Shown piece by piece: positions 1-64,000 of a DNA stretch of 64,000 nt. Origin of the DNA: Siphonodentalium dalli (taxonomy: Eukaryota > Mollusca > Scaphopoda > Gadilida > Siphonodentaliidae); the NCBI GenBank assembly GCA_032622095.1, contig CP136065.1:52139949-52203948 (forward strand). The letters are read 5' to 3'. A program made the position numbers and the translations under genes. Each line of letters starts with the position of its first letter. Position 1 is the stretch's first letter. Under the pieces are notes generated by a model. It worked only from the letters and a program-made list of their open reading frames with translations. It searched no databases and had not been told where the DNA came from.

Positions 1-237
1 ATATAAGGGAATCCATTGGCCTAAAAATATTTACATTGATCCTGTAAGCCAGTGCATTCTCTTATGTATGCGAGTCTCCCATAGAGAGCCTCGTGTATAT
101 AAGAAAAGATATTGGCTTAAAAATATTTACATTGACCTTGTAAACCAGTGCATTCTCTTATATATGCGAGTTTCCCATAGAATGTACAGGCACAGGATCT
201 TTAGCGCTGCACCAGCGCAGCTCCCGTCATGAAAGGG
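1..237. mobile_element. TTAA-ended MITE copy (piggyBac-like), left-truncated by window
   Basis: Ends in CCGTCATGAAAGGG followed by TTAA at 234-237. It contains the inverted CTTATRTATGCGAGTCTCCC motif that recurs at 19.1-19.5, 49.8-50.0, 53.7 and 63.8 kb. It appears internally duplicated. No coding content. Confidence 0.6.
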
Positions 238-298
238 TTAACATACATATAAAAAGGTTTTGACATACTCCCTTAACATACATAAGAATAAGATCTAC

Positions 299-460
299 CT
301 GGAGCAGAACACGCCCCATTCGTGATGCTGTAATCATCTATAGCGATATCTCCTCGGTAGCCGTTCCCAATAACAGTCTCGAATACAATCTGGTACAGTG
401 ACTTGGGGTCTGAGGCTGGTATATTAACTGAACCGATGTTCCAGTTGCTTCCTTGCAGAC
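299..460 (-). CDS. MAM exon iv
   Basis: Acceptor GTTTCTAG, donor CCAG|GTAGAT; 162 bases, phase 1 to 1. This acceptor was chosen over a GGAG 16 bases upstream because only it keeps the frame; it restores [14 protein letters not shown]. The exon ends [19 protein letters not shown], the MAM terminus, and continues off to the left. Confidence 0.87.
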
Positions 461-3400
461 CTAGAAACACATTAATCTCCAATTGTTAGCCAATAGAAAT
501 TTACAAGGACATGGCTCATTCAAACACCATGTACATATAATTTGGTAAGAGTTATACCTATGTGGGAGATTTCTGAACAAATTTGTCAATACAGCGCTGA
601 AAATATGTTTGTTTCTTATATTTGTTTTTATAAATTTGAGATCGTTTTGTTTGGGACAGTTAAATTGTATTAATTATTCTAGGCAATAGGTCGGATCAAA
701 TGCCAATGCTAATGTCTGTCTTGTATGTAACAATGTGTGCATGTTAAGGATCCCTACCGTGGTGAGGAAGTGACAGATTTGGCAAAATTCCTGGATAAAT
801 TAAAAATCAGGAACTGGAAATTTTTGTGTGTTTCAAGAAAGTGGTGGGGGATGAATTAGAAATTCCAAGGCGGACATCCCCCACAATGGAGACCCTCTAG
901 CTACATCCCTGTTGAACCTACCTGACTTGGTCCAGATGGGTTGACCATTATTCCCTTCTCGAGCCAGATACACATTAAGTGTACCAATATTATGACCATA
1001 CATGTGATACCAGAATTTCAGACACTGTGTTGATATTGGTCCGGTGTATACTGGAGACTTCAGACGACATTTATCTCCACGTCTCCTTGGAGCTGAAGCT
1101 TCGGCGTACATATAATGTCCTGAAATATATCTAATTACAATCCTTAATATGTAATAAAATAATGGATGTTTTTATACAGTTTGAAAAGTTATTTGGGTCG
1201 GCGGAAACTGGTAAAATAGGGGGCATAACTCTGGTAAAAATTGGCGGACGGAAATCAAATTTGAACTTGACCTGTGTTTTGGTGGGAGAAAGTAATATAC
1301 CAAATTATCATTGAATCAGATAAGCTCTAGTAAAGTTATCAAATTCTAACTTGAGCTGTCTTTTCTCCTAATAAACCCACATACCAAATTTGATTGAAAT
1401 CGGTTCACTCTAACTAAAGTTATCATCCGGACAACAAATTTCAGGGATTTTCTAAGTCAAATTACGTCAAAAAAGGGGCCATAACTCTCGCAAAAATTAT
1501 CGGATTAAAACGAAATTCGGACTTGAGCTGTATTTCGATATATGTAATCCACAAAAAAACGGGTTTTGCGTATAAACATTCCAAAATCGAGTTATCATCC
1601 GGAAACCAAAAAACATAAGAAAAACTGAATTTTCTGAGTCGAAAAAGGGGCATAACTCTGCCAAAAATGGTCGGACAGAACCCAAGTTCGAACTTGACCT
1701 GTGTTTTGGTGGAAGAAAGTAATATACCAAATTTGGATTCATTCCGATAAACTATACTAAAGTTATCATCCGGACAACAAATTTCAAGGATTTTCTAAGT
1801 AAAAAAACGTCAAATAAGGGGCATAACTCCGGTGAAAATTGGCGGGCGGAACCCAAATTCGAACTTGAACTTACTTTTCGGCTAATAAACCCACATACCA
1901 AATTTTATTAAATTTGGTTGACTCCAACTAAAGTTATCATCCGGACAACAGGTTAACGGACGGACGCCCGCCCGCCCGGACGGACAGACCAATACTATAA
2001 TACGGCCTTTTTTTCAAAAGGGCGTATAAAAATGCATTATGATTTCGCCATCAAGAGACAGTGCATTTAATTAATATATAAGAATGACGATGTGTGTTGT
2101 CAATTTGGAATAATATTCGTAAAAATAACTACTGTGAGAAAGATTATTCTCCCTGTCTTAATTATGCGATCACTCTACAGGAGTGTTTTCACATCACTTT
2201 AATCATTGAGTAAACTAAACCAAGATCATGGAGCGCAACTTTCCAATTCTTGAGCGCGAAGGCGAATAAGAACAATTGTGTGCCTATAAATCAAAGGAGT
2301 GGGTTTGTTGAACTTATTATCTGAACATTTCCCACTAATGAATATGAGTCCTTCCACACATGTATTATCTTTTTCTGTCTGTCGTCCGCTTTTATTACAT
2401 TTAGTGTAGAATAACTGTTATCTAATGTTTACACCAACTTACCCAGCGGCGTTCCATAGGTGTGATCCGAAGGTGGACCAGTGCCCGAGCTACCTGTTGA
2501 TCCTGCCTCTCGTGTCCAATCAAATTGGTCATTTGTGGCCTGCGTAAAGCCACATATTGCTGATTGTTCGAACGTACATGATGTTGCACCATTTGTTGAC
2601 GGTCCAACACGGGCCATTGACGACTGACATGGGCCATTTCTAATCTTTACATCGTCGACAGAAATATCGCCATGGTAACTGGTTCCACGAACACCCTCGA
2701 TAACAACCTGTAAATAGATAGATATCTTCCATTTGTTCACTTTTATTTGATGTCAGCAACTGGCTGTTATATAATAAAATAATAAAACTAATTTCAAAAG
2801 ATAAGAATTCACAAATTTGATTGTTGGTTCTCGATCCAGTGACTAATTGGAAAATTATAAGAAATTAACATAAATGTCCTGAAACCATGCATCTGCAATG
2901 TGCATAATCATGCAGGCTCCTTTACAGGAAGTATTGACCGGCTCCAAATGTATGCTTCTTGTTGTATTTAGTGTCACAAATAAACACACAAATGTTAAGT
3001 ATATAGTTAAAAAAAACACTATGGAATCACAGAAACAAATTTAAGCTGATATAGCGATATCTTGGAATGCATCCTGGCAGTACTCCCATAAGAGCCTTGA
3101 AATAGGGTGTCTGCCATTTGCAGAATGAGGTCCCCAGAGGGTGAATTTAGTGATGCTACCCCGCATAGTGGGCTAGCATCACCAAATTCACCCTCTGGGG
3201 ACCTCATTCTGCTTACACCTCAGCAGAATGAGGTTCCCAGAGGGTGAATTTGGTGATGCTAGCCCGCTATGCGGGGTAGCATCACTAAATTCACCCTCTG
3301 GGGACCTCATTCTGCAAATGACAGACACCCTATTTCAAGGCTTGCGTCCAGACCAGCTATCACATGTCTAATATCTACCAGAGCAATTTAGTGAAAATTT

Positions 3401-3948
3401 GATTTGTAGAGAAAATACTATGGGATTATGAAAAGGTAACATAAAATTCAGCTGAAAATCTTCAGTGTCAGTATATATTTGGATATTTCTTCTTTCAAAT
3501 TAACTATGAATTATTTGGATGGTTCAAATTAGCCATGTCCATTTGAATGATATGGCACTCAAATTGGATGGTGAATGCTGACGGACAGTCTTCTTTACCT
3601 ACACACATTTTTGTCAAAAAATTTGGAACTTCTGGTTATTTTGCCCTGCATTTTTGTCCTGCATTGTTTTAGCACTCACATTGAACGGTGAACGTTGGCT
3701 GATGGTAATGTTTCCCTGCACCCATTTTTGTCCTTGTGTTCCTTTTCTGGTCCATGTGGCTCCACTAGGAAGGGCCACACCGACTTGGACATACACGTTT
3801 AAAGTATCAACATGCTGACCATACATGAGATACCAGAACGTGAAACAGCTTTGTCCAGTACTGTCAGGGGTGAAGGTTGGACTTTTTAACCTGGCTTTGT
3901 CTCCCTGGTGACGAGGTGCCGATGTTTCTATGTACACATAGTAACCAT
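299..3948 (-). CDS. MAM-domain protein gene (partial, four exons)
   Basis: Four minus-strand exons encode about 298 residues of extracellular MAM domains, adhesion and protein-interaction modules of ~160 residues seen in meprins, receptor phosphatases and many invertebrate secreted proteins. In order they give the last two-thirds of one MAM domain (exons 3948-3680 and 2707-2443) and a complete second one (2707-2443, 1119-922, 460-299). The chain agrees in phase at each junction. Visible signatures are [36 protein letters not shown], FWYxMYG, LNVY, GDIxxDD and a final cysteine. The exon that should hold the start of the first domain was not found between 3949 and the cadherin exons. It may be a separate gene or continue the cadherin unit. 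Confidence 0.9.
922..1119 (-). CDS. MAM exon iii
   Basis: Acceptor ATATTTCAG, donor CAG|GTAGGT; 198 bases, phase 1 to 1. It encodes [39 protein letters not shown] and IWTKS. Confidence 0.9.
1190..2012. repeat. Interspersed repeat with ~170-bp internal units, in MAM intron
   Basis: The phrase GGGCATAACTC recurs near 1208, 1476, 1648 and 1817, each followed by a diverged GAACTTGACCTGTG and AAGTTATCATCCGGACAAC phrase. The block ends in a GGACGGACGCCCGCC-type run near 1955-1985 and GGGCGTATAA. It is a non-coding transposon-like repeat with internal tandem structure. The 477-921 and 2013-2442 intron stretches hold nothing else I recognise except a scrap of the TTAACCC family at 2285-2340. Confidence 0.6.
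2443..2707 (-). CDS. MAM exon ii
   Basis: Acceptor TATTTACAG, donor CTGG|GTAAGT; 265 bases, phase 0 to 1. It finishes one MAM domain ([24 protein letters not shown]) and starts the next ([38 protein letters not shown]). Confidence 0.92.
3092..3344. mobile_element. hAT MITE, double-palindrome short form
   Basis: Two back-to-back ~95-bp palindromes (GCAGAATGAGGTCCCCAGAG to its complement) are framed by a GCCTTGAAATAGGGTGTCTG inverted repeat. It is nearly the same as the copy at 39678. No clear 8-bp target duplication remains. Intron position 2708-3091 before it shows nothing recognisable. Confidence 0.75.
3680..3948 (-). CDS. MAM exon i
   Basis: Acceptor TTTCTTTACAG, donor AAT|GTGAGT; 269 bases, phase 1 to 0. 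It encodes [40 protein letters not shown] and ends at SPFN. This is the middle of a MAM domain. Confidence 0.9.
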
Positions 3949-4783
3949 CTGTAAAGAAATTATCAGCTGCAAGTATACATTCATGACACGCATTTTTTTA
4001 AATGAATTGCTGGGTACTCAGCCAATTATAATATAAAAATGTGTGGACATCTTTTTGTGATAACTATATATATAATCGAGTAGGATTTGTCTGTCCATCT
4101 GTCTGTTCATGATTTTTCTCCCAGACCCCTGGAGCGATTTCAAACAAATAGCACTTTCAAAAATACAACACTCATCAATTGGAAAGGTTTTAGTGTGGTA
4201 TGCGAAGTTGTGTGACCACACTTTTTAATGATGCCCATTTAAATAATAGTGGATCACGTAATCAACCAAATTTGGTGTGGTGACTCGGGGTACGTCCGAT
4301 GTTACAACAGCATTAGTTTTTCAAAATTATGATTCCAAAGGAACATATGGACTGTTGATTTAAAAAAATACATGTTGGAAAATCAAACCGAACTATGAGA
4401 ACAATTCTAACCTATTTTTGGTGTGAACATCTAATCTAAAACTAATGTATCAGGCATGAAATTTCCAACTGTTTAAATTTTGATCAAAGTAGGGGGTAAA
4501 AACTCCACCCCCTCTACACTCCCTCCCCATTGCCTCAAATATTGCCCCCACCAGGCTGCCTAGAAATCAATATTATTATACCAGTACCAAATAGCATAGA
4601 GGAGAGTTAAATCTCTTATCTCAGCCCCTATTAGAACAAATGTGAATCCCCATCTATGAGATCCATTCATCTATTAATATCAATATACCCCCAATATTCA
4701 ATATATCCCCCCAATTTTTCTTTGAAAAATCAGGGTATGATTTCACCTGGATAAGTGGTGGTTAAGAAAATAATATTGGAACA
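3949..4783. other. Non-coding, diverged repeat
   Basis: No exon seen. The stretch 4370-4720 is related to 25000-25310 (shared GAAATTTCCAACTGTTTAAA and a C-rich CCACCCCTCTACACT phrase), so both are copies of an unnamed repeat. The missing MAM upstream exon was looked for here and not found. Confidence 0.5.
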
Positions 4784-4905
4784 GCCAAGTCTGTATTTAG
4801 TGTGTCTGACCTTGGCAGAATGAGGTCCCCAAAAGGTGAATTTATGACACTATTCCGCAAGGTGGGCTAGCTTCACCGAATTCACCCTCTGGGGCCTCAT
4901 TTCCT
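4784..4905. mobile_element. hAT MITE fragment
   Basis: One arm of the family, from CCAAGTCTGTATTTAGTGTG through GCAGAATGAGGTCCCC to the facing CACCCTCTGGGGCCTCATT. The outer right end is missing. The following 4906-5308 shares phrases with 17980-18290 (ACAAATCTGAATGTG-like, GACGGACAGACAGACC-like). Confidence 0.6.
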
Positions 4906-5308
4906 AAAAATGACCCAATTTGAACAAATATGAACCCCAGTCACCCAAGGCCCCTCCATACCAAATATAAGCTATATAGGCTCAATGGTTCTTGAGAAGA
5001 AATTGTTTTAAGAATTACTATGGAGGGAAAGAGTTATGGCCCTGGCTTTGCACCTATTTGATCTGATGAACTTATTTGAACAAATCTAATTGTGAGTCAC
5101 CTAGGAAACATGCACACCAAAATATATAAAAACATTCAGTCTTTAATATGGAGAAGAAAACAATTGTTGATAGACGGATGGATAGACATCCTAACAGACA
5201 GACGAATAGAAGGACCGCCTGACAGATGGAAGACAAATTCAATCCAATATACCCCCCATTTTTTCTTTACTTGGATAAGTGGTGGTTAAGAAAATAATAT
5301 GAAACAGC

Positions 5309-5750
5309 CAAGCCTGAATTTAGTGTGTCTGACATTTGCAGAATGAGGTCACCAAAAGGTGAATTTAATGACACTATTCCGCAAGTCGGGCTAGCATCAC
5401 CAAATTCACCCTCAGTCTGATTAGGCTTCAACTGCCATGGGAAACCTAGAAACAGATTGAAGTTCTACAGTTGAAGTTGGTGATGCACACCCATTGAGCA
5501 CCTCAATTATGCATTTATCTTCTGCAAATTAGGGGACATAGAAACTGAACAGAAGGAAAAAGTCAAAAAGTAACTAAAACAAAATTTCAATTTGATACAC
5601 AAGATACTTCGCAGAAGATGAGACCTAAGCGGAATGAGGTCCCTGGAGGGTGTATTTGGTGATGCTAGCCTGCTGTATGGGGTAGCAACACTAACTTCAC
5701 CCTCTGGGGCCCTCATTCTGCAAATGTCAGACACACTAAATTCAGGCTTG
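5309..5750. mobile_element. hAT MITE, long form
   Basis: A 442-bp element with inverted ends CAAGCCTGAATTTAGTGTGT and its complement. It has the same inner palindromes as other copies plus a ~200-bp middle. Flanks show no matching 8 bp. No real gene: the open frame here comes from the terminal repeats. Confidence 0.75.
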
Positions 5751-6085
5751 GGAACCGAATTTTGTTTTAATTTGATAATAACAATAAGCACCAGTGCTAG
5801 TGCAGTTGTTTACACAAGCTTGTCCAATAACATTCTAATCTCTAATCTGTCATTATACTTCCATGGTTTAGCATGGAAGTATATTATTTTTGTGATTTTC
5901 TTTTTCTCTACCGGTATTATTATTCTCTTTTTTTCTTAGCAATTTTATAAAGAGCAATTAAATCTCAGTAAGTACAAGACCTAGAAAGCTGAAACTTTGG
6001 ATCCTGTCCCCACTTGACCTTCAGAGTTATCTCCCTTTATGTGAAAAAATGGGTGTTGTCAGATCTCCGAAAATATAAAGAGTAG

Positions 6086-7351
6086 AGCACTGAAATTTGG
6101 TTGATAGATTCATCTTGATATGCACTGAAGGATTTTTTCATCAAAAAACTCTGTCCGCCTTTCCTCTCCAGAGTTATCTTCCATAGATAGGTCAACCTCG
6201 AATTCCTTCTGAACGCCTGTCATCACACAGCAAGAAAGGTAGCTGGATTTAATATTTATGGTTGTGCTGGAGTTAAATTTTTCAATCCAACCACTGATGC
6301 CTGTTTCGCGATCTACATTTTACGTCTATTGGGCGAAAGAAGCAAAGTTCCAGATCACGCTATGCTAAGTGCAAAATACAAACTCAGTCATCACTGTACG
6401 CAGACCACACCCAAGGAAAAGTCACATAAACATGATGTACGGAATCTTTCAAAATCATTTATGTGCACAAACTCATGTTCTCGTCAAATAAATGAACTGA
6501 TAAATAAGGTAGAATCGAATGTAAACATGCAACACAATGTGGACACAATATATGCTGACTTTTGTGAACTGTAAAAATATCGTCTGAAGCTGCATGTGGA
6601 CAGCCTAACCGAGATGACAGTAAAAGGTGTCGAAAATGACTTCCGTGTTGATAAACCCTTCTGGAATGATGAACTGATGCAGCTGTGGAAATCGATGAGA
6701 ACGATAGAGAAACTATACCTTGATATTCGTGGTAATACGCGTGCTAAACGAGAGGCTCGATTGCGATTCAAGGACAGCCAAAATACTTTATATGAAAAGA
6801 TTCGCTATTTCGAACGGAAATATAAATGTGATTTGGCACTTCACATGGACACAACTTCTGATCCAAATATATTCTTGGACAAAATCCGAAGTTTGGTCCC
6901 AAAGCGAAAGCACAAAATTCCTACCGAATGTTATAATGATAATGGAACTATCAGTAATGATCATAATGTGATACTGCATAAGTGGAGAAGTTACTTTGCA
7001 AATATTTACGATTTGTCATCTGATACAACTTTTGATGATGAATTTAAAACATCTGTTCTTGCCACTAAACATCACCTTGAAATTATATGTAACGTTATTC
7101 CTCATCCGCGGATTGATGACGTCGACATGTTAAACAAGACTATAACACGCACAGAGATACAACGAGCTGTTGACAGGTCAAAACAGGGAAAAGCCCCAGG
7201 AGTCGATCAAATACAATATGAACTTCTTAAAAACGAAGCTGAATATCTGAATTCCTTGCTTGTAACAATATTTTGGTTGATGAACAGAATGGGTTCAAGA
7301 AAGAACATGCCTGTCTCGATCATGTGTACACACTGTCCAGTATAACTGTTC
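6086..7351 (+). mobile_element. LINE fragment, tandem copy 1
   Basis: A non-LTR retrotransposon piece covering the linker and early reverse transcriptase region. Visible are KPFWNDELMQLWKS, FFAN-like WRSYFANIYDLSS and GKAPGVDQIQYELLKN, the RT entry motif. Just after, a shifted frame reads NGFKKEHACLDHVYTLSSI, another RT block, so the RT segment between was deleted. Stops and a 5-bp insertion near 6570 break the frame. The first ~130 bases belong to a different repeat, included in the tandem unit. Confidence 0.8.
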
Positions 7352-8610
7352 AGCACTGAAATTTGGTTGATAGATACATCTTGATATGCACTGAAGGATT
7401 TTTTCATCAAAAAACTCTGTCCGCCTTTCCTCTCCAGAGTTATCTTCCATAGATAGGTCAACCTCGAATTCCTTCTGAACGCCTGTCATCACACAGCAAG
7501 AAAGGTAGCTGGATTTAATATTTATGGTTGTGCTGGAGTTAAATTTTTCAATCCAGCCACTGATGCCTGTTTCGCGATCTACATTTTACGTCTATTGGGC
7601 GAAAGAAGCAAAGTTCCAGATCATGCTATGCTAAGTGCAAAATACAAACTCAGTCATCACTGTACGCAGACCACACCCAAGGAAAAGTCACATAAACATG
7701 ATGTACGGATCTTTCAAAATCATTTATGTGCACAAACTCATGTTCTCGTCAAATAAATGAACTGATAAACAAGGTAGAATCGAATTTAAACATGCAACAC
7801 AATGTGGACACGATATATGCTGACTTTTGTGAACTGTTATCGTCTGAAGCTGCATGTGGACAGCCTAACCGAGATGACAGTAAAAGGTGTCGAAAACGAC
7901 TTCCGTGTTGATAAACCGACTGGAATGACGAACTGATGCAGCTGTGGAAATCGATGAGAACGAATGAGAAACTATACCTTGATATTCGTGGTAATACGCG
8001 CGCTAAACGAGAGGCTCAATTGCGATTCAAGGACAGCCAAAATACTTTAGATAAAAAGATTTGCTATTTCGAACGGAAATATAAATGTGATTTGTCACTT
8101 CACATGGAGACAACTTCTGATCCAAATATATTCTTGGACAAAATCCGAAGTTTGGGCCCAAAGCGAAAGCACAAAATTCCTACCGAATGTTATAATGATA
8201 ATGGAACTATCAGTAATGATCATAATGTGATACTGCATAAGTGGAGAAGTTACTTTGCAAATATTTACGATTTGTCATCTGATACAACTTTTGATGATGA
8301 ATTTAAAACATCTGTTCTTGCCACTAAACATCACCTTGAAATTATATGTAACGTTATTCCTCATCCGCGGATTGATGACGTCGACATGTTAAACAAGACT
8401 ATAACACGCACAGAGATACAACGAGCTGTTGACAGGTCAAAACAGGGAAAAGCCCCAGGAGTCGATCAAATACAATATGAACTTCTTAAAAACGAAGCTG
8501 AATATCTGAATTCCTTGCTTGTAACAATATTTTGGTTGATGAACAGAATGGGTTCAAGAAAGAACATGCCTGTCTCGATCATGTGTACACACTGTCCAGT
8601 ATAACTGTTC
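7352..8610 (+). mobile_element. LINE fragment, tandem copy 2 (1,259 bp)
   Basis: Direct repeat of copy 1, with the same internal RT deletion at the same place and a one-base loss near 7710. It is almost identical to copy 3 over their shared length, which points to recent duplication after the element was already dead. Confidence 0.85.
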
Positions 8611-11025
8611 AGCACTGAAATTTGGTTGATAGATACATCTTGATATGCACTGAAGGATTTTTTCATCAAAAAACTCTGTCCGCCTTTCCTCTCCAGAGTT
8701 ATCTTCCATAGATAGGTCAACCTCGAATTCCTTCTGAACGCCTGTCATCACACAGCAAGAAAGGTAGCTGGATTTAATATTTATGGTTGTGCTGGAGTTA
8801 AATTTTTCAATCCAGCCACTGATGCCTGTTTCGCGATCTACATTTTACGTCTATTGGGCGAAAGAAGCAAAGTTCCAGATCATGCTATGCTAAGTGCAAA
8901 ATACAAACTCAGTCATCACTGTACGCAGACCACACCCAAGGAAAAGTCACATAAACATGATGTACGGATCTTTCAAAATCATTTATGTGCACAAACTCAT
9001 GTTCTCGTCAAATAAATGAACTGATAAACAAGGTAGAATCGAATTTAAACATGCAACACAATGTGGACACGATATATGCTGACTTTTGTGAACTGTTATC
9101 GTCTGAAGCTGCATGTGGACAGCCTAACCGAGATGACAGTAAAAGGTGTCGAAAACGACTTCCGTGTTGATAAACCGACTGGAATGACGAACTGATGCAG
9201 CTGTGGAAATCGATGAGAACGAATGAGAAACTATACCTTGATATTCGTGGTAATACGCGCGCTAAACGAGAGGCTCAATTGCGATTCAAGGACAGCCAAA
9301 ATACTTTAGATAAAAAGATTTGCTATTTCGAACGGAAATATAAATGTGATTTGTCACTTCACATGGAGACAACTTCTGATCCAAATATATTCTTGGACAA
9401 AATCCGAAGTTTGGGCCCAAAGCGAAAGCACAAAATTCCTACCGAATGTTATAATGATGATGGAACTATCAGTAATGATCATAATGTGATACTGCATAAG
9501 GCCACCCTTTTTTTATTAAATGGTTTACGGAATCGCCGACCCTGTTTATGCAGCCCCGATAGGGAAAAAAAATCAGTTAATTTTTTTTTTTTTATTATTC
9601 TCCCCGGCGACCGTAATTTCGTTCAACGACAGGAAGCATTGCCAACTCGAATTATCTACTCTATATATCTGATACATCTGGATTTCCCGGTCGACGTATT
9701 TAAACTATCCGTGTGGTGGCGCTTCAATTGGGAACAAAGCACGTGTTTACAAATATGCACGGTGTAAAATGGCGTCTGCTACGATGTGGTTCGCAATTCT
9801 GCTTAAATGTGGAGACGGATCGTTAATCAACTGTGCAGGCAAGTTCTGAGACAATCGGGGAGACTATTAAACGTAACTTTATAGATCGAACGGTGAAGGA
9901 AGATACTACTACTAGTACTAGTAGTATACTGGGATTTACTCATGATCCTGACAAGTCAAATGTCAAAGATTCTTCTGGAATGTTATTGGCCGTGGACTTT
10001 CCGACGCAACAACTTCAAACTTTCGAGCTCAAGTACGTTGTGTTGTGTGAAAAAGAACCAGTACAAACAGTCACGGAAGCGATAAACGATCCAAGCCCGG
10101 TTACCAGAACGATCACCGATGTCTTGATGTCGATCAATAAAAATGTTTACACTACTTGTCATTATTATTGTTATATCACTGCATTTTGTCAGAAAAGCTA
10201 ATTTTCGGTCAGAAACTCCAGCAACTGTGGTCGGGTAGATCTGCACATATTAATGACTGACCGACTCCAGAAAATATGCCTTTTAAATATCCAATTATTC
10301 AAAGTCATTTGTTTGGATGTAGATAAAAAGTCCAACAAACAGCCTTAGTATTTGACTGTTTGTTGGACTTATTATATGAACATCTGCACTACAAATAACT
10401 TAATTAAATGGGCACCAAGTGTCTACTCGTCATCAGGTATCAAGTTTAGAAATTATAATATCAGTATATTATATATAAAAGTATGATATCGAAACCCATT
10501 CGTGTATACTATTGAATGGATTTTCCATATCTTTACCTATTTAATAAAAATACATACTGGAACCATCTATAATTATGAACCTTTAATAATACTATTAATA
10601 TATGGATATGCTGATATTAATGCAGTAATATTTAGCAGATACATTCAAGAAAACTGTTCTACCAGTGTCACCTTAACGAACGTCCAAAAAAAAAAATTTG
10701 ACTCAATCAATTTTATTTTTATTTTTTTCCCTCCCGACCCTACCCAAACAAGGTCCAAAAAATCCGTAAACCATTTAATTAAAAAAGTCTGGCCTAAGTG
10801 GAGAAGTTACTTTGCAAATATTTACGATTTGTCATCTGATACAACTTTTGATGATTAATTTAAAATATCTGTTCTTGCCACTAAGCATCACCTTGAAATT
10901 ACACGTAACGTTATTCCTCATCTGCGGATTGATGACATCGCCATATTAAACAAGACTATAACACGCACAGAGATACAACGAGCTGTTGACAGGTCAAAAC
11001 AGGGAAAAGTCCCCAGGAGTCGATC
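8611..11025 (+). mobile_element. LINE fragment, tandem copy 3, split by an insertion
   Basis: Copies the unit up to ACTGCATAAG at 9499. A 1,295-bp element then interrupts it, and the LINE resumes at 10798 with GTGGAGAAGTTACTTTGC and runs to GGGAAAAGTCCCCAGGAGTC. The resumed part is more diverged than copies 1 and 2, so it is probably the original locus. Confidence 0.8.
9500..10794. mobile_element. PIF/Harbinger-type DNA transposon inserted in the LINE
   Basis: The insertion is flanked by TAA direct repeats (9497-9499, 10795-10797), the three-base target duplication typical of PIF/Harbinger. Its ends are inverted: GGCCACCCTTTTTTTATTAA on the left, GGCCAGACTTTTTTAATTAA on the right read in reverse, with TGGTTTACGGA following in both. 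The neighbouring LINE copies give the empty site CTGCATAAGTGG. A 122-codon open frame at 9833-10201 has no transposase signature, so this is probably non-autonomous. A 15-bp hairpin (AAGTCCAACAAACAG) sits at 10328-10370. Confidence 0.85.
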
Positions 11026-11590
11026 AGTATTCTTATGTATGCGGATGACATTGCTCTGATCAGTGACAATGAACGCAATATGTAATGTATGCTCGATGTC
11101 CTTGACTCATGGTGTAGAAAATGGAAACTCCATGTGAACACTTCCAAAACTAAAATTCTACATTTCCGTAAACCTCAGCGCAAACGAAGTGATATTGTGT
11201 TCTCAATTGGAAATGACGTGGTAGAATACTCCGATAACTACAAGTACCTAGGTGTGGTATTTAACAAAACAAACAAGTTTGGTGCAGCTGCCAAGACCCT
11301 GGCACATTCTGGAGGTCGCGCACTGGGAGCTGTAATATGGAGAATTCACTCATTCAAAGACATCGGCATTGATACATATGAAAAACTATTTAATAATTGC
11401 ATCATTCCTATTCTGGACTACTGTAGTGGTGTATGGGGCTTTAAAATGTTCCATTGTATTGATATATGGTACAAAACCGTGCGCTACGATATTTCACCGG
11501 CGTGCACTGATTCGCACCTCTACCATCACTCAACGGGAAGATTGGATGGATAACTTCAACACACCGATGATGGTTAACTCATTACACTCT
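11026..11590 (+). pseudogene. LINE reverse transcriptase, C-terminal half with YADD
   Basis: The frame reads LMYADDIALISDNERNM, containing the RT catalytic YADD, then a TAA at 11083-11085 where sister elements would have a sense codon, then MLDVLDSWCRKWKLHVNTSK and YKYLGVVFNK, the thumb-side RT motifs. Upstream RT fingers are missing. It is the catalytic part of a non-LTR retrotransposon, dead by a stop and a deletion. Confidence 0.82.
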
Positions 11591-12180
11591 GACCGCCGCT
11601 GACTACAACCCCAAGGTTACTTTGACGTTGTGACGTTAAAAATTCAGCGCACCTTGCCACGGCGACGTAATTTACTTCCCATTTCCTCAGAGATTTTGAA
11701 GTTTTAGTCGACTTTGGCATGTTTTTACCTTAGTTCTGTGATCGCTGTCATTCTAATTTCTAAATTCTAGCAATGGTCTTTCGTGGTTTCGCTATTTTGT
11801 ATTTATTCAGAATTTGTTGTTTCAAACTACCAATTGAATAGACTTTGCCACCTTTCCATAATGTCACAATTCCAAGTTTAAATGTTAAAATGTTGCAACA
11901 GTTATCAAAAGCAATCATCGTTTATATTACCTTTTAACAAATGTACTTTCGAGCAAGGTAAGGCGTGAATGGAATAAAATGTTCTGATTGGATAGAATAT
12001 ACTTCAACCGCATACTTCATGTAAAATCAAAACAATCATGACGATTAATGGAGAAAGCCACGAAAATTTGGTTTTTACTTTTATTAAATAAAAAGGTGTC
12101 AAAAGGTGCCTCTGAGGAAATGACGCAAGGTGACAAAATGTGCTTCTGAGGAAATGTCGTAATGCGTCAAAAGGTGCTTC
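11591..12180. mobile_element. Probable small insertion within the LINE
   Basis: LINE coding similarity stops near 11590 and resumes near 12185. The stretch between has loosely facing ATTTCCTCAGAG phrases near its left end (around 11683) and TGAGGAAATG phrases near its right end. I could not define its termini or target duplication. Confidence 0.35.
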
Positions 12181-12985
12181 TGAGTGGTAATGAGTTAAGC
12201 ATGGTGAGACTTTGTAATCGGCTAATAAGGATGGACAATGGTCAAATTGCGAAAACTGTGTTTTTGTGGGAACTCAAGACATGTTCAAAAGACAGTTGGG
12301 TATCGGCTGTACTAATTTCCAGTGACCAATTCCATGTATTTGCCAACAAGTTGGTTTGTGACCTAAAATGAATGCGAAATTAACTTGAAGAAGTGTAACC
12401 AAACCAATTGGCAAGCTAATGTGAATAGACTTGATAAACTAAGACTGTATAAAGACCTCAAAACGGAATATCTCACAGAAACATACGTAAACTGAACATT
12501 AGTAAAGGAGAACGTTCAGTTGTTGCCTGATTTCAGTGCAGTATCCTGCCGCTACGTGTGGAGACCAGTAGATGGCGCAATGAAGACTTGGTCGACCGAA
12601 TATGTGTGTTCTGTCAATCAAAGTCTGTGGAGTACGAACTCCATATTTTACTTCAGTGCAACACATATGATAATTTCCGGACTGACTTTTTTCGTAGTGC
12701 CAATTTCCACATCAACGTTGTGAACTCTCTTACTTATATGGCCAAACATTTATTTGATAACTTTCCGCGACAACTGCTAAATTCCTGTTCCGTACATTTA
12801 GAGAAAGACAGACATTAATAACGACGCCGCGCAATTAATTATTAATTATATTTATTTTGAAATAGAGTGACTTATAGGCCCTTTGGGCCGGGTGTTGTTG
12901 CCGATTATTGTTGTGTGTATATGCATTTATATATATATCACAATGTCACTATAATAAACAAATATTCAATTCAATTCAATTTATA
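12181..12985 (+). pseudogene. LINE C-terminal region and 3' tail
   Basis: The frame at 12181-12370 reads NELSMVRLCNRLIRMDNGQI, and 12558-12818 holds the late Cys-His cluster CVFCQSKSVEYELHILLQC (C-x2-C-x9-H-x4-C), usual near the end of LINE ORF2 proteins. The 3' end carries AATTC-type repeats (ATTCAATTCAATTCAATTT at 12965-12983), a short simple tail rather than poly(A). Confidence 0.75.
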
Positions 12986-14345
12986 TACGATGTATACTTA
13001 TACTAACGTAAATACAACATATATCCAATTATTTCATTAGCGATAACAACGATAAACACATATAGTCCATGAAACAGGACCGAGAATGGTACCATTTTGG
13101 TGGGCAAATTCTATCAACATTATTCTCAAAGCTTAAATTATAAGCTGAAGTTTACCTGCTTGCTGGGGCGCATTGTGGCAGAGTAGTTTAGTGTGCAAAA
13201 TTTGTGAATAAAAAATATGCCTATAATGATCTACAACTAGAACGTTTAATGTAATAAATCTAATCTTTGGACTGATATGGGGGTGATACCCATTGTGGGC
13301 TTTCTATTGGCATGGGAGATTTCATCTCTAAAGGTCAAGGTCATACACAAAGGTCAAGGTCATTCACCAAAATATTGGCTTTTTTTCATATCGGGTCATA
13401 CATTTTCTACCCACTGATTTAATATATCAGTTTTGAATACGTTATCTTTGCTCTAAATAATCTGGAGCGTGTGTGCTACATGGACAACTGCGTTATTGTT
13501 GAAACCGACATGTCAGTCATCAGATATAGGCCTTTAAATTTGGTGACCATTTTCCAAAATGGGTCAAAATCAACTATTTCCCAATATATCATGCTTCAGT
13601 TATTTCCCAATATATCATGCTTCTGTCCAGGCGCTTGGTGCATGGAAATGTAAGAATTGCACAAATTATGATAACAGCATGAAACTTCCAACATAAGTTC
13701 CTTGGACCTTACTGATCTTTTCAGATATAGAAAAATACAAACATCATCATTTTCGTAATAAAACTTTGCATATTTTTATAAACAGTAGAATACTCAGGAA
13801 TACTGCTAATTAATGGACATTCAGTTCTTTCCATTAGTATATGTCTGCCAAATTAGAAATGACACACTTTATATTTTCACAAAATAAAACACCACAGTTT
13901 GTTTCGTACGCCGTCATTTAAGTCTTGTCAACTAGTAAAAGTGTAACAAACGCTCCTTATTCCTACCATATAGGGTATAAACTAACAGGAAACGTTCTTT
14001 TCTGTTCGGTGCCCTTTACAATGCTGTGTGTGTTGTTGGTGGTTGGGCATGTCATCTCTGTTGAATATACTGTGAAATTCAGTTTATTCTTTGGATCCAA
14101 TGTTCATTAATCGCGATACATGTCATGTGCTTGTTAAAACCACTTATCTTTCCATGTGGAACAAGACTTGTGAAAATTGGACGGATATTTTCCGAGTTAG
14201 GAACCTCGGGAAATCGTCAAATTGGAGTCGTGTTTCCATGTTGGAATTCTGCAAATGAGCAGTTGTAAAGAGAACCGACATTAAAGCATTCTGATTAATC
14301 TTCCGATTATACGTGGATTAATGTAGAATGTTCAGTTACCATTTA
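12986..14345. other. No gene recognised
   Basis: AT-rich sequence. The only structure seen is two copies of TCAAGGTCA at 13335 and 13354 inside an AAAGGTCAAGGTCAT repeat, and a short direct repeat of ATTTCCCAATATATCATGCT near 13575-13620. Confidence 0.5.
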
Positions 14346-14443
14346 TATTAGAATTATTACCTGTATTATACCCCCCCCCCAACCAGTTGTGTGTGAGGTG
14401 GGGTATACTGGAATCAGCTCATCCGTCCGTTCATATATATATA

Positions 14444-15099
14444 CTAGCCGATGAGCCCAAATTTCAAGTCGATGAGCCCGACGTTGTCCGGGCTATTCAA
14501 AAACCAAATTTCAAGTCGATAGCTCTACCCGTTTCCGAGATCTGGTCTGCGCATGCGCGAAGCTGGCGTCGCACGGGCTCGGCGACCTGATAAAATTCGT
14601 ATCCGGGGCAAGATACATTCACATACCAAATTTCAAGTCGATAGCTCCACCCGTTTCCGATATCTCGTCTGCGCATGCGCGAAGCTGGCGTCGCACGGGC
14701 TCGGCGACCCGATAAAATTTGTATCCGGGGCAAGATACATTCACATACCAAATTTCAAGTCGATAGCTCCACCCGTTTCCGAGATCTCGTCTGCACATGC
14801 GCGAAGCTGGCGTTGCACGGGCTCGGCGACCGATAAAATTCGTATCCGGGGCAAGATACATTCACATAGCAAATTTCAAGTCGATAGCTCCACCTGTTTC
14901 CGAGATCTCGTCTGCGCATGCACGAAGCGGGCGCCGCACGGGCTCGCCAATACGACAACGTCCACCGCCTGGTCAAACTACACACACGTACCAAGTTTCG
15001 TCCCGATCGGTCGAGAATCGTAGATTTGTATAAATGACATACAGACAGACATACAGACAGACAGACAGACAAACAGAGGTCTTCAAAATATATATGAGA
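14444..15099 (-). mobile_element. Helitron-like element with internal ~126-bp minisatellite
   Basis: Read on the minus strand it starts A|TCTCATATATATTTTGAAG at 15099 and ends with the hairpin GCCCGGACAACGTCGGGC, then TCATCGG and CTAG|T at 14444. These are the 5'-TC, 3' hairpin plus CTAG and A/T insertion rule of Helitrons. The middle holds four units with AAATTTCAAGTCGATAGCTC and CTGCGCATGCGCGAAGC. No replicase or helicase, so non-autonomous. Confidence 0.78.
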
Positions 15100-18000
15100 T
15101 ACATATATAAATATATATATCTAATTGTTCCCCCGATAGATTTGGGAGGACTATAATAATCAGCATGTCCGTCCGTGCGTCCGTCCGAGATGGTTAACGG
15201 ATTCGTATGTGACATGTCCGTGATATTTCTAATACACGATAGATTGAGTATAGTAGATCTTCAATTATACAAATATTCGCCTTTATCACATTCTGGAGAA
15301 TATAATGATTTCATACAGATATGAGAAATTAATGGACTGTCCCATTATACAGAAGAATAACGCAGGACGCTCTCTAAACCACAGTCAGAAACGAGAACAT
15401 TCCTTCCTCCTGCACGTAATTTCTATCTCTTTTCATATGCCGTCTGAAAATATGTGTCTATACCTATTTCAAGCAATTGTGTTCGTGCTTTGGTCAACTA
15501 ACGTCAACCACAGAAAAATGAGCAATTATTTGATTTAATATGTAATCGTTGTTAGAGTATTTCACTGTTCACAAAACACTTTAATACATATAACTAAATG
15601 TATAACAACACGTAATAGGCATTATCATTTGTGTCAGTGATTGCCAGGCATCACTGATTTCTATGGGCAGTTGAATTATTCTACAGGGAAATCATTTCAC
15701 TGCACGTAGAAACAAACGTCACAGACATTACATTAATCCCCAATCCGTGCAAATTTCACAAACTCGCGTTTTTTTAAATGGAAACAGCTGCAGCATATCC
15801 GAAGTGCTTCTGATGGCATATTATGCTATGCACCTGTTCGACTAACTCATTTTGATTCTATGGTCTTATTTTAAAAGTATTTCATTTAATATAAAATAGT
15901 TTTTACTTTAATACATATCACACATGTTTGCGTTTGCCAATGCTAACATCAAGATGATGTACAAGATTTGGGCATTCCGTTCTTGTTATCTGCTCAAGGA
16001 GGATATGAGGTATATCAGTGTTTGTCGGGTGTCAAATATGTATCGGGCAGTTGAATCATTCCACCCACAAATCACTCCACTGCATATAGAAACCACTGTC
16101 ATTGTACAGTAACTGACAAACTTTACAAGACATTTATGTCCGTAAATTACAAATCGGCACTTGTCTGGATTTGAATGGGCCATATTCGCATTTGATGGAC
16201 GGCGTATGTGACCCGGTTCGCCATAACAATAACAAGCTGAGCAACATGATCGCCATGTTGCGATGTAAGGAGTACATGTAGTATTTTGTATATATTTATT
16301 GGATATATAAAGGGATATACAGTGGACATGTATATACTCTCCAAGCCACCAATAAATTCAAGGGTTGGCAAATTTTGCCATATTCTGAGTGTTGAATAGG
16401 TCAGATTACTATACACAGTTATGCATTGGATTCATTATGTTAAGCCATTGTGAATTTTGTCGTTGCTTGCTTTATGGAGTTATGGCCCTTAAACCGACCT
16501 CCCACATTTGTTGACAATTGTAGAGTATCTCTGGAATGCATTGAGGTGGCGGAACTGGACAACTATCTTCATTTCTATAAAATGGCTGTTGTCATAATAT
16601 TGACAGCTGCGTGGGGGAGGGGTGTTCAATGTCGTAACAAATAAATTCTCTCCGATCGCGACCAAACTTTCATGGAATGCATGGTCTACCTATCACCCCG
16701 ATAATAATGCCTTGAATATTTGGAAATCGGTGTAAAATTGACTGAGTTACCGGCCCCTGAATGTTGAAAAAATTAATCACCCCTCTCGCTCTCTCTAATT
16801 GAGGAACATGGCTAATAGGGAGCCGAATATTTATTGCATTTTCCAGATGGGAAGAGGGATTAAGACCGGAATGTTCCACTTAAACGTGTTTTGTCCCTTC
16901 CATTACCAATGTATGGCTGGGACAAAACAATCAGCTATTTTTCCTGCCAAATAAAAATGGGCGAATGAAGGAGCGATGTTAATGCAGGGACAGGTGCGAC
17001 AGTATACTGTCGGATCGCCCACAAAGTTTGACAGCTCTGCTAAAAAAGCAATGGAGAGCTCGCTTCCGGAGGGTTCAGACTTTTGGCAAATTCCACCGAA
17101 ACTCAAAGGGGGGTAAAAAATCGCGAATCCAGATAAAACTAAATTGACGACTGGATGTGATGGGTAGTATATATGTGCAACTTTAGTGCGATTTTCTAAG
17201 TTTTTTAGCGAACGAGTATAGAATGTTGCACAGCCGTTTATTATATATACTATCACCGTCATGATCAAGTAATAATATTACCACCAGAAGGGTGCTTGGC
17301 TTTTATTATATTCTGTCTCCATAATGATCGAGTAATACTATTACAAGTATTAATATTATAAGTATTATAGGTAGAGAACTATATCGTGCATCATGTTTTA
17401 TACATCAGGCATGTTTGGGATCACTTCCAGTTCATAAACTAGGTGGATAATACACAAAGTGCATACATGTAGTCACGAGCATGCTTGTGCACGATATTAT
17501 TTTTCTTATTAATTTCTTTTAATTATTTAATATATAATTTCATATAATATAAAGATTGTGGTCATTAAAAATTATATATTCCATGGAAGTATAAAATTTC
17601 TGGTATTTCAGAAATTTAAATCCTAGTTCTAATCTAAATTAATTACCTGAATTTGTCTCTCTGAAGCTAATACCTGACTGAGAACTCTGGCAGATATAAT
17701 AACTGCTTCTGGTGAGAGATAAGTTGTAATACGATATGGGGTGAGGGGCCTGGATCATGTGGGGGGGGGGGGGGGGGGGGGGGGGGTTGTAATGCAAAGT
17801 TTCTGTGATTTCATTAAAGATTAAAGTTTCATAACTCTGAGGATGTTATAATGGTGTTAGTTTTTCAAATTTTATAATATGTTTAAACAAAAATTTAATT
17901 TTTTTTGTGTGTTAAATTGAGCAAGGAGTTAAATCTGAATTATTATTATTATTTTTTTAGTTATGTCACTGGCTCCGCCCACATTCGACACAGTTACCTC

Positions 18001-18794
18001 ATTAGAACAAATCTGAACCACAGTCGACCAAGGATCCCTTGTACCAAATATGAACCCATTCGGCCCAATGAAATTTGAGAAGAAGTCATTGTAAGAATTA
18101 CTATGGAGCTGGGTGGGAAAGAGTTATGGTCCTAGCTTTGCAACTATTTGACCGGGTGACCTCATTTGAACAAATCTGAATGTGATTCACCTAGGGAACA
18201 TCACACCAAATATGAACCCATTCGGTCTTACGGTTCTGGAGGAGAAGATGATTCTTGACGGACGAACGGACAGATAGACAGACAGACCAATAACATAGAA
18301 AATACAAAATAAAGTCACAATTCTAAACCAGTTCCAAACAGCAGAAACTGATCTAGAAGATATTAGTGAAAAAGCATTATATTTTCCACTTCTGGCGGCT
18401 ATTTTGAAGATATGAAATTTATTCAAACCTATAAATAAGTAGTACTCAATTATCAATAGAATGACATATTGCACAACTTAATATCTCATAAACTTACGAA
18501 TTAAAATTTACCAGGTCAGATATTCAAATTTTGAGGCCATCTTGGATTCAATGACTGATAACTCTAGAAAGCCCCAATAGCCAGATGGCAAACAACCGGC
18601 AAATTGAAGGACTGATACAGTTCTACAAAGATATCATAACGACAAAAAGGGGAGGGGGTCTACATGTAGCTCAAGCTCACATCTGAAACACAATTCAATC
18701 CAACACCACTCCAAACTATCTTGAAATTTAATGCAAATACAGTTATTACTTAGAGATTTACTGTAGATGCACAGCCCAAAAGACACATGAACAA
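15100..18794. other. No gene supported; diverged repeats
   Basis: Contains a GGGGTATAC-type scrap left of the Helitron, two loosely similar blocks at 15630-15750 and 16010-16110 (GGGCAGTTGAATYATTC), a 121-codon minus frame at 16903-17268 that I do not recognise, a run of 26 G at 17761-17786, and a transposon remnant at 17980-18300 related to 4906-5230. If the cadherin continues past exon 21, its exons should be here, but I found none. Confidence 0.5.
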
Positions 18795-19041
18795 CTAAAC
18801 AAACTCTAAAAAGATTTGATTTTCAAACTTCCCCTGGTTGAAGAGAATTAAACCTTTATTAGCATCTGTATTCTTTTCTACAGTATACACCAGTGTGTCA
18901 TCATCCACGTCACTAGCTGCTACCTGTCCGATGAACGTCCCGGCTGCCATATTCTCCAACAGTGAGAATGTGTAGGATGCATTTGCAAATCGAGGGGAAT
19001 TGTCGTTCACATTCTCTACATCAATAACAAGTAACTCAGTG
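18795..19041 (-). CDS. Cadherin exon 21 (last visible; 3' end uncertain)
   Basis: Acceptor TACATTACAG; phase 2 in. It reads TELLVIDVENVNDNSPRF, then the start of another EC repeat with ASDVDDDTLVYTVE. The frame stays open to a TAG at 18795-18797, which would end the protein in mid-repeat with no membrane anchor. A weak donor (AAAG|GTTTAA) at 18853/18854 falls where sister repeats are spliced (after GNKG), so the exon may end there instead. The exon start is well supported, the end is not. Confidence 0.75.
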
Positions 19042-22000
19042 CTGTAATGTAAATGTATACTGAGGAAAATAATGTGATTACTAATGCTTAACCCTTTTAT
19101 GATGGGAACTGCGCTGGAGCAGCATTAAAGATCATGTACCAGTGCATTCTGTTATATATGCGAGTCTCCCATAGGGAGCCTCACATATATTGTAGAATAC
19201 ATTGGCACAGAGTTTTTCGCAAAACTACAGGAAGCTCCGGTCATGGACGGGTTAATTCAATTTTTTGTTCTTGGGCCACAATCCAACGAAGCCAATGTAT
19301 TCTCTTATATATATGAGGCTCCCTATAGGAGACTCGCATCTATAAGAGAATACATTGGCACAGAGTTTTTAGCAAAACTACAAGAACCTCCAGTCACGCA
19401 CAAGTTAATTAAAAACAAATTTCTTGGGCCACAATCCAACGAAGCCAATGTATTCTCTTATATATATGAGGCTCCCTATAGGAGACTCGCATCTATAAGA
19501 GAATACATTGGCACAGAGTTTTCGCAAAACTTCAGGAATCTCCAGTCATGGAAGGGTTAAGACCACATTCATACAGTAATGCCCTAAATAATCGACTCTA
19601 GGAATTTTGCCTGGGAATTTTTTGTCTTGCATATCGAGACAGAAAGCTATAATATGCCAAAAATTTAATACAAAAATGCTTATAGACTGCATTTATACAT
19701 TAGTTAACTACATGATAATTGAACACTCTGTAGTTCTACCTGTAACGATGCTGAAAATTGCCTGTAAATACCATTAAACTTTCTCGCAAGAATCAATTAT
19801 ACAGGTATCTGAACGCAAATGTCAGTAGCACTGTAACATGTGGAACTACAGAAATTTGACTTGTCATATCGTTAGTTTTGGTAAAGATTAATTTGACATG
19901 AATTTGTTCAATCATGTTGTTACAATGGATCCAAATATATTGCATCCTTATTTCAATATAATAGATAGATATATAGATAATTTAATAGTCAGCATTAGCA
20001 TATCATGCCGTGGGAAAACCAGAGTGCAGCTTAGAGCAAAATAGTTTGTTGGGTTTTTTAATAGTCATTCTAAGCTGGCCTTGTTCTAATGGCTTCTAAA
20101 TGTTTTAGATCGAAAACACATATCCGTTTACAAATTTTATATCAATTGTGGTGAATTATGGAAGATAAAAAAGTTCCAAAATCACAATGACGTCATTTAG
20201 GTGGGTTGACGTCCCTAGTTACCTGCGCAATTTGCATATACAATTACATCATGAAAGTAGTAATAACCTAATAAAGCTATGTTGACCTAATAAAGCTACA
20301 TTGACATAATAAACATAATTTTTATTAGGCAGGCTTTATGTAGGCAATAGAGGTCATGAACGGTGGATACAATGATATGTCTGCATCCTGCCGGGATTGA
20401 CAAGGCCTTGATTTATACCCATCTTCCTGTCAACCCCATGAATAATAGATACTAAGCATGCCACTAGCGTGAGCATGGTTTAATAGTTATTTCTGATGGT
20501 GGGCGAGAACTGATTTGTTTTGATTGTCCTGGAATATCATTTATCTTGTCTGTTGACTTATCATATTGATTGGTGCCTGTGGCATAATAAGACATCAAGA
20601 GATCAGTACTCAGGCAGTCTGCCCACCTGAAGACTTTTGTTTAATATTTAAATTTCTTATAGAATACCTGAATAATGAAGAATTGTGTACGTCGAATGCA
20701 TTAACCTTGAGGTTGTACACATTTTCTTTAGCTTCATAATCAAGAGGTTGTACAATAATGAGCGCTCCACTTGTAGAGTCAATTGAAAACTGAAATAAGG
20801 AGGAAAATTAAGGTACAAAAAATATAAACTAGATAAGTAATAAAAATGTATATAAATAGTGAACTCCTTTAGAGAAGGGTGACATTTCTATAAAGTTTGA
20901 ATATAATATGAAATTAAGACCCCAATGGTTGTGTGCCAAGAAAACTAATGCTTTCAACTTTTTTCTCATAATTTAAGCATGTCATCATGATACTATTTGC
21001 AACCAAGCCTGAGAATATGGTGCCGTATATTTGCAGAATGAGGTCCCCAGAGGATGAATTTAGTGATGCTACCCCACATAGTGGGCTAGCATCACTAAAT
21101 TAACCATCTAGGACCTCATTCGGCATGGTATGTGATATAGGTTCCAAGATGGTGAAGATGGTGATGTGCATCCATTGGATACCTCAATTATGCAGTGTGT
21201 CGTCTGCCAATTTGGGGATATAAAGAAACTAAACTTAAAAAGAAATTCTAAAATAAAACCTGTTAATTTGATAATAAAGACACTTTCCAGAGAAGATGAG
21301 GCCAAAGGAGAATGAGATCCACATATGGTGAATTTAGTTATGCTAGCCCGCTATGTGGGATAGAGTCGCTAAATTCACCCTCTGGGGACCTCATTCTGCA
21401 AATGTCCAACACCATATTCTTAGGCCTGTTTGCAACCATATCACTGGTAATAACTACAGTAATGCCCTAAATAATCGACTCCTTAACTACAGCAGAATTA
21501 TGGTAACTTTTCAGGATTTAGTTGGAAATATGGCTTGTTGCCATTCATCGGAAAGCTCTCAATGAGAGCTTTCCGATGAATGTCAACAAGCCATATTTCC
21601 GACTAAATCCTGAAAAGTTACCCATAATTCTGCTGTGGTTAAGGCATCGATTATTTAGGGCATTACTGTATATGGATGTTCTACTCTTAAAACATACTTT
21701 CCATAAAAATAACCATGTGGTTTCTTAAAATATATTACAACTAGCCGATGAGCCCGACGTTGTCCGGGCTATTCAAAAACCAAATTTCAAGTCGATAGCT
21801 CCACCCGTTTCCGAGATCTGGTCTGCGCATGCGCAAACTTTCAAGTCGATAGCTCTACCCGTTTCCGAGATCTGGTCTGCGCATGCGCGAAGCTGGCGTC
21901 GCACGGGCTCGGCGACCCGATAAAATTCGTATCCGGGGCAAGATACATTCACATACCAAATTTCAAGTCGATAGCTCCACCCGTTTCCGAGATCTCGTCT

Positions 22001-25000
22001 GCGCATGCGCGAAGCGGGCGCCGCACGGGCTCGCCAATACGACAACGTCGACCGTCTGGTCAAACTACACACACGTACCAAGTTTCATCCCGATCGGTCG
22101 AGAATCGTAGATTTGTATAAATGACAAACAAACATACAAACAAACATACAGACAGAGGTCTTCAAAATATATATGAGATAATTGAAAGAAAAACCCCAGA
22201 CACATATATTACAAATGATATTTCTGTGAATCTTCAGATGAGAAAATATGAATACACACAAAGCATGATGGTTGATATTATTATGAACACCATTATAAAT
22301 CCTTCCTGTCATCTGCTTATGGTATCTGAACATAGCTACAAATAAACATTGGCGTCCAGATACCGGTAGCCTGTGTATTTTACACTTGGTTTATATGCAA
22401 GACATACACAAGCAAACATGCTTGTATCGACAAGCCATGCACTGTGTATTCTGATATCGTGTTTATGGACGATCGGTCACCCGTATCAGTCCGACAACAT
22501 ACTTACTGCCTAAATAGAGCTGCATGACATTACTGTGTGATCAGCACCGAAGCTTTTTATTTAATGACAGGTCCAGATAACTGCCGGTGAAGTGAACAGT
22601 TTATTATCAGATTAAAAATTCTACTATGAAAAGTGCATTTATTTCAGACATAGTTCAAACATAAAATCTCACCCAAACAGCAACATCGACCCGACAAGAC
22701 ATAATACCAATGCAAATCTAACAGAACCAGTAGAACATGATAACTCTTCAAACTATAATGCCGTGCAGCATGTTACAGCCAACTACAGTAATGCCCTAAA
22801 TAATTGTCTCCTTAACCACAGCAGAATTATGGGTAATTTTTCAGGATTTAGTCAGAAATGTGGCTTGTTGCCATTCATGGGAACGCTCTCATTGAGAGCT
22901 TTCCGATGAATGGCAACAAGCCATATTTCCGACTAAATCCTGAAAAGTTACCCATAATTCTGCTCTGGTTAAGGAGTCGATTATTTAGGGAATTACTGTA
23001 TAGGCACACACAATATAGCTAAATACACAGACAAAAGAATGCCTGTTTTTGTACAGTAAAGTACCCGCATGTATAGTATAAACGGGTTACCAGCATCTAG
23101 CCGCTGACCATTTACAAACTTCTGTAAATAATGAAAGTGTCAATGACACTGTAGCTCAACTTGGGAAGGAATTAATTGTTTGCTGAGCAATGAATAGAAT
23201 GATAAAGAAGAAGGAAAGTAAACTAATGGTCAACCGATGATCCATATGAAGCTTGGCGATGATCAGATGAGGTATGTGGTCTGTAGGGTGTGCCAAAGGA
23301 TTTTGTCACACAAAGAGTAAATTCCAAGATGGCCACTGGGGGCCACGTTTTTCAAAGTATTTCGGTCAAAATAAGAGGCTCCCATCTAGAGGTCACCCCG
23401 AAGATCCATATGAAGTTTGGATGAGGGAGGTGGTCTGTTAGGTGCGCCAAAGGATTTAGTCATACAAAGAGTAAATTCCAAGATGGCCACTGGCGGCCAT
23501 GTTTTTCATCAATCTCAGTCAAAATATATATGAGGCTCCCATCACAAGTCACCCCGAAGATCCATATGAAGGTTGGTGATCATCAGATGAGGGGTGTGGT
23601 CTGTAGAGTGTGCCAAAGGATTTAGTCATGCAAAGAGTAAAATCCAAGATGGCTGTCAGCAGCCATGTTTTTCATCGAAAATTTTCAAATTTGATAGCTC
23701 CCATCTAAAGGTGATTCTAAACATCCCTGTAAATTTTCAAATCAATTCTCCAATAAATGTGGGCTGTGCCAATGGATTGAAACTTGAAATCCAAAATGGC
23801 AGCTGGCGGCCATGTTTTTTTTTTTTTTGGTCAAAATAGGAGGCTCCCCCATCTAGAGGTTACCCCGATGATCCATATGAAGTTTGGTGACAACTGGATG
23901 AGAGATGTGGCCTGTAGGGTGTGCCGAAGGATTTAGTCATGCAAAGAATAAATTCCAAGATGGTTGCTGGCAGCCATGTTTTTTCAACAAATTTATCTAG
24001 AGGTCACCCTGAAGATCCATATGAAGTTTGGTGATGATCAGATGAGGGATGTGGTATGTAGGGTGTGCCAAACGATTTAGTCATGCAAAGAGTAAAATCT
24101 AAGATGGCAGCCGGTGGCCATGTTTTTCATCGAAAATTGTTCAAATTTGATAGCTCCCATCTACAGGTGATCAAAATTGTGGCTGTAGGGGGTGCCGATG
24201 GATTCAAATTTGCAAAGTTGAGCTAAAAAGGTTGAAAATAACAACTCACATGTCCTTTATTGCCATCAGTCAAGTCATATCTAACATTGTTGAATGGTGA
24301 ACTGTCAATATCAGATGCCGATACACTGCAGTTAGTAACTCCTGTTATATTTTCTAGAATTTTGCATTGATACAGCACTTTATCGAATCGCGGAGGATTG
24401 TCATTTGAGTCTGTTATTGACACTGTAAGAGTGGTATTCACAACATGTCCTGATGACTGAACATGTCCAATTGGAAAATCTTGAGCGAAAACAGTCACTG
24501 AGAAGTTCCTGTCTGACTGTGGCGGATCAAAATCAACAGATTTGGATAGCACCAGCGCACCAGTTAGTTGATCCACAACTAGTATAGATGATTTCTCTGC
24601 TTCGTAATATACTGTGTTGTGTGCAATGCTTGTGTCCGCATCGGTAGCTTCCACTCTGAAGACGGAAGGAAGTAAATATGTAAACAAGACAGTCAATGAC
24701 TGTGGGGTCGCTCACCTGACTGTAAACACTGAGAAGACTGGGACTCTGAAGACTACAATAGTCAGTAATTGTCAAAATCACTTAAGATAACTAATTCTAA
24801 ACAGGAACATAGCTGGAGGTTCTCTGATGAGCAAGGCTCTTCACCTTGAAATGTTTAATTGCACACCACTGAAAAATCTCCAACCCTTACCCTTTTTAAA
24901 CAAGACATCCAGACCACAGTCCTAAGTTCACAAAATTCCTTTTGCACATCCCTCTTAGAATTAAATTTTACAACTGGTACCACTACTTCTAACAGTTTAA

Positions 25001-28000
25001 CCCGAAGTAGGAAAATATGGACTGTTACTGGTTGAAAAATCAAATCTACAACTAATGTTGTATCAGGCCTGAAATTTCCAACTGTTTAAAATTTTGATCA
25101 TAGTAGGGGATCAAAACCCACCCCTCTACACTTCCACCTCATTGCCCCCCACCCAGGCAGCTTAGAAATCAATAGGAATATATATATTATTATACCAGTA
25201 TCAAACAGCATAGATACAGGTAGGGTGGGTGGTTGAGAGTTTAATCTCTGATCTCTGCCCCTATTTGAACAAACGTGAATCCCCATCTATGAGATCCATT
25301 CATTTAGAAATTTCAGAGTTGAAGAGAACTGATTTAGTCATGCCGCGGTTTTATTTTTAATACCGTGTAGTCGGTATTAGATTACTTGAATAGTCGGTAT
25401 ATCGCCGCAAACTATATTTTCTTCTTTTAGTCGGTTTTACGACAGCAAACGATATAATCCGAGGAAATAACGTGTGCTTGTAAGTAATGAACGAGAACGA
25501 GAACCAGCGTCACTCAGACTGAACGAGAACCAGCGAGACGAGACGATAACCAGCCAGACTGAAGCAAAGTTGGAAAAGCAATTTTAACAAAGGCAGTGCC
25601 AACACGTTGTACACTGAAGGATGTGTGTTTATGGTCGTCTCATAATTAGACCATGATCGCCATCCATACAATTACAAAATTTATCGAGACATCATCGAGA
25701 CACCACAGATATATAGATATTGGTTGGAGACGACCTAACCTTTTTAGTATAATCTGGACTTAAATCCCCTCATGGTATAACTTCTTTAGAAAACGAACCA
25801 AGAGCCATATCAATTTGATTCTCGATAACAATCTTTGTTGTGAATTAAAAAATGTGAATTAAGTACCTGTTATTTTTGCATAAGCGACGTCATTAGAGGA
25901 CATTGTTACGATCACAAGTGACATGCATTGCGTTGTCCTATTTTCGTGTGTCCGCGTGACACTGCATTCACACGCAAATATTGAATTGCGTACTGCATGT
26001 TCCATAGGATCTTGACTAGTAATATGTTTTAAAATAATTCTTGACGGCATTTAGTCATACCGCGGTATTTCTTTTGATACCGTAGTCGGTATTGTGAAGG
26101 TGGATACCGTGAAGCCCTAATGGATGGACGGACGAGGAGTGATGACTATAGCTTAGACCCCGAAGCCACGACAAATAGTTTTCGCGGCTGGCTCAACCGA
26201 TTTCGTGGCAGGTTAGCTTGCTTAGCCAGCTCAGTCGACAAAATATGGTGGCTCAGCCGGTTGAGACATTATCATTCAGCGTAATTTAGTTTCCGAAATG
26301 TTCCTAATCCCCGGTTATAGACCCCGTTAGTTTTAGTGCTTGTGGTGAACCCTTAGATTTCCAGACTACGCATAATCTTTTGATGTTGGGTTTTCCCATT
26401 ATGGCGAAAATACACGAAGGACTGGCATGGACATACTATGTAGTTTCCCATCTAATCGTTATAAGTTACATTGGGACTTCTGTCGACTTCAGACTGCTAT
26501 CATCACTGGCATCTTGCGATATATGCATGCATCATTGAATAATGAATCCGATAGTAATGTTATATAATATTTCAAACTATTTTCTATTCTCTTATACAGG
26601 CTATGTGCATATATTGATAAATACCAGCGATGTCTGAGACTGGATCGTGTCGATATAAACAATTTATACTTTAACCCTTTCAATACCGATTGGATGCGCC
26701 CATTTAGTTATATGAAAGCATGCATTGGGATAGTCTATTCCACATTAAGGGGCCCGGTATTCTGATAATATAACAACCATGACGTGTCCATGTGAGTATG
26801 CCAATATTAGTCAATGCGGTTTAGTTCTTTGCGATTCACAGTACAGTTGTGCTTGACATGCACGCGGCTCAGCCATTTTACAATTCCGGCGGCAGATATT
26901 TTTTCATGTGGCTGGCGTTAAGAGATAATATGGCTGGCGGCGGCTTGTGGCCAATATGGCTGGCGGCGGCTTGTGGCCAATATGGCTGGCGGCGGCGAGG
27001 TGCGATGGCGGCTTCGAGCTCTACTATAGCTCCACCGGAGACTTCGTCTCAGGTAAGCTAAAAAGACCTAAGTAAAATTAAGGCTAGTAATTAATAAGTC
27101 TGTGTTCGTTTGGGGTGTAAAACATCAAATATCCAAATCCCCCCCCCCCCGCATTAAATGTACCAGAACAATAAAATAAATACCCTCAAATGGTGTAAAT
27201 GTTCCAACTAAGGCCACGCAAAGTCAATTTCCAGTTTCTCAGGTCTGTATGCATGGTCCTGAACCCAGCGCCTGCAACCTTATTATTCTCGTTTGATATG
27301 TCGAAAAATATAATAGGTACAAAATAATAATGGTGCAGAATTGAGACCTGTTTCCTGATTCAAATTTTCAATTCGATACTCATTGGTAACCATGTGCTCA
27401 ATATTTGATGTATTGCGTATGCAAACTCAATCAAAAATGTGTCAGTGATACTTTATTGGGTGAATTGTGATGAAATAAATTACATGGAATCTATCAAGTA
27501 ACTTTGTATGGACATATAATAAATAATGGCCACGGGCAACTGAAATTAAACCTAGAACTAGCCAATGCAGAGGTAGCATGCTTCATTAACTTGTTCTCCA
27601 AAAATAAAAACTAAAAATAAATTGTGCAGTTTTCAATTTTTTTTGGCCTGAGAAATGGGAGATTGTCTTTGCGTGGCCTAATGGCCATTTAAGTATAAAA
27701 TTTGACTGAAAGTAGGAAAATATACGACTCTTGGTCTGAAAGCAAAATATTTTACACACAAAATTCAAAATAAAAAAAGTAAAAAGAAAACATCATCTGA
27801 AACTGGCTCAATGTCTCCAGTTCATTCAATTACCTTCCTATGGACGCTCCAACCTGAGTGTTTTCTGGAACCATAATATGTAGATGCTGATCCAGGAAGA
27901 CAGGAGCATTGTTGTTGGTGTCCTGTAAAAACATTTATTTGTGTCAATGCAGTGAGCATATGGGTTTATTTTCTTTTTCACACTATAGACTATTAAAAAT

Positions 28001-31000
28001 GGCATATCTCTACCCAAAACTATCTGTATAGATTAAGTGCTATGAAATAATAATTTGGAGTCCGAGAAAGAATTAAGTCAAACAGGAGCTTATGTCACCA
28101 GCAAATAATTTTTTCCATAAACGCCACAGAACGTTATGCTATTTAAAAACAAATGTGTAACATCAGTATTTTTGTATTTTTTTGGAAGAATGCAACTGAG
28201 ATTCTACAAAACTTTTTAGTCATATTTGTATTTTGTTGAAAGTGCAGACAGGAAAGGATTGAGCGTCTTGAAAAGAAATCAGTGTTCTCAGGTTGCACTC
28301 AAAGTAGCCTTAAAAATTGGCTGCAAGAGAAGATAGAAAAATGAACTTGATCTGTACTTTGTTTGTAAAACGGAAAAGGAAGTTGAGCCCAAATACCAGC
28401 AAAGGGCCAACACTGTTACATATTGACTGCTGCAACCAAAAATCAAACTTGATTCCGATTTTGTAGCAGTATACACACACACACCAAATTTCATTCTGTT
28501 AAGTTCAATAGATGGCTAGATGAACAGACAGACCAAAAACATAATACCTGGTATATAATCGGTATATAAAATGAATAAAGCACAAAGTGTCAAAACCACC
28601 GCCAGTCAGTAGCAATTAATGACTCCAGATTTACAATATCTCTTGAGCATAACATAGATAAAAGATAGTCATGAGGTTTAAATTTAAAAACTTCTAAATT
28701 CACCCATCAAGCATCCACAGACTATAACACTATGCCTATGGGGCGGAAAATATTATCCAGCCATGCGGCAGCTATGGTTAATTTCCAAACAAAGTTTGTG
28801 CAACATTCCACAGTTATAACATTAGTTTAAGAGAGCCATACTATAGTCAATTTTAAGTGAAGCTACTACTTATGCATGAGTTATGCAGAGTTTATCAACG
28901 AATTATTGCCCACCTACAATTCGACGTAAGCAACAGGGGTGAAGTAAAAATTCTCTGTTAAAGTTTATTTCTCTATGGATTGTGATTCTGGGTGGTGTGT
29001 ATATCAATTTCTAGGTGGGTGTGGAGTTCTCACCCTTGAGCATTTCCGATAACCCAAGATGGCGTCCAACATGGCTGCCGTAGTATAGAATATGAACTAA
29101 GTCAGTTTAATCTGTTTTGTTGGAAACTATATCTCATGAAATGTACTCAAATTTAGAAATTATTTGGATGGTATTACATTATACTACTGTTTGTAGGAAA
29201 AGTTGGCACTCCATTAGAAAGATGGCTGCCAAAATGGCGACCGGAATGTGAAAAACATGATTGTTTTCACTCATATCTCCTATATCAGTTCCTAGTGTTT
29301 TGGACTGGCAGAAAATTGTGCCTTGTTTTCTTGTTATTCATATCGTATGATAATTTGCTCAGTACTACATGTTCTCCCTTTCATCTTAGCCACTTCCAAC
29401 CCCTGATAAAACTGATCTTACAGAACGTTGTATGAAATTTTCCCGAAAACTCAATATTGGTTCCTGGTCATATTTTAATGTGAAATGAACACATTTGAAG
29501 GAATTAATAACCGAGTGTGAGTCTTGTCTATAAAATTCAATCTTTGTAGGGCCTGAAACTGTTACTATTGTTTATGACGGCAGTCAAAATGGCAGAAAAT
29601 GTATATATTTTGTCCTTATGCGCTTGCTTGTTGTGACTGATAGATGCGTGGAGTTGGCTAATCTACATTAGATACATTAAAAAGAAACACTTTAAATAGG
29701 AAACAATATCATTCAATATGAACATGGGAAATTACACGCACATACGGTGTGAGATATATATTTTAGAAGCCCAGAGACTCCCGCGCTATATTTCATTTAT
29801 TCAAGATACAGCCTTGTATAATTTAGTGCCGTGACATCAACTATGTGGAGAATGCACACTCAGTGTATGACGATGTGATTGATGCATACTGATGTAGTTA
29901 AGATTAATCGTATGTACATGTCAATGTTGTCATACTGCTCTTGTGGGCAATGAGTTCCAAAAGCTGTACAACATAAAATGTTGTCATACTCTAGTACATC
30001 AGGGATATAATTTGATCACAGCATCATCAAATGAAGATACATTGGTCCGCTGGTACAATGTAACGGTGTTATCATCACATTCAATTACAACTTAGAAACC
30101 TTCAGATACAGTATCGAACATTGCATGAGTTTAGATATCAGCGTATACCGGGTATCGTTGATCATATGACCCTGAACTAACATTTATTCAACAGCCTCTT
30201 CATACACAAAGAACAGAATAATTTCCGTGTGCAATACGATTAGAGGGGAAGTCACGAATCCTAGTTTCACGTGTATCAATCTATATGCCTTGTGAACATA
30301 GAACAAGCGCCTGAATACAATGGGACAATTGGAAGACGAAAACTTATAACACATACATGTTCCTGATTGATTGATGGTATTTAATTGTATTGCATATTCG
30401 GTTATCAGAGTTCGCGGTAGATAAAACAGACAAATTTTCCAGGAGCAAGCTGGCAACTTTGAAGATTCAACATGGATACACATGTACAGGATTTTGAGGG
30501 CCATTGTACATAACGGTATATAGCCTGTCGAAACAAGCATCACAAAAGTTGGACCAAGTCTCCACTCTATAGATACCATGGTTTTACTAAATTATATTTT
30601 CCGACCCAGCACTCCACACTTGGTGTAGACGCATTCGTACTGAGTAGATATGCAAATAGCTCTCCCAGAGCTCAACAAATTTATGTATTTGGTGGGGCGT
30701 AATACACCCAAGAAGACACGAGCGAAAAATTCAAGACAAAAACTCAAACAGTACGTTCTTCAAGTGAAGCATGAGTTCGGTCGGTTCTACTTCGAGGGTT
30801 GGTGATAGTTACTTATGATGGGGTGATGATGTTTGGTGCTATCTCAATGTTCTGAAAACGCTCAAATGTGAGCAACAATCAGTCACAACAATCAGCCACC
30901 AAGCATTATTCGGCAGTATGTACAGCTTTATATGAACTACTTAGCATAATCAAGAATGTTACCAGCACAAGTTAATTGACTGTTTATTATTTGTTTTGTT

Positions 31001-34000
31001 GTTTCAGTCGATAGAACATATCACTAATAATACTACATTCCAATAACACCATTCTCGTGGCCTGATTATGTTGAACTTTGATCTGACCATAATTGTTTTT
31101 TATTTCCGTAATATTTAAGCTATTCGATGATGATTTAATTCCTGTGCAGAGGCGCGGACTTCATTGTTTCAATGATGAAATGTCAACATTTGCCTCACTG
31201 GTTATAACCATAAATGATGCCTTAGCCGTATAAGGCTAAATACTGATTTTGGCAGTCAAGTGAGTGTCACACATCTAACACATCTGATACATTGCAGCCA
31301 TTTTGACTGTTATGATGGACCATCTCAAAATTTCAAGCTCCAATGAGATTGAATTGTACAGGTAATAATAGCCTAGGCTTGACTCGTTCGTTTCGCATTG
31401 CAAATTGGCTCGAAACACAAAGTTATACCAAGATAAATTAGTTTAGGGGTTGAAATAGACTGAGACCAAAGAAATAACAAGTGTAATGTCTCCGATGCAG
31501 ATTAATCAACTTCACACATCAACCACAACATATAAACGAATAAGGACGAAACATAGAAGTTTCTATAAATTTGCCGCCATTTTGACTGCCATCATAAACC
31601 ATAGTAACCATTTCAGACCCTAATGAGATTGCATTTTGTCGGCAATACATCCACTGGCTTAACTCCTTCAGATCTGTTCATTTCATATTAAAATATGATT
31701 AGAAACCGAAAGAGAGTTTTCGAAGAAATGTCATACTACGTTCTTTAAAAAACAAATTAAGGATTGGAAGTAACTGAACGCAAATGAACAACAAATTTCA
31801 CTGCCCATATAATCATAGGACACAAATAATAGGAAAACAAACAACAATTTGGAAATGCTCAAGGGTTTATACTCCACACCCACCCAGAAATTGAATCACA
31901 TGCCATCCAGAATCACAATCCGCTGAGAAAAAAACCTTAACAGAGAATTTTTACTTACCCCTAAAATTGGCCCTTTGCAGAAACCATCGAAGACTACACA
32001 CATGAATCCATAATTAAAACTCTTATAATCTTCCTTCCTGTTGGGAATAGCAATTAACATGAAAAATTGCGGCCTGAAAACTGGTATTCTGCCGACTTCC
32101 AAACAAACAACAAATTCAACAATTTTGTATGACTGTGGGTAATTTATTGAATACTATCTAGAGGCATTATGGAACAAAACAAAATATTTTGAATATTTGC
32201 AGGGCCAGAATCAGCTTACCATGAGTTCTATAGTGACATGCACCGAGTCATTGCGTAATGAAATATCATTGTATGGTTCAGTGTTGTATGCCTCTATGAT
32301 GAAATTTAACTGCTCCATCTTCTGCTGAGAACTCATTAAGATTGGAACAGTTGCTGTAATGCCACCATTTGCATCCACTTCAAATTGGTTCTTATTCCCA
32401 GTAACTATCACGTAGTTAATGTCTTTAAATCTTGCTTCAGTATCACCATCAAGAGCCTAGAAAATAAATTCAGAAAAACAAACTTTTGTTTTTGTTATAC
32501 AGCAGTGTGCAAGTAATATGCAGAAACACACAAATTATCGTAAAAATTTGTTGTGGTGCAGTTACAAGACAGTTCTTTATTTTTTACACAAGAACAGTCA
32601 ATATTCTTTATTATCAAATAGTTGTCTCTGTTTACTACACAGGGTTTCAATGAGGGATAACATGTTGGGAACCTTTATTTTGTGGCGAGGGTAAAAACAC
32701 AATTGTCATCGCCACCGATGTTGACGAGAAAAATTAATAAACATACAAATACAGTATAACTGGCTTCTACTCCGGTTATCTCTTAGTCAAACGATGTGCC
32801 CATCGCACTTGCCCATTTTCCTTTAGACAAATAATTGATGACAATCGACTGACTGAGAGCTACGGGCAATCTGTACTCCTCAACCCTTGACCTCAAATGT
32901 ATGGTAAGTAGTTTATCGAGGTTAGCCGAGTGGTTTCGCCAGTCAACACTCAAGCGAAGAAGAAATAGCTGAGTCGTTGAGAATGCACATGTTACAAACT
33001 AAACCATTTTTAGGTACCTTTCGCATGGTCAGGTTTTAATTTACTCTTGCAGAAACCTTCTTTATGGCTCATTGTTAAAACTGTTTCTGAAAACATTTCA
33101 ACAGACTACATATTTTGGCCTTGACCATTCAATTGTATTCACACTGGCAAAGCGAGACGCATGTACTGCATGTGACGATGTCACTTAACAGTATCTCATA
33201 ACAGATAAACATGTTATTGTATTGTGCAAACAACATTCCAGATTACATTTGTAAATACTCTGCTCTTCATAGGAACTGATAACTGAAAAATGACACTAAT
33301 TTCTGAAATAAAAATTATAATCTTTGGCTGAACAATAAAATATTTATTCTCTATGAGGCTGATAATATTTTGTCCAGTAGGGCAGTAGATAGGGAGTGGG
33401 CAAACAATCACATTTTTTATCGTGGATAAATATTCACATAAGTCCATATTGGACCTAAATATTCACATAGGTTTATATTGAACCTAAATATTCACATAGG
33501 TTCATATTGGACCTATTTGATTATAAAATATGCCCATAGTGGACATATATCTGTTGTTGAATTTTATAGTGCCGACCACAGTAAAAACTCATTATAAAGA
33601 GCGTACATCTTGTAAGTCGATTTAGGTTCACATAGAGCGTAATTTAGATTCAAATAGTGCCGATATGTGCTTATTTGTGTTTTTGAAATAAGTTCAATAC
33701 GAGCATATTTTCGACAAAGAACTAAAATTACATCCGAGTACAGCCTGTTCTAATGAAAATAAGCACACAACGGGCATATTTGAGTGAGTGAAATAAGCTC
33801 ACAATGACATTATTTAAAGGATTTATTCGGTCTAGAAACTACCAAACGCAATCGGAAAGCCCTCCCTGTTGTGATTAAAATAACCCAAGTCCCATTCCGA
33901 TCATATAATAAATAAGCCGAAAAATTAATAAATAATACCACCATCGATATTCGTAGATTTCCGTGACTAAACTACGGATGACGTAGTTGTGGGCGAGCAA

Positions 34001-37000
34001 ATTAAAAACATAGACTCGGAGCCGGAATTTATTATGCCGACTACAATTACATAATCGTAGTCAGCCGATACTAAAATGTGGAATCGGTTTAAAATGCGCG
34101 CATGGTGTATATATAGATTACATAACTGCGATGAGTTATTTCAGTAAATCAAGATAGCATCAACTTTGCCTTAAGAAGCCCCCAAGCATTATAAAAACAC
34201 TGGGTGGAATAATATTAACTATATATCAGGTATTTCATTTGTTGTTCTTTGTAAGTTATTTCCAAATTCTCAATCATTGATATATTCGATTGTCACATAC
34301 AGATCACCATTATATAGTACCCCCAAAAAGACAACACCATGTCTGCCTCTTTTGGGAGACGGAAGCATGGATGCTCCCTATTAGCTGGAGTGATCATTGG
34401 ATTTTTCTTCTAGACGAACAAAAATTAAAAAATTCCTCTCTTAACATCAATATCTGCCAACAAAACGAAAAATAAAACGGAAAAAAGAACGAACAACAAA
34501 CACGTGACAAACTGAAAAACAATGCCCGGCTAGCGTTCAATTTAGAAAAAATGCTGTTATCCCAAAGTGCCTAATTAATATATTTAAATGTTAAAATACC
34601 AGTCAAAATGGCCCATAATACCTCAAAAACAATCACGTTCATAATTGAGAATGCTCTTTATTGTCTACCGCATTTGGACGAAAGCATTTATTAGCTGAGG
34701 CGATCATTGGATATTTTTTTTCTAGATGAACAACAATTAAAAACGTCCTCTCTTGAAGGTCAATATCTGCCATTAAAACGGAAAAAAACACGTGGCAAAC
34801 TGAAAAACAATGCCCGCATTCAATTTAGAAAAAATGCTGTTATGCCAAAGTGCCTAATTACTAATTATTGTAGTTTCGACAGTCTGTGGTGTGTTCGAGT
34901 TAATTAATTTGTTTACGCACTATCTTATCGTATCTTGACTGGAAGGATTTTAGCAAGCGGTCCACAGTTGAGCACTTCTTCTAACAAAAGACTTTGTGTG
35001 AAGAAACAGATAGGAACATTATTATGACGTATATAAGCCATCACGATACATGTACTATAGTATATTAACCAAGACCTTTTTAATCACACCCCATTTGTAT
35101 TAATTGGACTCTTACAGCACACAACGGTATGACACTATTTCAGTGGCATAAATTAGCTTCTGAAATGTGTACCATACAACGAAGAAGAAGCTAGAAAGTC
35201 CAACTTTCTTTCAGAAACACTATATTCCACTCATTGCATTTCTGCATAAATTAACCTCATTTCACTCCAGTTATATATCGCTTCAAAGTACACTTTAGCC
35301 ATTATTATTCGTTATATAATCTAACATTCAAGCCAATCCAGTTCACAATAAGCACATTCAAACAGTTTTTATTAATGATCACTATGTATCGTATAAAGCT
35401 ATATAATTGGAGACTGCGATATTGCATATGTAATTTAACAACTCATTACGCGATTGGCGGAATTATTTCAAGCTCCGCCCACTGCTAAGCAAATCAGGTG
35501 AACTTACCACGTTGATCATGCAGATGATAGGTCATGTGACCGCATTGTAGTCATGTGATCGCACTAATCAGTTATGTGACTTACCTGAGTAAAATCATCG
35601 GATATTTCCGCGATTTTTTTTATATAAAAATATTATCTGCTCGATTTTGAATTTTCTTGGCTAAATGAGTCTGTTCGACATATATAGTTAGTATTATGAC
35701 GGTGAAAAAACAATTTTTTTTGGACAAAATAACTTTTTAACAACAATATACGCTCTATATGGACATAAACTTTCAATCATAACTCAATTTATTTACAAAT
35801 TACATAATTCTCAAATAGTGTAAATGTATTTTATAGAATACATGGACAATTTCTTACTTTCACACTGCAAATAATCGACATCTGTCCCTCATCCATGGAG
35901 CATGTGATATTCTTCTCTGGGAATATGGGAGCATGGTCATTGACATCAAATACTGACACCTGCATGGATGCTGTGGATGAATGTACTCCATCAGAAGCGG
36001 TGACCTCCAAGACCTCAGTTTTCCCAATAACATCGTCCAGGGATTTCGTTATAACCAGATTTCCCTTAACATAGTCAATTGTGTAGTGCAACTAAAATAA
36101 AACAGAATGTTACAAATCTATCTCTGCATTATATATATATGTATATCTATTATATATTTTGGAAGATCTGTCTGTGTGTGTGTGGTGTGTGAGGGTGTGT
36201 GTGTGTGTGTTCACGATGAACTCGAAAACGGCCGACCCGATTTCGATGAAACCTCGTATGTGAGGGTACTATCGGGCGGGAAGTGGCATAGGCATATTAA
36301 TTTTCAGATCCGAGGTCAACTTTTCACATGCCGAGGTCAAATCTGTTTTTACGCTGTGTTACAGGACTTTCATTTGAGTTCGGTGCTTACAAATCGATTC
36401 GAAACAGCGCGAATACTAAAATGCCAGTCATAATAATGACACTGTGAGAATCTTTCGTGTTTCCTCTTTCCAACGATATATAATGCGTATGTATCTGTTT
36501 TAGTTATCTGCCTCAATTATCAAGAATAAGTGGTACTATCTCCCATCAGGATAAAAACAATGCGTAACTTCTATGACGTCGTTAGAGGTCATAACGTTAG
36601 ATCACGTTAACGCTTAACTGGCCGATGCATTTGACTGTTTCAGACGTCTTGGCGATATCTCGGGCACCGATGGTAATTTATCTTTACGTTGAAACTTGAT
36701 AATTAATGAGCGCGTGTATATGAGGCGCGTTTATATACTTGAGTGGAAATCAAATCGGGTTAAACTGGCGGATTGTTACGAACGAAATTTGATGCATAGG
36801 GTATCTCGGTATCCGCTGGGCCGATTTCCCGGTATTCGCTGGGTCGATTTCCACCATTTTTCGGGTGTTGGTGTTGGACCCCACCTGGCCTTGACATTCA
36901 AAATGGTCAATTCAAGGTCAAAGCCCGGACGAAGTCGGGTCACCTTCTAGTATCTATATATAGAGAGAGTGATAAATGCTGACGAGTAGTAATATATTCC

Positions 37001-40000
37001 CATTCATTCATTTGTATCATTGAAAGTATTTTGTGCATAACAATTTGCCATAATTTTGGGGAATCCAGTTCTGGTCAAGTTATTGTATCTAATAATTTGA
37101 TCTGCCAAACTTTAAATGTGAAGCAAGGCCAAAATAGGCTTTGATTTAAAACAAGTTATAGACATGAAAAGGTGATATTTTTTACCATATTTTGTTGCTA
37201 CATATGTGTGGCCTCATCTATTCTGTAAATCTGCAGGCACTGCCTGTTCAACAGAACAATACCAACCATAGCACACCATCCATACCACACCAATCATACC
37301 ACACCAATCATACCATACCATACTAATCATACAATACCAATCATTCGATACTAATCATACAATACCAATCATATCGTACCAATCATATCATACCAATCAA
37401 ACCATACCAATCCAATCATACTGATCCAATCATAACATACTAATCATTAGACTTGTCCTCTGTAAAGTGTCCTCCCCAAAGTAGATGACGTCATTTATGC
37501 TATCGAACCAAATAAAACGACAGATAATCAACAGGAACATGGGGATACTCATCAAAACATATATAATTTGCCTCGTTTGTTCCGAGAAAATAGTGTACAT
37601 TATTTAAAATATCTCTTCACAAATACCAAGAATATAAATAGAATATGTGTTGATAATTTATTCCCGCTAGAGTTTCAGTTTGGAATAATCTAGTCAAACT
37701 TGATTCCTTGGACATCACACACAAATGACCTCAACCAATCAACTTGCTCTGTTCTATTTTAGTAACAGTCATCCAAGATGGCCACTGGCAGCCATATTTT
37801 TTTGCCGAATGATGCCAAACTGACTCGTTCCCATCTACATGTCAATTTCAACAGCCATGACAAATTTCATAAAGATCTGACTAAAGATACGACTTATAGC
37901 CTGTGCCAAATATTTAGTCATGCAAAGAGTAAATCCAAGATGGCTGCCAGTGGCCATGTTTTATGGCTGAATGACCCCAAAATTACTCGTTCCCATCTAC
38001 ATGTCAATATTAACATCCATGACAAATTTCATGATAATCCGACCAAAGGTATGACCTGTGCCAAAGGATTTAGTCATGCAAAGAGTAAAATCCAAGATGG
38101 CTGCCGGCAGCCATGATTTTTGGCTGAATGACCACAAAATGACTCGTTCCCATCTACATGTCAATATTAACATCCATGACAAATTTCATGATGATCAGAC
38201 AAACAGTACAGCCTGTAGCCTATGCTAATGGATTGCATTCTGAAATCCAAAATGGCCACAGGCAACCATGCTTTTTGGCCGAATGACCCCAAAATTACTC
38301 GTTCCCATCTACATGTCAATGTCAACAGCCATGAAGGTAGGACCTATAGCCCGTGCTAATGGAAATTGTTGAAGGACGTCTCCACACATACGGATACCAA
38401 GCCATGGCAATAGCTCAAACTTTACAAGCTAATAAGCTTGATGTGAATACGGATCTTGGATACCCACACTGTGGTGATAACCTATTTATGTCCAAGATCA
38501 CAAGGCAAAGTTTTTGTACCCTACTTTTCAAACCCAGGTGCACTAAGGCGCACAAGCATTATTCTGCACCTCAAAATCGAAGAACAGCCTGTGTATTTAC
38601 CTTTTTTGGTGCAAGTGACTTACAGTAATGCCATAAAATTAATCGACTCCTTAACGACTTAAATGATTGTGTTTACTGGGAGCGTGCTTTGAGTATATAT
38701 GTCTGATATGTGTGACCGATTTTTTTATTATATGTTTCATTATAGCGATTCTCACTGAGAGCTTCCCGATGAATGGCAACAAGCCATATTTCTGATTAAA
38801 TCCTGAAAAATTACCCATAATTCTGCTGTGGTTAAGGAGTCGATTATTTAGACTCTTTAGTTTATCCTACAACACCTACATTGTTTAATATTGTATATCT
38901 GATGCGATCTCCTTCGTCCCTATCCATCGCACTGACTAAACAATCAGTCACAGCATGGGCATCGTCGGGAAGCTGGCAGACAAATAAGCTCTTGTTGAAT
39001 ACTGGAGGATTGTCATTCACTCCTGATACATGTACTGTAATTGTGACATTCGAGCCATCAGTAATCTTGTTGTTTACTGAAGCATCCTTGTTGAACGCAG
39101 CTACCTGAAACATAAATTCAAATACATTATCTCGTTATGAGTAAATATACTCTGTTGAAAAGGATCTTCGGTGATATGAGAATGAAAACAGTTTATCAAT
39201 CACGGTGTTATGAGAATGAAAACAGTTTCTGTTTTCCTGTTCAAATCTCCCAATATCCAATGAAACAGGGTATCTTTACTAGTATCTCCATTGTCAAATG
39301 CGTCAAAAAATAGAAATGAAGTGAATGTTTTATCGTCATTATATACAGTAATGCTCTAATTAATCGACTCCTTACCCACAGCAGAATTATGGGTAACTTT
39401 TCAGGATTTAGTCGGAAATATGGCTTGTTGCCATTCATCGGAAAGCTCTCGCCGAGAGCTTTCCGATGGATGGCAACAAGCCATATTTCCGACTAAATCG
39501 TGAAAAGTTACCCATAATTCTGCTGTGGTTTAGGAGTCGATTAATTAGAGCATTACTGTACCACAAAGTGAGATTTCTTTCCCAGTACATCAAATACATA
39601 GATATGTTACTTGGAACAGCACCGGAACAACAGTTGTGCTTTGAAGAGTATGCAACTCCTGCCTACATAATGACATACAAGCCTTGAAATAGCGTGTCTG
39701 TCATTTGCAGAATGAGGTCCCCAGAGGGTGAATTTAGTGATGCTACCCCGCATAGCAGGCTAGCATCACCAAATTCACCCTCTGGGAACCTCATTCTGCT
39801 GAGGTGTAAGCAGAATGAGGTTCCCAGAGGGTGAATTTGGTGATGCTAGCCCGCTATGCGGGGTAGCATCACTAAATTCACCCTCTGGGGACCTCATTCT
39901 GCAAATGACAGACACACTATTTCAAGGCTTGATGACATATTGACATTCGTAATCAATAGTAACATGCTATATTCAAATTGTTTTCGCCCAGCAGCAGGCA

Positions 40001-43000
40001 ATGCTGGTGTTTGTAATTCAAGTTGAATATTTGTCACTAAAACACAAATTCTGATTGGTCGAGAGTTGCTATATAACTTTAGTTTTCGACTCACTAGCAT
40101 TGGCTTTTGAAAGGAGCACAGTGTCTTGACAAACGAGAGTAAAATACATCACACCACAGCCAGGAGTCAAGTGCTCACAGATGTTTACTATAGAGACATT
40201 GAAATGGAGTTGTTCGGTTGCTGTTCTGAGTGAACCCATAGAACGTACCCAGTGATTTGATCACCGAAAAAAGGATATCTCACTTAATGGCATGAAATAC
40301 TGATAAAAAGTGCATTTCGTGCAGTTTAATTAAATTTTGTTGTGGATTTAATTACAATGGAGATAAAAGTACCGTACCCTGTTGATTTGGATATCTGGGG
40401 ATCAGCCAGCTTTTTTAAACTGACATGTTATATCTGCGATTAGTATGAACATTTGGGAGCAAAGAGGGTAACCCATTGACAGTTGAGTACATCATATATG
40501 ACATCAGATCTGTGGGTGAATATATTTTGCAAGTAAACTGGGTATTATACCAAATAAACCATACAAAACATTAGCATTATTATTAAGCATGAGTCATGTA
40601 AATAAATAAAATATATTACTTTGGGGGAGTTATAGTCCATCTTTGGATAGTCTCAGAATTGCCATAAGTCTACACCCCTTATCAATAAACCGAATGTAGT
40701 GAGAAATAATCAGATAGCCTTGAGCAAACATACACCCTTGTCTGATAGCCTTCGCGGCGATATTTTTGTAGTAGGCATAGCCATTTTGAATTTTTTTAAC
40801 ATGGCAACATCATTAAAAATTGTCCTAAAACATTTGTGCTGTTTTCTTTAAATTCTGTGAGCTATCTCGTAAAATTGCGATCAAAAGAGATATTTCATAG
40901 TATTAGGGCAGTATAAATTATTCCTTTAAGGAGATGATTTTACGACGTTATATATACATGGTAACATAATATTTCCATAGAACTACCATAAACAACATAA
41001 ATGTCGTTCTATCTGCTAAAGGGTTAAGAAAGTTTTAATAAACGATTATGATGAATTATTGATATCAATAGTTATTACAAAACAAATTGACATTATTTAC
41101 TTACCGCTAACTTGAAACTCCTGTCATAGGTTGGATAATCATAATCCAAGGGATTAGCAAGCGAAAGATTTCCAGTTTGAGAATCTATCTTGAATTTCTG
41201 CTGAGGATCCCCAGAAACAAGCTGGTAATAAATTAACTTATTTGAGGGCGAGACGTCATCATCACTGGCTGATATCGTTTCAATGGTTTCTCCAACATTA
41301 AAATCCTCATTTATATCAGCACTTCTTTGAAAATCAGATGTGAAATGAGGCCTGTTATTATTGACGTCATTCACAACAACAATCACATAAACTGAATTAT
41401 TTTTCAATGAAGAGTTACTATATGGAACAGTGTTATAAGCTTCCACTTTCAGTGATCTATATTTACTAGTTCCTGGTTGTAGTAGTATTTTCTTATGGAG
41501 ATTGACCGTACCATTCTTTTCAACCTGGAAATACTTAATATCTCCTTGCAAAAGTCTGTACTCAGTTTTTTTATTTTCAGAAGTTATATCATCATCATGT
41601 GCCTCGACTACACAAATTATTCCTGTCCAATTTTCTTCTATATCACATTTTGTATTACTCTTAATGAATACAGGAGAGTGATTGTTGACATCCACAACAT
41701 GAATCGTTACATGGGCTTTAACAGATGGACCTTCACCATTTGTAGCTTCAACTCCAAAGGTCATTGTTTCTCCAACTTTATCCGCCAAATTTGCAATCAC
41801 ACTTATTTTCCCAGTATTATTATTCAACGTGAAATATTTTCCAACAGTTGACAAATGTCCTCCGACATTTGACACTATCTTGTACACTATTGGCTGTCCT
41901 GGATGATTAGCGTGAGCCATGATAGAGCAGTCTGTCTCACCATTAGCATCCTCTGGTATACTACAGTCAAATGTTGCTAAAATAGAAAATGAGAAATGTT
42001 ATAATGACTGGTAGAGTGAATTCAAACAAGGTATAATTGTGAAGTGCAAATGCAGTACCAAGCATGTTCCTGAGATTAGCTTAGAAAGTGATGGAAATTT
42101 TTGAGTGGAAATATAGCTCAATATCAGGATGTGAATGAGTCCTGTAGACCACACCAGACAATTAGCCCGTTCTTTACCAAATAGTCATTGATGAGTAGTA
42201 TATAAGACACCCTCAGTACTTGTATTATCTGTCAGCTTATGTTTCAAGAAAATCCCCTCCTGATGAATAATAGACCATTCCAATGTATGCTTTTAAAATT
42301 GAGTGGGAGAATCCATTCAGTATAGAAAGGGTTAAGAACAGGAAATATGTAGCTGTTTAAAAACCTTTGGTGGTTTGGAGCCTCAAATTAAGTAATGCTC
42401 GCTTTTTTCCACATCCCTGCCCTGCTCCAGATACCAAATATGTCCATTAATACATGAGATAATTTTATATGGAATTTATATAACTTGCTGACTATATAAC
42501 TTGCAGTCATAGAATTACCACTTCAGAGGGCATTTTCCCTTCCAGTTGTAATTAATTCAGGATCTATAGCCTATACCCAAGCAAAGTATGCCCATCTTTT
42601 TGTATCGACAATCCATGTGTTGTTTCTCAATTCAAATTTCTCGGTCATCATCCATCTGTAATAAGTTCCCCCCCCAAATTATTGATGTTTTTAGTCACTG
42701 CTTGGTGGAATCTTATGATATTGATTCTCTCACATGGCGTCTGGTGCATGACAACTACTGTGAGCATCCTTACTACTCACACAACTAATCATACTCAATC
42801 AAAAATCAGATCACAGTGGATCACAAAGTATGAGGTCTGTCTATCAATGGGAATACCAACCAAGGCTACAGGGGATCTGTTGGTGGGGTAGGGGTGTCCA
42901 GCACTCATCACCTTGAACCACACCAAAATATCCAAGTCACGTGCAGCCACATTTGGTTAAATTTTCCAACTCAGGTACAGTAATACTCTAAATAATCGAC

Positions 43001-46000
43001 TCCTTAACCACAGCAGAATTATGGGTAATTTTTTAGGATTTAATCGAAATATGGCTTGTTGCCATTCATTGGAAAGCTCTCAGTGAGAAAATTACCCATA
43101 ATTCTGCTGTGGTTAAGGAGTCGATTATTTAGGGCATTACTGTATCTCAAGCTTTTCAGTACAAACAATTGACAGAATATTGGAATATATTCAACTAGGT
43201 AAAAAAAAAAAAAAACTTCACTAAAGTGCTGGTTGGAAAACTAAAAACTACTAGATAATTGTCGACCTACAATTGATCATTTCCTGTTGTGTCAGGCAAG
43301 AATGTTCTAACTACTGAAATATTTGGCTGAAGTTATGGGTGAGACACCACCTCCAACTGCAAGCCACCACCACCCATCAAGATGCCCACCCTCCCCCTTT
43401 GCTATGTCTAAGTGAACATTCAGACGACCACGGTTCAATTGTAAGTGGAGGAATCGGGCCAGATATAACCATGGCTTTTTGTTCACACAATTGCGATGTT
43501 GTTTGTTTGTAAGCCATGGTTAACCACGTGATTGACTACCCTACGATCTTTCCATCTACAATTTCCATTGTACACACCACTGTGATTCAGTCGCAAGTAG
43601 AGGTAACCATTGCAAGGATACGCCATGATTTCCCATCTAAAATCAAACAGTGCTTGATATTTTTTTTTAACTCGCGATCTTACCGTGAGCACGCACAGTC
43701 CATATACCGGTTACTACCCATGACGAATAACTTTCCACTTATGATTGAATCGGGATCGTCTGAACGTTCACTAAGACAATTAAATTAGAGGACCACCAAT
43801 ATATATTATTTTTTTAACGTTTGCTCAGATGTGACGAATATGAAAACTGAGTTTGCCAGAAACGACCATATGTGCGAGCTGAGATTTTGAAGGAAAGCCA
43901 CTTTTTTCATAAATAAAATCTTTAAAAACTACAATCAAGCTCTCTAAATCACACAATTTGTGAATGGGGACTCGCCTAAAAACAGATGTTGACCATTTTC
44001 ACATATTGTACGTGTTCTGTGCAGCAATTTAATGTTCCATGGTTTATTTTGGGGGAAAAATCACCTTACTTTGTGAAAAAAGTGACAATTCTGGAACACA
44101 TCAGAACTTGATATACACCATTAATTAAAGTCATTTTATAGCAATACTTGACTTACTTTTGTTAAACACCAAAGGATTATCATCTATATTCTCGACATGT
44201 ATGGAGATATTTACTTTTTGGTAGATGGAATAGTCTATGTTGCCTGGAGGTATATCAGTAGCTGTAATCTGTAAAGAGTAAAACAAAGCCTGTTTGAGGT
44301 TACGACATTGTCTAAATTACATACAGCTAACTATGATATCTTAAGGTTACCATGGTACCATCAAAAATAATTATGAAGTTTATAGGAAATTATAACTATG
44401 AAGTTTGAAGAGAGATTTACTATAACATTTATGAAGTTACTAGCTGGGGTACCCGGGATTGCTCGGGTAAAGAAGATTAGAAACAACTTCAAGTGTTTTA
44501 CATTTACTCAATTTTAAAGAACATTTTTGTACACCATATTGGTGAGCATGGGTGAGGAGGTTTTGCAATAATCTAACCCTTGAGCATCTGTTGATCCATT
44601 CCTGATATGGTATGGATAAAGAGCATTCTGCTCGCTAATGCTAATCAAGGCGCTGTGTGACGTTGAGTGTGGTCTCTTTCAATGCTAACAATAAAGAGCG
44701 ATCATTGTTGATCTATTCCTGATATGGTATGGATAAAGAGCGTTCTGCTAGCTTATGTGCAGCAACTTGTTAACAGCATTCCACGCGGAGTCTCAACTGC
44801 TATTGTTAAGACATCTGAGGTCTTCAGGACCTATCTAATAAGATTCCCAGGGTCAAATTACCCCTATGTACAAATTTTCAGCTCCGAGGCTCCAGTCGTT
44901 TGGTCGCCTATAGCCCAGACAAATAAAGAAATTGAGTTTTATCAGTATAGATAACTGCTATGTTAGTTCTATAATGTGTCTTCCAACTCTGCAGTTATAC
45001 CATCATAACCTGAATTGATTATTTCTTAAATAGTACTTAAGATACACTGTACTTGCAAGTTGTTCACTTGTCAAGATATAACCAAGATTGTTTCATGATT
45101 TGAATTTATCATTTAAAATATCAGTGTTTGAACTATTTATCCATTTTTCACATGTATATGACCTTAATTGGTTTCACTGCATGGAGCATTTTATTACCCC
45201 AGAACTGACATGCACCCAGGTAAAGCAGTGCAAACTGAGTTTTTCTGCCACAAGCCAGGTAATCAGTTTACAGGTGAATCTCCCGGCCGCCATGACAATC
45301 ACAGTACGAAATCACCAGTCAAAGACAACCAACATAGTTCGATGATCAAACAGGAGCAAGTGAGATTTCAATGTATGAAATCGTGACTGTATAATTTGAG
45401 CACGCTAGCCACTGGATCAACATCTGCCTATGCCTACAACTCACAGTGAGAGTAAATTCTCTGTCGTTAGTTGGAGGATCATAGTCCAGTGGTTTGGCTA
45501 ATGTTAACGCGCCTGTCTGTGGTCCAATGTGGAACTTCTGTTTCTCGTTACCAGAAATAATTACGTAGTACACATTACTGAACTCCTTTGTTGTATCATT
45601 GTCACTCGCTGTTATCCTGAAATATATAGGAGGTTTATCACAAGTGTGATTTTCAAGTTGACAATGGTTGGATGTCAAGTGGATACTAAATAAAATATTT
45701 AACCCTTTCTGTACTTTCTGTTATTCATCTGGTGGGGTGTTCAGGAATAAGTAGATAACAGATAATAATACGCGTATGTGTGTATGTTATATTTTATTTT
45801 TTTATTTCTGTGTCACATGCCAACAAAGCATTCCATATTTGGCTAGCTCCGGGTCTAATTCCAAATGGGTAAGTCCATTATTTCCTGAACAGATGTCCGT
45901 AAAAATAATTAGTTGATAGATTGAACATGAATAAAGAGGTTACACACACAGGGTTTCAGGATCATGCACATAGGACTTAGAAACAGAAAATAGACATTGC

Positions 46001-49000
46001 ATGGTCTAATGTACAGTAATGCCCTAATTAATCGACTCCTTAACCACAGCAGAATTATGGGTAACTTTTCAGGATTTAGTCGGAAATATGGCTTGTTGAC
46101 ATTCATCGGAAAGCTCTCCCGAGAGCTTTCCGATGAATGGCAACAAGCCATATTTCCGACTAAATCCTGAAAAGTTACTCATAATTCTGATGTGGTTCCT
46201 AACCGAGAGCTTTCCGATGAATGGCAACAAGCCATATTTCCGACTAAATCCTGAAAAGTTACCCATAATTCTGATGTGGTTAAGGAGTCGATTATTTATG
46301 GCATTACTGTATGCGATATGTGGTTTTAAATATAATTCTGAATGAAATTTGATTTACTATTAACATTTACACATTAAGAGATGAAAGATAACAGTTATTA
46401 TCACTAATATAACATTTTCAGTGTCACCTTTTATAATTATATAAAGGATATTTACCACTGTAAAGGTTGTCCAACCGCCATGCTTTCAGGTACTGACATC
46501 AATTTTTTAAACTTATCGGTCTGGAATACAGGCTTGTTGTTGTTGATATCCTGGAAGAAAATGGTATCAAATACAAGCCTGGATATAGTGTGTCTGACAT
46601 TTGCAGAATGAGGTCCCCAGAGGGTGAATAAGTGATGCTATCCCACATAGCGGGGCTAGTGCCACCAAATTCACCATCTGGTGACCTCATTCTGCTTTGG
46701 CCTCAACTGCCATGGAAGACCTAGGATCGGATTGAAGTTCCCCAATTGAAGTTGGTGAATTTCACCCATTAGTCACCTTGATTATGAAATTTATCTGCTG
46801 CAAATTAGGGGGTATAGAGACTGAACAGAAGGGAAAAATTAACTAAAAACAATGTTAATTTGAGACTATAGGTACTACCCAGAAGATGAGGCCTAAGCAG
46901 AATGAGGTCCTCAGAGGGTGAATTTGGCCTCAATTCACCCTCCGACCTCATTCTGCAATGTCAGACACACTACATCCAGGCTTGATCAAATATCACAAGC
47001 TTGATTGTCTGTATATGTCTGATGAAACAGGGAGTGTTTATCATCAATGTAATGAAATCTGCAAAACAATTCATTATGTAACTACAGTAATGCCCTAAGT
47101 AATCGATTCCTGAACACAGCAGAATTATGGGTAACTTTTCAGGATTTAGTCGGAAATATGGCTTGTTGCCATTCATCGGAAAGCTCTCCCTGAGAGCTTT
47201 CCGATGAATGGCAACAAGCCATATTTCCGACTAAATCCTGAAAAGTTACCCATAATTCTGCTGTGTTTAAAGGCACGTGCGGCCTTAATTGTCGAAAATA
47301 TTCATATTTGTTCCAAACACCGTAAACAGAAAAACATTAAAACGCATACAGTTCCGTTCATATATACCATGACCATCGCGTAAACAGCATGTTATCATAA
47401 AGACCTACTATATTTTACCTAAGCAAGAGCCTGATTGTGTTACAGAAGATAGCACAATGCTACTGGATAATCACACACAAATGGCATAAACGCTCTTTAT
47501 TAGTTCCATATCAGGTATTCACCAACAAAGAACGCTCTTTATGTTTACCATCATAATATAAACAAACACCAGAAAAGTAACTTTTTATGCTTTTGTTTAC
47601 ATAACAATGGTCAAAGATATGACAATAACATACTGTTTATGCGATATTTCTTATTTGTATACGGACAAAGTCTATCTACATTTTGATGTTCTTTCTGTTT
47701 GATACGGTTTTTGACGGTGGAGATATTTTCTCAGGATACCCACCGCCAAGGCCAACCGTGTCTTTAAGGAGTCGATTACTTAGGGCATTACTGTAAGTGA
47801 AAAGCACTTTCATCTACCATTTCCTATGAAATTCCCTGATAAAATTGGCGATAACCAATTGGTGATAAAACATTGTTATGACATTGTTATGACATCATTG
47901 ACTGGTTCAAAACTATGAATGAACTGACATCACATCAATCACGTCAACAATCAAAACGACATTCCAACGTATATTCTTGTGTACTATAAACAAACAGTTC
48001 CTTGGATTTAACATTATTTGATTGTCAGCTACAATCATGGGTATTATGGTATAACATGTCACAAAGTAATTAATATGTATTTGCTGAGTATTTATACACA
48101 CAATGTGTTTGTAACGATTCATGTATCATGACGCAGCTAGTTTTCGTGGTTGTCTCATCGCAATATGGCCACAAACACTAGCCTCGTCGTGATACATGAA
48201 TCAATGCAAACACATTGTGTATATAACACGTATTTATCAGCATTTTATACTGAGTGAGTTTCTCTCCAAGATCTTTCAAATTCAATGGGTACGATCCATG
48301 GGGTTACTCAGGAACAGTTGTGGGAAACCTTCTTGTCAAAAGTGCTTATTTGATATGCATGCAGTCAAAAGCTATTCATGTTATTTCGTCACAATTTAGA
48401 GCAAACCACATTTGATGATGCTTAGAAGCATTGTGCCGGTTCATAACGTGATCATAATAACGACATGTATAGAAGCATTGTGCCAGTTCTTACCATGATC
48501 ATAATGACGACATGTATAGAAGAATTGTGACGGTTCTTACCGTGATCATAATAACAACATGCTTAGAAGCATTGTGCTTGTTCTTACCGTGATCATAATG
48601 ATGACATGTATAGAAGCATTGTTCATGGTTTTATCAGAATAAGGCTGCTGATTATAGGCTGATACAGTTAGTTCCTGCGGACTGCTCATTTTGTTAAGGT
48701 CCAATGTCCCAGTGACAACAAGGGTGCCATCTGTTCTGACAGAGAAAAGATTACCATCCCCACTGTGTAGAGAGTACAACATATCTGTGTTTATGGATGT
48801 AGCATCCCGATCACCAGCCTGTAACAGAAAGAAAGGATCTGAGTCTTAACCAGAGATCTGAGTCTGGGTGAGTTATAACTACAACATATGGATCAAAGGC
48901 TGATATGAAGCCATATTTAACCGAAAACTGATATTTTTACACGTAAGTATATCCATGGTGTCATAAAATAAAGTATACCCATGGTGTCGTATTTTTGCAT

Positions 49001-52000
49001 GTATTTGAACATTGTGTATCCAGGTGCAACAATTAATTTTTTACATTTTTCCAGTGGAAAAAAGTAATTAGTGATGATTAATATCATTCTGTATGTTGTT
49101 ATTGCAACTTGAAGTCTGAAACCCTGAATGCATCTTTAAGGCTAATATTCCCAATGAGTCAGTATTAAATACTCACAAGCAATTTAATTATATTTCCCAT
49201 ATAGCCTTCTGGATGGGAAAGAATTATCTCTTTTTCTGCAAAATAAGGTGGATTGTCGTTGACATCTGTCACACTAACAATGACTGTCGTAATGCTAGTT
49301 AGTTGTGGGATTCCATTGTCAACTGCTGCAACTATGACATTGACAGTCCCCTCCTTCTCTCTATCCAAACCATTTGACACTGCCAGTGTTCCGTCAGAAC
49401 TGATATTGAAGTGGTCACTCCTGGAAACATTAAATTGATATTAAGTAGCTAACTAGTATTTAGCAGCGTATTTAGCAGCTTATTCATTCAGCATAAAAAT
49501 ATTTAAATAAAAAAACTATAAATTTTAATTTAATTTCGGAAATCATTTTTAGTTTGAACTCTTTGCTCAATTTAACCCCCAAAAAAAAAACAATGTAATG
49601 AAATAAATATAAATTTTCATTTTTAATCAAAATTTTGAATAACTAACACCGTTATAACATCCGCTGGGGTACGCAGTCGCCAACAAGGTTTTGATTGAAA
49701 TCGGTCCATGGCTCTGGGAGAATAATCCCGAACAGGCAGACCTACTGAACAGAACCTACTGAACATCTATTATATACATAGATATGAAATTGCTATATCT
49801 AACTATTAACTCTTCCAGGACTGAAGATTTCTGACATTTTGTGTAAACCCTATGCCAATGCATTCTCTAATATATGTGAGTCTCCCATAAGGAGAATACA
49901 TATAAGAGAATGCATTGGCCTAACATTATTACGCTGACCTTGTAAGCCAGTGCATTCTGTTATATATATATATGGGAAACTTGTTTATATATGAAAGCAC
50001 TTGCAAAGGATCTTTAATGCTGCCCCAGTGTGGCTCCCGTCATGAAATTGTAAATATCTAGTGAATAATCACTTTAATACCAAATTAACCCTTTCATTAC
50101 TGAATAGATTCTGCCATTTAGTTATAAAAGTATGTGTTGGAATGGTCTACTATTAATTTGGAGGGACCTTTTGATAATACAAGAACAGAAGACATACAAT
50201 TCTTATTTAGTCAGACAATAAGATCAATGAAAGTGTCAATGAAACTGTAGCTCAACTTAGGTAGGGGAATAATTTAATGGTTGACAGTAAATGGAGGAAT
50301 AGGAAATGTGCTAATTGAAATGTCTAACATGTGCCAAAGGATTTAGTCATGCAAAGAGTCAATAAATCCAAGATGGTTGCTGGCGGCCATGTATTTTGGC
50401 CGAACGACCCCAAAATCACTCGTTCCCATCTAAATGTCAATACTAACATCTATGACATATTTCATGATGATCAGACGAACAGTACGACCTGTAGCCCGCG
50501 CCATTGGATTGAATTTTGAAATCCAAGATGGCCGCCAGCAGCCTTGTTTTTCGGCCAAATAACCCCAAAATGACTTGTTTCCCATCTGCATGTCATCATT
50601 AACATCCATGACTAATTTCATGAAGTTCCGACCAAAGCTACGACCTGTAGCCCGTGCCAAAGGATTTAGTCATGCAAAGAGTAAAATCCAGGATGGCTGC
50701 TGGCGGCCATGTTTTTTGGCCCAACGACCCCAAAATCACTCGTTCCCATCTACATGTCAATATCAACATCTATGACATATTTCATGATGATCAGACGAAA
50801 AGTACGACCTGTAGCCTGCGCCAATGGATTGAATTTTGAAATCCAAGATGGCTGCCAGCGGCCATGTTTTTTGGCCGAACGACCCCAAAATGACTCGTTC
50901 CCATCTACATGTCATTGTTAACATCCATGACAAATTTCATGAAGTTCCGACCAAAGCTACGACCTGTAGCCCACACCAAAGGATTTAGTCATGCAAAGAG
51001 TAAAATCCAAGATGGCTGTGGCGGCCATGTTTTTTGGCCGAACAACCCCAAAATTACTCGTTCCCATCTACATGTCAATACTAACATCCATGACAAATTT
51101 CATGATAATCAGACAAACAGTACGACCTGTAGCCCGCGCCAATGGATTGAATTTTGAAATCCAAGATGGCTGCCAGCAGCCATGTTTTTTTGCCATATAA
51201 AACCCAAAATGACTTGTTCCCATTTACATGTCAATGGCAACATTCATGACAAACTTCATAAACATCGGACCAAAGGTATGACCTGTAGCCCGCGCCAAAG
51301 GATTTAGTCATGCAAAGAGTAAAATCCAAGATGGCTGCTGACGGCCATGTTTTTCGGCCGAACGACACCAAAATGACTCGTTCCCATCTACATGTCATTG
51401 TTAACATCCATGACAAATTTCATGAAGTTCTGACCAAAGCTACGACCTGTAGCCCGCGCCAAAGGATTTAGTCATGCAAAGAGTAAAATCCAAGATGGCT
51501 GCTGGCGGCCATGTTTTTTGGCCGAACGACCCCAATATCACTCGTTCCCATCTACATGTCAATATCAACATCCATGACAAATTTCGTGATGATCAGACAA
51601 ATAGTACGACCTGTAGCCCGCGCCAATGGATTGAATTTTGAAATCCAAGATGGCTGCCAGCGGCCATGTTTTTTGTCCGAATGACACCAAAATGACTCGT
51701 TCCCATCTATATGTCAATGTCAACATTCACGACAAATCTCATAAAGATCAGATCAAAGGTATGACCTGTAGCCCGCGCCAAAGGAAATTGTTGACGGACA
51801 CACGCACACACACACACGGACGACGGACGCCAAACCATGGCAATAGCTCAAACTTACAAAGTAAGTTGACCTAACAAGAGGATGCACCTCGGATGCGGAC
51901 ATACCAACACAGTGCCAAATTAAAACACGGGCAGGATGGAACTCAAATTTAAAAGAAACAAAGAATAATAACTCTAGAACAGAAAACACAAACAATGTCA

Positions 52001-55000
52001 AAAAACAAACAAAATAGATTTCCAGATAAACAAAGAAGGATAGCTCTATATAAAGGAAAAAAAGAAGGCAATTTGCCCCTTTCTTTCAAATCATTCATGA
52101 TGACGAACATTCATGCCAAATTTCATTCAGATGCAGTAACCTATGGTTGAGGTATATGCCCGGATGGACCGACAGATGCAGTAACCTATGGTTGAGGTAT
52201 ATGCCCGGATGGACCGACAGATGCAGTAACCTATGGTTGAGGTATATGCCCGGATGGACCGACAGATGCAGTAACCTATGGTTGAGGTATATGCCCGGAT
52301 GAACCGACAGATGCAGTAACCTATGGTTGAGGTATATGCCCGGATGGACCGACAGATGCAGTAACCTATGGTTGAGGTATATGCCCGGATGGACCGACAG
52401 ATGCAGTAACCTATGGTTGAGATATATACCCGGATGGACCAACAGATGCAGTAACCTATGGTTGAGATATATACCCGGATGGACCAACAGATGCAGTAAC
52501 CTATGGTTGAGATATATACCCGGATGGACCGACAGATCAGTAACCTATGGTTGAGATATATACCCGGATGGACCGACAGATGCAGTAACCTATGGTTGAG
52601 ATATATACCCGGATGGACCAACAGATGCAGTAACCTATGGTTGAGATATATACCCGGATGGACCGACAGATCAGTAACCTATGGTTGAGATATATACCCG
52701 GATGGACCGACAGATGCAGTAACCTATGGTTGAGATATATACCCGGATGGACCGACAGATGCAGTAACCTATGGTTGAGATATATACCCGGATGGACCGA
52801 CAGATGCAGTAACCTATGGTTGAGGTATATACCCGGATGGACCGACAGATCAGTAACCTATGGTTGAGGTATATGCCCGATGGAGCAACAGATCCAGTAA
52901 CCTATGGTTGAGGTATATGCCCGGATGAACCGACAGATGCAGTAACCTATGGTTGAGGTATATGCCCGGATGGACCAACAGATGCAGTAACCTATGGTTG
53001 AGGTATATGCCCGGATGGACCGACAGATGCAGTAACCTATGGTTGAGATATATACCCGGATGGACCAACAGATGCAGTAACCTATGGTTGAGATATATAC
53101 CCGGATGGACCAACAGATGCAGTAACCTATGGTTGAGATATATACCCGGATGGACCGACAGATCAGTAACCTATGGTTGAGATATATACCCGGATGGACC
53201 GACAGATGCAGTAACCTATGGTTGAGATATATACCCGGATGGACCGACAGATGCAGTAACCTATGGTTGAGATATATACCCGGATGGACCGACAGATGCA
53301 GTAACCTATGGTTGAGATATATACCCGGATGGACCGACAGATGCAGTAACCTATGGTTGAGATATATACCCGGATGGACCAACAGATGCAGTAACCTATG
53401 GTTGAGATATATACCCGGATGGACCGACAGATCAGTAACCTATGGTTGAGATATATACCCGGATGGACCGACAGATGCAGTAACCTATGGTTGAGATATA
53501 TACCCGGATGGACCGACAGATGCAGTAACCTATGGTTGAGGTATATGCCCGGATGGACCGACAGATGGAAAAAGTCAATCCAGTATACCATCCATTATTC
53601 TTTGAAGAGTTGGGGTATAATAAATGGCGGCCTTGGGCTGTTCGCTGAACATGTTATCTGAATAATCTGCAAGTGAACTACTTGTCATCATGTATTTTAA
53701 GTCATTAACCCTTTCAGTGCCAGGTCCGATTTTTGTATCAACTCATATACCCTGTGCCAATGCATTCTCTTATATAGGTCGCCTCGCATATATAAGAGAA
53801 TGCATTGGCCTAACAATTTTTCATCATTTGTTATTATTTTTTACAATTTTTTACAATTTTAATAATTTTTTCTTATTTTCTTTAACATACTTATTTTGTA
53901 GGGGTAGTACCAGGGAATCTTACGTTTTTCATGGGCATCAAAATTATAGTTTTGAGTTATAACATGCCCCTAAGGTTTTATCCAGTTTATTTTTAAATTT
54001 GCTATAGCATGCTTAAGCATACCCAAAAAAAATTCAACCAAAACAAAAATAAACAAAATTTAAAACATTTTAGGGCCGATTTTACAGACCGTAAATTAGG
54101 GCCGATGAGATCGGCCCCTGGCACTGAAAGGGTTAAAGGGTAAAAACTTTATATGGGTGTCGTGTGTCCCGAATTATATAGAAGTAATTCATTTCTAAGC
54201 CGTTCTATTTTTATAAACTGATCTGAAAACAGAAATGTGCAGTTGTCTCTGCAAATTGTTCCATAGGCTCACAGCAGAAATTAGGAAATCAAAGAAACAA
54301 CTAGTAGCCATATGACTATAATAATTATTCAACTACATACATTATAACGTAGTTACATACCAATCTGCTGCAAGTATTTTGTACGATATCTTTCCGTTTC
54401 TCCCCTCATCCCTGTCTGTTGCCTGAAATTGTTGTAAACTAAATCAATGAGATGTATAATACTTGTGTTTTTAACTATTTTATGTATATCCATGGAATAT
54501 AATGCATATGACAAACAGCTAGGAGTCACATTTATAAGTGTATTTGAACATTGTTTACCCGGGTGCAACATGATACACTGGGTTCAGATTGTTTCAAATT
54601 ATCATACACTGTAGTTTTTAGATTGGAGATTGGGAATAGTAGGTTTTCTTGTTGGGTTGATGTTGAAAATTGATGGTCATGACTGTCAATATTTAAACAA
54701 TCACACTGTCAATACATGTTATCCTATTTTCAAAGATGATAATTATAAGCTGAAAGATACAGAAGATCATGAACAAAAGCCTGCAACATGAGAATACACA
54801 ACACATGGCTTGTGATACAAAGAAAAAGACATGTTTTGCCAGGAAATATTCTCCCAGATAACCAATATGTTAAATACATGGCTTTATGCATCTCAGTAGA
54901 TATATGATAAATGGGAGTATTCTCGCTGCTGTTGTTGAGAATTGGACTCCAAATTTATTTTTGAAAAGTAAACCCATTCCAGGATAGGATCCAACTTTAA

Positions 55001-58000
55001 CAACTGAAGCCACCAGCGTATCTGGGGAATTAGCCCTTTCTATACTAAATGGATTTTCCCTATCAGTTATAAAAGTATACATTGGAATTTGGAATGGTCT
55101 ATTATACATCAAGAAATTTAAGCAGGTGGGATACAAAAAAACAGATAACAAATGCAGAATGATTCCTATTTTGATTGGTGGGAAATGTTCAGATAATAAG
55201 TTCAACAAATGGCCATTTGTTGCACTTATAATCTGAACATTTCTTATTGTAACTACTTTTTATATGGCATTTTTAACCCATTGACAATGGGACGGCTTCT
55301 CCCATACATTCTAAATGTTTACATTTGACAATATATTGTCCCACAAGTTGTTCTCAAATTCTTGAAGTGCTACATGCACGTTTTCCAATCTAAACTGCAC
55401 CAATGGCAGAAACTTGAGGCAATGCTATCCTTTCACAATTGCACCATCTGTGTCTCAGAAGGTGCTCATAGAGTAATAGAAAAAATAGGTGAAATCATAA
55501 ACATTTCCACTGTTTTGCTCCCAGAATGCAACAGAATTCAAACTAAGATATAGTTATTCCCCTTCCATTGAAAATAATAGACTATGCAGAACAGTCCAGA
55601 TGAAACTTAAGCACAGAACACATGTCAGTACCTCAACATAAACAATATGTTCACAGTTTATTACACCGAATAAGTTGATAAAACAATATTTTGGAGCTTC
55701 CTCTTTCAAATGGTATATACTATGGAATATATTTTATATAATGTGATCTGGGGCTTCGAAAATTAAGTAGGCCTATAAAATCACATGCATGTTATTCTGT
55801 GTTTATTAAACACACAAAGCAATTAACGGTAATCAGTACTCACAGCGACTCTTCCCAGACTCCTCTTCTCATTCTCGCCAATAGAGAATTTGTAGGTTGC
55901 TTGTGAGAAGACAGGAGGATTATCATTGATGTCCATTATGGTTACACTGACTGATGCTGGGGCTATCTGCAAGAAGATATACCAGATGAAATAAAAAGGC
56001 CTCAATGAGGCATGAAAATTATCCCATAATAGAAGAAATAACAAGAGGTTGCAACATGGGTGCTGGCATACAGTAATGCCCTAAATAATCGACTCCTTAA
56101 CCACAGCATAATTATGGGTAATTTTTCAGGATTTAGTCGGAAATATGATTTGTTGCCATTCATCGGAAAGCTCTCACAACAAGCCATATTTCCGAATAAA
56201 TCCTAAAAAATTACCCATAATTCTGCTGTGGTTAAGGAGTCGATTATTTAGATCATTACTGTACACCCATAGTGCCAAATTGAAACATGGTCAGAACAGA
56301 ACCCAAATTTTAAAAGTAAATAAAAGGAAACATGTGAACATTACTATTTCATTGAAAGCCCTTGTGACGATTAACATCATTACAAAATACCATGGCTGAG
56401 TTATCTGTGCAGACAGACAAACCGTATTTTCCAGAAAAATGAAGAAAGATAACACTAGAAAGAAATCAGGAATGTCATTCAGATTCAATAAGCCATGATA
56501 TAAGATGAGATATCTGCGCAGATGGAGGGAAACAGATTAGTGGAAATTGGTTACTCTCGGCTATTCTGGGTGTATTGTATTTATACCTGTTTATACCATA
56601 ATTATTTTTAATTTGTTGCATGAATTTATCTATTCTTTAGTAATGCTACTCAGTTACTTACCTTTAATATGTATCCCTAACAAGTGCATGACTCCACTAT
56701 TTAAAGCTATGACAAATTTGGGTCACTTGTAGCAATACATAATTTAGGTCATTCAGTGATCTGTCTATTTATAAGACACAAGTCAGTTGATATTTCAAGT
56801 CTAATTTTCCCCAGTAGTTCAAACAACAATAAAGCAAGTTAGCTATGCTTGATTAAAAAACAGGTAAAAATTAACTCTCATAAGCCTAAAAATTAAAACG
56901 GGCAAAATGAGGACCTGACATTTTTGTCTATACATACTACTTACATGACGGCCATCTGACACACGAATTGTTAGAACATAATGTGGATTCACTTCTCTGT
57001 CTAAAACTGCAGCAGTGTAGATGTTGCCACTGAAAAAAATAGCTAGGATGCAAATTTACAGTAATGCCCTAAATAATTGACTCCTTAACCACAGCAGATT
57101 TATGGTGAATTTTTCAGAATTTAGTCTAGTATTGGCAATCTCCAGTTCTAATTTTAGGTGCTGTGGCCATTTTATTTTCCAACCAGATGTCCGCAAAAAA
57201 GTTAGTTGATAAGATTCTAGATGATTTAAATCATCAAGAATCGCCCAATGAAGTATGACCTAATCCGTATACAGTGGGATATAATATACATGTTCTTTCG
57301 CAATCCATCAAGCATTTAACAAATGTTTGAACATATAGTTACCAATTACAGTAAGAAATTTAAAATTTTAAGTGGTAAACAGGTCTGTTCGATCTTGACA
57401 CGCATCTATAAGAGAATACATTGGCAAAGGGTTTTCACAACATTTCAGGAAGCTCTAGTCATTGAAAGGTTAATAATTACTAACCTATTTTTGTCAATTC
57501 GGAATGTTCCTCCGGAATTTCCTGCATAGACTGAGTATGTGAGAACATCGTCTTGATCCTTGTCAGTTGCCTGCAAAACAAGGATGCAAACTTGTCACAA
57601 AGTGTACCAATATAAAAGGCCAGCGGCAAGATGCATGAAGCTTATGTATCATACATCGGCTTGTATCCATGACATATACTCATGCAATAAACAAAGTATT
57701 GCTTGTGCATAATTCAATTGTACATGTACCTCAGTTGACCATGGTCTGCTGCATGGGGCGCGAAGTTTGATAGGATCATCATTTACTAACCTTGGCTATT
57801 ATGATGGCAATGAGATTAACGGTTTTTATTGCTGTTGGACCACATTTCACGAAGGCTGAAATAGCTAGATGCTCTTTTCATGTTGGATTTTGCTGTGGTA
57901 CCAGGTAGCTCAGCCTCAGATCCAACCGCAGTTGTACATGTACTTGTAGTTCATGTCTTATATTTCGCTTTGGTGGCATTTCAACCTCTTTTAACTATAT

Positions 58001-61000
58001 AGATTCTAGTCAATGAAAAAGCACTTGCTTGTGGTCATTGCATAGTGGGTCTATAAGACGGTATATAATTGTGTTATCAACTGATATGGTCGACCCATCA
58101 CCCAAAATAAATGTGACATGAGGATACACCGGCAATTTTATGTTGCAAAAGAATGAACATGATTTGCTTGTGCATATCCCCTGGATAGACATGTGAATAA
58201 TACCCAAGCTTCATGCATGTCACTGCAGGCTATTATCTTCTCCATAGACCATATTTTAATCAAAACCATTTTTTTATATAGCTATGCAGAGAACTGTATC
58301 TAATGGGGGTGGGGGTGGGGATGAGACAAATTAGACATAATTGTTACAGCCAGCAAGATATTAACAACAATATTTAATATATCATACAAATAGCACCACA
58401 AAATATAATATACTATTCAATTCACATGTTACATTCATAAATGTGATATATGATGTTATTTTGAAACCAATAGCCAGCAAATTGTAAACAATACCAATAG
58501 ATGTGTTTGTGAATTGTCTATAAATAAGTTTTGGGCTTATGTGAGCCATATGTACCGAATACAATACATTTTTCATAATCTTAGACTATTTGTTATACTT
58601 ATTACTTATTATCGGAACTTTTAATTCCCACCAATAAAACATAATCCTTCTATATTATATCTTCGTCTGTCCGTCGTCTGCGCATATTACCTGAGCATAC
58701 TTCCAGATGAATAATAGACCATTCCATGTATACTTTAATTTTAATGACATGGGAAAATCCATTGAATAAAGAAAGGGTTACATGCTGACTTACCATGACA
58801 CGTGACGCAAGCGTGTCTATAGCGACTCCTTCCATGATGCTAGCACTGTATGTTACATTGGTGAAGACAGGCGGATTGACGTTAACATCAGTGACGGTTA
58901 CCTCAGCCTCAACAGATGAGTGCCTATTCAAAGAATAGAATAGAATATCAGCAAAATTATCCAAAAACATTAACCTAGAGCCCAGCAAATCGGGGGCTTG
59001 CAGACGAATCAATTTATTGAATCGAATCAGGGGTGATATTCATAAATCAAACCTTGAATTTAGTATATGCATGTGCCATTGATGCAAATGGGTAACGTGT
59101 GGTAAACATGATTTAAATAATTTAAATTTACTACATCCAGCAAGAGATTAAACTAAATGTGTGTCTCTGCTATTATTCACACATGCATCACATGGGTTTG
59201 GTTTGTATTCGTAAAATGTTTTCAATATATTCAATGACCCCTTATATTTGCTGTCATTCTTTTTCTTACTGTCACATCAACGAGCTCTGCTAATACAGGT
59301 TTACAAACCAATAGGGCAAGATAAAAGAAGCGATTTGGAAAAAAATTGAAGTTGTTATTTTAACAGACCTAATTAAATTTTTAGTCTCGTGTTCTTTTTA
59401 ATGTACAAGAAATAAAAGGGTGATTTGGAAATATTTGAATCATATTCAAATAGAATCAGGTGCCCAATTCACAAATGGAATTGATTCTCAAAGCTTCGCA
59501 AGGCCATACATTAACTCTTTGGGGGGTGAGTATGCCATACATGATGTCAGTATATGGGTGAATATTATAACAAATAGTAATATTGTAACAAATAGATCAT
59601 ACACATAACATTAATAAGGCCAAAAACATAAATTATTTGAGTCTCAGTTGAGGCCTCAGCTGAATGAGGTTCCCAGAGGGTGAATTTGGTGATGCTAGCC
59701 CGCTATGTGGGGTAGCATCACTAAATTCACCATCTGGGGGACCTCATTCTGCAAATGACAGACACACTATTTCAAGGCTTGCATGGCAGCAGTGTCTGAG
59801 ATTCAAATAATATTTTATATTTGGTCTATCAAGTGAAAAATTTAAAACAGCCAGTGAAACAGCTGGAAAATGTCTATGACTTTGGAAAGCTTTTTCCAGA
59901 GAATATAAATCCCATAAATGATCATTCTTGTATTTACCGACCTATTTTATCCTTCCTCCCAAATTATGTAGACATAATTTTGAAGATAAAATGAGCCATG
60001 TCCATTTAAAAAAGAACCATACAAACCTCTTTGATGGGACATCAGGATCAGAATCTTCTGCCACAACATACAAACTATAATGTCCAATTCTCTGAGGCGG
60101 TTGTGATATGAAAGATAGTTGTCCTGTCTTGCCATCAATGTGGAAAACTTGGCCACCCGATCCTAGTTTGTAGGTCACACTGCCATATGGAGGAGAATCT
60201 TTATCTAGAGCTAAAACCTACAAATAATATATAAATATGAAGAAAATAATAACAATAAACAATTGAACTGTTCACATAGTAACCATACCCTATATAAAAA
60301 TATGCCCCCAAAATGAAGCAACTCATCAGCGAATTAATACCCTGACCTCCAATAATTAGTTATGTTGCGTTCTATGAAGTCTTTTTGAATATAATACCCC
60401 ATACTTTCATGAAAAACTTATCAGATTTATTATCGAGAGAACGACCTTGTCCTGTGATCCTGACCTTCAATGATTTGAAAAAAATTGTGTGTTACATATC
60501 ATCCCTCATTAGGATTAATTTATGTCAGTTTTGAGATAAAAAAACCTCCATTTTTGATCATTTTGAAGATTAATTTCTAATACCCATGAATATTCAGTTA
60601 CAGTACATGTAATGAGGTCACAGTTTTATGGAACATTGAGGGCAATTTGTCAGCAAGAAGTTACTATAGAAATTTTATAATAAAGAAACTTTCCAGAGAA
60701 GATGAGGCTTAAGCAGAATGAGGTACCCAGACAGTGAATTTAGTGATGCTAGCTCGCCATTTTTCCATTTCATTCATTTTCAATAATCCTGTTAGCCTTC
60801 ATGTCCTTAGCGCGATGTAGGGGGTGAAATATTAATCACAATGATACTTGCCTGACCTACATCACTCTCTGTTTTATTAATAACAAATTTGTAGCCTGCT
60901 GGTTGGCTGAATATTGGCGAGTTGTCATTAACGTTGATTATTTGTATGGTTACTGGAACTTTGTTACTCCGTCTCTTTTCCTTTGTTAGTATTTCCACAG

Positions 61001-63153
61001 CTAACACCTGCAAGATAAATCAGTTGAACCTTTTTTATACAGAATGGACTCTCTGATTCAGTTATAAAACTATACATTGGAATGGTATATTATTCCTCTG
61101 GAGGGATGTTCAGGATATAGGAGCCGACATTAGACTGATGAAGCGCTAATACAAATGCTGAAGAATTCATATTCTTTGGTGGGAAATATTCAAATAATAA
61201 GTTTAACAAGTGTTAATACCTCCAGGGACTATCAGGCCCAAACACAGTATATCTAGTTTGATACTTTTATTATACGTTCTACTCTATATCGTTAGTCGGT
61301 CTACACTGCCAGTCTATGAAGCTGCGCGAGTATATACCACGTGTGCATGCAATCTAATATATGACCAGAATCTAAATTACTCCAAAGAGTTCGCGTTCCC
61401 ACGTTATACTTTTAGACCATGCAAATTTAGAACATGCGAATTTGGTAACCCGTTAACAACAAGCGACCTATGGTCATTTTGGTAACTTATTTTCTGAACA
61501 TTTCCTCAGGGAACTACTCATCAATGAGAATTTATTATAGAAAGGGATACATTCCCTATGTTCTCCATCTCACATTATTTCTCCGAATGGATAGCTTGTA
61601 AAACAACAATGGGCTCTCATTGTCAGAACTTAGAGCTATTCTTTTTCATAATGCATATAGTCATTTTCCTAAGAATGCATATTTATTGTTCCGATCTGTA
61701 CATTCGGACAGATAAAGCAGAAGGATGGGCATTTGGCTTTGTGGCCTGACGCATTCTGTGTCTGAATGTCCTCTCACTGGGTGAGAATCCATTACTGAAT
61801 TGTAAGTAATCATAGCCATTACACAGCAGGCCTGGCATTTTGACAAGTAGAAAGTAAACTGTTTGCCAATTACAGTAATGCTCTAAGTAATCGACTTCTT
61901 AACCACAGCAGAATTATGGGTAACTTTTCAGGATTTAATCGGGGAGAGCTTTCCGATGAATGGCAACAAGCCATATTTCCGACTAAATCCTGAAAAGTTA
62001 CCCATAATTCTGCTGTGGTTAAGAAGTCGATTACTTAGAGCATTACTGTACATCATTAAATTTTATTCAGGATCATTTTGATCCTCATAGAAGTTCAGGC
62101 AAAATTGCTAAATATTTGGAATATCAAATTATTACATATTGTACATAAACCATTCAATGTTTAAAGGCAAAAAAGGAGTATATTTCAAGACAATGCTATC
62201 ATTTGTTTAATTTCATCAGTCATGAGATATACAGTCATAGTATTACCAACATAAATAGATCTTAGGTCCCGTGTTATTATGAGAAATGTCTTGCACAAAG
62301 CCGCAACACTTATTATATTTGTATTCGATAACTGGAAAAAAAATCATTATTTTCATTTGTAGGCAAGTCTGGTTATAGTGTGCCTGACATTTTCAGAATG
62401 AGGTCCCCAGAGGGTAAATTTTAGTGACACTATCCCACAGAGAACTAGCATCACCAAATTCACCCTTTGGGAAACCTCATTCTGCTTAAACCTCATCTTC
62501 TGGGAAGTATCTATAGTCTCAAATTAACATTGTTTTTAGTTACTTTTTACCGGCTGTTGTTTCTATATCCCCTAATTTGCAGAAGATAACTTGCATAAAC
62601 AAGGTGACAAATGGGTGAACATCACCAACTTCAAATGGGGAACTTCAATCTGATCCTAGGTCTCCCATAGCAGTCGAACCTAAGCAGAATGAGGTTCCCA
62701 GAGTGTGAATTTGGTGATGCTTGCCTGCTATGCGGTATAGCGTCATTAAATTCACCCTCTGGGAACCTCATTCTGCAAATGTCAGATACACTATATCCAG
62801 GCTTTTGTATTAGAAAGAAGCCATAGGATGTTTGTTGAACTTATTATCTGAACATTACCCGCCAATTTATAGGGCTTGTATTATCTCTCATCTGCTTAAT
62901 TTTCCTGAACATCCCTCCAAATAAATAATAGACCATTCCAATGTATACTTTTATAACTGACAGGATAATCCATTAAATAAAGAAAGGGTTAACACAAATT
63001 GTAACTCACATTAAATCTATAACTTGTTTTCTTCTCATAGTCCAATGCACGGCTGATCTTGACTGTTATTGCTCCTCTATCACCTTGTGTCATAATATTA
63101 AATGGATGACTATCCACTCCCTCCAGTTGGAATTCAAACACAGCATTAGTCCC
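18795..63153 (-). CDS. Large multi-repeat cadherin gene (partial, 21 exons chained)
   Basis: This gene encodes the extracellular part of a large cadherin, a calcium-dependent adhesion protein built from ~105-residue EC repeats. I joined 21 exons by AG acceptors, GT donors (one GC donor) and codon phase; all 20 junctions agree in phase. The joined frame is about 1,420 codons and has 13 linker motifs of the DxNDNxPxF type near residues 80, 175, 275, 385, 490, 600, 695, 810, 930, 1020, 1135, 1245 and 1350. No signal peptide, membrane segment, EGF, laminin G or cytoplasmic region is present, so both ends are missing or unseen. Repeats follow a three-type order (a, b, c) repeated three times. Type b carries AYNxxPY and ends in DxNNNxPxF; type c carries LDYDPPTxDR; types a and b in later blocks carry an early cysteine pair. 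The family (Fat, Dachsous, cadherin-23 or an invertebrate-only type) cannot be decided from this part. Confidence 0.9.
19092..19251. mobile_element. TTAA-flanked MITE (piggyBac-like)
   Basis: TTAA at 19088-19091 and 19252-19255 frame ends CCCTTTTATGATGGGAACTG and its rough complement CCGGTCATGGACGGG. The interior holds the family palindrome ATGCGAGTCTCCCATAGGGA. Confidence 0.65.
19256..19560. repeat. Two tandem 153-bp units from the same MITE family
   Basis: TTCTTGGGCCACAATCCAAC starts at 19268 and again at 19421, each followed by the same inverted TCTCTTATATATATGAGGCT core. The block ends in GGAAGGGTTAAG. The plus frame through it is a by-product of the repeat. 19561-20667 after it shows nothing recognisable. 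Confidence 0.75.
20668..20789 (-). CDS. Cadherin exon 20
   Basis: Acceptor TTATTTCAG, donor TTCAG|GTATTC; 122 bases, phase 0 to 2. It reads FSIDSTSGALII, QPLDYEAKENVYNLKV and FDVHNSSLF. Exon 19 ends at GH just before FSID, a join that restores the FxIDxxxGxL core. Confidence 0.88.
21004..21428. mobile_element. hAT MITE with 8-bp target duplication
   Basis: TTTGCAAC at 20996-21003 is repeated at 21429-21436, the 8-bp duplication of hAT elements. Ends are CAAGCCTGAGAATATGGTG and a matching inverted CACCATATTCTTAGGCCTG. The interior has the family's paired palindromes. Confidence 0.88.
21457..21668. mobile_element. Mariner-type foldback MITE
   Basis: TA-flanked, ends CAGTAATGCCCTAAATAATC and its complement. 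Nearly the whole 212 bp is one palindrome centred on GCTCTCAATGAGAGC. It is the best-preserved type of a family with ten copies here. Confidence 0.88.
21741..22178 (-). mobile_element. Helitron-like element, short form
   Basis: Same 5' end (A|TCTCATATATATTTTGAAG at 22178 on the minus strand) and 3' hairpin plus CTAG|T (21741) as the 14.4-kb element. It carries fewer ~126-bp units (one partial and two). Non-autonomous. Confidence 0.8.
22786..22998. mobile_element. Mariner-type foldback MITE
   Basis: 213 bp, TA-flanked, CAGTAATGCCCTAAATAATT to AATTACTG ends. Its arms face each other across GAACGCTCTCATTGAGAGC. 22179-22785 before it holds nothing recognised. Confidence 0.85.
23225..24220. repeat. 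Array of a ~165-bp repeat (family also at 37.8 and 50.3 kb)
   Basis: GATCCATATGAAG recurs at about 23238, 23402, 23567, 23868 and 24013. Most units carry GGATTTAGTCATGCAAAGAG and CCAAGATGGC followed by a GGCCATGTTTTT phrase. It ends just before cadherin exon 19. Confidence 0.8.
24250..24655 (-). CDS. Cadherin exon 19
   Basis: Acceptor CGTCTTCAG, donor CAT|GTGAGT; 406 bases, phase 2 to 0. It contains VEATDADTS, VDFDPPQSDRNF (type c), the linker TDSNDNPPRF and a type-a start with the cysteine pair CKILENITGVTNC, ending DGNKGH. Confidence 0.92.
24656..25333. other. Cadherin intron, diverged repeat
   Basis: No exon seen. 25000-25310 is the partner of the 4370-4720 repeat. Confidence 0.5.
25334..26100. 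repeat. Region bounded by ~45-bp direct repeats
   Basis: TTTAGTCATGCCGCGG at 25335 and TTTAGTCATACCGCGG at 26050, each followed by TACCGTRTAGTCGGTATT-like sequence, frame about 700 bp. A short GAACGAGAACCAGCG repeat lies at 25488-25560. Identity unknown. Confidence 0.45.
26928..26997. repeat. 26-bp tandem repeat
   Basis: ATATGGCTGGCGGCGGCTTG begins at 26928, 26954 and 26980. It lies just upstream of the candidate start codon at 27005 and is open in that frame. Confidence 0.85.
27005..27052 (+). CDS. Candidate first coding exon of a plus-strand gene
   Basis: A GC- and CpG-rich patch in AT-rich intron contains GCGATGGCGGC, a good start context and a YY1-like site, followed by 16 codons (MAASSSTIAPPETSSQ) and a strong donor TCAG|GTAAGC at 27053. 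It sits antisense within cadherin intron 18. Upstream in-frame ATGs exist in the 26-bp repeats. I found no second exon, so this could be chance or a transposon promoter. Confidence 0.35.
27834..27922 (-). CDS. Cadherin exon 18 (type-c start, block 3)
   Basis: Acceptor TTTTTACAG, donor GAAG|GTAATT; 89 bases, phase 0 to 2. It begins with the linker DTNNNAPVF and VPENTQVGASIG. It is the counterpart of exon 11. Confidence 0.88.
27923..28935. other. Cadherin intron 17, nothing recognised
   Basis: AT-rich, no exon, only a scrap with ACAGACAGACCAAAAACATA near 28525 typical of repeat tails. Confidence 0.5.
28936..31961. mobile_element. 3.0-kb region with long inverted repeats
   Basis: The left arm (from GGGGTGAAGTAAAAATTCTC at 28936 to about 29690) faces a diverged right arm (about 31250 to 31961, ending GAGAATTTTTACTTACCCC). 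Both contain CCTTGAGCATTTCC, AATGTGAAATGAAC-like and GGCAGTCAAAATGGC phrases in opposite orientation. This looks like a DNA transposon or foldback element with arms of some 700 bp. The middle has a 131-codon minus frame (30184-30579) that I do not recognise. Confidence 0.65.
32220..32456 (-). CDS. Cadherin exon 17 (type-b repeat, block 3)
   Basis: Acceptor TTTTCTAG, donor ATG|GTAAGC; 237 bases, phase 0 to 0. It starts ALDGDTEARF and contains AYNTEPYND and NDSVHVTI. It matches exon 10 in position, phase and length. Confidence 0.9.
32457..34370. other. Cadherin intron 16, mostly unremarkable
   Basis: No exon seen. A 29-bp tandem repeat (GAACCTAAATATTCACATAG) lies near 33425-33515. Confidence 0.5.
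34371..34870. repeat. Diverged direct duplication, ~200-bp copies
   Basis: TTAGCTGGAGTGATCATTGG at 34381 and TTAGCTGAGGCGATCATTGG at 34691 start two similar blocks, both running to AAAATGCTGTTAT and AAAGTGCCTAATTA. Nature unknown. Confidence 0.65.
35531..35580. promoter_or_regulatory. Three spaced CATGTGA-type E-box motifs
   Basis: GTCATGTGAC at 35531, GTCATGTGAT at 35550 and GTTATGTGAC at 35571 are spaced about 20 bp apart, two helical turns. The core resembles MITF/TFE M-box sites. This is motif resemblance only. Confidence 0.25.
35858..36091 (-). CDS. Cadherin exon 16
   Basis: Acceptor TTTATTTTAG, donor AAA|GTAAGA; 234 bases, phase 0 to 0. It continues type a (LHYTIDYVKGNLVI), carries the linker FDVNDHAPIF and begins block-3 type b with the cysteine pair CSMDEGQMSIIC. 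Confidence 0.9.
36146..36950 (+). mobile_element. Helitron-like element (plus orientation, 805 bp)
   Basis: Starts A|TCTATTATATATTTTGGAAG at 36146 and ends with the hairpin CCCGGACGAAGTCGGG then TCACCTT and CTAG|T at 36950. The 5' end and hairpin match the 14.4- and 21.7-kb elements, but the interior differs: a TG-rich run at 36173-36210 and no 126-bp units. No replicase. Confidence 0.78.
36951..37764. other. Cadherin intron 15, low-complexity CAATCATAC tract
   Basis: No exon. Irregular CCAATCATAC repeats fill 37260-37445. Confidence 0.6.
37765..38445. repeat. Array of the ~163-bp repeat, second locus
   Basis: About four units with CCAAGATGGC, GACTCGTTCCCATCTACATG and GACAAATTTCAT, ending in ACCAAGCCATGGCAATAGCT, the same terminus as the 51.8-kb array. 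Confidence 0.8.
38624..38856. mobile_element. Mariner foldback MITE, decayed
   Basis: CAGTAATGCCATAAAATTAA on the left, GGAGTCGATTATTTAG on the right; the centre of the left arm is replaced by unrelated sequence. Its right end is about 20 bp past the donor of exon 15. Confidence 0.65.
38880..39104 (-). CDS. Cadherin exon 15
   Basis: Acceptor TATGTTTCAG, donor AAT|GTAGGT; 225 bases, phase 0 to 0. It holds the linker SGVNDNPPVF and the block-3 type-a start with the cysteine pair CQLPDDAHAVTDC, then RYTILNN. A decayed mariner foldback element ends about 20 bp past the donor. Confidence 0.9.
39346..39558. mobile_element. Mariner foldback MITE
   Basis: 213 bp, TA-flanked, CAGTAATGCTCTAATTAATC ends; the centre is GAAAGCTCTCGCCGAGAGC. 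Arms are nearly perfect complements. Confidence 0.88.
39678..39931. mobile_element. hAT MITE, double-palindrome form with 8-bp duplication
   Basis: ATGACATA at 39670-39677 recurs at 39932-39939. Ends are CAAGCCTTGAAATAGCGTGT and ACACACTATTTCAAGGCTTG. The interior is two ~95-bp palindromes joined by a short GAGGTGTAA spacer. Confidence 0.9.
39932..41104. other. Cadherin intron 14, no other feature
   Basis: AT-rich intron with no exon or clear repeat, apart from AAAGGGTTAAG at 41018, a terminus-like scrap. Confidence 0.5.
41105..41976 (-). CDS. Cadherin exon 14 (872 bp, almost three EC repeats)
   Basis: Acceptor TCTATTTTAG, donor GCG|GTAAGT; 872 bases, phase 1 to 0. One exon spans all of block 2 types a and b and most of c. 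Linkers VVDVNNHSPVF and NDVNNNRPHF are visible. Type a carries a pair CSIPEDANGETDC, type b carries C and C around ENWTGII, and type b shows AYNTVPYSN. Where blocks 1 and 3 have four introns, this exon has none. Confidence 0.93.
42978..43142. mobile_element. Mariner foldback MITE with shortened right arm
   Basis: TA-flanked, CAGTAATACTCTAAATAATC to GGGCATTACTG. The inner part of the right arm is deleted (TCAGTGAGAAAATTACCC). 41977-42977 before it holds no recognised feature. Confidence 0.82.
43412..43771. mobile_element. Harbinger-type MITE
   Basis: Flanked by TAA on both sides. Inverted ends GTGAACATTCAGACGACCAC and, from the right, GTGAACGTTCAGACGATCCC extend about 38 bp. No transposase frame in 360 bp. 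Confidence 0.75.
44157..44268 (-). CDS. Cadherin exon 13
   Basis: Acceptor TCTTTACAG, donor AAAA|GTAAGT; 112 bases, phase 0 to 1. It completes the type-c repeat (ITATDIPPGN) and carries the linker ENIDDNPLVF into the block-2 type-a repeat. A Helitron lies about 170 bp upstream in the intron before it. Confidence 0.88.
44440..44951 (-). mobile_element. Helitron, non-autonomous, with canonical ends
   Basis: On the minus strand it starts A|TCTATACTGATAAAACTC at 44951, close to the TCTMTAYTA consensus, and ends with hairpin ACCCGAGCAATCCCGGGT then ACCCCAG and CTAG|T at 44440. A 512-bp element with internal repeats (CCTGATATGGTATGGATAAA at 44602 and 44718). No Rep/helicase, so it needs a partner. 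Distinct from the CCCGGAC-hairpin family. Confidence 0.85.
45445..45616 (-). CDS. Cadherin exon 12 (type-c core, block 1)
   Basis: Acceptor ATATTTCAG, donor ACT|GTGAGT; 172 bases, phase 2 to 0. It reads ITASDNDTT, FHIGPQTGALTL and LDYDPPTNDREFTLT, the type-c signature. Confidence 0.9.
46014..46309. mobile_element. Mariner foldback MITE with an extra arm copy
   Basis: TA-flanked, CAGTAATGCCCTAATTAATC to GGCATTACTG. The GAGAGCTTTCCGATGAATGG arm occurs twice in tandem on the right, so the 296-bp copy is longer than the usual 213. Confidence 0.85.
46456..46550 (-). CDS. Cadherin exon 11 (type-c start, block 1)
   Basis: Acceptor TTCTTCCAG, donor CAGTG|GTAAAT; 95 bases, phase 0 to 2. It opens with the linker DINNNKPVF, with asparagine where NDN normally has aspartate. 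Exon 18 is the matching 89-base exon in block 3. A hAT MITE is inserted 16 bp upstream of the acceptor side. Confidence 0.86.
46574..46984. mobile_element. hAT MITE with 8-bp duplication
   Basis: ATCAAATA at 46566-46573 and again at 46985-46992. Ends CAAGCCTGGATATAGTGTGT and ACACACTACATCCAGGCTTG. 411 bp, long form with middle section. Confidence 0.9.
47085..47793. mobile_element. Mariner foldback MITE split by a TTAA element
   Basis: Left end CAGTAATGCCCTAAGTAATC, right end GGGCATTACTG. The right arm is cut at CTGTGTTTAA by the 493-bp insertion at 47271. Confidence 0.87.
47271..47763. mobile_element. piggyBac-like TTAA element nested in the MITE
   Basis: TTAA at 47267-47270 and 47764-47767 flank ends AGGCACGTGCGGCCTTAA and, in reverse, AGACACGGTTGGCCTTGG. 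The host arm gives the empty site GTTAAGG. No transposase frame. Confidence 0.8.
48090..48236. repeat. Inverted repeat, ~45-bp arms
   Basis: CACACAATGTGTTTGTAACG...CATGTATCATGACG faces CGTGATACATGAATCAATGC...AACACATTGTGTA across a 45-bp loop region. Possibly a small foldback element. Confidence 0.7.
48424..48622. repeat. 47-bp tandem repeat covering an exon end and donor site
   Basis: Units start at 48424, 48471, 48518 and 48565, with a partial fifth at 48612. Unit 4 and the partial fifth contain the last codons of exon 10 and its GTAAGA donor. Units 2 and 3 keep a GGTAAGA, unit 1 has lost it. Confidence 0.92.
48588..48818 (-). CDS. Cadherin exon 10 (type-b repeat, block 1)
   Basis: Acceptor TCTGTTACAG, donor ACG|GTAAGA; 231 bases, phase 0 to 0. 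It starts at AGDRD and includes AYNQQPYSD and NASIHVII, the type-b signature. Exon 17 is its counterpart in block 3: same start, same end, 237 bases. The last 24 bases and the donor lie inside a 47-bp tandem duplication. Confidence 0.9.
49177..49420 (-). CDS. Cadherin exon 9
   Basis: Acceptor TGTTTCCAG, donor CTT|GTGAGT; 244 bases, phase 2 to 0. It holds FNISSDGTLAV, LDREKEG and the canonical linker TDVNDNPPYF, then the first strand of the first type-b repeat, which lacks the cysteine pair. Confidence 0.9.
49805..50048. mobile_element. TTAACCC-family MITE, diverged
   Basis: Starts TTAACTCTTCCAGGACTGA and ends CCCGTCATGAAATTG. The interior repeats the GCATTCTCTAATATATGTGA palindrome. A second related scrap starts TTAACCCTTTCATTACTGAA at 50086. 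Confidence 0.6.
50330..51872. repeat. Array of ~163-bp repeat, alternating two unit types
   Basis: About nine units. Type A carries AAAGGATTTAGTCATGCAAA (50335, 50660, 50981, 51297, 51463), type B carries CAATGGATTGAATTTTGAAA. They alternate to a ~323-bp dimer except for two adjacent A units near 51300-51620. Each has CCAAGATGGC and ends in ACCATGGCAATAGCTC at the right terminus. Confidence 0.9.
52130..53567. repeat. 45-bp satellite, about 32 units
   Basis: Unit begins GATGCAGTAACCTATGGTTG and continues AGRTATATRCCCGGATGGAC. Variants differ at GGTATATGC/GATATATAC, CCGACA/CCAACA and a two-base loss (GATCAG). As 45 is divisible by three, frames stay open on both strands and give 15-residue repeats, an arithmetic effect. 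It lies in the 4.9-kb intron after exon 8. Confidence 0.97.
53709..54132. mobile_element. piggyBac-like MITE with TTAA
   Basis: TTAA at 53705-53708 and 54133-54136. Ends CCCTTTCAGTGCCAGGTCCG and, in reverse, CCCTTTCAGTGCCAGGGGCC. CCCTTT plus TTAA is the piggyBac pattern. The interior includes the ATGCATTCTCTTATATAGG palindrome. Confidence 0.85.
54361..54422 (-). CDS. Cadherin exon 8 (62-base microexon-like)
   Basis: Acceptor AATTTCAG, donor GATTG|GTATGT; 62 bases, phase 0 to 2. It encodes ATDRDEGRNGKISYKILAAD, the calcium-binding DRD strand and the next strand of a type-a repeat. The 4.9-kb intron that follows holds the 45-bp satellite and a 163-bp array. Confidence 0.88.
55029..55215. mobile_element. 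TTAACCCTTTC-type MITE, second family
   Basis: Runs CCCTTTCTATACTAAATGGA to GGAAATGTTCAGATAATAAG. Copies or parts: 2285-2340, 26673-26760, 45702-45750, 58690-58780, 61030-61205, 62829-62992. Non-coding. Confidence 0.6.
55844..55966 (-). CDS. Cadherin exon 7
   Basis: Acceptor TTCTTGCAG, donor GCT|GTGAGT; 123 bases, phase 0 to 0. It contains the linker IMDINDNPPVF and the start of the first type-a repeat, without the cysteine pair seen in later type-a repeats. Confidence 0.9.
56071..56261. mobile_element. Mariner foldback MITE
   Basis: TA-flanked, 191 bp, CAGTAATGCCCTAAATAATC to GATCATTACTG, with a shortened centre (GCTCTCACAACAAGCC). Confidence 0.84.
56945..57029 (-). CDS. Cadherin exon 6
   Basis: Acceptor TTTTTTCAG, donor CAT|GTAAGT; 85 bases, phase 2 to 0. 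It reads GNIYTAAVLDREVNPHYVLT then IRVSDGRH, the LDRE/xYxLxIxVSDG part of the repeat. Confidence 0.88.
57059..57135. mobile_element. Mariner MITE, single arm
   Basis: Only the left arm CAGTAATGCCCTAAATAATT to AATTTAGTC remains, starting 29 bp before the 5' end of cadherin exon 6, within the intron. Confidence 0.75.
57485..57570 (-). CDS. Cadherin exon 5
   Basis: Acceptor TTTTGCAG, donor AATAG|GTTAGT; 86 bases, phase 0 to 2. It encodes ATDKDQDDVLTYSVYAGNSG and then FRIDKN, completed by exon 6 to FRIDKNSGNIY, the FxIDxxxGxI core. Confidence 0.88.
57571..58793. other. Cadherin intron 4, nothing recognised except a MITE scrap
   Basis: AT-rich, a GGGGGTGGGGGTGGGG run at 58305, and a TTAACCC-family piece at 58690-58780. 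No exon. Confidence 0.5.
58794..58923 (-). CDS. Cadherin exon 4 (linker with altered calcium motif)
   Basis: Acceptor GAATAG, donor CATG|GTAAGT; 130 bases, phase 2 to 0. It holds the linker TDVNVNPPVF, where valine replaces the aspartate expected in DVNDNPPVF, then the first strands of the next repeat ending SRVM. Confidence 0.87.
59651..59781. mobile_element. hAT MITE, left-truncated
   Basis: Starts at the inner TGAATGAGGTTCCCAGAGGG arm and ends ACACACTATTTCAAGGCTTG. A smaller scrap (AAGCAGAATGAGGTACCCAG) lies at 60711-60760. Confidence 0.75.
60027..60217 (-). CDS. Cadherin exon 3
   Basis: Acceptor TTTGTAG, donor AAGAG|GTTTGT; 191 bases, phase 0 to 2. It opens with VLALDKDSPPYGSVTYKLG and includes FHIDGKTGQLSF, the conserved FxIDxxTGxL core of an EC repeat. 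Confidence 0.88.
60852..61007 (-). CDS. Cadherin exon 2 (GC donor)
   Basis: Acceptor CTTGCAG; 156 bases, phase 0 to 0. It carries the linker IINVNDNSPIF and runs into the next EC repeat, ending at VGQ. The best donor is CAG|GCAAGT, a GC-AG intron with otherwise perfect consensus; it joins to VLALDKD of exon 3 to give the expected xGxVLALDKD strand. A GTAGGT nine bases earlier is an in-frame alternative. Confidence 0.85.
61873..62048. mobile_element. Mariner foldback MITE
   Basis: TA-flanked, 176 bp, CAGTAATGCTCTAAGTAATC to GATTACTTAGAGCATTACTG; the left inner arm is shortened. 61206-61490 between MITE pieces has a 91-codon plus frame I do not recognise. Confidence 0.86.
62364..62804. mobile_element. 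hAT MITE, long form
   Basis: Ends CAAGTCTGGTTATAGTGTGC and ACACTATATCCAGGCTT. Flanks TTTGTAGG and TTTGTATT may be a worn 8-bp duplication (six of eight match). Full middle section. Confidence 0.78.
63010..63153 (-). CDS. Cadherin exon 1 of the visible chain
   Basis: Acceptor TTTTTTCCAG precedes 63153 and donor GTGAGT follows 63010. The 144 bases (48 codons, phase 0 to 0) hold the middle of an EC repeat, with the strand motif ISRALDYEKKTSYRFN typical of the LDYE/xYxLxV part. It starts in mid-repeat, so more exons lie upstream, past the window edge. Confidence 0.88.
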
Positions 63154-63295
63154 CTGGAAAAAACAATGTATATTTACGAAAGGGCCCGTGCTGGCCCAAA
63201 ATTTCCTTTTGCAAATATTTGTTTGCAAAATTCTTTGAAAAGTTGCCAAATGCTATCGGGTTTCTTAAATTGCATCTTATGTTTCAATAATCATT

Positions 63296-63607
63296 GCTTG
63301 ACGACTTGGGTTTGAGTTTGGGCAGCCTTTGGCCTATGTCGTCCCACTGATGCCAACACCCACCCCGCTATATTCCCATAGAAAACAGCTTGCCAATGTG
63401 CAGTTACAATTCAAGCTCAATAGATACATACAATATAGAACAGAGAATTTGCTTGACAACTTGGGTTTGAGTTTGGGCATCCTTTGGCGTATGTTGCCCC
63501 ACTGGTGCTAACACCCACCCCGCTATATTCCCATAGAAAACAACTTGCCAATGTGCAGTTACAATTCAAATTCAATAGATACATAATATACAGAACAGAA
63601 AGTTTGC
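63296..63607. repeat. 155-bp tandem duplication
   Basis: GCTTGACGACTTGGGTTTGA at 63296 and GCTTGACAACTTGGGTTTGA at 63451 start two copies with about 95% similarity by eye. It lies upstream of the first visible cadherin exon, in intron. Open frames here are not genes. Confidence 0.88.
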
Positions 63608-63776
63608 ATATAATTTCAATTAATGCAGCATGTCAATTAGATTCAAGATATTTTGGTAATAAAGTCTCTTTAATAACATGCCAATTTCCATTAACTGATG
63701 AGTATTTTCATATTGGCACCATTATGTGGAAAGTCTAGTTATAGATGTACAATATCACATTTATCAGACTGGATGT

Positions 63777-64000
63777 TATCCCTTTCATGAAGGGAGCTGC
63801 ACTGGTGCAGCATTAAAGACCCAGTGCCAGAGATTTCTCTTAAATATGAGAGTCTCCCACAGGAAGCCACTGGCTTAAGCCACTGGCTTACAAGGTCAAG
63901 GTAAATATTCTTAGCCTATGGGCGCCTCGCATATATAATAAGAGAATGCATTGGCACAGGATTTTCGCAAAATTTCAAGAAGCTCCAGTCATGAAGGGTT
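63777..64000. mobile_element. TTAACCC-family MITE, right edge of window
   Basis: Starts near CCCTTTCATGAAGGGAGCTG and carries the ATATGAGAGTCTCCCACAGG palindrome. It ends at the window edge in GTCATGAAGGGTT. Confidence 0.6.

Follow-up and report, generated by a model that had tools for sequence, protein, structure and literature searches.

A b-c-a Block of Three Cadherin Repeats, Present Three Times in a Long Cadherin Gene of Siphonodentalium dalli

In a 64,000-nucleotide stretch of Siphonodentalium dalli DNA (the window) nine consecutive cadherin repeats (ECs), EC8-EC16, follow a b-c-a unit that occurs three times, rather than an a-b-c block present three times with part of a fourth, as an earlier note had proposed. 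Our preferred reading, to which we give a probability of about 0.7, is that the b-c-a block was duplicated in tandem to three copies, that the copies kept changes specific to each repeat type and that the stretch would act as a compliant three-EC spacer. The block was probably copied as a unit, which is an ordinary route of growth for such proteins; what is distinctive here is that each copy repeats the same calcium-ligand losses. Since the domain types, a number of intron places and the ligand loss in b all recur with a period of three, steps in the growth of the ectodomain can be read from the gene, among them perhaps a second copying in a shifted frame. Should the joints prove soft, the gene would supply a ready-made series of repeats in which to test the influence of calcium-poor joints on the elasticity of adhesion filaments. 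According to excerpts of PMC5120219 and PMC8427231, this matter is at present approached through individual joints, in PCDH15 and LI-cadherin, respectively.

Gene Model

On the minus strand, from 55966 to 18924, a predicted splice chain of 15 exons and 14 introns (all GT-AG) gives a single open frame of 1114 aa, with exons called from splice scores together with an open reading chain. The earlier end coordinates, 55966 and 19041, are acceptor positions in this chain. The 1114 aa were cut at 11 linker motifs, where 13 linkers had been counted before, and ten ECs (a1 to a4, b1 to b3 and c1 to c3) were analysed. The features are listed below; exon numbers in brackets are those of the earlier note.

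55844-55966, minus: exon, end of EC6 and start of a1 (EC7); splice scores, open chain
54361-54422, minus: exon, a1 (EC7), a canonical EC, outside the module in the preferred reading; chain, a1 outside the a2-a4 clade
49177-49420, minus: exon, remainder of a1, with b1 starting at 49239; chain
41666-49239, minus: module copy 1, b1-c1-a2 (EC8-EC10), genomic extent; chain, similarity scores, EC tree
48588-48818, minus: exon, b1 (mapped to exon 10); splice scores, chain
46456-46550, minus: exon, end of b1 and start of c1, phase 2 out (mapped to exon 11); chain, intron table
45445-45616, minus: exon, c1; splice scores, chain
44157-44268, minus: exon, end of c1 and start of a2; chain
41105-41976, minus: fused exon, covering a2, b2 and the greater part of c2, lacking introns present in the sister copies; chain, intron table
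35921-41665, minus: module copy 2, b2-c2-a3 (EC11-EC13), genomic extent; chain, similarity scores, EC tree
38880-39104, minus: exon, end of c2 and start of a3; chain
35858-36091, minus: exon, remainder of a3 and start of b3; chain
18987-35920, minus: module copy 3, b3-c3-a4 (EC14-EC16), genomic extent, a4 being the least certain member; chain, similarity scores, EC tree
32220-32456, minus: exon, b3 (mapped to exon 17); splice scores, chain
27834-27922, minus: exon, end of b3 and start of c3, phase 2 out (mapped to exon 18); chain, intron table
24250-24655, minus: exon, c3 and start of a4; splice scores, chain
20668-20789, minus: exon, a4, phase 2 out; splice scores, chain
18924-19041, minus: exon, end of a4 and start of EC17, with 18854 a possible alternative donor (weak site); chain

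The alternative donor at 18854 is in phase with a continuation at -14986 and scores -4.6. The whole gene, chained only in part, has some 36 EC linkers as counted by eye. One TM-like ORF, a candidate membrane anchor should it belong to this gene, lies downstream of the window at -91974..-92183.

Membership in the cadherin superfamily is indicated both by the EC sequence profile (Pfam PF00028) and by the EC beta-sandwich fold of a structure model of b2. PF00028 is above cut-off in four of the six EC exons tested (41998, 24711, 45720, 49440); the b1 exon falls under it (23.0 vs 28.8) and the b3 exon has no cadherin match. A usable model came from b2 only (mean pLDDT 80.5), and a single-sequence model of the a2-b2-c2 exon (mean pLDDT 34) was left unused. 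Comparison of the b2 model with the PDB returned 1122 matches, and the 50 listed are all cadherin-superfamily by title (best E 1.2e-5).

A Period of Three

When the ten ECs are scored against each other with BLOSUM62 the mean is 142 at lag 3 (7 pairs) and 117 at lag 6 (4 pairs), against 49-72 at lags 1, 2, 4, 5, 7 and 8 and 90 at lag 9, a single pair (a1-a4). Self-BLASTP of the protein gave no off-diagonal matches and an ungapped dot plot was used instead; its eight best offsets (329, 644, 328, 316, 320, 649, 647, 319) agree with the diagonals at ∼315 residues that had been predicted. The ECs are all homologous, with identities as low as 21-45%, as would be expected were general cadherin similarity alone responsible for the pattern, with no block at all. 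This we consider extremely improbable, given a permutation p of 0.0017 over the ten ECs, a first rank for b1b2b3/c1c2c3/a2a3a4 among the 280 possible partitions of nine ECs into trios (1352.5 vs 1124.5 for the runner-up) and the lack of a lag-3 peak of comparable size in three control ORFs, long cadherin ORFs from elsewhere in the genome. In one control, L019, lag 3 has nominally the highest mean (135 vs 91-128) in a flat profile; in another, L020, one of eight segments had no usable length.

The motifs reported for two of the types recur in all three members: AYNxxPY[SN][DN] (the last D being N in b2), NxS[IV]xV and DxNNNxPxF in b, and TGxLxL and [LV]D[YF]DxPxxDR in c. Of the nine ECs that were held out, eight ranked first among 31, with slim margins for a3 (54.6 vs 52.8) and a4 (37.9 vs 31.4), the failure being a2 (fifth of 31); the 31 exclude the seven other ECs of the same gene. 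A genome query with b2 matches only itself, b1 and b3; with b3 as query the matches are pieces of b3 itself, the two other b repeats and, at E 0.47, a single EC from a different gene.

Trees and the Frame of the Block

A tree was built from 40 ECs, of which 23 come from other genes (8 ORFs of >250 aa at 7 loci, cut by linker pattern at 88-130 aa); from this gene EC1-3, 18, 19 and everything beyond EC22, whose exons are unchained, were left out, and an exon-level alignment was set aside as its short rows aligned onto c2. Three clades are obtained, b1-b3 (99/98), c1-c3 (91/51) and a2-a4 (87/78), in a tree whose bootstrap is unsettled, with 22 of 37 inner branches weak. Nowhere within the block are neighbouring repeats paired. 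Under LG+G4 with 22 rows, 1000 bootstrap trees recover the b clade in 989, b2+b3 in 913, a2+a3 in 934, c in 435, a2-a4 in 63 and a4 with b+c in 733. The b clade is thus firmly robust to the model, while c and above all a4 vary with it.

The earlier frame, an a-b-c block present three times plus a partial fourth with a1 as a diverged type a, we hold to be rather improbable. In its favour, the a clade is the loosest of the three, and an AU test leaves a1 with a2-a4 unrejected (p 0.256). However, a1 scores no higher with a2, a3 and a4 (37, 71, 90) than with b1 (83) or c2 (94), its five nearest rows by path in the 40-EC tree are ECs of other genes, it joins a2-a4 in none of the 1000 LG+G4 trees, and it retains all eight canonical calcium ligands and lacks the cysteine pair described below. 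Since a1 fails to group with a2-a4, this frame was not kept as the preferred one; with the first 'a' a canonical EC that groups elsewhere the unit becomes b-c-a three times. Growth by a three-EC module is partly supported, by the three clades and some matching introns, and the period of three is real, but the assignment of a1 to type a and the partial fourth copy are not borne out.

Introns Shared between Copies

In an intron table spanning a1-a4, b1 and b3 have matching introns at alignment columns 34 and 145 (phase 0), c1 and c3 at column 31 (phase 2), and c1 and c2 share column 116 in the same phase. It had been noted that exons 10 and 17, and 11 and 18, agree in start, end and phase; columns 34, 145 and 31 bear this out, but a1 too has a phase-0 intron at column 34, and this intron place is thus not specific to b.

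These data bear on another explanation, in which duplication or reshuffling acted on one EC at a time and the period came about through gene conversion or because repeats converged on a function that recurs. The exon 41976-41105 has no introns, as conversion by cDNA could produce, and b and c are sisters in the 40-EC tree (91/87), yet in only 154 of 1000 LG+G4 trees; from this sisterhood one step may have been the duplication of a single EC. As a full account it is nevertheless quite unlikely, in view of the low lag-1 scores, the several introns that agree in place and phase between copies, and the perfect b-c-a order of nine ECs, for which simple arithmetic gives a chance of 6 in 1680 with randomly ordered trios.

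Calcium Ligands and Cysteines

The nine module ECs retain 2 to 7 of the 8 canonical calcium ligands (XEX, DXD, DYE, XDX and DXNDN motifs), with a module mean of 5.1 as compared to 7.6 in the 23 ECs of other genes (p 4.5e-5), the cutting of the latter by linker pattern favouring canonical D100 and D103. Three ligands, E69, D103 and D195, are lost in b without exception across the three copies: DYE is without its E, DXNDN without its second D and XDX-top without its D. Less calcium would then be expected at both joints flanking each b. A strict hinge at every third joint was considered and rejected, as the a-b and c-a joints are roughly as degraded as b-c.

A pair of cysteines near strands A and B is found in five of the nine module ECs (a2, a3, a4, b2 and b3); b1 has none. 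The two cysteines of b2 fall on separate strands of its model, Cys7 on strand 4-10 and Cys18 on strand 15-19.

Origin and Mechanism

According to the duplication of b-c-a that we prefer, the block would have been copied in tandem to give EC8-EC16, as supported by sequence and some shared introns, carrying with it type-specific changes, among them the loss of three ligands in each b. The joints on either side of b would bind less calcium, as judged from the missing residues, and would be more flexible than canonical joints; the paired cysteines of a2-a4, b2 and b3 may staple strand A to strand B, and the stretch as a whole would serve a long adhesion filament as a compliant spacer made of repeated three-EC units. 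It had been suggested that a period of three may matter for bend or pairing geometry; the motif losses may point to a softer, repeated joint, from which an effect on bending or pairing might follow.

We prefer two rounds of copying, of which the later one may have used a shifted frame (c-a-b or a-b-c), because in the trees b2 has b3 as its partner, whereas a2 goes with a3 and c1, weakly, with c2. Forced copying orders give -5029.0 log units for the c-a-b frame, -5029.9 for a-b-c and ∼-5033.2 for each of two unshifted orders, so that c-a-b has a lead of 0.9 to 4.2 log units over the remaining orders of the four, as compared to -5038.0 for a scrambled order and -5023.0 for the free tree, which is 6 better and places a4 beside the c clade. 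All four duplication orders are within the 95% set of the AU test (forced orders, p 0.10 to 0.40). A more elaborate proposal, which we put forward tentatively and think unlikely, is that a register-shifted cassette (b-c-a, then c-a-b), calcium-poor joints flanking b and A-B disulfides in five of nine ECs together form a spring-like filament; no description of such a cadherin filament was found in the portions of the open-access literature searched.

Comparison with Known Cadherins

Fat and CELSR carry laminin G and EGF modules C-terminal to their ECs, and Dachsous and CDH23 have 27 ECs and a family-specific tail. Among 38 laminin G matches listed genome-wide none is near C5:52.0-52.2 Mb, although weak ones may be missed. 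Fat, Dachsous and CELSR likewise have giant ectodomains of tandem ECs, but the tested ORFs in L018-L020, which we take to be these proteins, have no comparable lag-3 peak.

It had been assumed that most cadherins grow by single repeats. This is contradicted by PMC1553488, in the sections available, where repeat proteins mostly gain several domains at once, multi-domain block growth is known in repeat proteins including cadherins, and the autocorrelation of cadherin domains peaks at a distance of five; the available sections of PMC3478510 have nothing on duplication. Among cadherins with several ECs repeated in order, a description that fits the present gene (a4 being uncertain), CDH17 (LI-cadherin, one of the 7D-cadherins) is said in an extract of PMC13169878 to derive from a five-EC ancestor through partial gene duplication. 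As in our gene a run of ECs was duplicated, but from that extract two ECs were copied once to give a seven-EC protein, whereas here a three-EC block is present three times in a much longer one. LI-cadherin also has a calcium-free linker that bends (PMC8427231, in part).

In the EC9-EC10 linker of PCDH15 the XEX, DYE, DXNDN, DXD and XDX motifs are lost and the joint is bent by ∼90 degrees (from excerpts of PMC5120219); there a single joint lost its motifs, whereas here many joints lost some, with 3 to 7 of 8 ligands left. Additional disulfides within an EC, connecting strands A-F or F-G, are reported in the accessible parts of PMC8691648 for EC1 of CDHR5 and PCDH15 and EC2 of PCDH24, whereas in our gene, going by the b2 model, the two cysteines occupy the first and second strands. 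Drosophila N-cadherin has a long ectodomain, complete or partial calcium-free linkers and several sites that can bend; it resembles our gene in length and in calcium-poor linkers, and differs from it in that the available portion of PMC8325961 describes no repeated block, in contrast to the b-c-a unit found here three times.

Gene Model and Extent

The cadherin gene lies on the minus strand of the window, which belongs to contig C5; the genome comprises 2.2 Gb in nine contigs, and its gene content points to an animal. Splice sites were scored and exons chained by hand, giving 15 exons that run from 55966 to 18924 in a single stop-free frame of 1114 aa, with GT-AG borders at 14/14 introns; the ends proposed in the earlier note, 55966 and 19041, are both acceptors in this chain. 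The final donor is doubtful: 18924 was used, and an alternative at 18854, with a score of -4.6, would be in phase with a continuation at -14986 (negative positions lie beyond the window start). The gene seems to extend beyond the chain in both directions: ORFs resembling cadherin repeats (ECs) occur upstream as far as ∼82 kb and downstream to ∼-87 kb, some with weak matches, and a count by eye beyond the hand-chained exons gives ∼36 ECs in total. When six EC exons were submitted to the Pfam cadherin model four passed the cut-off, the b1 exon matched below it and the b3 exon gave no match. Other features in and around the gene are as follows.

-91974 to -92183 (L009, a stretch downstream of the window): TM-like ORF at a large downstream distance that might encode the membrane anchor of the cadherin
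836-3997, minus strand: MAM domains recognized by Pfam in three ORFs (E 3e-22, 1.8e-16, 4.9e-17)
6191-9767: ORFs that by eye resemble reverse transcriptase; their starts at 6191, 7457 and 8716 are nearly identical and recur every ∼1.26 kb
14495-14946 and 21781-22087: a pair of tandem arrays whose 122-bp units resemble each other
48423-48622: 47-bp tandem repeat, 4.3 copies, across the b1 exon 3' end and donor
52128-53567: 45-bp minisatellite with 97% matches over 32 copies, located in the intron that interrupts a1

The MAM ORFs share the strand of the cadherin gene and may sit inside a large intron of that gene, perhaps as a nested gene or a remnant. Since several copies of the 47-bp repeat resemble donors with good scores (48588, 48541, 48494), alternative frame-shifting ends of the b1 exon are possible.

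A Period of Three

Ten ECs, namely a1 (EC7), b1-c1-a2 (EC8-EC10), b2-c2-a3 (EC11-EC13) and b3-c3-a4 (EC14-EC16), were cut at their linkers and compared pairwise using BLOSUM62, with scores averaged per lag, the distance in ECs. Means of 51, 50, 142, 57 and 61 were obtained for lags 1 to 5 and of 117, 72, 71 and 90 for lags 6 to 9, the last from a single pair; when the ten ECs are shuffled, the permutation p for this periodicity is 0.0017. Diagonals at ∼315 residues had been anticipated, and the eight best offsets of an ungapped self dot plot do fall in 316-329 and 644-649. The nine ECs from b1 to a4 can be split into trios in 280 ways, of which b/c/a scores best (1352.5 vs 1124.5 for the runner-up); with three trios given, a perfectly periodic order has by arithmetic a chance of 6/1680. 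Three loci with long cadherin ORFs of other genes served as controls, with lag-3 means of 93 against 78-117 at other lags for L018 (13 segments), 135 against 91-128 for L019 (7 segments; lag 3 highest, by a small margin) and 53 against 71-139 for L020 (8 segments, one unusable). None is comparable to the 142 vs 49-72 of this gene, and we consider block duplication in EC8-EC16 highly probable.

Frame of the Block

The earlier note had read the order as a-b-c, three times plus part of a fourth, with a1 counted as type a. This frame is unlikely: a1 is canonical, with 8/8 calcium ligands and no cysteine pair, and scores 37, 71 and 90 against a2, a3 and a4, no better than against b1 (83) or c2 (94). 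A tree of 40 ECs (10 from the chain, 7 from elsewhere in this gene and 23 from other genes), whose bootstrap is unsettled and 22 of whose 37 inner branches are weak, contains clades b1-b3 (99/98), c1-c3 (91/51) and a2-a4 (87/78), with a1 outside all three and b sister to c (91/87); an AU test with a1 joined to a2-a4 gives p = 0.256, no rejection. In a second analysis (LG+G4, 22 rows, 1000 trees) b appears in 989 trees, b2+b3 in 913, a2+a3 in 934, c in 435, c1+c2 in 498, a2-a4 in 63, b+c in 154, a4 with b+c in 733 and a1 with a2-a4 in 0. The three EC clades expected earlier are thus recovered in the 40-EC tree, whereas under LG+G4 only b stays strong, c and a2-a4 being weak. Using two-copy profiles the held-out third copy ranks first among 31 for 8/9 ECs, narrowly for a3 and a4, with a2 only fifth. 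A b-c-a unit in three copies, EC8-EC16, is probable, a4 being its least certain member.

Introns and Possible Order of Duplications

The matching exons reported previously are borne out in part of the block, in an intron column table that covers the ECs from a1 to a4: b1 and b3 agree in column and phase at two introns (columns 34 and 145, both phase 0), and c1 and c3 at one (column 31, phase 2). An intron at column 116, phase 0, is common to c1 and c2, and phase-0 introns of a3 and a4 lie close together in differing columns. Column 34 is also found in a1 and so is not specific. A single exon, 41976-41105, covers a2 to most of c2 without the introns of its sister copies, perhaps through a run of adjacent intron losses; recombination with cDNA would be one way to produce this.

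In the trees b2 groups with b3 and a2 with a3, while c1 groups weakly with c2; a second duplication in a shifted frame, copying c1-a2-b2, would account for all three pairings. It is the best of five forced orders by 0.9 to 9 log units, the runner-up being another shifted frame; the AU test excludes none (p 0.10 to 0.40), and the free tree, in which a4 is not kept with a2-a3, lies 6 log units above the best of them.

Outside this gene an a2-b2-c2 query gave matches at the usual EC-to-EC level, the best-scoring in an L019 ORF (32% identity, E 3.7e-19). With the best candidates alone scored (11 per query), so that further matches could exist, b2 matched itself, b1 and b3, and b3 recovered, besides pieces of itself, b2, b1 and a single other-gene EC at E 0.47.

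Calcium Ligands and Cysteines

The nine module ECs retain 2 to 7 of 8 acidic calcium ligands (mean 5.1) vs 4 to 8 (mean 7.6) in 23 ECs of other genes (Mann-Whitney p 4.5e-5), the latter having been cut by linker pattern, which biases toward D100 and D103 and toward no other site. E69 is present in 1/9 vs 21/23 (Fisher p 3.6e-5), and E69, D103 and D195 are absent from b in 3/3 copies. Individual joints retain between 3 and 7 of the 8 ligands, with a→b and c→a joints on the whole no better than b→c. Two cysteines precede the DXD motif in 5/9 module ECs (a2, a3, a4, b2, b3) and in 0/23 other-gene ECs and 0/8 other ECs of this gene, a1 included. A b2 model for which nine further EC pieces from the window served as alignment (mean pLDDT 80.5) places Cys7 in the first strand and Cys18 in the second, from which we infer a putative Cys7-Cys18 bond; the best 50 of 1122 Foldseek matches are cadherin-superfamily entries by title.

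Interpretation and Comparison with Known Systems

What the sequence shows is the order within the block, a number of matching introns, the lost residues and the cysteine pairs. We propose that the joints of b would hold less calcium and be softer, that the cysteine pairs may act as disulfide staples, and that the block could form a compliant spacer within a long adhesion filament. The explanation as a whole, block duplication with a compliant spacer, has a probability of roughly 70%; the soft-joint role by itself is tentative, and a shifted-frame three-EC cassette repeated as a spring-like element, with calcium-poor joints and disulfides, is unlikely. The weaker c and a4 groups and the L019 control slightly lower our confidence in both the overall explanation and the spring-like cassette.

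In the parts of the open-access literature consulted we found no description of a three-EC block that occurs in triplicate with identical ligand losses. According to the accessible text of PMC1553488 domain repeats grow mostly several domains at once, with a peak at distance five for cadherins. EC disulfides are A-F or F-G links in the sections consulted of PMC8691648. Bending joints that are calcium-free, or partly so, are already known from portions of PMC5120219 (whose calcium motif names we follow), PMC8427231 and PMC8325961.
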